IMG/VR virus record: IMGVR_UViG_3300006620_000109
Coordinates: 1-34,021 of that record
Origin: a virus
Strand: one strand, 5' to 3'
DNA length: 34,021 nt
A program made the translations under genes and the position numbers. The notes under the pieces are model-generated. The model saw only the letters and a program-made list of their open reading frames with translations. It did not search any database and was not told the origin of the DNA. Below, piece by piece: positions 1 to 34,021 of this stretch. Position 1 is the stretch's first letter, and every line of letters begins with the position of its first letter.

Positions 1-334
1 TGGATCTACCCGGTATATTACCATTTCCACCCCACGAAAGACTATCTAATTGAGCATAACCTGAGCTAGTACCACCGCCCGTGCCACAGGCCTGTGCTGA
101 CCAAATAGTATTGCTAAAAGGATTAGTCACAGTAAAACCGTGATAACCGACTGCGTTATCTGTTAAAGACGAAATATTCAATGTGCCATAAAGCGTGTTT
201 GAAGTATTGGTATCTGCAGTGCCATACATCTTTGCAAGACCTTGACGAATTGTCATAGTCGTAGCGCCATCCTCGACAGTAACACTATTCTTATTTGAAT
301 AACCTGTTAGCTTATCTGTTTTTACTTCACTCAT
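1..334 (-). CDS. Tail fibre module, C-terminus cut by window edge
   Basis: This is the 5' 111 codons of a gene that runs off the left edge. The product starts MSEVKTDKLTGYSNKNSVTV and continues with a segment (LNISSLTDNAVGYHGFTV) that matches the receptor-binding-type module in the two upstream fibre genes. The ATG overlaps the TGA of the upstream gene (ATGA), and a GGAGA Shine-Dalgarno motif sits inside the last codons of that gene. A role in host recognition as a distal tail fibre or adhesin piece is inferred from these repeats and from the neighbours. The later part is rich in Gly, Ser and Thr. The product type is fairly clear; the exact fibre is not. Confidence 0.75.
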   Translation of the reverse strand, partial: MSEVKTDKLTGYSNKNSVTVEDGATTMTIRQGLAKMYGTADTNTSNTLYGTLNISSLTDNAVGYHGFTVTNPFSNTIWSAQACGTGGGTSSGYAQLDSLSWGGNGNIPGRS

Positions 335-723
335 GCCAAATCTCCTGCAACCATACTTGCTGCGTACATTATATCTCTATTAGCATTAGTATTCATGATC
401 CGACAGTTGATACTAAAAGATGTACTGGTATGTGCCTGAGCGGTTGGAGCTCTTCCTTCTACACCATAGTTACCACCACTTTCGTTTTGAGGCTGGCCCG
501 AACCCGCAACGGCATAATCAGCACCACTCATATTATTAGTAAAAGACTTTGTTGTTTGACCAGCCGCAACATCAGTCGTAGAAGATTGATTAAAACTCGA
601 AACGGACGGGTGGCCAGTCGAATCTTGGTCAACTTCAGAAAACATTTTTAAAGCGGCCTGCTTTGTGAAGGTAATAGGTCCACCATTAGTGTGTTCAATA
701 GAATTTGCTCTTAGTGTACTCAT
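331..723 (-). CDS. Small tail fibre module protein
   Basis: A 130-residue protein. Its N-terminal part (TFTKQAALKMF) resembles the TMTIRQGLAKMYG segment of the next gene, and its middle (KSFTNNMSGADYAVAGSGQ) matches the NNFTNNMNNANYSV segment of the gene at 1031-1744. It ends in VAGDLA, identical to the end of that gene. The N-x-F-x-x-x-M-x-x-x-x-Y-x-V pattern is typical of phage fibre tip domains. It overlaps both neighbours by ATGA, so translation is probably coupled. No clear Shine-Dalgarno precedes its own ATG. The function is inferred to be a virion adhesin component. Confidence 0.75.
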   Translation of the reverse strand: MSTLRANSIEHTNGGPITFTKQAALKMFSEVDQDSTGHPSVSSFNQSSTTDVAAGQTTKSFTNNMSGADYAVAGSGQPQNESGGNYGVEGRAPTAQAHTSTSFSINCRIMNTNANRDIMYAASMVAGDLA

Positions 724-1034
724 ATCGTTGTCAAAGTGCCTCCGCTCAATACTGTCAATATTACACCAGAATCTACAGTCATAGGCCCAATCATCATTGC
801 GTTTGAATTACTATCTATTGTTACGTTTGCTGTAATATTCTTTGCTGTTACATGGATTGGTTCGGTCACAGTCGTCTTCGTATTGATTGTCGAAAATTTA
901 CCAGCAGTAATAGTGTCAGCAGTAATCGTACCGCTTAACTGCCCGCCAAATGTGATGTCTCCACTACTATCTAGTGTGATCGAAGCAGTGCCTCTATCTG
1001 GATACTCTAATTTTTTTACACCAATTGTACTCAT
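720..1034 (-). CDS. Small tail fibre module protein
   Basis: A 104-residue protein starting MSTIGVKKLEYPDRG. An upstream in-frame codon at 1061 would add nine residues, but the ATG at 1034 overlaps the upstream TGA and has an AGGAGA motif 7 bases before it, so it is preferred. The N-terminal half is related to the start of the gene at 1031-1744 (IGxKKxxxPxGTxA, then GxITF). The C-terminal half (NVTIDSNSNAMMIGPMTVD) is related to the end of the gene at 1744-2079. It therefore looks like a fusion of two modules found separately next door. Probable fibre or adhesin piece made of beta structure. Confidence 0.75.
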   Translation of the reverse strand: MSTIGVKKLEYPDRGTASITLDSSGDITFGGQLSGTITADTITAGKFSTINTKTTVTEPIHVTAKNITANVTIDSNSNAMMIGPMTVDSGVILTVLSGGTLTTI

Positions 1035-1744
1035 GCTAAATCTCCTGCAACTTGACACCATGCCGTATTTGCATCATTTGGTACTGTGGCAAAGTGACAG
1101 TAATAACCAATCGCGGATGTGCTATAAGCATCAGCATTATCAGTATGCACTGAGCCGGCATCATTGTAACCGCCACCATCCTGCTGAGCCAGTGTAACCG
1201 AATAATTTGCGTTATTCATATTATTAGTAAAGTTATTACCAGTGATTCCTACACCACCATCAGTTAAGCTACTTATATTATAACTATCTTCAATGGCGTG
1301 TGGGTTAGCAGTTTGCTGAACACTACTCCAGGATTTGATACTGCCTTGCGTGAAATTAACTTTGTCGACTCCGCCTCCTTCACTCCTGCCTTTCAATATA
1401 CCTTCATATTCAATTCTTAAATTAACCGTGCTACTATCCTGAAGAAAATATGTATCACCATTAATATTATGGTTTTTAACAGATAAATGACCAGCATTTG
1501 AAATACCAAAGGTAGCCAGATTACTGTTTTCATCTGTTAACCTTAGTGGCGAAGCATCACCGGCTGCGCTTGTCCCATAAGCTGTGATTCCGCCATCGGC
1601 AAAAATTCTACCGGCAAATGTAGAAGAATCTGTAGATGCTGATACGAGCTTTTGATCAAAGGTGATCACACCAGCAGCATTAACTGTCAGAGCACTTGTG
1701 CCATTTGGGTGTTGTATCTTTTTTATGCCAATAGCGCTAGTCAT
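1031..1744 (-). CDS. Tail fibre protein with receptor-binding-type C-terminus
   Basis: A 237-residue protein. The N-terminus (IGIKKIQHPNGTSALTV) is shared with the next gene. The middle (about residues 60-110) is Asn/Ser rich. The last 100 residues carry the YNISSLTDGGVG and NNFTNNMNNANYSV motifs of the fibre tip module and end in VAGDLA. The final codons (GCAGGAGATTTAGC) double as the ribosome binding site of the following gene, whose ATG overlaps this TGA. The start ATG overlaps the upstream TAA (TAATG) and has no obvious Shine-Dalgarno of its own. Probably a distal tail fibre subunit; identity with a named T4 protein is not claimed. Confidence 0.78.
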   Translation of the reverse strand: MTSAIGIKKIQHPNGTSALTVNAAGVITFDQKLVSASTDSSTFAGRIFADGGITAYGTSAAGDASPLRLTDENSNLATFGISNAGHLSVKNHNINGDTYFLQDSSTVNLRIEYEGILKGRSEGGGVDKVNFTQGSIKSWSSVQQTANPHAIEDSYNISSLTDGGVGITGNNFTNNMNNANYSVTLAQQDGGGYNDAGSVHTDNADAYSTSAIGYYCHFATVPNDANTAWCQVAGDLA

Positions 1745-2079
1745 TAGAATACCATAAACGTTCCGTTGATTGTTATTGTTACGCCAGAATCTACATCAAT
1801 TGGTCCTACGACCATAGCGTTTTCGTTTGAGTCTACCGTCACATTTGAGGATACTGCATTAGGATTAAATTTAAATCGACTATCTACAATTCCTATTACT
1901 GAAGCTGAATCAGCGCCGCCTGCTGCAGACCTTGCACCAACATAGTCAGAGTCAACTAGATTAGTAATTGCTCTTCTAATCTTCACGTTACCGGGCTTAG
2001 ATATACGAGCTTCTAAATTATTCTCAAGCTCATCAATAGCCGGTACACTTATATTTCCACCTTTAATTTTTGTAGCCAT
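1744..2079 (-). CDS. Small virion/tail fibre protein
   Basis: A 111-residue protein starting MATKIKGGNISVPAIDE. Residues 42-50 (VDSDYVGAR) are a further copy of the nonapeptide repeat that fills the larger upstream fibre protein. The C-terminal third (NVTVDSNENAMVVGPIDVD) matches the C-terminus of the gene at 720-1034. It links to both neighbours by TAATG overlaps, and an AGGA motif lies about 10 bases before its start. The context and shared modules indicate a fibre component. Confidence 0.72.
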   Translation of the reverse strand: MATKIKGGNISVPAIDELENNLEARISKPGNVKIRRAITNLVDSDYVGARSAAGGADSASVIGIVDSRFKFNPNAVSSNVTVDSNENAMVVGPIDVDSGVTITINGTFMVF

Positions 2080-3407
2080 TACGCGCTAGTCCTAATTGCT
2101 CTAAGCTTTACACTAGTATTTGTATAAGTCGGTGTGAATTTTAATCTTACTAAACTTCCACTAATATCTGCATCAAATGAACCTAAATTCGAATCAAGCA
2201 ACAGTTGAGCGTACGTAGTCATAGCAACCGTTGTTCCATTATGTGTAAGTAATATCTCTTCACTATGGTATTTATTATCAGAATCATGTTCAATCTGCGC
2301 GATATATTTCGTAGTCCTATACAAAGTTTTAGTAAATGTATCAACGATTTGATTTGCAGTAGTTGCAGTTAAATCTGAGTCGACTGCTGATATTAAGTTC
2401 TGAGCAATGACATCGCTGTGAACTCTCATTTCAATTTCGTCACCAGTTTCTGGTGCAGAATCAAGAATGATATTCGATCCTGATAATGAATAACTATTAA
2501 CGTGTTGCGCTACACCGTTGATCGTAACAATTACTGAATTTTCTGAACCGGAAGCTGGAGCTTCTGATAGAGTAAATGAAACAGTACTGCTATCACCGGT
2601 GTATGAATTAACTTTGATTTGATTGACTGCGCTGCTTCCACTGCCGCCACCACCGGCCGGCGCCCTTAGTGTAACATATGCGCTATCAACGGTCGAAGTA
2701 ATTAAGGCGATAGTCGCCGCAGAATCAGTACTTGCTGGTGTTCTTGCAGTTATGTAAGCGCTGTCAACTAGACTTATTACTTCGCCAGAATCCATAAAGC
2801 GATAGCCGGATAAAGCAGAGTCAATGAATATCTTTTGTCTTGATTGGACGTAGGCGTTATCTACGGTACTTGTTATGAGAGAAATAACTGCTGAAGAATC
2901 TGTTGCAGATACTCTGGCGTTAATATAAGCCGAATCGATGAGACTTATTGCACTGGCCGAGTCAAGTGCAGGCGTAGTCAAATCAATATTAGCTAGTAAA
3001 GACGTGCCACCGGAATCAAGATATGTCGCTTGAGGTTGAAGCCGCACGGCTCCATTCTGTGATACAACAGAAAACGTAAATTTCTGATAGTGTGATAGAC
3101 TCGAATCCTGATTTAAGATAGGAAACGATGAAGCAGTTCTATTCAGGACATAGTCGGAGTCAACAATAGAAGTTACTTGAGAGGAATCTAGACTTGCGAC
3201 TCTTGCATTAATATAGTCTGAGTCGATTGTAGTGGTGACTAAAGAGCTAGTACTCGCTGAATCAATAAAGGCTTTTATACCATTTGATGCATCTTTATAG
3301 AATAACCGGCCATCAGCATAGTTGATAGCCAGTTCGCCATAAGCCAGATCAGATGATCCAGGAACCCTCCCGACAACGGAGGATTTCTTGAGTTTAATAT
3401 CTACCAT
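2079..3407 (-). CDS. Tail fibre protein with repeated DSxY units
   Basis: A 442-residue virion protein. The first 50 residues (SSDLAYGELAINYADGRLFY) are the short attachment-type N-terminus widely seen in marine phage fibre proteins. Residues 61-248 contain six copies of a nonapeptide of the form (V/I)D(S/N)(A/D)Yxxx R. A Gly-rich linker at 251-258 follows, then a beta-rich domain (about 263-340) with TINGVAQ, typical of fibre domains. Asp-Ser occurs 19 times, far above chance. It has an AGGA ribosome site and lies behind a 54-base gap that contains only weak hairpins. The role in host adsorption is inferred. Confidence 0.8.
   Translation of the reverse strand: MVDIKLKKSSVVGRVPGSSDLAYGELAINYADGRLFYKDASNGIKAFIDSASTSSLVTTTIDSDYINARVASLDSSQVTSIVDSDYVLNRTASSFPILNQDSSLSHYQKFTFSVVSQNGAVRLQPQATYLDSGGTSLLANIDLTTPALDSASAISLIDSAYINARVSATDSSAVISLITSTVDNAYVQSRQKIFIDSALSGYRFMDSGEVISLVDSAYITARTPASTDSAATIALITSTVDSAYVTLRAPAGGGGSGSSAVNQIKVNSYTGDSSTVSFTLSEAPASGSENSVIVTINGVAQHVNSYSLSGSNIILDSAPETGDEIEMRVHSDVIAQNLISAVDSDLTATTANQIVDTFTKTLYRTTKYIAQIEHDSDNKYHSEEILLTHNGTTVAMTTYAQLLLDSNLGSFDADISGSLVRLKFTPTYTNTSVKLRAIRTSA
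2664..3227 (-). repeat. Six protein-level DSxY nonapeptide repeats in fibre gene
   Basis: The encoded copies are IDSDYINAR, VDSDYVLNR, IDSAYINAR, VDNAYVQSR, VDSAYITAR and VDSAYVTLR at residues 61, 82, 157, 182, 214 and 240 of the 442-residue protein. A seventh, VDSDYVGAR, is in the next gene at residue 42. The DNA of the copies has diverged more than the protein, which suggests selection on the peptide. Confidence 0.8.
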
Positions 3408-3461
3408 CTTTAGTCCTTAATAAAGGATGCCCTTCACGAGTAAAAACTCAGGCTAATATTC

Positions 3462-4901
3462 TTAGTATGTACCACCGTCTAGGTCAAATATCGATACCAG
3501 TCCAGCAGTAACTGTCATTTGATCAGAGTCAAAGTTAGCAGCACCACGATTTGTTACTGTTGCAACTTCAACATCTACTTGTAAAGTATTTGCAGCGTCA
3601 TCATATGTCAAGTCAATAGCTTCACCGGCAAGTAAAAGATTACTTAGCCTGTCATCAACTCTCTCGTCTGTGTAGTATAGGTTTGTAGAACCTTCAGACA
3701 GATTATCGGTGGTGAAGTTAACTAGATGGTTTCTAATACTACCTAGAGGTTTGTTAAGATCCCATGTATCGGTGACTGAATTGTAAATGATACTAGCATT
3801 AGCACCTTCTACAGAAATACCTGCACCGTTGGCAGCTGCAGAATCCGAAGCGGAATCTGCTAGAGTAATAAGCTTATCATTAACTGTAAGCTCTACCGAA
3901 TTGATTGTCGTAGTTGTACCTTCAACAACCAAGTTGCCTAGAATAACTAGGTTGCCAGAATCACCGACAGGATATGGATTGATGTAGAGATAACCTGATG
4001 CATCAGTTGAGCTCAGAGTATTTCCATCCATCTTCAAATTATCTACTGTCAAGCTTGACAGGCCGGTTACATCCGAATCAAGGATAATCGCTACCTGATT
4101 GTCGGTAACGGCTGTTGTAATATTAGTTGATCCTTGAAGTGTTAGTGTATCTGATAGAAGAGATACGGTATCTGTTCCACCATCACCAGCGATTGAAAGG
4201 TTGGTAGCAACGGCTACAGAACCAGCAGAATCCAAAGTACCTTGTGAATTAACAGTAAAGACTGGAATCTGAGTGGTTGAACCGTACGTGCCTGTTGCTA
4301 CGCCCGTAGGATCGAGCTCAATAGTAACAGTAGTTCCAGCTCTGCGAGTACCAATCTGTGTACCGCCATGAATAATGAGATCGGAGTCAGCAAGATTAAT
4401 TGTACGAGCTTGACCGGAATCAGTTTGAATTTCTAGAGTTTTCGTAGCGCTGGCATTATCTACGTATGCTTTTGTAGCAGCGTCTTGAGCGCTTGATGGA
4501 TCTGTAACATTTGAGATAAGAGATGTGCTAGCATTAATAAAACCAGCACCATTTGGATCAAGGACAATATTTCCATCAGTGTTTGTAGACGAGATAGTAT
4601 TACCATCAATAGTAATATTATCTACATTCAATACATCAATTTTACTGGAAGCATCGACAACAATAGCACTTGATGCAGTAAGAGTACCAGCAACGTGATC
4701 CAACATATTGGCGAAAAAAGCACCGCCAATAACTTCGATAGTAGTTGCATTTCCGGAACCGTCATCTCCTTTACCGAAGTAAAGCCTGTCGCCTCCGTTT
4801 GCTTGGGTACCGGTACCAGCGGAGTAGGAAAGTTCTCCTGATTTTAATGACCCGGGAGCGCTGGCACTGGTCGATCTTTTAATTCTGATAATAGTGGCCA
4901 T
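3462..4901 (-). CDS. Marine T4-like tail fibre repeat protein
   Basis: A 479-residue fibre protein. The N-terminus (RIKRSTSASAPGSLKSGELS, then GDRLYFGKG and HVAGTLTASSAIVVD at about residues 69-83) is the conserved attachment region of many marine T4-like fibre proteins. Two repeats of the form DNITIDGNTISST / DNLKMDGNTLSST, with an LDPNGAG or INPYPVG follow-on, lie in the middle. A trimer-type segment (ATKAYVDNA) lies near residue 143. The C-terminus (LYYTDERVDDRLSNLL) is also common in such fibres. The start overlaps the upstream TAA (TAATG) and is preceded by GGAGG. It very likely forms part of a long, mostly beta fibre. Confidence 0.85.
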   Translation of the reverse strand: MATIIRIKRSTSASAPGSLKSGELSYSAGTGTQANGGDRLYFGKGDDGSGNATTIEVIGGAFFANMLDHVAGTLTASSAIVVDASSKIDVLNVDNITIDGNTISSTNTDGNIVLDPNGAGFINASTSLISNVTDPSSAQDAATKAYVDNASATKTLEIQTDSGQARTINLADSDLIIHGGTQIGTRRAGTTVTIELDPTGVATGTYGSTTQIPVFTVNSQGTLDSAGSVAVATNLSIAGDGGTDTVSLLSDTLTLQGSTNITTAVTDNQVAIILDSDVTGLSSLTVDNLKMDGNTLSSTDASGYLYINPYPVGDSGNLVILGNLVVEGTTTTINSVELTVNDKLITLADSASDSAAANGAGISVEGANASIIYNSVTDTWDLNKPLGSIRNHLVNFTTDNLSEGSTNLYYTDERVDDRLSNLLLAGEAIDLTYDDAANTLQVDVEVATVTNRGAANFDSDQMTVTAGLVSIFDLDGGTY

Positions 4902-5161
4902 TAATAATTGCCTCCGTTTATGTCTTGTTTCTCAAGAAATATTGTAGCTTCAAAGTTTCCGGAAGTTGCGGAATATACTAACATCGATCCATCTACCTTT
5001 CCACTGGTATCTACTCCAAGTAGGTTGTTAATACTCGTCGATCCAGAGCTTACATTTCTAACTGGCCGACCTACAACAACTCTTTTAACCTGCGTTGTTT
5101 GTCCTACACCCCTAACCGTTTTTACCTGAGTAGTCTGGCCAGTTCCAATTCTAATAGCCAT
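4901..5161 (-). CDS. Small virion-associated protein
   Basis: An 86-residue protein starting MAIRIGTGQTTQVKTVRGVG. It carries a short internal duplication (GQTTQVKTVRGV / GQTTQVKRVVVG). The C-terminal half (LGVDTSGKVDGSMLVYSAT) resembles the segments that precede fibre repeats in marine phage structural proteins. It has a GAGG ribosome site and lies between the 116-residue gene and the large fibre gene, so it is probably a connector or fibre base piece. No named family was recognised. Confidence 0.65.
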   Translation of the reverse strand: MAIRIGTGQTTQVKTVRGVGQTTQVKRVVVGRPVRNVSSGSTSINNLLGVDTSGKVDGSMLVYSATSGNFEATIFLEKQDINGGNY

Positions 5162-5164
5162 ATC

Positions 5165-5515
5165 TTACCTCGTTACGGACGGAGTGACTGTAATCTTACC
5201 CTCTAAAATTCTCTCAATGATCGTGTCACCATCACTATCAGCAAAAGAAAGTTCAACATCATAAACATATCGACCAGCTTTGAGAGCGTCTGTTTGAGCA
5301 TTTGTCAATGTAATAGTGCAGATACCTCGAACCGCGTCTGCTACAGTAGTGACAAAGGATGTAGTATCTGCGCTGTCACTACTATAAGTTTTTTTCAATT
5401 TTGCGGTGACTGTATGATTTGTCAAATTCTTGACTGAACCATCCGTATCAACTAGATGCAATTCAATAGATGCATCAGCACCTTGATCTATAGTAATATC
5501 TTCGTATTGGGCCAT
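5165..5515 (-). CDS. Virion protein with Ig-like/BppU-type beta domain
   Basis: A 116-residue all-beta protein, first gene behind two late promoter cores. The pattern ITIDQGADASIELHLVDTDG, then TNHTVTAKLKKTYSS, a GICTITLT turn and AGRYVYDVEL, ending in a LEGKITVTP strand, is that of the small Ig-like domain found in phage baseplate and fibre-base proteins such as the BppU N-terminal domain. That assignment rests on pattern, not on a database search. It probably sits at the baseplate-fibre junction, consistent with its position at the head of the fibre gene cluster. Confidence 0.7.
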   Translation of the reverse strand: MAQYEDITIDQGADASIELHLVDTDGSVKNLTNHTVTAKLKKTYSSDSADTTSFVTTVADAVRGICTITLTNAQTDALKAGRYVYDVELSFADSDGDTIIERILEGKITVTPSVTR

Positions 5516-5542
5516 TTACAAAATACTCTTATTTGTATTCTA

Positions 5543-5550
5543 TATTTATA
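5543..5550 (-). promoter_or_regulatory. T4-type late promoter core (TATAAATA)
   Basis: The minus strand reads TATAAATA, the T4 late promoter consensus recognised by the gp55 sigma factor and the sliding-clamp machinery. It ends 28 bases before the ATG at 5515 and so would drive the tail fibre cluster. It is one of two such cores 25 bases apart. Confidence 0.65.
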
Positions 5551-5572
5551 AAAATAGATATCAGATCTATTT
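5550..5572 (-). terminator. Weak A/T hairpin with T tail at operon end
   Basis: Directly at the stop codon of the last radical SAM gene, the minus strand has arms AAATAGAT and ATCTATTT around a 5-base loop, followed by two more Ts. The stem has only one G-C pair, so termination would be weak. The left arm overlaps a late promoter core, so the symmetry may partly reflect the promoter. Confidence 0.3.
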
Positions 5573-5575
5573 ATA
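5568..5575 (-). promoter_or_regulatory. Second T4-type late promoter core (TATAAATA)
   Basis: The minus strand reads TATAAATA across the stop codon of the radical SAM gene at 5571, 25 bases upstream of another copy. Both face the tail fibre genes. The A/T-rich context makes chance possible, but two perfect cores in the only sizeable gap in this part of the window argue for function. Confidence 0.5.
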
Positions 5576-6677
5576 CTAATTTGCGCTTTGGAATCTTTGA
5601 ATCTGCAGAAGAAACGCATGTTTCTGTAATACATGGCATAGGTTTTTCAAATAATTTAAAGCCTTTATCGATATAACCTAGTGGTTCGTCACTACAAGAG
5701 TAAGATCTTTTGATACTGCCGTCAGGCTCTCGAATAATAATAGACCTATAACCGGACTCACAAGTCCAACCACTAAACTTATTGAAATTAAAAGTATTGA
5801 AGCGTTCTGCTTGATCCATATAGTATTTTTTTCCACTAGCATCTTCTAACTCTACTTGCATATGTTGAGGGATGCCAGTTTTTTCATAACGTAAATCAAG
5901 CTCCACTTTGGGTCTGGGTCTTCTGATGAGTTTTTTTGTATCGGTAAAGCCTCGTTGAGGCATGCCGTTGCGTAATCGTTCAAGCATGCTATCAGTATAG
6001 CCATCAACAATAAAACTAGCAGTAGGATCAGACTGAGGTTTAAGAGTGACATTGATTCCTCTTTCATGGAAGTACAGCGCGTCCTCCCAGCATTGTTCAA
6101 ACTTATCCGGCAGCATAACTTGATTGATTGTAACTTGAATGTCTTGGCTCTGGCAATATTCTAATTTGTCGGCAAACTCCGCAACTTTCTCTTGTGTATC
6201 TACATGTTCTCTATGACACGAGGCTGTGATACTTGACCTGTGAAACCTGCTACAAATCGCAGCGTATTCTTCAAACCATTTCATCTTGCGTGAAATGTTA
6301 GAAGTCATGTGTACTGAATGATAGTTACAGTTAGGAACATCATCAGCTAAGTATTCCATAATCTCTAGATAGTCTGGATGGAAAGTTGGCTCACCACCAG
6401 AGAATGAAAAATGAAATGAATTGTAATTATTAGCACGTGATTGACGTTTGATTTCATCGATAGTCATTAGAATCAAGTCAATAGTGCGGTGATCTTTCTT
6501 GCGGCTTGAGGCGTATGGCCAGCAATATGAACATGAGTAATTACAAAATCTTCCTAGTAACCAACTGACCGTAAACAAATCACGGTGCAGCATAGTCCTT
6601 TGTCCTACGCTTACAATATTGTCAAATGGTATTTGAGTAAAGTCATATTGGCTCCACTTCAAATCAGTCGTAGACAT
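5571..6677 (-). CDS. Radical SAM protein with C-terminal twitch/SPASM-like domain
   Basis: A 368-residue protein, last gene of the radical SAM operon. The [4Fe-4S] motif CNYSCSYC gives Cys45, Cys49 and Cys52, and GGEP at 94-97 is the SAM-contacting motif. The C-terminus has GWTC (Cys306) and Cys328, Cys349 and Cys354, fitting an auxiliary iron-sulphur cluster. The segment between Cys306 and Cys328 has the strand-turn pattern of SPASM/twitch domains (IIIREPDGSIKRSYSC). The C-terminal layout is close to the gene at 17406-18539. It overlaps the upstream SGNH-like gene by 14 bases. Family members generate a 5'-deoxyadenosyl radical and often act on peptides; the substrate here is unknown. Confidence 0.9.
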   Translation of the reverse strand: MSTTDLKWSQYDFTQIPFDNIVSVGQRTMLHRDLFTVSWLLGRFCNYSCSYCWPYASSRKKDHRTIDLILMTIDEIKRQSRANNYNSFHFSFSGGEPTFHPDYLEIMEYLADDVPNCNYHSVHMTSNISRKMKWFEEYAAICSRFHRSSITASCHREHVDTQEKVAEFADKLEYCQSQDIQVTINQVMLPDKFEQCWEDALYFHERGINVTLKPQSDPTASFIVDGYTDSMLERLRNGMPQRGFTDTKKLIRRPRPKVELDLRYEKTGIPQHMQVELEDASGKKYYMDQAERFNTFNFNKFSGWTCESGYRSIIIREPDGSIKRSYSCSDEPLGYIDKGFKLFEKPMPCITETCVSSADSKIPKRKLV

Positions 6678-7542
6678 AGCTTTGTTCAGACGCAGGCCTG
6701 TCCTTATTTAATTCGCGATGATATGCATTGATGAATTCAGCAGCAATCAGCTGATGCGCCTTTTGATTAGGGTGGTTATCTTTTTCGGAAATAAACATGT
6801 GTTCGTACTTATGATAGCCTGACTCGCTGTAATCAAAGAAATTTCTCTCAATTTTATTTGTCATATTCTCAATGTACTGATAGTATTTTAGATCTTTACA
6901 GACTTCAAATAACTTCTCTCTTAGTTTTATTCTTCTGCTTGACATTACATCATATGCTTCAACTCCTTTGTGAGGATCGACGTGTGTTACTGCTTCAGCA
7001 CCCATAATAGTATTTAATGCAGTACCATGAATGATAGTAATTCCTTTCATCTTACAGTATTCGTCAAGTAAACAAATTGTTCTCAATGATTCTAACACTA
7101 CAGTTGCATATACATTCATTTCTGGATCTAAGTTGTGTACTACGGTAGTAGGATACTCAATATTCTTTTTAGATATAAAATTAAGTCTTTCAGAAATATA
7201 CTTTTCTACTGAAGCTTTTGTCAATCTAGATTCATTAGGTTCTCTGACCCAGTTACCGCTCTTTCCTAGAACAATGTTATCAAGCCCAAAAATGCTCGCT
7301 CTACAAGCTTGTGACCAGTATACAAATACAATGATTTCTCTATCCAGATTTTCATTGATTGTATCAAAAACCTGATTAGCTATAAACTGATTTCCAGCTC
7401 CTCCAGTTCCTCGATTAATCACATCCCAATCCATGAACTCGGCTGCAATAGATGACCACACGTTGATACCATTTTCGGTATAGCCCGGTTCTAAAGCATC
7501 AGTCCAACTGCAGCCTGCAGTAACAAGAAGTGGCTTAGTCAT
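6664..7542 (-). CDS. SGNH/GDSL-like hydrolase superfamily protein
   Basis: A 292-residue protein. The N-terminal GCSWT (residues 10-14) has the position of the GDS nucleophile block with Ser12. NRGTGGAGN at 43-51 fits the oxyanion Gly and Asn blocks. DNHPNQKAH near the C-terminus (Asp255, His257) fits the catalytic His block, although the Asp is two residues before the His rather than the usual three. SGNH proteins are esterases, acyltransferases or sugar O-acetyl-modifying enzymes. The start overlaps the carbamoyltransferase stop (TAATG). In this operon an acyl transfer to, or removal from, a decoration is plausible but inferred. Confidence 0.75.
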   Translation of the reverse strand: MTKPLLVTAGCSWTDALEPGYTENGINVWSSIAAEFMDWDVINRGTGGAGNQFIANQVFDTINENLDREIIVFVYWSQACRASIFGLDNIVLGKSGNWVREPNESRLTKASVEKYISERLNFISKKNIEYPTTVVHNLDPEMNVYATVVLESLRTICLLDEYCKMKGITIIHGTALNTIMGAEAVTHVDPHKGVEAYDVMSSRRIKLREKLFEVCKDLKYYQYIENMTNKIERNFFDYSESGYHKYEHMFISEKDNHPNQKAHQLIAAEFINAYHRELNKDRPASEQSYVYD

Positions 7543-8861
7543 TAAAAAACTTTTACTCCGTATGTCTCTTCAAATTTAAGAGCGTCTGTTAAATTATCAA
7601 CCATTGGCATACCTTTGATATTCAAACTCGTATTAAGAAGCATAGGACATCCAGTTTTTTCATACCATTCTTCTAGGATAGTTCGTAGTATAGAACCACA
7701 ATCTTTTTTGACGAGCTGAACACGAGACGTTCCGTCAACGTGAATAACAGATTTGTGGTCGTGTTTTGCTATTGAAACAAATTGCATGTACTCACTCACT
7801 GGTCCTTCATAATATTCATCATAAAATTCTTCTAGTATCGCGGGGGCGAAAGGCCTGAATCTTTGTCTTTTCTTAATGTCGTTAACGCTGTCTTTAATAT
7901 CAAGACGGGGGTCAGCAATAAGACTGCGATTACCAAGGGCGCGAGGACCAAACTCAGCGCGGCCGTTAGCCACACCACAGACACCATGCTCAAGAATATA
8001 TCTAACAACTTCACTAGCATTGATTTTACTATCGATATTAGTTCCAAGATACGGTCCTTTCCAATTAAGCTTCTTCTTTCTGTGTCTTGCTGCAGCACCG
8101 AGAGATGAGCCAGCATCACCAGGATTAGGCATAATCCAAATATTCTTATCTTTAATTTTCGAATTAGCGACACAGTTAAGTGCACATCCTCCCATCAATA
8201 TTAGATTCTCGTGTTTACAGTATTTATTAATATTTGAGAGAAGCTGTTTTTCGTAGAACGCTTGTATGGAAGCCGCAATATCTTCAGGTCTACCTGCCGG
8301 AAGAGAAATACCGGTATGACAGTTAGTTTGTAAAAGATAATCAAAGTCAATAGTAGGTTCTCCGTACGCGGCCAACCCCATAACAATGTATTCTTCTTCC
8401 ATAGGCTTGTAACCAAGAGCCTGTGTTACTGCTGAATATGCTAGGCCTATGCTATCCGGATAACTCAACATCCACGTTTTACGCATAAGGCCGCCACGCA
8501 TTTCAAAGCAGGATGCACTTTCAATTTCACCTATTGCATCGATACAAAGAATGTCGCAATCTTCAAATGTAGACGTAGCCCATCCAGCCCATGCATGAGT
8601 TTCATAATGACCATATTCTATATGAGGATCTATGTTACGAGCACGATCTGGTTGGCCAGCGATCTGCCTACGGAAGTCGACTCTATTTCTTTTCTCATGT
8701 CCAATAATAAGATCAGAGTCAGGCAGAAGATCTTTCTTTAGCCACTTGTCGTTCTTGACTTGCGAATGTCTTTCAACGTGGTGCGCTTCAAGAATCTCAC
8801 CGTCTTCTATAAGTGTCCATGCCGCGTCGTGACTTCCTTCTGATATACCAAGAATTTTCAT
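7542..8861 (-). CDS. Carbamoyltransferase, NodU/TobZ family
   Basis: A 439-residue protein. The family transfers a carbamoyl group from carbamoyl phosphate via carbamoyl-AMP to a hydroxyl, usually of a sugar. Visible motifs are MKILGISEGSHDAAW at the start, GHYETHAWAG at 84-93 (metal-binding His85 and His89), MGGCALNC at 223-230, EFGPRALGNRSLIADPR at 303-319 and LLNTSLNIKGMPMVDN at 408-423, covering the Kae1-like and C-terminal domains. It is clearly shorter than typical members of about 550 residues. The ATG at 8861 overlaps the upstream TGA (ATGA) and matches the family start; an in-frame ATG at 8888 would add nine residues. Probably adds carbamoyl to a phage-made sugar or similar group. 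Confidence 0.88.
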   Translation of the reverse strand: MKILGISEGSHDAAWTLIEDGEILEAHHVERHSQVKNDKWLKKDLLPDSDLIIGHEKRNRVDFRRQIAGQPDRARNIDPHIEYGHYETHAWAGWATSTFEDCDILCIDAIGEIESASCFEMRGGLMRKTWMLSYPDSIGLAYSAVTQALGYKPMEEEYIVMGLAAYGEPTIDFDYLLQTNCHTGISLPAGRPEDIAASIQAFYEKQLLSNINKYCKHENLILMGGCALNCVANSKIKDKNIWIMPNPGDAGSSLGAAARHRKKKLNWKGPYLGTNIDSKINASEVVRYILEHGVCGVANGRAEFGPRALGNRSLIADPRLDIKDSVNDIKKRQRFRPFAPAILEEFYDEYYEGPVSEYMQFVSIAKHDHKSVIHVDGTSRVQLVKKDCGSILRTILEEWYEKTGCPMLLNTSLNIKGMPMVDNLTDALKFEETYGVKVF

Positions 8862-9925
8862 TTCCACTGTGCCATAAATGGATCCCATCCCTTATTACAT
8901 TTGTTGCCACATGTCTTAAGTCTGCCTTGCGCAACTCCGTGGATGTTCCAACTATTTTCTATACTTTTAAAGAATTTACCGTTTACAATCTCTTCTAATG
9001 GTGTTATATTAATATTGATAGATTCAAACCCACCGTTATCCATGATCATCTGGTATTCTTGGCTGTCCTTCATTGGCCTCCACCACTTATAAACTTGGCC
9101 AGCTAACCAACAACACGGAAACACTAAGCCTTCAGCCGAAACATATATTTCTTTTTTCTTTACACATTTAGGTTGTATCTCTGCTACGTCAATAAAGTTA
9201 TCAAGAGTTCCAAACTTATCTACGATCTTGCCGTAATCACTATCAATAGCTTTGTTTCTATACTTAGGATCTTGAGGCTGTGCGAGTAGCTGTGTAGCGT
9301 TACCTTTTCTATCGACAGCCTGATGTTGATCTCTCTTCTTTAGGTCTGCCGAGTATACATACCGTCCAGATTTTTTTATGATAAATTCGTCGACACCTAG
9401 GATCTTAGAGAACATGCGAGCCTGCTCTACTTGATGTTCGTTATAGTTGAATACAATAAACGTCCACTTAGCTCTACCACCAGCATCACAGAAAGCTGCC
9501 ATGTTTTCTTCAACGTTCTGCCATCGCACGCCTTGGCGGTATAAGTGATTAGTGTCTTGCAATCCGTCAACAGAAAAGTTAACAAAGGTTACAATCTTTG
9601 CGAGCTTCTCCCACCACTCTACTTTTCTGGCTCCACCATTTGTAATTACCTGTAGATTTATCTTAGAGTTGCACTCTCGAATATATTCACATATCTCTAA
9701 CATGTCGGGTGCTAAGATAGGATCACCGTGATTACCACACATGTAGAAAGTATGTAAACTTTTTAAGAAATCTGGAGAGAAAGCTTTTACAAACTGATCA
9801 TATGACATTGACTCGTCTTTAAGATACTGATTAACCTCACCTCCATTCTTATTCCTGTCGCACATAGGACATGATGCTTGACAAAGCTGAGTAGGTTCAA
9901 AGTGTATCTGTCCAATGCTATACAT
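8858..9925 (-). CDS. Radical SAM/SPASM protein, tandem copy 1
   Basis: A 355-residue protein with core first and auxiliary domain last. CQASCPMC gives Cys15, Cys19 and Cys22. The usual GGEP is replaced by GNHGDP. The SPASM-like part has Cys254, the pair Cys271-Cys272 in VFPCCW, and Cys339 and Cys343 (CGNKC). It is a clear tandem paralogue of the next upstream gene: both have EPTQLCQAxCPMCDR, NGGAR, the SVDGLxDTNHxYRxGVxW segment and CVKKKEIYV. A TTG at 9952 extends the frame, but the ATG at 9925 aligns with the start of the paralogue and is preferred. The Shine-Dalgarno is weak and overlap with the upstream gene is 8 bases. Substrate unknown; peptide modification is the commonest role of SPASM enzymes. 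Confidence 0.88.
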   Translation of the reverse strand: MYSIGQIHFEPTQLCQASCPMCDRNKNGGEVNQYLKDESMSYDQFVKAFSPDFLKSLHTFYMCGNHGDPILAPDMLEICEYIRECNSKINLQVITNGGARKVEWWEKLAKIVTFVNFSVDGLQDTNHLYRQGVRWQNVEENMAAFCDAGGRAKWTFIVFNYNEHQVEQARMFSKILGVDEFIIKKSGRYVYSADLKKRDQHQAVDRKGNATQLLAQPQDPKYRNKAIDSDYGKIVDKFGTLDNFIDVAEIQPKCVKKKEIYVSAEGLVFPCCWLAGQVYKWWRPMKDSQEYQMIMDNGGFESININITPLEEIVNGKFFKSIENSWNIHGVAQGRLKTCGNKCNKGWDPFMAQWK

Positions 9926-10946
9926 GTTTAGTCGCCAGTGTTTGTAACTCAAAATGATTTTGTATAGTGTTACATTTTTTTGTACATATCATAGGATTAT
10001 CGTCAGTGTTCCATCTTTCTTCATATGTTACAAACCATTCCATAGCTTTCTTTATTCCAAGCTTTTTTGCGTTTATTTCGTATGAACCTTGTTGCGATAT
10101 TGCGTCTAAAATTTCTTCGAGGTGTGTATCTTGTGATGATATTACTGCAGTATTAGACCAGCAACATGGGTAAACATCACCTGTTGCAGTTACATATATT
10201 TCTTTTTTCTTTACGCAGTTAGGCACAATAATAGATTTTTGCAAATCTTTGTAAGATACTCTGTTCTCTATAATTTCGCTTTTGTATTTTTCTGTAGATG
10301 GAGTTTTTAATACATTAGACTTTCTTCCATTTCTATCATAAGTCTGCCTAACAGGCTTGTTATCTTCGCCGTATCTGTTTGTAGACTTTAAAGCAAACTC
10401 TTTGAAGCCTAAGTCTTTCGCTAGCTTTTCGGCTTCTTCAACTTGATGTTCATTGTGTTCGAAAACTAAGTACGCCCATTTGGCGGTACCACCAGCTGCA
10501 ATGAAAGCTTTCACATTTCTCATAACGTTTTTCCATTGCACGCCTTTTCTATAAATATGGTTTGTATCTTCTAAACCGTCTATTGAAAATACTACATTAG
10601 AAGTTACTTTAGCTAGCTTCGTCCAGAATTCTGTTGTACGAGCTCCGCCATTAGTAACAACATCTAACACTATATCATCGTTATGTTTTCTAAAATACTC
10701 TAGTATTTCAATACAATCAGGAGCTAACATTGGATCACCAACGTTACCACACATATACATCTTACGTAATTGCGAAATAAACTCAGGCGAAAACATATCC
10801 TTTATGTCACTTAGAGAAAGAGACGCGCTAGTTAAAATAGGGTTAACCTTACCATCCATTGTTGTACGATCGCACATAGGACACAAGGCCTGACATAGTT
10901 GCGTTGGCTCGAGGTGAACAACTCTGATATCATTTATTCCATACAT
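9918..10946 (-). CDS. Radical SAM/SPASM protein, tandem copy 2
   Basis: A 342-residue protein, paralogue of the gene just downstream. CQALCPMC gives Cys18, Cys22 and Cys25, and GNVGDP replaces GGEP. The auxiliary-cluster cysteines are Cys244, Cys261-Cys262 (YPCCW), Cys321 and Cys325. The chosen ATG at 10946 gives MYGINDIRVVHLEP, matching the paralogue MYSIGQIHFEP; an ATG at 11006 would add 20 residues and overlap the upstream gene by 77 bases. Overlap with the QueC-like gene is 17 bases. Retention of two diverged copies side by side suggests two related substrates or a heteromeric enzyme. Confidence 0.87.
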   Translation of the reverse strand: MYGINDIRVVHLEPTQLCQALCPMCDRTTMDGKVNPILTSASLSLSDIKDMFSPEFISQLRKMYMCGNVGDPMLAPDCIEILEYFRKHNDDIVLDVVTNGGARTTEFWTKLAKVTSNVVFSIDGLEDTNHIYRKGVQWKNVMRNVKAFIAAGGTAKWAYLVFEHNEHQVEEAEKLAKDLGFKEFALKSTNRYGEDNKPVRQTYDRNGRKSNVLKTPSTEKYKSEIIENRVSYKDLQKSIIVPNCVKKKEIYVTATGDVYPCCWSNTAVISSQDTHLEEILDAISQQGSYEINAKKLGIKKAMEWFVTYEERWNTDDNPMICTKKCNTIQNHFELQTLATKHV

Positions 10947-11619
10947 TAAACGCCCAATCTCTTTCCATACACCACCAGCATTCACCACACGTTTCAGTAA
11001 ATCCATGAGTCATGTGATCCCAACCTTCGCAAGATCGAGTTATTTGTAGTAGATCCATAAGCTCATACTTCTCGTATAACTCAGCTATTGTACCTTTGTG
11101 GCTGTGAATAAAAGGACAACAATGTATCAACTTGCGCCTTTCATCATCATCAACTAATTGCTTGGTCCAGCGACCTTCCCAGTCTCTATGCTTTTCTCTA
11201 CACTCCCAGACCTTTTCTCCAAACACAGCTGAAGATCCCCAGTATTTCTGGCCAATTTCTTCGGGCGGATTTGCTGTAACACCATTAAAGACTTGAGATG
11301 TCTCACCTATTTCAGATACTACTTCATCAATCAAGCTTTCTTGATAGTCAACGTAATCTTCTTTTGGATTCTCACAAAGCCAAGCTCGCTGAGGCATGAA
11401 GTTGCCATAACAGTTTTCTTGTATGTAATCGTATACCTGCTGAGCATGATAGCTCTGCCAATTTCTTACACCGTGAATAATAGTAATTGGCCAAACAGTA
11501 AGAGGCTTGTTTTGTTTCTTCCATTCGTTACAAATCATCCATAGAAGAATAGCGCTATCAGCTCCGCCAGACAAGCGAATGATTACGTTTTCAGTAATAA
11601 CTGGAATCTTAATAGACAT
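10930..11619 (-). CDS. QueC-like PP-loop ATPase
   Basis: A 229-residue protein of the adenine nucleotide alpha-hydrolase fold. RLSGGADSAIL (SGGADS at 17-22) is the PP-loop that binds ATP. The C-terminus has Cys197, Cys211, Cys214 and Cys217 in the arrangement of the QueC zinc site (CGECWWC). QueC makes 7-cyano-7-deazaguanine (preQ0) from 7-carboxy-7-deazaguanine. No QueD, QueE or QueF partner is visible in the window, so the substrate may differ; related PP-loop enzymes make nitriles, amides or thio groups by adenylating a carboxylate or carbonyl. The ATG at 11619 has an AGGA site and overlaps the upstream gene by 11 bases; an in-frame TTG at 11625 is rejected. Confidence 0.78.
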   Translation of the reverse strand: MSIKIPVITENVIIRLSGGADSAILLWMICNEWKKQNKPLTVWPITIIHGVRNWQSYHAQQVYDYIQENCYGNFMPQRAWLCENPKEDYVDYQESLIDEVVSEIGETSQVFNGVTANPPEEIGQKYWGSSAVFGEKVWECREKHRDWEGRWTKQLVDDDERRKLIHCCPFIHSHKGTIAELYEKYELMDLLQITRSCEGWDHMTHGFTETCGECWWCMERDWAFNVWNK

Positions 11620-12790
11620 AATCAAAAATCCTAGGAGCTAGTTCAGATGCATCACGATTATATAGTTGATCTTGGAGCATTACAATATCTTTAAACGTTT
11701 CTTCTGGTAAAGTACGTTTACCTTTTAACCTCATTTCAAATTCTCTAGTAAAATCATTTTTACTAAGACCTTTGAGGATATTTATTTTAGTTTCTTCTGC
11801 CAAGTTAACTACGTCTAAGCCTTCTGGCCAGTGTACAAAGGTTGGTCTATACTTTACTTCTATACCATAGTGTCTTTCTAAATCTTGCTTTAAGTGAAAT
11901 AGATCATGCGCAATCTCATTCATATAGAACGCGTGATATGCAGTAGTAGTACAGACGAGTAGAAGTTTTTGAATCTTGTCCGTGCGACTCAACATCTCAT
12001 GGATATTTTCAATGACGGTATTATAGTCACCACCTTGTCTAAAGTAGTTAAATAGATTTCCGGTACCATCCATACTAACAGTGATGTCAGCTCTCTTGAA
12101 GTGTTCCCACAACTTAACAATATCGTAATTTTTGAATCGAGTAAGAGACATATTCGTATTGTAGACTAGAGTTACTTTCGAGGTGTCAATGTTTGGATCT
12201 TCGATCATTCTTTCGAGGAATCTGTACATTTCAACATGAAAGAAAGGTTCGCCACCAGAAAATTCTATACGCTCTACTGTGGGTAGTACGTTAATGAATA
12301 GATCATCAATAATTTCTGGCGTAGGAATGTCAATGTGTTTGTCTCTTTCAATCACATGATCAAACTTATGCCTGTACCAAAGAAGTTGACCAACTTCAGG
12401 ATTTTGCTTTCCTACTTTGATAAAGTTAGAATTGCTTGGTACACTACAATGCCGACAAGAATAATTACAGCCTCTATTTAGTTTGAGCTGTAGATCTCGA
12501 ACAGTCGCTGTTGTAGTACTATAGTCTGGTTCCGATACTAAAACATCTAGTGATCTTTGTCGATATGAATGAATGCCATTTTCTTCTTGTATCTTACAGT
12601 CAACACACTCGTCCGGCCATTCATCATTCATCAATTGTTCACGCATGCGTTTCCATTCAGATGAGTTAACATCTGGAATATCAGGCACTTTACCAAACTC
12701 ATGGCCATGTCTTAGCTTAAATCGAAAACATGGAGCATAACCACCGGGTTTGAAATCTAAATGCGTCCAAGCAAACTTACACTTTTTCAT
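11609..12790 (-). CDS. Radical SAM protein with N-terminal twitch domain
   Basis: A 393-residue protein. The cysteine-rich auxiliary domain precedes the core: Cys4, Cys21, Cys62 and Cys65 (CVDC, followed by EENGIHSYR). A single Cys21 followed by Phe replaces the CC pair of its relatives. The core has CNYSCRHC (Cys108, Cys112, Cys115) and FSGGEPF at 178-183. The N-terminal arrangement CxxxWxxLxxxPxG then CFR is that of a SPASM/twitch domain moved to the front. It overlaps the genes on both sides by 11-14 bases, so translation is coupled. It likely modifies a peptide or peptide-linked substrate; not proven. Confidence 0.88.
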   Translation of the reverse strand: MKKCKFAWTHLDFKPGGYAPCFRFKLRHGHEFGKVPDIPDVNSSEWKRMREQLMNDEWPDECVDCKIQEENGIHSYRQRSLDVLVSEPDYSTTTATVRDLQLKLNRGCNYSCRHCSVPSNSNFIKVGKQNPEVGQLLWYRHKFDHVIERDKHIDIPTPEIIDDLFINVLPTVERIEFSGGEPFFHVEMYRFLERMIEDPNIDTSKVTLVYNTNMSLTRFKNYDIVKLWEHFKRADITVSMDGTGNLFNYFRQGGDYNTVIENIHEMLSRTDKIQKLLLVCTTTAYHAFYMNEIAHDLFHLKQDLERHYGIEVKYRPTFVHWPEGLDVVNLAEETKINILKGLSKNDFTREFEMRLKGKRTLPEETFKDIVMLQDQLYNRDASELAPRIFDYVY

Positions 12791-13934
12791 CTATCATATC
12801 ACAAAACTCACAATCACGAGTTGGTGGCCTTTCATGTGCATCAATATATTTTTTTGTTTTCATTCGCAAAATCTCTGATAATTCGGGGTTTACTTTTTCG
12901 AGAGATGTGGTATAATAAGTATCTAAGATACGAAGGGAGTGGAGTACTCGATGCCAAGAAACATGATCATACTTTTTTTGTTTGATAATATTTCTAAATT
13001 TTTGATTAGTTACTCGTTCTAAAATCCATTCTTCGTACCAATCAGGAGCATGCATGAAAGACAAATATCCGTCTGTATCATATGACCACGACTGAGTATC
13101 ACAATACGGTTTGTAATATTCTAACGATTCGTCAATAAAATTTGCGTTGATCACCGTAAATGTTTGATGTATTGTCATTCTTCTATTATGAAGTAGATCA
13201 CCGTATTCTAAAAAATTAATAAAACTTTTCTGAAAATTAGATTCAACTCTTTGATATTCTGATAACTCGGGCAATCCGTCAAAACTGCCAGACAATCTAA
13301 TATGTTTAAACTGATTAAGAATTTCTGCAGTCTCTTCATTCATTTTTATAGAACAGTTTGTTACTAGTTCTAACTCTACTTCAGAAATATTTGTACGCAT
13401 ATCTAGAAAGTATAAAAAATCTAGAAAATTAGGAGAAAGAAATGGCTCGCCTCCTAATAGCTTTACGCTTCTTAGACTATTCCAATTAATCTTTAATTGC
13501 TTCAGAGATTCATATCTAGATTTTTGTACTTTTTCTGGGTTAAGGCCTAGATCTATATCTCGCTTTAGAAGTTTAGATGAGAACATACTAGAACACATTC
13601 TGCATTGATAATTACACGTGTTATCTAAGCTTAATTCAAGATGTTCGAGATTTCTAAAATCAGGTGTAAGTTTCGAATATCTGTCTTCCATAGCATGGAA
13701 CTCGTTTGCAGCAGTTCTCATGCTCGGTATACCACTATCATCTTCTTGGTAGCACTTATTACAACGAGAATCTTTTTTTCCTGCTAGCATATCTTTACGT
13801 AACTGACGAAACGCGTTTTCATAATCAGAAATTTCTACAGCTTCTTTTGTAGAAAATCTACAGCACGGTCTAATTGTATTATTCATCGTGACTGTAAATG
13901 ATTGCCACGGAAGCATGCAGACTACATCTTTCAA
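12777..13934 (-). CDS. Radical SAM protein with N-terminal twitch domain
   Basis: A 385-residue protein (start assumed). N-terminal cluster cysteines are Cys6, Cys24-Cys25 (PCCRF), Cys58 and Cys61 (CNKC, then EDDSGIPSMR). The core motif CNYQCRMC gives Cys107, Cys111 and Cys114, and LLGGEPFL holds GGEP at 161-164. The start is uncertain: a GTG at 13964 begins the open frame, but a TTG at 13934 overlaps the upstream TGA (TTGA), has an AGGG site 8 bases before it, and gives a start (KDVVCMLPW) that matches the CPLPW starts of its paralogues. Starting at the internal ATG (13916) would remove Cys6. Confidence 0.85.
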   Translation of the reverse strand: MKDVVCMLPWQSFTVTMNNTIRPCCRFSTKEAVEISDYENAFRQLRKDMLAGKKDSRCNKCYQEDDSGIPSMRTAANEFHAMEDRYSKLTPDFRNLEHLELSLDNTCNYQCRMCSSMFSSKLLKRDIDLGLNPEKVQKSRYESLKQLKINWNSLRSVKLLGGEPFLSPNFLDFLYFLDMRTNISEVELELVTNCSIKMNEETAEILNQFKHIRLSGSFDGLPELSEYQRVESNFQKSFINFLEYGDLLHNRRMTIHQTFTVINANFIDESLEYYKPYCDTQSWSYDTDGYLSFMHAPDWYEEWILERVTNQKFRNIIKQKKYDHVSWHRVLHSLRILDTYYTTSLEKVNPELSEILRMKTKKYIDAHERPPTRDCEFCDMIDEKV

Positions 13935-14461
13935 ACTAAGAACCCTAAAAAGAAAGTTTTCCACGCGTTGTCAAATCGACTTGCAGTATGCAATTGCGTA
14001 ACGTCAAAGATTAACATCTTGCTTCTATCCCAATTAAAGACTAAATCTTCTTCGAGTTCACTGCATTTAAAATCTGCCTTTTCTTTCGTGTCAACGTATT
14101 CACACCTGTCCTCACCACAATACATAAGACGTCGAGTATCCCAGTGTTTTAACATAATTGTTTGAGGATCTTGGTTTTCCCACTCTAAAGGAATGATACA
14201 ACCTAATCCACCATTGTTACCTTCGATAATATCATTGTGGTAGAGGATATTATAAGATGAATTCATATAGTCAAACTTCCACATTCCTTCTTCTGGAACT
14301 GTTGGTTTAATCCAATTATTCATCCACTCATCTGCAGTCCACGTAAAACGATGATAGAAATTTGATTCTTTACCAAGAGAAACCTTTTCACCTAGCGCAG
14401 TGTCGATAATCAAATCAATCTTATCTTCATCGAGTGGATTGTCTATTACTCTACTTTTCAT
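13931..14461 (-). CDS. Fe(II)/2-oxoglutarate-dependent oxygenase-like protein
   Basis: A 176-residue protein with the pattern of the jelly-roll oxygenases. YHND supplies the H-x-D iron triad members His75 and Asp77, TQLHTA supplies the distal His158, and Lys168 or Arg162 in the last strand could hold 2-oxoglutarate. Family members hydroxylate or otherwise oxidise proteins and small molecules. The ATG at 14461 has a GAGG site and overlaps the upstream gene by 11 bases; an in-frame TTG at 14470 is less likely. It lies between the PLP-type enzyme and a radical SAM gene, implying a step in the same pathway. The fold call rests on motif spacing only. Confidence 0.68.
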   Translation of the reverse strand: MKSRVIDNPLDEDKIDLIIDTALGEKVSLGKESNFYHRFTWTADEWMNNWIKPTVPEEGMWKFDYMNSSYNILYHNDIIEGNNGGLGCIIPLEWENQDPQTIMLKHWDTRRLMYCGEDRCEYVDTKEKADFKCSELEEDLVFNWDRSKMLIFDVTQLHTASRFDNAWKTFFLGFLV

Positions 14462-15365
14462 TGAGCTCAACCTCGTTTAAACCTTTGTTAGTGCCACGTT
14501 CATCATACACTCCATCAATAAGCATTCTTAAAGGTGTGCGAATTCCATATTCTTCTCCTTCTGGTCCAAGCGCGACATGAATTGCGTCAAGTTCAGTTAG
14601 TCCAAAATCTTTACATACTTTTGAATATAGATGGCCATATCTTTTCCATAAGTGATCAGTACCGAACTCTTTCATAAATTCTACACCTAACCACATGTCT
14701 GAAACGTTTGCATATCTAAAATCATTCATTACAGATATTGGACCTACTTGTTTATTGCGACTATATCGAATACCAATACGCTGTGAACCTAATCCAAGAG
14801 ACTTGGAAAGAGATACAGCCACAGATTGAATAGCCGGATGCCTTACATCGAATTCAAAGTTACGGCACATACCAAACCAAGCACCGTCAATATGAACAGG
14901 CACTAGCCATTCATAGCAGTGATCTAATATATCATTGAAATCTTTTATAGTGCTCGTAGTCATGCATGAAGGATACGAAACAACAAATGTATTACCCGGC
15001 AAGATATTATACTTACCGACAGTTTCTTGTACTGACCAATCGGTGAGTCTTCGGTGATACTTATACTCACCTTCAATAACTACAATCTCATTCTTGTTAT
15101 GATAGTGCAGCTCATCAAGAAACTGTGTAGTACCTAGGATAGCATCTCTATATTGAAAATCTTCTAAACCAATATACCTACACATCTCATGAGAATTAAT
15201 CCATTCATCTATTTGTTCTAGAAAATACTCTGTGTACGCGTGCGGGTCGCGCGGATAGTCTTTCATAGACAATGATTCACGAAATTTAGTATAGTCGCTC
15301 AAGTACATAGGCCTTTGCCGCTTCGTACTTAAGTGTTCAAGTGTCAAGTCTTCATATCTAATCAT
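14451..15365 (-). CDS. PLP-dependent fold-type I aminotransferase-like enzyme
   Basis: A 304-residue protein. VPVHIDGAWFG provides Asp160, which would pair with the pyridine nitrogen of PLP. SLSKSLGLGSQRIG provides Lys188 for the Schiff base and Arg196 for phosphate or substrate. GTTQFLDEL at 78-86 matches the cofactor-binding loop near the N-terminus. It is about 100 residues shorter than ordinary class I aminotransferases; the small C-terminal domain looks reduced. It could transfer an amino group to a keto-sugar or keto acid, or decarboxylate or eliminate. It overlaps the upstream radical SAM gene by 8 bases and ends within the oxygenase start. Confidence 0.75.
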   Translation of the reverse strand: MIRYEDLTLEHLSTKRQRPMYLSDYTKFRESLSMKDYPRDPHAYTEYFLEQIDEWINSHEMCRYIGLEDFQYRDAILGTTQFLDELHYHNKNEIVVIEGEYKYHRRLTDWSVQETVGKYNILPGNTFVVSYPSCMTTSTIKDFNDILDHCYEWLVPVHIDGAWFGMCRNFEFDVRHPAIQSVAVSLSKSLGLGSQRIGIRYSRNKQVGPISVMNDFRYANVSDMWLGVEFMKEFGTDHLWKRYGHLYSKVCKDFGLTELDAIHVALGPEGEEYGIRTPLRMLIDGVYDERGTNKGLNEVELNEK

Positions 15366-16293
15366 ACTTATATGCCAGTGCGTCTACTTTACATGCGCAA
15401 TATTCTGCAGGGCATGTAATATAATCATTAAGTGGTTTAAATGTTCTATCAAAAATGTTTCCTAACGAGTATTTATTATAGCCAATAAGCTCAGAACATA
15501 TCCATACATCACCATTCATCTCGATAAAAATACGTTTTGATCCAGCACTGCATTGCCAGAATTGAAATGAATGCTTGCCTTCAATGATTTGCTTTTGAAA
15601 ATTTACATTTTCCTTATCATAATAAATATCCATATTCCAGCCTGAATCATTTGCATTGCCTTTCTTTAGTTCATTTTCATTTGTGCTTGAAATATAGTCA
15701 AGCATTTCTTTAGTATATCCATCTATCAATTTACTGCTATTAAAGTCAGGCCTAAGAACTTTCATAGAAGTATCGACTCTAAGGCTACCATAAGTTTTAT
15801 TATAAAGATCAAGAATATTATAAAAATACTCAGGATCGAGCATGTAGTTTGCTGAAACCGCGTATCCACCTTCAGAAGCTATTTTAAGATTATTATAAAA
15901 TAAATCTGGATCGCAGAACGCAGCGTGATAACTAAAGTTAAGTACTACGTTTTTTTGTAATCCAGTTGCAACAAATCTTTCCCACCATGCATGCGTACGA
16001 CTACCATTCGTATTGATTTCCATTATGATATTAGGATTGACTCTTACGCATTCTTTAAGAAACTTAATCATTTTAGGCCACATAGTTGTTTCACCACCTA
16101 GGATCTCAAAAAACATATCAGGTTGTTTGCCGTTACACATTTTTTCTAGAAAGTAAATTGCATCTTCAATATCAGGAAATCCATACTTACCATCATGTAA
16201 ATTCTCTGGACAATAAGAACAAGAGAAGTTACACATAGAAGTAAAGTTCCATGTAATATAGATTCTATTTGGATTTCTACCAGAGACCTGCAA
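15358..16293 (-). CDS. Radical SAM protein with C-terminal twitch/SPASM-like domain
   Basis: A 311-residue protein, the shortest of the set. CNFSCSYC gives Cys21, Cys25 and Cys28, and GGET at 66-69 stands for GGEP. The C-terminal region has Cys248, Cys266 and a compact Cys294, Cys299, Cys301 group (CPAEYCAC). IEMNGDVWICSELIG has the strand-turn-Cys pattern of the twitch fold. The only conventional start before the cluster motif is TTG at 16293, 17 bases inside the upstream gene and without a good Shine-Dalgarno, so the start is tentative. It sits next to the PLP enzyme and oxygenase genes. Confidence 0.86.
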   Translation of the reverse strand: MQVSGRNPNRIYITWNFTSMCNFSCSYCPENLHDGKYGFPDIEDAIYFLEKMCNGKQPDMFFEILGGETTMWPKMIKFLKECVRVNPNIIMEINTNGSRTHAWWERFVATGLQKNVVLNFSYHAAFCDPDLFYNNLKIASEGGYAVSANYMLDPEYFYNILDLYNKTYGSLRVDTSMKVLRPDFNSSKLIDGYTKEMLDYISSTNENELKKGNANDSGWNMDIYYDKENVNFQKQIIEGKHSFQFWQCSAGSKRIFIEMNGDVWICSELIGYNKYSLGNIFDRTFKPLNDYITCPAEYCACKVDALAYKYD

Positions 16294-17434
16294 ATTCGGG
16301 TACTACCTTTTTAAAATCTTCTCCTCGAGCTTTATCTAACTTTTGAGTAAAGTCGATAAACTGCGAAAGTCTATGCGAGTTGTCTTCGTTATACATGTAA
16401 TTAACTAGTTGATCAAAGTTGTCTTGTATTCTTTGTGTAGGTGCGCTGTAAGCTAATCTTTTAGCAACAATATCTTTAGCCCATCGTGGTAAAACTGTTA
16501 TTGATACTTGCTCTGGGCTAGAAGCTTGTACAAAGTTAAGCCACGTGTTATCTGGCAAAATATCATTCCAATACCACGCAACATTAGGAATATCTAGAAT
16601 GTTGTATATCGTAACTGTACCTCGAATTCCGGGTTCAGCATTCGGTAGATTAATTAATCTATCTAAAACCTGTTCGACTCTTGGCCATTTTGTAGGATAG
16701 CGCTGATATTCCATTACTTTGCCAGTAGCATCAAATGAAGTGGCGAATTCTAACTTCTTAAATTTTGACCACAAAGATAATAGTCTTGGCTTTGGCATTA
16801 CTGTAAGGTTAGTGCTATAGTTAAGACTTACTTTATCAGCCGTTCCATTCTCAACTATCTTTTCAAGTATTTCTTGATATTCCGGAATAATAAAAGGTTC
16901 GCCACCAGTCATTTTGATATGACGAATATTTGGAATGTGTTTATCTAGATTTGACATGTCATAAGGAACAGGTTCAGGATGTTCTTTGATAAACTTTGCA
17001 ACATCTTTTACACCGGGTATATTTGGCTGAACGTAATCTTCTACGGCTAGCCAATCTTTATACCAATTTGTAGAATAAAAAGGACCGCACATTCTACATC
17101 GAATATTACACCGATTGCTAAAAGATAACTCAAGCCAAACTAACTTAGGATTGTCTACATCTAGATCTTCAATAAGAGGTTCATTAAACCCTCTAGGTTG
17201 TAAATGAATTTGTCTTAAAGATCTTTTTCTACCGGCATCTTCTTCTTCCCAGCACTTACGACAACCCGGGTGTCTTTCACCTTTAAGCATAGCATTGCGA
17301 AGCTCTTCAATAGGACCTACTTTATTCAAGAGAAATCGACAGCAAGGCTTTTCAACTCCTCCCGGTCCAATAAAAGTGTGGTTCCAAGGAAGAGAACAGA
17401 ATGTATCAGACGTAGTCTTTAAGGAGGTGTTCAT
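16277..17434 (-). CDS. Radical SAM protein with N-terminal twitch domain
   Basis: A 385-residue protein. N-terminal cluster cysteines are Cys13, Cys31-Cys32 (KPCCRF), Cys58 and Cys61 (CRKC, followed by EEEDAGRKRSLR). The core has CNIRCRMC (Cys109, Cys113, Cys116) and MTGGEPFI with GGEP at 177-180. A later SFDATG segment matches the SxDG strand of this family. It is most like the gene at 12777-13934 in length and layout. It overlaps the upstream gene by 29 bases; the AGGA before its ATG is very close, which fits re-initiation coupling. Substrate unknown. Confidence 0.88.
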   Translation of the reverse strand: MNTSLKTTSDTFCSLPWNHTFIGPGGVEKPCCRFLLNKVGPIEELRNAMLKGERHPGCRKCWEEEDAGRKRSLRQIHLQPRGFNEPLIEDLDVDNPKLVWLELSFSNRCNIRCRMCGPFYSTNWYKDWLAVEDYVQPNIPGVKDVAKFIKEHPEPVPYDMSNLDKHIPNIRHIKMTGGEPFIIPEYQEILEKIVENGTADKVSLNYSTNLTVMPKPRLLSLWSKFKKLEFATSFDATGKVMEYQRYPTKWPRVEQVLDRLINLPNAEPGIRGTVTIYNILDIPNVAWYWNDILPDNTWLNFVQASSPEQVSITVLPRWAKDIVAKRLAYSAPTQRIQDNFDQLVNYMYNEDNSHRLSQFIDFTQKLDKARGEDFKKVVPEFAGLW

Positions 17435-18539
17435 ATCCTGGTGCTGCTTTCGGTACGCGAAGATCTAAATAATCACCGCACCAAGTTCTATCACAAACTG
17501 TTGGCTCGGTAGGCAATTCAAAGCCTTCATCAAGTTCATATATGTTTCCAATTGGTCCGCCGCGGTGGCAGCTACCAATGAATACTCTTCCGTCAGGATC
17601 GACTTTTAGATGCTGAACACCTGCCCAGCACGTCCATCCCTTATAGTTATTGTCTTTGTTAAGCGTCATAGTATTATAGTGATCTACTGTTACCGATCCA
17701 TCCTCCCAATATCTTTCAATGTTATTTCTTTTTTTAGCATCAGTCTTATGTTTATACCAACTATTAATTCTATCAAATTCTTCTTGAGTGTAGAAAGAAT
17801 TTCTTCCTATTAATTGTTGAAACACTTCTGAATCATAGCCTTTGCTTCTTCTCTCCGCTTTCTTCTTAATCTTATCAGCAGTAGATACTGAACCGGTGTT
17901 ATCACCTAGAATTAACTCATTCTGGCCCGGCCGCAGTTCGTTTGTAACACCGTGTTGTGGTCGAATATTGCGAAACTCGATCTTCTCAATATCTTCTTCA
18001 ACTAATCTTTCCCACATTTTTTCGATTAGATCTAGCTGGCCAGGGTATACCATAAATCGAGCGATAAATGTTTTCTTCTTATCGTGAGTATCATTCCACT
18101 CTCTACGCCACTTTTCGATAGCGATAATCTTTTCAAGAGTTTCTTCAATCTTATTATGAATATACTCAAAGTGTATAGAGAAGACAATATTATCTAGAAA
18201 TTGAAAGTTCTTAATGATTTTATCTGCTGGAATAGATCCATTTGTTACTACAGATATTTCGTCAGGCATAGATCTTCCGATATATTCTACAATATCATAG
18301 AACCAAGGGATAATCATAGGCTCACCTCCACACAATGACCATTGCACGTTATACCAATACTTGTCTTCAATGGCGTCAACGAGTAGCTTCATTTTCTCAA
18401 GAGGAGGATTAGGGCTATGAAAATCGTGCAAGTAGTCGACACAGTACGAGCAGTCGTAGTTACACCGCTTAGTCATATACCAGTCTACACTAATAGCTTT
18501 TGTTCTATTATGAATGTATCTTTGTGCTACTTGTTTCAT
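17406..18539 (-). CDS. Radical SAM protein with C-terminal twitch/SPASM-like domain
   Basis: A 377-residue protein. CNYDCSYC gives Cys26, Cys30 and Cys33, and CGGEP holds GGEP at 71-74. The C-terminal part has GWTC (Cys304), Cys324, Cys349 and Cys354, with LKVDPDGRVFIGSC between the first two. The same GWTC-22-C-C spacing occurs in the gene at 5571-6677, so these two are probably a sub-pair separated in the operon. The ATG has a GAGAGA site and overlaps the upstream gene by 32 bases. The charged segment at about 225-260 is specific to this member. Confidence 0.88.
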   Translation of the reverse strand: MKQVAQRYIHNRTKAISVDWYMTKRCNYDCSYCVDYLHDFHSPNPPLEKMKLLVDAIEDKYWYNVQWSLCGGEPMIIPWFYDIVEYIGRSMPDEISVVTNGSIPADKIIKNFQFLDNIVFSIHFEYIHNKIEETLEKIIAIEKWRREWNDTHDKKKTFIARFMVYPGQLDLIEKMWERLVEEDIEKIEFRNIRPQHGVTNELRPGQNELILGDNTGSVSTADKIKKKAERRSKGYDSEVFQQLIGRNSFYTQEEFDRINSWYKHKTDAKKRNNIERYWEDGSVTVDHYNTMTLNKDNNYKGWTCWAGVQHLKVDPDGRVFIGSCHRGGPIGNIYELDEGFELPTEPTVCDRTWCGDYLDLRVPKAAPGYEHLLKDYV

Positions 18540-19722
18540 ATATCTCTCTAATGTGAGGAAAAAGCTTAAATGAATCTTGATTTCTTATTTTATCGAGTGC
18601 ATCATTATATTCGATAAATCCTTTGTATTCTTTTTCATGAGGAGTACGAGTTGATCTCAAATTGCTAATTAAATTATCCAGTTTTTCATGGTGTCTATCA
18701 TGCAGAATAGGCTTGTAACTTTCTAGTTCTTCAGCAGCATGTAAACGAGTATCTAGGTCTATCATTTCTAGACTAAACCTATCTGGTGAATGAACCGTAT
18801 AGAAAAACATATCACAATCATCTTGAAATTCTAAAAACCAGTCTAGAAATTTCCACATAGATAGACATTGGTATACTGTAATAGCTGACAGTATACTTTT
18901 TCTCCATTGCGAATGTAATTTCAATGATCTAAAATTCTGATCTACTACGCTCCATTTGCTTGGCCAGCGAAGGAATTCATTCTCTTCTCCATACGCATCG
19001 ATAGAAGCTCCAAACCAACCTGACTTAAATTGGTTAAGCAGACTAACCACATACTCATCGACTTTATTAATATTACTGTGTACATGAACATGCATTCGAG
19101 AAGCATGGCCAGTATCAACCAATTGCTGCAGAGTTGTTATAACATTGTCGTCAATAAGTGGCTCACCACCGTGTAACTCAATCGCATCTATCTGATTAAC
19201 ATGCTTCCAAAACTCGTTTAGAAAGTTACCTCCGTCTCCTAGCTGTTTCTTTGAACATCCGATTAATTGTTTCTTATCATACTCAGGAATAAAGTCGTAG
19301 TGCTTAGTGTGTTCTTTCTCGATAAGAGTTGAGTTTTTCGGTGTACAGATTCTACACGCAGAATTACAAACCGAAGATAATCTAAACTCCCACCAGGCCG
19401 GCATCTCTTCGACGTATCCATCTTCACGAATTCGATGCTTATACTTCTCATAATATCGATCAAGGTATCCTTGTCTTTTAGACCCGCCACCAGATTCTTC
19501 TGTGCGTTTACATCCTTCGCACTGAGGTATTCTTTCACCACGAATCTTACGTCTTCTAAAATCTCGCATCCAATCACAATTCCAAAAGTCTTCTACACTA
19601 TCGGTGTTGAGATTAAATCCTTCAATCGGATAAGCTCCTTCGGCTTGACTGCAAGTTTTAAGAGTTCCGTTAGGTCTACAATTCAATACCATAAATGGAA
19701 TTATACAAAAATTCTCATTCAT
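18508..19722 (-). CDS. Radical SAM protein with N-terminal twitch domain
   Basis: A 404-residue protein. The front domain has Cys6 (NFCIIPF), Cys24 followed by Ser (TCSQ, not the CC pair), and Cys68 and Cys71 (CEGC, then EESGGGSKRQG). The core CNSACRIC gives Cys119, Cys123 and Cys126, and ELHGGEPLI holds GGEP at 185-188. The SIDAYG segment follows at mid-core. The start overlaps the upstream TGA (ATGA). Loss of one cysteine of the CC pair, also seen in the gene at 11609-12790, suggests a different auxiliary cluster ligand set. Confidence 0.87.
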   Translation of the reverse strand: MNENFCIIPFMVLNCRPNGTLKTCSQAEGAYPIEGFNLNTDSVEDFWNCDWMRDFRRRKIRGERIPQCEGCKRTEESGGGSKRQGYLDRYYEKYKHRIREDGYVEEMPAWWEFRLSSVCNSACRICTPKNSTLIEKEHTKHYDFIPEYDKKQLIGCSKKQLGDGGNFLNEFWKHVNQIDAIELHGGEPLIDDNVITTLQQLVDTGHASRMHVHVHSNINKVDEYVVSLLNQFKSGWFGASIDAYGEENEFLRWPSKWSVVDQNFRSLKLHSQWRKSILSAITVYQCLSMWKFLDWFLEFQDDCDMFFYTVHSPDRFSLEMIDLDTRLHAAEELESYKPILHDRHHEKLDNLISNLRSTRTPHEKEYKGFIEYNDALDKIRNQDSFKLFPHIREIYETSSTKIHS

Positions 19723-21044
19723 AGTAAATGCTTAAATTCTGGCACAACAGATTTAATATCTTGATTTCGTAATTCGTCAAGCTTAGTTGTTTCAAACACA
19801 AATCTGTCCCAATGGTCTTTATAGTAATCTTCTGATAGCATGAAGTCAGTAACTCCATCACATATTTTTACAAAACTATTTTTTACTTTAGTGCTATATC
19901 CACTTGCCAAGATCCAGTCAATATACTCTTGGTATTTTTCTGCCACCTCATCTTTAAATATTGCTGGTAATACTTTGACATTGAAGTGCTTCGGTGAATG
20001 GCACATGTGGTGAGTAACAAGAGGCCTACGGCCAGTGAGAGGATTAAATCTTTTTAGGCCAGATTCTTCTAGTTTCCATCTCATAAACTCCGGTAAGTGT
20101 AAAACATTATACGGTGTAACAGTAAAAGTAAACCAGCACTTTAGATTAATGTCAAGATTCTGGTCAAGCCTTTGCATATTACGATATAGAAGCTTCCACT
20201 TGATAGGAGCTCTTTGGTATTCTAAAACATCTCCATAGCCGTCAATTGAAACACCAACTCGTATTTGCTTAAAGCTTTCCCATAGCTTGAGAATACGATC
20301 AGTTACATTTGTCAGATTGGTATTATATTCTATTTCAATATCTTTTGCTCTACCAGATTGTACTAGCCTTTCTAAAGATTCAATGTGCTCCTCGATGATA
20401 AGAGGTTCACCACCAACAATGTACATTCTCTTTACGTTGTTAGTATATTTCTCAAAGTTATTCCAATAGTAATTAGAATTCTTAAACCAGTCATATTGAT
20501 TAGTAGACCATTTACCTTTAGCATTCTTTGTCAAAGTAATTAAGTCATGTGTATCTTTGTATGTAGTCTTATCGTGCATATTAACAAAGTCATCATACCA
20601 AGTATGGCTATCGGTCGGTCCACACATTCTACACTTCAAGTTGCAGAAGTTTCCATACCGAATATCAAAGTAATCAATATCGAAATCGTCAGGATTAATA
20701 GTACCATCTTCTTCTGTATTAGATAAGGCACCATCCATGATATGACCCCAATCGTCATTCTCATATCCTCTTCGCGATTGTACACCATTTAGTTCTTCTT
20801 GTCTACAACGCTCACATTCCGAATGCCACTCTCCTTTCATCATAGAAGTTCTTACTTCTTTGAGAAGCTCAGCATTACGTGCTTCGTTTAGATCATCTCT
20901 ACCTGCATTATATGGTGTACCATCTTCTTTTCGAAGAATACCACGATTTTTTGTATAGCTGTTTGTGTTACAGCATACTCTAAGATCTCCGTTATTACGA
21001 AGATTAATAGAGTTCCAAGGTAATGGACAAAACGTCTTACTCAT
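19719..21044 (-). CDS. Radical SAM protein with N-terminal twitch domain
   Basis: A 441-residue protein. The front domain has Cys6 (TFCPLPWNS), Cys24-Cys25 (RVCCNT), and Cys77 and Cys80 (CERC, then EELNGVQSRR). It carries an insert between the two cysteine groups (GILRKEDGTPYNAG) shared with the first gene of the operon. The core has CNLKCRMC (Cys134, Cys138, Cys141), a longer linker than in its relatives, and VGGEPLI with GGEP at 211-214, then SIDGYG. ATGA overlaps join it to both neighbours, giving strict translational coupling. Confidence 0.9.
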   Translation of the reverse strand: MSKTFCPLPWNSINLRNNGDLRVCCNTNSYTKNRGILRKEDGTPYNAGRDDLNEARNAELLKEVRTSMMKGEWHSECERCRQEELNGVQSRRGYENDDWGHIMDGALSNTEEDGTINPDDFDIDYFDIRYGNFCNLKCRMCGPTDSHTWYDDFVNMHDKTTYKDTHDLITLTKNAKGKWSTNQYDWFKNSNYYWNNFEKYTNNVKRMYIVGGEPLIIEEHIESLERLVQSGRAKDIEIEYNTNLTNVTDRILKLWESFKQIRVGVSIDGYGDVLEYQRAPIKWKLLYRNMQRLDQNLDINLKCWFTFTVTPYNVLHLPEFMRWKLEESGLKRFNPLTGRRPLVTHHMCHSPKHFNVKVLPAIFKDEVAEKYQEYIDWILASGYSTKVKNSFVKICDGVTDFMLSEDYYKDHWDRFVFETTKLDELRNQDIKSVVPEFKHLL

Positions 21045-22483
21045 TTATACCACTCTAGCCAATCATAGTCTGGAAATGTTTCATTAAAATCTATAAATCT
21101 TTTATCTGCTACCGTGTAACACCACTCGGCTGTCTCTGGTAATCTTGTTGACCAATCGTCTGCATCCATAAAGTTAAGCAAACCTTGCATACGTGGTATA
21201 CCATACTCTGATTGTCTCCAAGTATCGTATGGCACTTGGCGTTCAGTTACGCCAGTACAATCTTTCCAATTCTTTTCAAGCCATGGAAATAACTCGTCTT
21301 CGCACTTCTGCCTAACGTCTTTCTTAAACCATTCAGGCAAGACTTTTACATTAAGCTGCGGTGGCCAATAGGCTAAATGACATGAAAATAAGCCACCGCC
21401 AGACGGCCACTTGTTTAGAAGTTTGAATCCTTCTTGCACTTTCCATTTAATAAATTCAGGCAAGTAATATATATTGAGTGCAATACAAGTCCATGCCGTA
21501 GTAAGCTCAAGGTTACCGTGTGGATAATTATCCAGCTTTTTAATTTGTTCTACAACTTCAGGCCAAGGAGACGGATAACGAATAAAATGATTTCGTTGTT
21601 CAATGTCATCTATAGAAAAATGGAAGATTACATTGCGGAATTCTTTCCACAAATCAAATAAGTCTTCTCTCCATTCTAATCCGTTTGAGTTATAGCGCAG
21701 TTCAATATCTTTCGCCAATCCATCCTCAATAATTTTTTCAAGAAGAGTATAGTGCTCATCCATAATTAGAGATTCACCACCGGCCCAGTATAATTGCCGA
21801 AGATGCGGAAGCTGTGAGTACAGCTCATCCCAAAAGGTTGGACTTTTCTTATGCCAGTTATAAGATCCACCCGTCCAAGCTAGCTTGCCAGTCTCTTTTT
21901 CCCACTCCATAGTCTGCTTGAGTTTAGGATTAACTAGATGTGGATGGATTTGTTTGTGTTCTTTTACCCAACCGCTCGAATCATGTGGGCTACACATAAC
22001 ACAAGCCAACTGACATTTAGAGCCAAGGCGCAAATCAATATATCGAATCCTAGGGTCGACTGTCCCGTCTTCTTGAGTACCACGAATGATTTCATCAATT
22101 CCTCCTGCATCTTGTATCCATTTACGAGTTTCCCACTGCCTCTTTGATCGATGGCCAGCTTCTTCTTCCTTGAAACATTTAATACACGATGCAGGTTTTT
22201 CTCCAGCTAACATTTGTCGCCGAACACCTTTCATGTATTCGTTGTTCCAGCTTTCAAGCAGTCCAGTCGTAGCAAGGTTTGCTGGTTTACCATCATCTCT
22301 TTTTAAGATTCCGGCATCAGACTTAGTCTTGTTAGTAGATTCAGCATTAACAGCAACACCGCTAGCATTTGCTGTACAACACACTCGCATATGACCATTA
22401 GGCCTAGTGGATAAATGCATCCAGGGAAGCGCGCAAAATGTTTCTGTAGGAAATTGTTCGTCTAGTTCTTTTTTAGTGTACAT
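21041..22483 (-). CDS. Radical SAM protein with N-terminal twitch domain, first gene of operon
   Basis: A 480-residue protein, the largest of the set. The front domain has Cys17 (TFCALPWMH), Cys35-Cys36 (RVCCTA), and Cys100 and Cys103 (CIKC, then EEEAGHRSKRQ). The core CQLACVMC gives Cys157, Cys161 and Cys164; GGES at 235-238 stands for GGEP, and SIDDIE replaces the usual SxDG. The insert GILKRDDGKPAN links it to the next gene. It starts 35 bases downstream of a TATAAATA late promoter core with a GGA ribosome site, and is the first cistron of the 15-gene unit. Confidence 0.9.
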   Translation of the reverse strand: MYTKKELDEQFPTETFCALPWMHLSTRPNGHMRVCCTANASGVAVNAESTNKTKSDAGILKRDDGKPANLATTGLLESWNNEYMKGVRRQMLAGEKPASCIKCFKEEEAGHRSKRQWETRKWIQDAGGIDEIIRGTQEDGTVDPRIRYIDLRLGSKCQLACVMCSPHDSSGWVKEHKQIHPHLVNPKLKQTMEWEKETGKLAWTGGSYNWHKKSPTFWDELYSQLPHLRQLYWAGGESLIMDEHYTLLEKIIEDGLAKDIELRYNSNGLEWREDLFDLWKEFRNVIFHFSIDDIEQRNHFIRYPSPWPEVVEQIKKLDNYPHGNLELTTAWTCIALNIYYLPEFIKWKVQEGFKLLNKWPSGGGLFSCHLAYWPPQLNVKVLPEWFKKDVRQKCEDELFPWLEKNWKDCTGVTERQVPYDTWRQSEYGIPRMQGLLNFMDADDWSTRLPETAEWCYTVADKRFIDFNETFPDYDWLEWYK

Positions 22484-22497
22484 TTCAATTCCAATGA

Positions 22498-22505
22498 TAT
22501 ATAAT
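22498..22505 (+). promoter_or_regulatory. Possible promoter -10 for the plus-strand island
   Basis: The stretch TGATATATAAT contains a -10-like element upstream of the plus-strand glycosyltransferase gene, with TG three bases before TATATA. No convincing -35 is seen. The site overlaps the leader of the divergent radical SAM operon, so the two directions may interfere. Confidence 0.25.
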
Positions 22506-22517
22506 AGTATATACAGT

Positions 22518-22525
22518 TATTTATA
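22518..22525 (-). promoter_or_regulatory. T4-type late promoter core for the radical SAM operon
   Basis: The minus strand reads TATAAATA followed by ACTGTA, 35 bases before the ATG at 22483. This is an exact match to the T4 late consensus and places the whole radical SAM operon in the late, virion-assembly stage. It lies in the 45-base divergent gap. Confidence 0.7.
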
Positions 22526-22528
22526 TGG

Positions 22529-23233
22529 ATGATCATGAACTTCTTTACGCTCAAATGGGGTGACAAGTACGGGCCAGAATACGTTAACCGTTTATACGGA
22601 TCTTTAGTATCTCACTATCACAAACCCTTTACTCTTACTTGCTATACTGACAATCACGAAAATATACGTGATGAAGTATACATACAGCCTATACAAGATC
22701 TAAGGCCATACAACACAGATCGAGTGTTTACATACGAAAAACTCATGCTCATGGAAAAGTATGAGAAAGGTATGTGGCTCGACTTAGATATACTTATACA
22801 CCAAGATATTACTGACGTATCAAGTGACAAAGACTTCACTATGATATGGAACTACTGGAACAACTACGAAGAAAGATCGTTGTACTGGTACGGCAAAGGG
22901 ACGTCGTGTCATGTTAACAGCTCGTTTGTCCAATGGAACAATCCAGATTGGTTGATTCGATTTACTCGAGATAATTGGGATAAGATTAATTGGACATACA
23001 AATCTCTAGATAAATACATGTTCTATCAACATGCAAGAAATGATAGACTTAATTATTGGCCAGCAGATGCTGTGTCTAATTACAATAGAGAGAATCTAAC
23101 TCTGACAAAAAAAGTAACTCTTTTCAATACATCACATATCAAGGCTAATAACCTTGCAAATGAAATCGGATACGAATTACATGAATCGGCAAAAGATGTC
23201 GTTGATCTCTGGAAAAGCTACGAACTACGATAG
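22529..23233 (+). CDS. Glycosyltransferase-like protein (GT-A, DxD)
   Basis: A 234-residue protein. FTLKWGDKYGPEYVNRLY and the CYTDN segment (residues 38-42) are typical of the first strands of GT-A fold enzymes. MWLDLDILI supplies the metal-binding DxD (Asp85, Asp87). SSFVQWN near residue 133 fits the acceptor-side strand. The first gene of the plus-strand island. An ATG two codons later (22535) is equally possible and has a weak GGAT in front. It probably transfers a sugar to a phage or host target; donor unknown. Confidence 0.75.
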   Translation: MIMNFFTLKWGDKYGPEYVNRLYGSLVSHYHKPFTLTCYTDNHENIRDEVYIQPIQDLRPYNTDRVFTYEKLMLMEKYEKGMWLDLDILIHQDITDVSSDKDFTMIWNYWNNYEERSLYWYGKGTSCHVNSSFVQWNNPDWLIRFTRDNWDKINWTYKSLDKYMFYQHARNDRLNYWPADAVSNYNRENLTLTKKVTLFNTSHIKANNLANEIGYELHESAKDVVDLWKSYELR

Positions 23234-23606
23234 TGTACTTTTTCTAGCATGCAACGATATAAGAGAAACGCTATACACTCTTAACGCAATAGAGATCGAT
23301 GCTCGAGCTATCGACTATGATCCAAAGTTTGAAGACTACGACCTATATGAATGCAAAGACTTTGTGTTTGATGAAGTCAATTTAGACGCTGAGCTAGTAG
23401 TTCATATGAACTGCGAGAAAACATATCCGTTTGAACGAACTGGAGATGTTATATTGATTGGTGATGATGAACGTCACAACGGTGACTGTGTACCAATACT
23501 AAGCTGCAATCAGTTAACATATATGTATGATGTCAAGGAAGTGTATGAAGAACACGTTATAGAATATCATGGAAAACATTACTACATTGTTTGGGGTAGA
23601 ATGTAA
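23196..23606 (+). CDS. Small Rossmann/methyltransferase-like protein
   Basis: A 136-residue protein starting MSLISGKATNYDSVLFLACN. It overlaps the upstream glycosyltransferase by 38 bases; the open frame extends to a TTG at 23154, which would nearly double the overlap. Alternating strands (VLFLACN, ELVVHMNCEKTY, DVILIGDDERH, HYYIVWGRM) resemble a Rossmann fold. The VVHMNCEKTYPF segment parallels VINTSCEHMWDM in the next gene, and both end in a similar strand, so the two are likely distant paralogues. No complete SAM-binding glycine motif is visible, so catalytic activity is doubtful. Confidence 0.6.
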   Translation: MSLISGKATNYDSVLFLACNDIRETLYTLNAIEIDARAIDYDPKFEDYDLYECKDFVFDEVNLDAELVVHMNCEKTYPFERTGDVILIGDDERHNGDCVPILSCNQLTYMYDVKEVYEEHVIEYHGKHYYIVWGRM

Positions 23607-24238
23607 TGCAAATTGAATACTCGAGAATAGTCAAATGGTTTCGATATAATCATCCAAACAAGATGGACAGGCTTTGGGATAGCCTATCACCGAATCAAAT
23701 TATTGGCAAGCAGTGGTTAGTTAATAGTCTGCAAAACGTGCAGATTCCTCGAGATGAGAATGGTCAATTCAGAGTAGAAATCGTAGGTGGCTGGTATGGC
23801 TATCCACTTATTGATCTTCTTATGTCAGAGTACCCCGGTCAAATCAAAGAGATAGACATATTCGAATTAGATGAATTTGCTACAAAGGTTATCTACCGCT
23901 ACAGCCAGATCTTTGGACACACTAACGTTAGAATATTTCACCAAGACTACTTTACATATCAAGAAACTCGTAGAACACATATGGTAATCAATACTAGCTG
24001 TGAACACATGTGGGATATGTCTCATAATAAAGAATGCTATGAATCACCCGATAGAACTCTATTAGTATTGCAATCAAATAACAAGAGAGATGAGATAGAA
24101 CATATTAACTGTGTAGATAGTTGCCAAGAACTATTAGAAAAGAATGAGTTAAGTGAAATGCATGGCGATTGGAAAAGAATGAATCAAGGTACGCCAGATA
24201 AATTTATTCGATTTATGGTTATGGGTAAATGGAAATAG
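23606..24238 (+). CDS. SAM-dependent methyltransferase-like protein
   Basis: A 210-residue protein. VEIVGGWYGYPLIDLL (from residue 57) occupies the place of the SAM-binding motif I, IDIFELDEFA (83-92) the acidic motif II, VRIFHQDYFTY (108-118) motif III, and MVINTSCEHMWDM (126-138) the active-site strand. This is a class I methyltransferase pattern with an unusual GGWYG in place of GxGxG. The ATG overlaps the upstream TAA (TAATG). The acceptor is unknown; a glycan or virion protein is possible given the surrounding glycosyltransferases. Confidence 0.65.
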   Translation: MQIEYSRIVKWFRYNHPNKMDRLWDSLSPNQIIGKQWLVNSLQNVQIPRDENGQFRVEIVGGWYGYPLIDLLMSEYPGQIKEIDIFELDEFATKVIYRYSQIFGHTNVRIFHQDYFTYQETRRTHMVINTSCEHMWDMSHNKECYESPDRTLLVLQSNNKRDEIEHINCVDSCQELLEKNELSEMHGDWKRMNQGTPDKFIRFMVMGKWK

Positions 24239-24765
24239 TTTTAGTAAACACTCCGCCCGCGTACGGACAGCAGGTGTGGGTGGATAATATTAAGCATATG
24301 CTTGATAATAATAACAGGGAGTACGATACTATTCATGTCATGGATAGCGTGGTATATGGCGGTGTTTACGATAAGCTTCTTCTGTTTGATCGTTTTCGGA
24401 CGGGACAATACCTGTATTTTGATCTCGACATTATTATCAACGGCTCTATCGTGGATCTTTATACTAATAAATTTACGCTACTAAATGCATGGTGGAGAGA
24501 ACCATTTCACACACCGTTGAATAGTTCTATTATGTCATGGTGTGGTGACCATTCGTATATCCACGACAAATTCGCAGAAGATCCAGACTACTATATGGTA
24601 AAATATCACAAAGGCATTGATGAATATATTTACAAAGAAATAGAATACGAAACATATGAGAAAGTCTGTGATTCGTATGTTTACGGTGGAGGTGAAATGC
24701 CTATTACTCTATACAATCATGCAAGGGATAAGCTATGGGAACACGAGTGTTCGCTGTCAGAATAG
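24229..24765 (+). CDS. Glycosyltransferase-like protein (DxD)
   Basis: A 178-residue protein. YLYFDLDIIING carries the DxD pair Asp65 and Asp67, followed by LLNAWWREPF and NSSIMSW, the same order as in the neighbouring glycosyltransferases (AAQAWWRD in the next gene). It is short for the fold and lacks the C-terminal HFxGxxKPH segment of that gene. It overlaps the upstream gene by 10 bases and the next one by 31. It could be a subunit or a minimal transferase. Confidence 0.7.
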   Translation: MEIVLVNTPPAYGQQVWVDNIKHMLDNNNREYDTIHVMDSVVYGGVYDKLLLFDRFRTGQYLYFDLDIIINGSIVDLYTNKFTLLNAWWREPFHTPLNSSIMSWCGDHSYIHDKFAEDPDYYMVKYHKGIDEYIYKEIEYETYEKVCDSYVYGGGEMPITLYNHARDKLWEHECSLSE

Positions 24766-25400
24766 GCGATAGATACGATCAAAAGGTTGAAGACTACATC
24801 AACTCCAAACTCGATAACGTAACGTGGATTCGAGAAGAAACTATAGGAAAGCTACAGTGGAATAAGCTTGTTCCTATGGGTATGGATATTGATGAGCCTG
24901 TTTGTATTATCGATATCGATATTGCATTGATTGGTAATTATATGGATATGATAAACTATCCGATTCATAGAGGAGAATTTATTGCAGCACAAGCGTGGTG
25001 GAGAGATACTGAAGACAGAAGGTATAGACTACAAGGATCATTTCAAAAGTACTATCCAAAAGATTGCAAGTATATTTATGATAAATTTATTTCAAATCCA
25101 GAGTACTGGATGGAATACTATATCAAAAACGGGACCACTATAGGTCCCGTAAATGGTGAGCAATATTTCGTACAAGATAGTGTAGAAGAAAGATTAGAGC
25201 TAAACTATTTGCCAGACTCGTGGATCTGCCGCTGGGAAAACTTTGCAGAATACAATGAAGAATTTATTCGCAGTGCTACAGAATACTACCCTAAAGACTG
25301 GTTATACAAAGATGGAAAGTTTAATCCTGACGTTCGCCTTCTTCATTTTCAAGGGTCGAATAAACCTCATAAAGAAGCGCTAGAAGCTCGAGGGTGGTAG
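24735..25400 (+). CDS. Glycosyltransferase-like protein (GT8-like, DxD and HFxGxxKPH)
   Basis: A 221-residue protein. VCIIDIDIALIGN has the DxD pair Asp60 and Asp62. IAAQAWWRD follows, and LLHFQGSNKPHKE near the C-terminus (His204) matches the HFxGxxKPW motif of GT8-type retaining transferases, which closes over the nucleotide sugar. An AGGG site precedes the ATG. The last 80 bases overlap the convergent minus-strand gene at 25321-25863, and codons around residues 132-139 contain a hairpin that acts in the opposite direction as a terminator. It probably adds sugars to a surface or virion target. Confidence 0.78.
   Translation: MGTRVFAVRIGDRYDQKVEDYINSKLDNVTWIREETIGKLQWNKLVPMGMDIDEPVCIIDIDIALIGNYMDMINYPIHRGEFIAAQAWWRDTEDRRYRLQGSFQKYYPKDCKYIYDKFISNPEYWMEYYIKNGTTIGPVNGEQYFVQDSVEERLELNYLPDSWICRWENFAEYNEEFIRSATEYYPKDWLYKDGKFNPDVRLLHFQGSNKPHKEALEARGW
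25125..25150 (-). terminator. Intrinsic terminator of the structural block, inside an opposing gene
   Basis: The minus strand has perfect 8-base arms ACGGGACC and GGTCCCGT around the 6-base loop TATAGT, followed at once by TTTTGATA. The T run is only on this strand, so it would stop transcripts coming from the structural genes about 170 bases beyond the stop codon at 25321. It lies wholly inside the plus-strand glycosyltransferase gene. Confidence 0.75.
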
Positions 25401-25863
25401 TAGCTTTTCTCATCTTAGCTTTCCACTGACGATTCTTTGAGTTCTTTACTTCTTGAAGCTCAAAGATTTCAAGCTTAAGTTTAAAGAACTTTTCCTGATC
25501 ATTACCTACTTCTTTAATTGATTCTAAACTAATATCACCTTGTTTCATGACTTGGCCGGCGCCAATCTCATAACCTTCAGGAATGTCATTCCATCTCTTA
25601 TCAATAATAGCTGTCAGCGCATCATAGTGCGTGATGAACTCGGTCATGTACCGATGTCCTTCAGCCTCATGCTTATTGAATTCTACATAATTTTTTTCTA
25701 GATCTTCAATAGTAAACTGTTTAAGTATTTGCTTTACTGTCTTATCTTCTGGATTGAATGTAACATGTTCAATGTAATGCATGTCAGCTTTCTTATCATC
25801 CCATTCATAACGAATAAGACTTCTTGAAGTATCAGTAAATCTTGCAGTGTCTAATTTTTTCAT
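25321..25863 (-). CDS. Unknown helical protein, last gene of structural block
   Basis: A 180-residue protein, not recognised. It begins MKKLDTARFTDTSRSLIRYE, is rich in Glu, Lys and Asp, and from about residue 45 is predicted by eye to be largely helical (EDLEKNYVEFNKHEAEG, then FKLKLEIFELQEVKNSKN). A clear GAGG site 6 bases before the ATG and the 7-base gap to the upstream virion gene support it as real. Its last 26 codons overlap, in antisense, the end of the glycosyltransferase gene. It could be a chaperone or accessory assembly factor; there is no motif to decide. Confidence 0.7.
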   Translation of the reverse strand: MKKLDTARFTDTSRSLIRYEWDDKKADMHYIEHVTFNPEDKTVKQILKQFTIEDLEKNYVEFNKHEAEGHRYMTEFITHYDALTAIIDKRWNDIPEGYEIGAGQVMKQGDISLESIKEVGNDQEKFFKLKLEIFELQEVKNSKNRQWKAKMRKATTTLELLALLYEVYSTLENEEGERQD

Positions 25864-25870
25864 GTTATCC

Positions 25871-26770
25871 TCATGACAGGTTAAAGTAATATGTTGTTTG
25901 TGTTACGGAGGATCCTGATGGAGTACTAAATGTTCGATAGTATGGATTAGAAAACTGATTAGTATTAGTTGTAGCAGTTTGTTTAGTATCCGTAAAGGTA
26001 CCTTTACTCGTACCACCAGCGCTTGTTCCAACGGTGTATTGTAAGTCACCGTTATCCACTCTGCGAGTCAAGGCTGGCAACAAAACGTTTTGAACAAGAT
26101 TTGAACTCTCTATAATCGTTCTTTCTTTTAGATTGTCAGTGTCAAGTCCGAGTGGAAATATATCTGATCCCGGAACTGAACTTAAAGATCTCTTAAGCCA
26201 AAGCTTAGTGACAGTTGATCCGTTTGAGTATGTAGTATCAGTATACCACGTGCCTTTATCATCCCATGTACCAGCGCCACCACTACTCGGTGCACCAGTA
26301 GAAACTCTATATGATCCTACCTCATCACCTGTCTTCATATCTGTAATACATTGAGCGATGAGATCTGCGTAAATGTCTGCTTCTACATAAGCTGTTCTAA
26401 TCTCACCACCGGAAGTATAATGCACGTAACCGTCAGTGTCATGAACTGATCCAGCAGGAAAACTTGGAAACGTTCTATCTTGCTGAAAGGAAAAGTTAGC
26501 ATCAGTTTCTGATCCAATGCCGGGTGCAGCAGGATAACCTGTTATACCGGGTGTCGAACCATTTCGAGTATTTGACGCCATTTGTTGTGTAGAACTCGTA
26601 TCAGCCGCAGTTCCAATAACGGTGAGACTACTTCCAACCGAAACATAACCATCTCCACTTCCAGCCAATTGACTGGCATATGCTACACGCAAATAATATA
26701 GAAGCCGATCCAAATTAGCATCGGTCATTTCTTGCAGATTTCCTGCTTGTAAGCTTAGTGGTCTTACCAT
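25871..26770 (-). CDS. Virion structural protein
   Basis: A 299-residue protein starting MVRPLSLQAGNLQEMTDANL. A helical N-terminal segment (DANLDRLLYYLRVAYASQLA) is followed by Gly/Ser/Thr/Tyr-rich beta sequence, including GAGTWDDKGTWYTDTTYSNG and a C-terminal TQTTYYFNLS. Such composition is typical of marine T4-like structural proteins. A GGA site precedes the ATG, and the upstream stop is one base away. It lies downstream of the gp53 and DUF4815 genes. No named T4 counterpart is claimed. Confidence 0.72.
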   Translation of the reverse strand: MVRPLSLQAGNLQEMTDANLDRLLYYLRVAYASQLAGSGDGYVSVGSSLTVIGTAADTSSTQQMASNTRNGSTPGITGYPAAPGIGSETDANFSFQQDRTFPSFPAGSVHDTDGYVHYTSGGEIRTAYVEADIYADLIAQCITDMKTGDEVGSYRVSTGAPSSGGAGTWDDKGTWYTDTTYSNGSTVTKLWLKRSLSSVPGSDIFPLGLDTDNLKERTIIESSNLVQNVLLPALTRRVDNGDLQYTVGTSAGGTSKGTFTDTKQTATTNTNQFSNPYYRTFSTPSGSSVTQTTYYFNLS

Positions 26771-26771
26771 T

Positions 26772-27206
26772 CTATTGTCCGGGCCCGAATATAGTTTTTA
26801 GAGTTGTTCCAGCTGCATTCTTGATTAAAAGCTGTGTACGAGTTGCAAACACGTGCGAAGTGATTGTATTAGCTTGAATACGAAACTGTCCACCGGCCGA
26901 ATCAAAAGAAATTTGCTGACTAGAATCAACATATGTTGCAAACAATCCTTTCATTTCAGCAGAATCATTTAGATTAGCATCTACAATAGAATTAATATCG
27001 TTAATAGCTGCAACTAGATTATTTTTAACATTTGTGCTTAGTGAAGATAGGGTACCGATACTTGAATCCAAATTGTTAGAAGCAGTAACAAGATCAGAAC
27101 CACCTGCCGAAAGCAATGCAATATCGCCAACGTGACTACCGATTGTATTTGTTTTCGTAACCCAGGTAGAAACCGGATCCGATAGGTTAATTACTGTTAC
27201 TGCCAT
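26772..27206 (-). CDS. Virion structural protein
   Basis: A 144-residue protein. VTVINLSDPVSTWVTKTNTI at the N-terminus and GDIALL are a known start of small structural proteins in marine T4-like phages. A helical middle (NNLVAAINDINSI, NDSAEMKGLF) is followed by a beta C-terminus ending IFGPGQ. It has an AGGAT ribosome site and overlaps the coiled-coil gene by 20 bases. Probably a fibre or neck-associated component. Confidence 0.75.
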   Translation of the reverse strand: MAVTVINLSDPVSTWVTKTNTIGSHVGDIALLSAGGSDLVTASNNLDSSIGTLSSLSTNVKNNLVAAINDINSIVDANLNDSAEMKGLFATYVDSSQQISFDSAGGQFRIQANTITSHVFATRTQLLIKNAAGTTLKTIFGPGQ

Positions 27207-27408
27207 CTTTATCCTCTACAAGTTTCATGAGCATTTTTTTAAGTTGATCAACATCATTAGCTAAACTTTGAATTTGCTCTTGCTGCTCTCTCCACACTTT
27301 TTTTCTTCTTCTAGCCTGATTAACTTCACTGGTATTAACATTTAAGATGACACCATTAGTAGTTCTTACTAAGTCTGGATGGCCATCTACTCGAGTGTAT
27401 TTATTCAT
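27187..27408 (-). CDS. Small coiled-coil virion-region protein
   Basis: A 73-residue protein starting MNKYTRVDGHPDLVRTTNG. The N-terminal VDGHPDLVRTTNGVILN block is shared by small proteins near the structural genes of marine T4-like phages. Residues 30-67 form a probable coiled coil (QARRRKKVWREQQEQIQSLA, then DVDQLKKMLMKLVEDK). TAATG links it to the 1,710-residue gene. The function is not known; it may bridge or regulate assembly. Confidence 0.75.
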   Translation of the reverse strand: MNKYTRVDGHPDLVRTTNGVILNVNTSEVNQARRRKKVWREQQEQIQSLANDVDQLKKMLMKLVEDKDGSNSN

Positions 27409-30400
27409 TATGTTACCATAGCAATTGTTCTAAGATCTTTAATGATTGGAATCTTAGAAGAGTTAGTTGAATTCATCACGATTTTAACTTGGAACTTAGT
27501 GAATGCATCAAGGAATCCGCCCTGTCCGCCCGGCATATACTCGTAGTCTCTAAAGATAGCAGGGTTATCATCAGGTGGATTGTTTGAGAATTCTTTAACT
27601 TCAACCCAGTTAATTTCGTCAAAGTTTGTTTCGCCAGTTCCTACTTTGTAATACACATCAAATGTACCCGTCAAAGGTCTGTGAGCTCCAAACAAGATCT
27701 TCAATCCTACTGCCTGTTCTTCAAGTGTTACCGGAACAGTAACATGCTTCGCCGCAGAAGTACCTTGGCTAGGATGAGTTTCTTGCACAATTGCAATCGG
27801 TACGTTAAATCCATTCGTATTATTTGAATCTTGTTTATCGATAACATTTTCAAATGTAGTAATAGAAGCTCTTTGTAGATCTACGATCGGTGTAACTTTA
27901 TCATCTTGGGTTGTCAGTGTTAGCTTAAGTGTAGTTGACTTAGCTCCAGATAAAGCTGCTTCATTTGAATCGCTGAAGATCGCTTGTGGTTCATCATTAA
28001 CATTGAAGTCATTTAGAAGTACAGTTCCGAAGTTTGTATCTTTTGCTCGGCTATATCCGGTTGCCGTATTTCTATTGTTAGCGTATGATGCACCGTTTGT
28101 TAGTTTAATCTGCGCGGTGATGTTAGTTGAATTAGGCATCAGTGTTTGAATATTTGGTACATAATTATCAAACATCATATTCTGAGTTGCAAGCAACCCG
28201 TCACCACCCGTTCTAACACTGCTAGTAGCAGCAGAGTCCGCTTCAAAAGTATAACCCGTCCAATCAACTGACGTTACTGTTCGAGATCCAGCCATCATGG
28301 ATCCAATGATACCGCCATAATATGCACTAGAATTAATGTTCGGGAATCTAACTTTATCATTCTTGATAAAGCCATGACAAGGTTGGAATACTCTTACAGT
28401 CTCATCACCCTCAGTTGTCAACAGCGCGTTGTTAAACAATGGTACAGCTGGCACTGAAGCATTTTCAAGAATAGCATCACCTGTTGTATTGAACTTAGCT
28501 CTATACAGCTTAAACATCAAGTCTTTAGACTGATCCGGTGTCCATGTAAATCCATTCTGAGAAGTAAATAGAGAACCTAGTGTAGGCTGCCTATTGACTC
28601 GAGCTTCAGTAGATCCTAATACGAAATCATAAGTTTCAGCGACATAAGCATTGTATTCAATAGTTTCCGCTTTAAGAACAAATGCGTATTCTCTATCAGG
28701 AAGAAGATAGACCGGCTCAGGAAATTCAAATGTAGTAGGTGCTGCTCTTACTGCAGCCATACTGTTAATGTCTGTCGGCAAATTAACATCAGCCGGTGAA
28801 ACATATGCATAAGCATCTGGAATATGAATCGAGTTAGGTATGCCATTCTCGACACCTCTTAACTCGCCACGAATAGGAATCACCGAATCTTTTGTTGAAA
28901 GGAATGCTTCAACTTTAGTGACAAATATACCATTAGGATTTTCTTGTCCATTGATGTAGAATGTTTGAGCTAGTGGATCTCCAGCTCCTCCGCCATCACC
29001 GCCATCACCGCCGCCGCCGTCATCTTGAGGAGGTGGAGGTGGTCTATTAATAAGAGTAAGCCTTTGCTCGATTCGAGTATTTCTAACTGTTCTTTGTCGA
29101 GTTTCTAGAACTCCAGAAGAAGTAAATACATTTGATGTTTTAGATAATGCGTCATTATCATTTCCACCTGTAATATCTAGAAGTTTAAATAATTTACTGC
29201 CTGTCCGGAATTTAAGAGATGAATTACTTGGAATAATAAATGATCCAGTGAGTTGTCCTTCAGCATTACTGATTAGGTCAGTTGCTCCACTTGGATGAGC
29301 AGTATTATTTGTGTAAGTATTTCCATCATCACCGCGGCGTCTTGACCATGTTTTAAATGACTCGCCTCGAGTATAACCGTCAATGGCAATATCATTGAAA
29401 TATGAGAAATGCTTAGTATTAGGTCTTAATCCTTCAGCTTTGAAGAATACTTTCTTTGATCTCATGAATGGAATGATTTGTACATCAATAACTTTATCAG
29501 CAATAACTTCTCTTCGAGTTGTTACGCTACCTCTAACAGTAACTGTATTACCACTCGGCCGGCCAATCCAGCTATTTCTCCATGCACCAATACTGTTAAC
29601 TACTCGTGATCCGCCATTTACAATTTTATTGACATTAACAATAACGTCAGGAGCATATCTCGTTTCAACCCATTCGTCAGATGCAGGTGATAGTCTCATT
29701 ACTCCGTTGTGAGTAATAACTGCGAATGGATTAACATTGAGTGTTCCTGTTGCTACATTTTGATTAACAAATTCTGGTTGTGAAGCAATAGGAAGAATTA
29801 CTAGATCACCTTTGAGAGTGGTTGAAGTTCCTGCGTCTGCAGAATCAAAAAGCATTCTAACATTTCTAACATGCTGTTCAGGTGTAAGTACACCTTCAAG
29901 ATCATCGATGACTGCTCTATATTCGCCTCTATCGATTGCAGAGAAGCTATAGTCTTTGAAGTTATCAACTAAGAAACCTGCTTTTGTTCTTGCATTTCCT
30001 GAAGAATCTAGAACAGAAAGACTTGATGTGTTGAGCTCTAAAAGACTTAGAGTAGTTAGTTCTTGAAGAGTATCAATTCTTTGCTCAAGCTCTGCGATAT
30101 CTGACATTGTAAATCGCTTATTAGGAATGATTGCAGTAGATAGATCTGACTCATTCAGTGTAAAAGGATTCAAGTCGACATTCATAAGAAGCATAGAGTT
30201 TGTAGTAACAGCCGGCTGTTCTGGATCTAGATCAGAAACACCAGTCAATACTTCGACTTTACCAACTTGATACCCGGCAGAATTTTTTCTTGTGCTTTCA
30301 GCCGTTGCTACTAGCCTATCTCGTCTCGGCATATAGTAGGTAATATCGCCTGTAAATGTTTCGGTGTTTGTTGGGAGAAGATTAATAAGCCCAGCACCGC

Positions 30401-32540
30401 CACCGCCATCAGAATCATATCCGTGGCCAATACCACCAAGGAGAGATCCAGTCTTAGTTGCAACAGGTCTGAAGTCAGCCACATCTCTTAGAGGAACCGA
30501 CTGGCCATCATTTTGCTCGTATGTAGGAATATCTTTATATGGAACTGTTGCAGTAGGATATGATGTAACATCAAAGAAGCTTCCACTAGTATGAGTGAAG
30601 TGTTTAAATCTTACATAGATGTCACTTGTCGGTGCAGACAAACCACCTTTAAGAATAAGTTTACCGAATCCATAGTAATTATCTCTTTGACCATTGTCTA
30701 GTATCCAGTTCTGAGAAATATCAGCACCATCTGAATCTGCAATCTTTACTGCATCAAGACTGAAGATGTCGGTCTTGTCTAGATCAATAAACTGCTGGCC
30801 AGCTGAGTCAACATTAGCATCACCCGGCCATGCAATAGTGATGTTAGTATCATTAAGAACTTTAGTACGTACAGTAGGAGAAGGCTTACTTACTTTAGCT
30901 AAAATTTCTAGAGTTTTACTTGCAGATGCACCAGTAACGTTAAACGCAGTCTGTGATGCGTCTGTGAAAGTAATAGTAGGAGACTCAATAGGTCCGTCAG
31001 TTGGAGCAATAATCCATTGGCCAGTATTTTCAAAAGTTCCTGATGTTACGGACACACTGGCAGTTGAAGCTCCAGCGCCGTCAGTCGCGACAGTGTATCT
31101 TTCTTGAACCGAGATAGCGTCATATGAAGTACCTGTTTGTGTAGGCCTGACTCTTGGTAGAGGAAATAGCAAATCGTTTTGAGCAGTATTTACTAGTTGA
31201 GCTACACCGTCTACAAGGTTAATATCAAAGTAAGAAGTTGCGCTTGTTCCAATTGACTTAGCAGATCCAAATGATTTACCAGAAGCCATGCGAATATCGA
31301 AAAGATAATATCGGTGGAATGAACCATCTTCTTCAACCGCTCTAACTCTACATGTACCCAAGAAGTCACCGCCATAAGTTACAGCAGATTTAATTTCAAG
31401 CCTTTCAAATGCTGAGATGTTAGGAAGACCTTTGTTAGTACCGCCTAACACATAGTTTCCGTATTGCACAACTATAGCTTCATTTTCAATCGCTACTGTT
31501 TCTTGTGCTTTTGATACATTAATTTTTTCAGCAGGCATTTCTAAGCGGTAACCATCAATATAGACAATACCGTCAGTTACTTCAAGCTCTAGAGTTGAAT
31601 CATTGAGATCATTGAATTTAGCATTAAAGGGTTTGACAATATAATCGCCAGACTCTTCTTTTGTTCTTAGTGCTAAAGTATCATTAAGTACGTTATAAGA
31701 GTTTGTTGTAGTAGTAGTGTCAGTAATTCTACCACCGTTAACTTTAGTCAAGAATATAAAGTTCTCACCAGAAGAAATTTGGTCTCTAGTTGTTAGTACA
31801 AGCCTAATGCGGTATCTGTCAGCACCAGGAGCAGCAATATTAGGAACAGCCCCTTGGTTATCATAAAGATCGTTTGTATCATCAATTGACACTACATCTT
31901 CTACAAGCTTAAATCCTACATCGAAAGTTCCATTGAGCGTGTATTTAGCTAAGTCAATTTGCTGTTTTTCGCAGAATACAAAATGCCCTTGTGCAAAGAA
32001 AACACCTTCTGCAATTGAGAACCGAAGGCCTTGACCGGATGCACCAGATGAAGCAGTAATCATATCATATGCTGAGCCTAGTGCAGCATTTTGTAGAGTA
32101 TTACTGTTTCCAATAGTAACCGGCGATGAACCTGAAGTACCAGCTGACGTAGAAACATACTGAACAATGAGTGTATCAGGATCTGAACCAGTAGCTGGAA
32201 TCACTTCTAGTACTTTAACAATAAGCTGTGGGTTAGGAGATGCTACTGTAAAGTCTTTACCGATAATATCTGCGGTGTTAGTCGGCAGTTGTCCTCCAGC
32301 AAGCTTAACAAAATTGACATTGCTTAAAGTTAAACCTCCGGGTTTAACCATCCCGCCTTCTCTAAAGATATTATTTCCAAATCTTTCAACTTCTTTTTGG
32401 ATAATAGTTTGAAGCTGCGTAAGCTCGCGAGCCTGCAAAGCTTTACCCGAATTAAATAGAATTCGATGGTAATTATCGCTATCTCGAAAGTCGTCTTTAT
32501 ATGTTGTATTGAACGTAGTTGTAGTTAGATTTGTTGCCAT
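27408..32540 (-). CDS. Large virion structural protein, DUF4815 family
   Basis: A 1,710-residue protein. The N-terminus (DNYHRILFNSGKALQARELT, then QTIIQKEVERFGNNIFREGG) is the signature of the DUF4815 structural proteins of marine T4-like phages. RFTMSDIAELEQRIDTLQEL, near residue 810, is a second conserved block. A proline/glycine hinge at about 1165-1185 (RPPPPPQDDGGGGDGG) precedes the DPLAQTFYINGQ and GIFVTKVEAFLSTKD domain. The C-terminal 300 residues are beta-rich. It is likely a baseplate or baseplate-attached adhesin. It lies three bases from the gp53 gene and overlaps the next gene by TAATG. Confidence 0.88.
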   Translation of the reverse strand: MATNLTTTTFNTTYKDDFRDSDNYHRILFNSGKALQARELTQLQTIIQKEVERFGNNIFREGGMVKPGGLTLSNVNFVKLAGGQLPTNTADIIGKDFTVASPNPQLIVKVLEVIPATGSDPDTLIVQYVSTSAGTSGSSPVTIGNSNTLQNAALGSAYDMITASSGASGQGLRFSIAEGVFFAQGHFVFCEKQQIDLAKYTLNGTFDVGFKLVEDVVSIDDTNDLYDNQGAVPNIAAPGADRYRIRLVLTTRDQISSGENFIFLTKVNGGRITDTTTTTNSYNVLNDTLALRTKEESGDYIVKPFNAKFNDLNDSTLELEVTDGIVYIDGYRLEMPAEKINVSKAQETVAIENEAIVVQYGNYVLGGTNKGLPNISAFERLEIKSAVTYGGDFLGTCRVRAVEEDGSFHRYYLFDIRMASGKSFGSAKSIGTSATSYFDINLVDGVAQLVNTAQNDLLFPLPRVRPTQTGTSYDAISVQERYTVATDGAGASTASVSVTSGTFENTGQWIIAPTDGPIESPTITFTDASQTAFNVTGASASKTLEILAKVSKPSPTVRTKVLNDTNITIAWPGDANVDSAGQQFIDLDKTDIFSLDAVKIADSDGADISQNWILDNGQRDNYYGFGKLILKGGLSAPTSDIYVRFKHFTHTSGSFFDVTSYPTATVPYKDIPTYEQNDGQSVPLRDVADFRPVATKTGSLLGGIGHGYDSDGGGGAGLINLLPTNTETFTGDITYYMPRRDRLVATAESTRKNSAGYQVGKVEVLTGVSDLDPEQPAVTTNSMLLMNVDLNPFTLNESDLSTAIIPNKRFTMSDIAELEQRIDTLQELTTLSLLELNTSSLSVLDSSGNARTKAGFLVDNFKDYSFSAIDRGEYRAVIDDLEGVLTPEQHVRNVRMLFDSADAGTSTTLKGDLVILPIASQPEFVNQNVATGTLNVNPFAVITHNGVMRLSPASDEWVETRYAPDVIVNVNKIVNGGSRVVNSIGAWRNSWIGRPSGNTVTVRGSVTTRREVIADKVIDVQIIPFMRSKKVFFKAEGLRPNTKHFSYFNDIAIDGYTRGESFKTWSRRRGDDGNTYTNNTAHPSGATDLISNAEGQLTGSFIIPSNSSLKFRTGSKLFKLLDITGGNDNDALSKTSNVFTSSGVLETRQRTVRNTRIEQRLTLINRPPPPPQDDGGGGDGGDGGGAGDPLAQTFYINGQENPNGIFVTKVEAFLSTKDSVIPIRGELRGVENGIPNSIHIPDAYAYVSPADVNLPTDINSMAAVRAAPTTFEFPEPVYLLPDREYAFVLKAETIEYNAYVAETYDFVLGSTEARVNRQPTLGSLFTSQNGFTWTPDQSKDLMFKLYRAKFNTTGDAILENASVPAVPLFNNALLTTEGDETVRVFQPCHGFIKNDKVRFPNINSSAYYGGIIGSMMAGSRTVTSVDWTGYTFEADSAATSSVRTGGDGLLATQNMMFDNYVPNIQTLMPNSTNITAQIKLTNGASYANNRNTATGYSRAKDTNFGTVLLNDFNVNDEPQAIFSDSNEAALSGAKSTTLKLTLTTQDDKVTPIVDLQRASITTFENVIDKQDSNNTNGFNVPIAIVQETHPSQGTSAAKHVTVPVTLEEQAVGLKILFGAHRPLTGTFDVYYKVGTGETNFDEINWVEVKEFSNNPPDDNPAIFRDYEYMPGGQGGFLDAFTKFQVKIVMNSTNSSKIPIIKDLRTIAMVT

Positions 32541-32543
32541 TCT

Positions 32544-33443
32544 TTACACCGTTATGATAACTTTAATATCTTCTGTCTGAGCTGACGACCGAATAACACG
32601 AGCCCGGTTTTCAATATAGAGTACATCACCTGAGTAAGCATCTACTGAAGAGTATTTATCTCCGCTATCAATAGTGGCTGAGCCTGATCCAGATCCTGTG
32701 ATCGTTTCGCCGTCAGAAAATACACCGGCGATGCTATTACTATTTTGATGGAAGAAAATCTTATTGCCACTTGCACTATCGAGTTCATCAACAAAGGCTG
32801 TAGCTCCAGATGTTCCACCAGTTATAATTTCATCCACTGCGAATCCAGCTGCAGATATTGTAGTTGTAATTGTCATAAACCTTGAAGCTTTAGAGCTATT
32901 GCCAGTAAATCGAGGTCCTGCCACAGCGCTATCAGTCAAGTCTAAGTTCTTTAAAAGCAGGATTTGTCTAAAATCGTTAGTGATATTAAATGTGTCACCT
33001 TCCGCGCCAGAAGGTTTAATGTTGAACATCACCGACGATGATTTCAAATCTTTAATAGATGAAACACCGATTCCTTCTGCCGTAGATAGGATAGGTCTTA
33101 GGCTAGCATTTCCACTTACTGTTGCACTAGCATAATCATATCCAGAACCTAATCCAGCAGATTCATTATCCATTTCAACTTTGACGATTGTTCCGCCAGA
33201 AATAGTTGCAGTCGCTGAGGCTCCAGATCCATTCCCTCTAATTGTAATCGCAGGAGCTGTGGAATAACCACTACCTCCATTTGTAATATCAAATCCTAGG
33301 ATGGCGCCTTTCCTTGCAGTATTTTGAATATTTATCTGTTGCAATTCAAATGCGTTAGCTGAAGAAGAATCAATCGTTATGTTTTGAACTGGTAAAAAAC
33401 TAGATGATAAGAAATGTTCCGGCTCTAGAAGCAGAGATCGCAT
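32544..33443 (-). CDS. gp53-like baseplate wedge protein, C-terminal part (frameshifted)
   Basis: This frame continues the gp53-like protein. EHFLSSSFLPVQNITIDS, in the overlap, matches the FLSANFMPV segment that follows SALRA in marine gp53 proteins. It then has a Gly-rich repeat (TNGGSGYSTAPAITIRGNGS, then GATAFVDELDSASGNKIFF), as in the extended marine forms. The ATG at 33443 is open in this frame but sits inside the upstream frame and encodes nonsense for the family (MRSLLLEP). It is therefore probably not an independent gene, unless a restart has evolved. Confidence 0.75.
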   Translation of the reverse strand: MRSLLLEPEHFLSSSFLPVQNITIDSSSANAFELQQINIQNTARKGAILGFDITNGGSGYSTAPAITIRGNGSGASATATISGGTIVKVEMDNESAGLGSGYDYASATVSGNASLRPILSTAEGIGVSSIKDLKSSSVMFNIKPSGAEGDTFNITNDFRQILLLKNLDLTDSAVAGPRFTGNSSKASRFMTITTTISAAGFAVDEIITGGTSGATAFVDELDSASGNKIFFHQNSNSIAGVFSDGETITGSGSGSATIDSGDKYSSVDAYSGDVLYIENRARVIRSSAQTEDIKVIITV

Positions 33444-33912
33444 ACATTAGTTTCCAAACATAACCGTCTGAAGTTTTAAACGCTTGAACTTGATTTACAC
33501 CAGCATCTGTAAAGCTAGGTTTTACAATAGACGGGTTAGCTGCACCGGTTGCATCTTTACCTTGCTGTAGACAAATGTAAATCTCTTGATCTTCAGTCAT
33601 TACATAGTAAACGTTTGTAGGATAACCAGTTAGATCATCTCTCCAAGATGAATATATTGTACCTGAAGTCCAGTTATTTCTAGGAATAACAAATGAAGTA
33701 CCTGTAATTTTTTTAACCGATTGCAAGTTTGATCGTGCTTCTCTCTCTTCTTCTAAAGATCGAATCGGAGTAATGACGGTGTCGGAGCTATCATAAGCAT
33801 CAGCTTTACCAATACCAATAAAGTATTCATTAGTATCTGTGCCGTCAGTAACTTCCTGAAACAGAAGATCTGCGAATTTTTGTTTTAAAGAGTCTGTTGC
33901 TATCGCTACCAT
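33400..33912 (-). CDS. 53: gp53-like baseplate wedge protein, N-terminal part (frameshifted)
   Basis: This 170-residue frame has the hallmarks of the T4-like gp53 wedge subunit: EYFIGIGKADAYDSSDTVIT, REARSNLQSVKKITGTSFVI, PRNNWTSGTIYSSW, YPTNVYYVMT, ICLQQGKDATGAANPSIVKP and KTSDGYVWKLMYAISASRA. After SRA the frame runs into GTFLII and a stop, while the family sequence continues in the +1 frame. Skipping one G in GCCGGAACATTT restores SRAEHFLSSSFLPV, giving about 455 residues. gp53 joins the wedge to the central hub in the baseplate, so the break is unlikely to be tolerated as a true null. Confidence 0.85.
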   Translation of the reverse strand: MVAIATDSLKQKFADLLFQEVTDGTDTNEYFIGIGKADAYDSSDTVITPIRSLEEEREARSNLQSVKKITGTSFVIPRNNWTSGTIYSSWRDDLTGYPTNVYYVMTEDQEIYICLQQGKDATGAANPSIVKPSFTDAGVNQVQAFKTSDGYVWKLMYAISASRAGTFLII

Positions 33913-33913
33913 A

Positions 33914-34021
33914 TTATGTCACCGTTGTTACTGATTGATTGCCTACTAAGAACCAATTGCTTCCATCCCATATACACATCGCTCCTTCATTTGTAGCGAT
34001 CGCAAAAGCGGTATTGGTACC
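33914..34021 (-). CDS. C-terminal end of a virion protein, cut by window edge
   Basis: The last 35 codons of a minus-strand gene entering from the right edge. The product ends NEGAMCIWDGSNWFLV, then GNQSVTTVT and a TAA, one base before the gp53 ATG. The W-D-G-S-N-W segment is common at the ends of phage fibre-type proteins. Too little is present to name it. Confidence 0.6.
   Translation of the reverse strand, partial: GTNTAFAIATNEGAMCIWDGSNWFLVGNQSVTTVT

Follow-up and report, generated by a model that had tools for sequence, protein, structure and literature searches.

A late-promoter operon with eleven radical SAM genes beside the tail-fibre genes of an environmental T4-like phage

Gene content of the operon and its flanks

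The window analysed in this study spans positions 1-34021 of an environmental virus record of 53,873 bp, that of a marine T4-like phage. The minus-strand operon at 5571-22483 contained sixteen genes, eleven coding for radical SAM (rSAM) proteins and five for other enzymes, and not the fifteen counted in an earlier, sequence-only reading. That reading had also described the genes as overlapping almost without a gap; the overlap was found throughout, and the "almost" has to be dropped, since none of the 16,913 bp was left uncovered. The features of the locus, from its left to its right boundary, are as follows:

25321..25863, minus: m180, protein without assignment at the 3' end of the run of baseplate genes, left locus boundary (phrog_4746, weakly)
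22529-25400, plus: divergent block of five genes (the next five lines), between operon and baseplate genes
24735-25400, plus: GT-like
24229-24765, plus: GT-like (phrog_1962 glycosyltransferase)
23606-24238, plus: methyltransferase-like
23154-23606, plus: protein without assignment
22529-23233, plus: GT8-like (GT8 fold match, invariant DLD motif)
22518..22525, minus: T4-type late promoter TATAAATA, 35 bp upstream of rS1
21041..22483, minus: rS1, first gene, N-terminal-twitch rSAM, 480 aa, core gene (NF033640, 383.7 bits)
19719..21044, minus: rS2, N-terminal-twitch rSAM, 441 aa (NF033640, 369.7 bits)
18508..19722, minus: rS3, N-terminal-twitch rSAM, 404 aa (NF033640, 287.5 bits)
17406..18539, minus: rC1, rSAM with C-terminal auxiliary cysteines, 377 aa (Pfam Radical_SAM, 43.3 bits)
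16277..17434, minus: rS4, N-terminal-twitch rSAM, 385 aa (NF033640, 321.8 bits)
15358..16293, minus: rC2, rSAM/SPASM, 311 aa (Pfam Radical_SAM 39.1, SPASM 22.7 bits)
14451..15365, minus: PLP-dependent aminotransferase-like enzyme, 304 aa (invariant Asp160 and Lys188, alignment A6)
13931..14470, minus: possible 2-oxoglutarate/Fe(II) oxygenase-like protein (OG), 179 aa (HxD and distal H)
12777..13964, minus: rS5, N-terminal-twitch rSAM, 395 aa (NF033640, 197.8 bits)
11609..12790, minus: rS6, N-terminal-twitch rSAM, 393 aa (NF033640, 218.4 bits)
10930..11625, minus: PP-loop ATP-pyrophosphatase (PPl), QueC-like, 231 aa (Pfam QueC 23.3 bits, marginal to the cut-off of 22)
9918..11006, minus: rC3, rSAM with C-terminal auxiliary cysteines, 362 aa, paralog of rC4 (profile searches)
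8858..9952, minus: rC4, rSAM with C-terminal auxiliary cysteines, 364 aa, core gene (profile search)
7542..8888, minus: NodU/NolO-type carbamoyltransferase (CarbT), 448 aa (Carbam_trans_C 2e-44, Carbam_trans_N 2e-35; phrog_1601)
6664..7542, minus: SGNH/GDSL-like hydrolase or acyltransferase, 292 aa (via homolog L342:6033-6827)
5571..6677, minus: rC5, last gene, C-terminal-twitch rSAM, 368 aa (Pfam Radical_SAM, 53.4 bits)
5568-5575 and 5543-5550, minus: two late promoters TATAAATA of the tail-fibre genes, marking the operon end
5165..5515, minus: fib116, tail-fibre-assembly-type, right locus boundary (phrog_3304 L-shaped tail fibre assembly, 2e-19)

The CX3CX2C motif was found in eleven minus-strand proteins of the operon, whereas 0.09 proteins were expected from shuffled sequences. 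Ten of the eleven passed the curated cut-off of Pfam Radical_SAM (PF04055) as whole proteins, and the remaining one (18508-19722) passed the NCBIfam model NF033640 with 287 bits, as well as Pfam SPASM. Motif and profile together placed all eleven in the radical SAM superfamily, so that the profile searches named by the sequence-only reading as a check (Pfam, NCBIfam) bore out its count. NF033640 describes the N-terminal-twitch (N-twitch) subfamily, carries no assigned function and has a whole-protein cut-off of 170 bits; it was passed by six proteins (198-384 bits; genes at 21041, 19719, 18508, 16277, 12777 and 11609), whose N-terminal Cys was conserved in alignment A2. The other five (17406, 15358, 9918, 8858 and 5571) scored below it and had extra cysteines at the C-terminus, and the division into six N-terminal and five C-terminal auxiliary domains was therefore correct. 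The paralogs were 12-34% identical in pairs, with the exception of rC3 and rC4 (44%); a recent tandem duplication was rejected on this ground, and the paralogs are old. The alignment of the six N-twitch paralogs was too diverse to be used as a scanning query.

None of the operon rSAM proteins scored over any NCBIfam cut-off for RiPP maturase, heme or MoaA families (for example, viperin 57 of 180 and MoaA 30 of 284), nor did any reach that for QueE; weak profile hits to PapB, StsB, NirJ and others were far below the cut-offs. Sequence searches with rS1 and rC5 against solved structures gave no match. The rC5 model (pLDDT 62.5) fitted best to CteB, EpeE and SkfB, which are peptide-modifying SPASM enzymes, although weakly (E 2e-3 or worse), and naming the reaction of rC5 from a model so weak was rejected. 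We know of no characterised chemistry for N-twitch rSAM enzymes.

Regarding the other operon enzymes, the homolog of the PLP protein in one relative (L179) exceeded the Aminotran_1_2 cut-off, and the PP-loop protein also matched phrog_1550 (QueC-like), its homologs adjoining rSAM genes in 75 loci. The protein at 13931..14470, for which Pfam and PHROG searches gave no match, is possibly an oxygenase of the 2-oxoglutarate/Fe(II) type. The homolog through which the SGNH protein was assigned matched Lipase_GDSL_2 at 4e-5, below the family cut-off, and relatives carried from 1 to 5 copies of this gene. No likely transmembrane segment was predicted in any protein of the operon or of the divergent block, suggesting that the chemistry should be cytoplasmic and act on sugar nucleotides, lipid-linked precursors or virion proteins.

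Tail fibre genes do follow the last operon gene, as had been proposed, according to PHROG matches to tail-fibre-type genes. On the other side, the T4 late core, placed before the first gene by the sequence-only reading, does not adjoin that gene, as the divergent plus-strand block intervenes. Its GT8-like protein was matched by Foldseek to LgtC and glycogenin (probability 1.00, best E 4e-7). The block belongs to the same module as the operon, because in three relatives (L004-L006) it trails rC5 on the same strand.

Late promoters and transcription of the operon

The TATAAATA-type late promoter motif is known from T4 and cyanophages (PMC2984593). Ten copies were found on the 53.9-kb contig, eight of them intergenic and located 6-53 bp ahead of a start on the same strand (P about 1e-11), the intergenic fraction of the contig being only 2.5%. 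A scan of the whole operon detected no copy on the sense strand within it. In L002 and L003 the motif likewise precedes the rS1 ortholog, L009 has a copy upstream, and in L004 and L005 rS1 overlaps by 11-35 nt the last gene of a co-directional structural run. Together with the copy at 22518-22525, the placement of the motif on the contig supports the "late" of the sequence-only reading, and the operon is predicted, with good support, to be expressed late in the T4-like manner. The late promoter is not universal across distant rS1 homologs, and we limit the late claim to this contig and its nearest relatives because the exact motif was found upstream of only 6 of the 107 rS1 homologs.

Distribution of the rS1/rC5 core and states of the m180-fib116 locus

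Fifty virus records were fetched through homologs of rS1 or rC3, being thus a sample selected for rSAM, and they contained from 1 to 24 rSAM genes each. Exactly one strong match to rC5 was present in 44 of the fifty and an rS1 homolog in 46; both occurred in 41, with a variable interior. The VrlC-like protein, used as query, found near-identical contigs only, and for this reason a gp4-like head-completion protein, whose nearest matches were Kyanoviridae and Pseudoalteromonas phage records (50-54%), was chosen to draw a second sample unbiased for rSAM. Thirteen of its 21 records, many of which are fragments, had at least one rSAM gene, with a maximum of 7.

The order rS2-(rC1)-rS4-PLP-OG-rS5-rS6-PPl-rC3-rC4-CarbT-SGNH(1-5)-rC5-fib116-fibre was conserved across distinct contigs, with small gene gains and losses in the interior; a close ortholog of rS3 was not found among the operon relatives compared. 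The most conserved gene of the operon was rC5, 83-92% identical in the nearest relatives sharing the operon, where rS2 was 67-76%, rC4 71-75%, fib116 58-75% and other neighbouring genes of the virion region 40-54% identical. Among 50,697 phage records, tblastn gave zero matches for rC1, rS2 and rC5 and only three weak ones for rS1, and a query with the PLP protein against viral contigs found no match. The phage neighbours of these genes include UDP-sugar dehydrogenase and nucleotidyltransferase domains, and aspartyl/asparaginyl hydroxylases were also present among the neighbour genes.

Across relatives, the m180-fib116 interval ranged from 0 to 11 rSAM genes plus GT-like genes. It was empty in L347, where m180 was also missing, and in L340 it held two small genes. 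One rSAM gene was found in L341, together with one GT-like and one MT-like gene; a DegT/StrS sugar aminotransferase with a carbamoyltransferase, GT-like genes and 2-3 rSAM genes in L342 and L343; and three rSAM genes with carbamoyltransferase and GT-like genes in L344. The DegT/StrS matches in these sister-phage cassettes had E values of 1e-79 to 1e-81, and a GDSL gene was also present. The comparison of phages with and without the operon, which had been put forward as a check by the earlier reading, thus showed a conserved order in relatives and an empty locus or another cassette in sisters. The fib116 protein of L342-L344 was 81-84% identical to that of the window despite the wholly different cassette and 58-68% identical in most of the phages that share the operon, indicating that cassette and fibre are uncoupled; this would speak against an enzyme set dedicated to the fib116 protein.

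Pelagimyophages have a host recognition cluster which adjoins VrlC and tail fibres and holds GT8-type glycosyltransferases and rSAM cassettes, the latter touched on only in passing (PMC7029224). The present locus resembles it, being a variable island beside baseplate-region and tail-fibre genes with GT8-type glycosyltransferases as well as rSAM genes, whereas the cultured HTVC008M had one rSAM and zero N-twitch proteins.

Cultured phages seldom carry rSAM enzymes. The uniqueness implied by the phrase "eleven in one phage" does not hold. The T4-related Campylobacter phages CP220 and CPt10 were reported in 2010 to have 11 and 12 rSAM proteins (PMC2853527), and the 11 of CP220, equal to the number in this operon, were reproduced here. 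With up to 24 per record, rSAM genes are frequent in environmental T4-like contigs, and eleven in one phage could not be called unprecedented. Unlike the operon, CP220 has its rSAM genes spread over several genome sites, none of their products passes NF033640 (best 31 bits, cut-off 170), in contrast to the six found here, and rC1, rS2 and rC5 had no match in it. One cluster of five rSAM genes in CP220 adjoins the gp5/PAAR structural genes, two nucleotide-sugar transferases and an amidinotransferase. Many rSAM genes in a T4-related phage are thus already known. Judging from the papers searched, what is new is an operon dominated by N-twitch proteins, its core of rS1 and rC5, a single locus that may be empty or filled with alternative cassettes, and the related gene clusters of predatory bacteria.

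In bacterial genomes, N-twitch homologs were concentrated in the Bdellovibrionota, with 8-33 NF033640 matches each in seven genomes, whereas none of the 14 control genomes passed the cut-off. Of 291 Bdellovibrionota genomes, 17 had a single rC5 copy, which in one of them was divided between two contigs; rC5 was 57-62% identical and accompanied by rS1 (50-51%), rC4 (38-43%) or rS2 (44%), the rS2 homologs of the phylum being 36-45% identical overall. In a 328-kb Halobacteriovoraceae contig (L231), rC5, rS1, rC4 and rS2 were found together with homologs of the PLP and PP-loop proteins and with two proteins of the GT2 family; over 21 kb no virion gene was recognised. The neighbours of bacterial N-twitch genes belonged to the GT2, WbsX, TylF, RmlD, DegT, GDP-mannose dehydratase and ABC-2 transporter families. 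The Bdellovibrionota clusters share rC5, rS1, rC4, rS2, PLP-like, PP-loop and SDR-like genes and GT-like neighbours with the phage operon; they differ in having no virion genes at the loci examined and in being often arranged as divergent gene pairs and not as one operon. Most of these loci are MAG contigs, of which single cases could be mis-binned, but many assemblies showed the same pattern. In the rC5 tree the bacterial copies formed one clade, together with one phage, inside the phage diversity (support 0.86); its outgroup was distant, and the direction of transfer is not readable from it.

Possible function of the operon

A dedicated, co-expressed late biosynthetic pathway, as the sequence-only reading had it, is supported by the gap-free operon, the late promoter and the gene order kept in relatives. 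The pathway encoded by the operon, expressed late, may synthesise an unusual glycan and add decorations to it, a proposal which we consider about equally likely to be right or wrong. It is favoured over the modification of virion proteins, neither being proven. A glycan target is suggested because glycosyltransferases, sugar aminotransferases, carbamoyltransferases and SGNH proteins recur near these genes in phages and bacteria, as in the sister-phage cassettes, the cluster of CP220 beside nucleotide-sugar transferases and the GT-type bacterial neighbours. The rSAM, PLP and possible 2-oxoglutarate enzymes would alter the sugar skeleton or sugar nucleotide, the carbamoyltransferase and SGNH proteins would decorate sugar hydroxyls, and the GT8-like enzymes would transfer the modified sugar; the invariant steps would be those of rS1 and rC5, with the interior genes responsible for variable tailoring. 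A host surface or lipid-linked glycan could be the acceptor, or less likely the virion, and the late timing would suit the shielding of the dying cell from rival phages or the freeing of progeny from debris. The evidence for a surface-glycan substrate is the gene context. Against a glycan stand the window itself, in which no textbook nucleotide-sugar enzyme, flippase or membrane glycosyltransferase was found, and the weak resemblance of the rC5 model to peptide-modifying enzymes; the aspartyl/asparaginyl hydroxylase neighbours could point to protein substrates.

The sequence-only reading had inferred virion modification; on this view the enzymes would chemically alter the tail fibres or other structural components prior to assembly, with a change in receptor binding. 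The late promoter, the site next to baseplate and tail-fibre genes, the overlap of rS1 with the end of a late structural run in L004 and L005, the apparently cytoplasmic location of all the operon proteins and the similarity of the rC5 model to SPASM enzymes acting on peptides would fit this proposal. However, it found no support, since on bacterial chromosomes the core enzymes have glycosyltransferases and no virion genes as neighbours, fib116 is more alike where the cassette is entirely different than in most phages sharing the operon, and L347 has no cassette at all; we consider it unlikely. Many SPASM/twitch rSAM enzymes work on RiPPs, and the weak profile hits to PapB, StsB and NirJ together with the structural matches to CteB, EpeE and SkfB could mean that a peptide is modified or a diffusible amino-acid-derived metabolite is built. 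This seems decidedly unlikely, considering that the rSAM proteins reached no RiPP maturase cut-off and that the neighbours in phages and bacteria are of glycan type; with zero non-coding bases there is no reading space for a precursor gene, and a separate precursor-peptide gene within the operon was rejected.

Hypermodification of DNA or nucleotides, as in deazaguanine or hypermodified-thymine phages, would agree with the match of the PP-loop protein to QueC and phrog_1550 and with the richness of CP220-type phages in rSAM. We regard it as highly improbable: the marginal QueC-like protein was the only deazaguanine-type component found in the operon, QueE, FolE and a nucleotide-hydroxymethylase were absent from it (the contig excludes the replication region), and the chromosomal copies stand among glycosyltransferases. 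DNA-modification genes are normally early-acting, whereas this operon has a late promoter and lies at the tail locus. The wide range of contents of the locus in sister phages, from nothing to 11 rSAM genes, and the shuffled interior could also be expected from unrelated cargo accumulating at a recombination hotspot with no common product, but the maintained order from rS2 to rC5 in distinct contigs, the joint presence of rS1 and rC5 in most of the fifty records and the high identity of rC5 among phages sharing the operon make this quite improbable.

Returning to the glycan pathway, the operon is one version of a widespread module, whose invariant core is common to phages and predatory bacteria and which offers a delimited group of genes for testing a putative modification at the phage-host surface. 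Tentatively, and with some doubt, the biosynthetic system marked by the invariant pair rS1 and rC5, which would be new to the literature, might produce a surface polymer tailored by radical chemistry, in marine T4-like phages as well as in predatory Bdellovibrionota, with dozens of rSAM enzymes swapped in different combinations so that each lineage has a chemical "serotype" of its own. A ready control is provided by sister phages in which the flanks are similar and the locus is empty.

Radical SAM genes in named phages and on a bacterial chromosome

Campylobacter phage CP220 (L352, 66-80 kb) bore a five-gene radical SAM (rSAM) cluster immediately after the gp5/PAAR genes, with two nucleotide-sugar transferases next; this layout was the same as that of the present locus, but the CP220 enzymes were not of the N-terminal-twitch (N-twitch) subfamily. 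Six rSAM matches were found in Vibrio phage K566 (L350:11878-18614), two of them above the N-twitch cut-off (NF033640, 170 bits), and this named phage record is a possible candidate for a laboratory model.

In a marine auxiliary-gene survey, phage rSAM proteins were annotated as ahbD (heme synthase), a function speculative by the survey's own account (PMC9301287). These proteins may be members of the system around rS1 and rC5, the first and last genes of the operon.

On a Bdellovibrionia chromosome contig (L204 and L207, G076:C1:745513-774880), about 14 N-twitch rSAM genes lay within 30 kb, accompanied by Asp/Asn-hydroxylase and 2-oxoglutarate-oxygenase-like genes.

Fused reading frames at other loci

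Three other loci carried very long fused ORFs, in which rSAM parts, or glycosyltransferase-like and methyltransferase-like parts, were joined in one frame, possibly hinting at partners in the pathway:

L024:15312-19550, 1412 aa
L025:11397-13832, 811 aa
L032:1204-4449, 1081 aa

Other features of the window and contig

23606-24238 (+), methyltransferase-like protein, 210 aa, without Pfam match
2079-3407, fibre-like protein in which motifs of the DSAYI/DSDYI type recur

The homolog cluster of the methyltransferase-like protein adjoined rSAM genes in 90 loci. Two structural genes were interrupted by runs of undetermined bases, which are assembly gaps, near 1-40 and 3030-3060 of record L001 (contig ~34.0 and ~37.0 kb).
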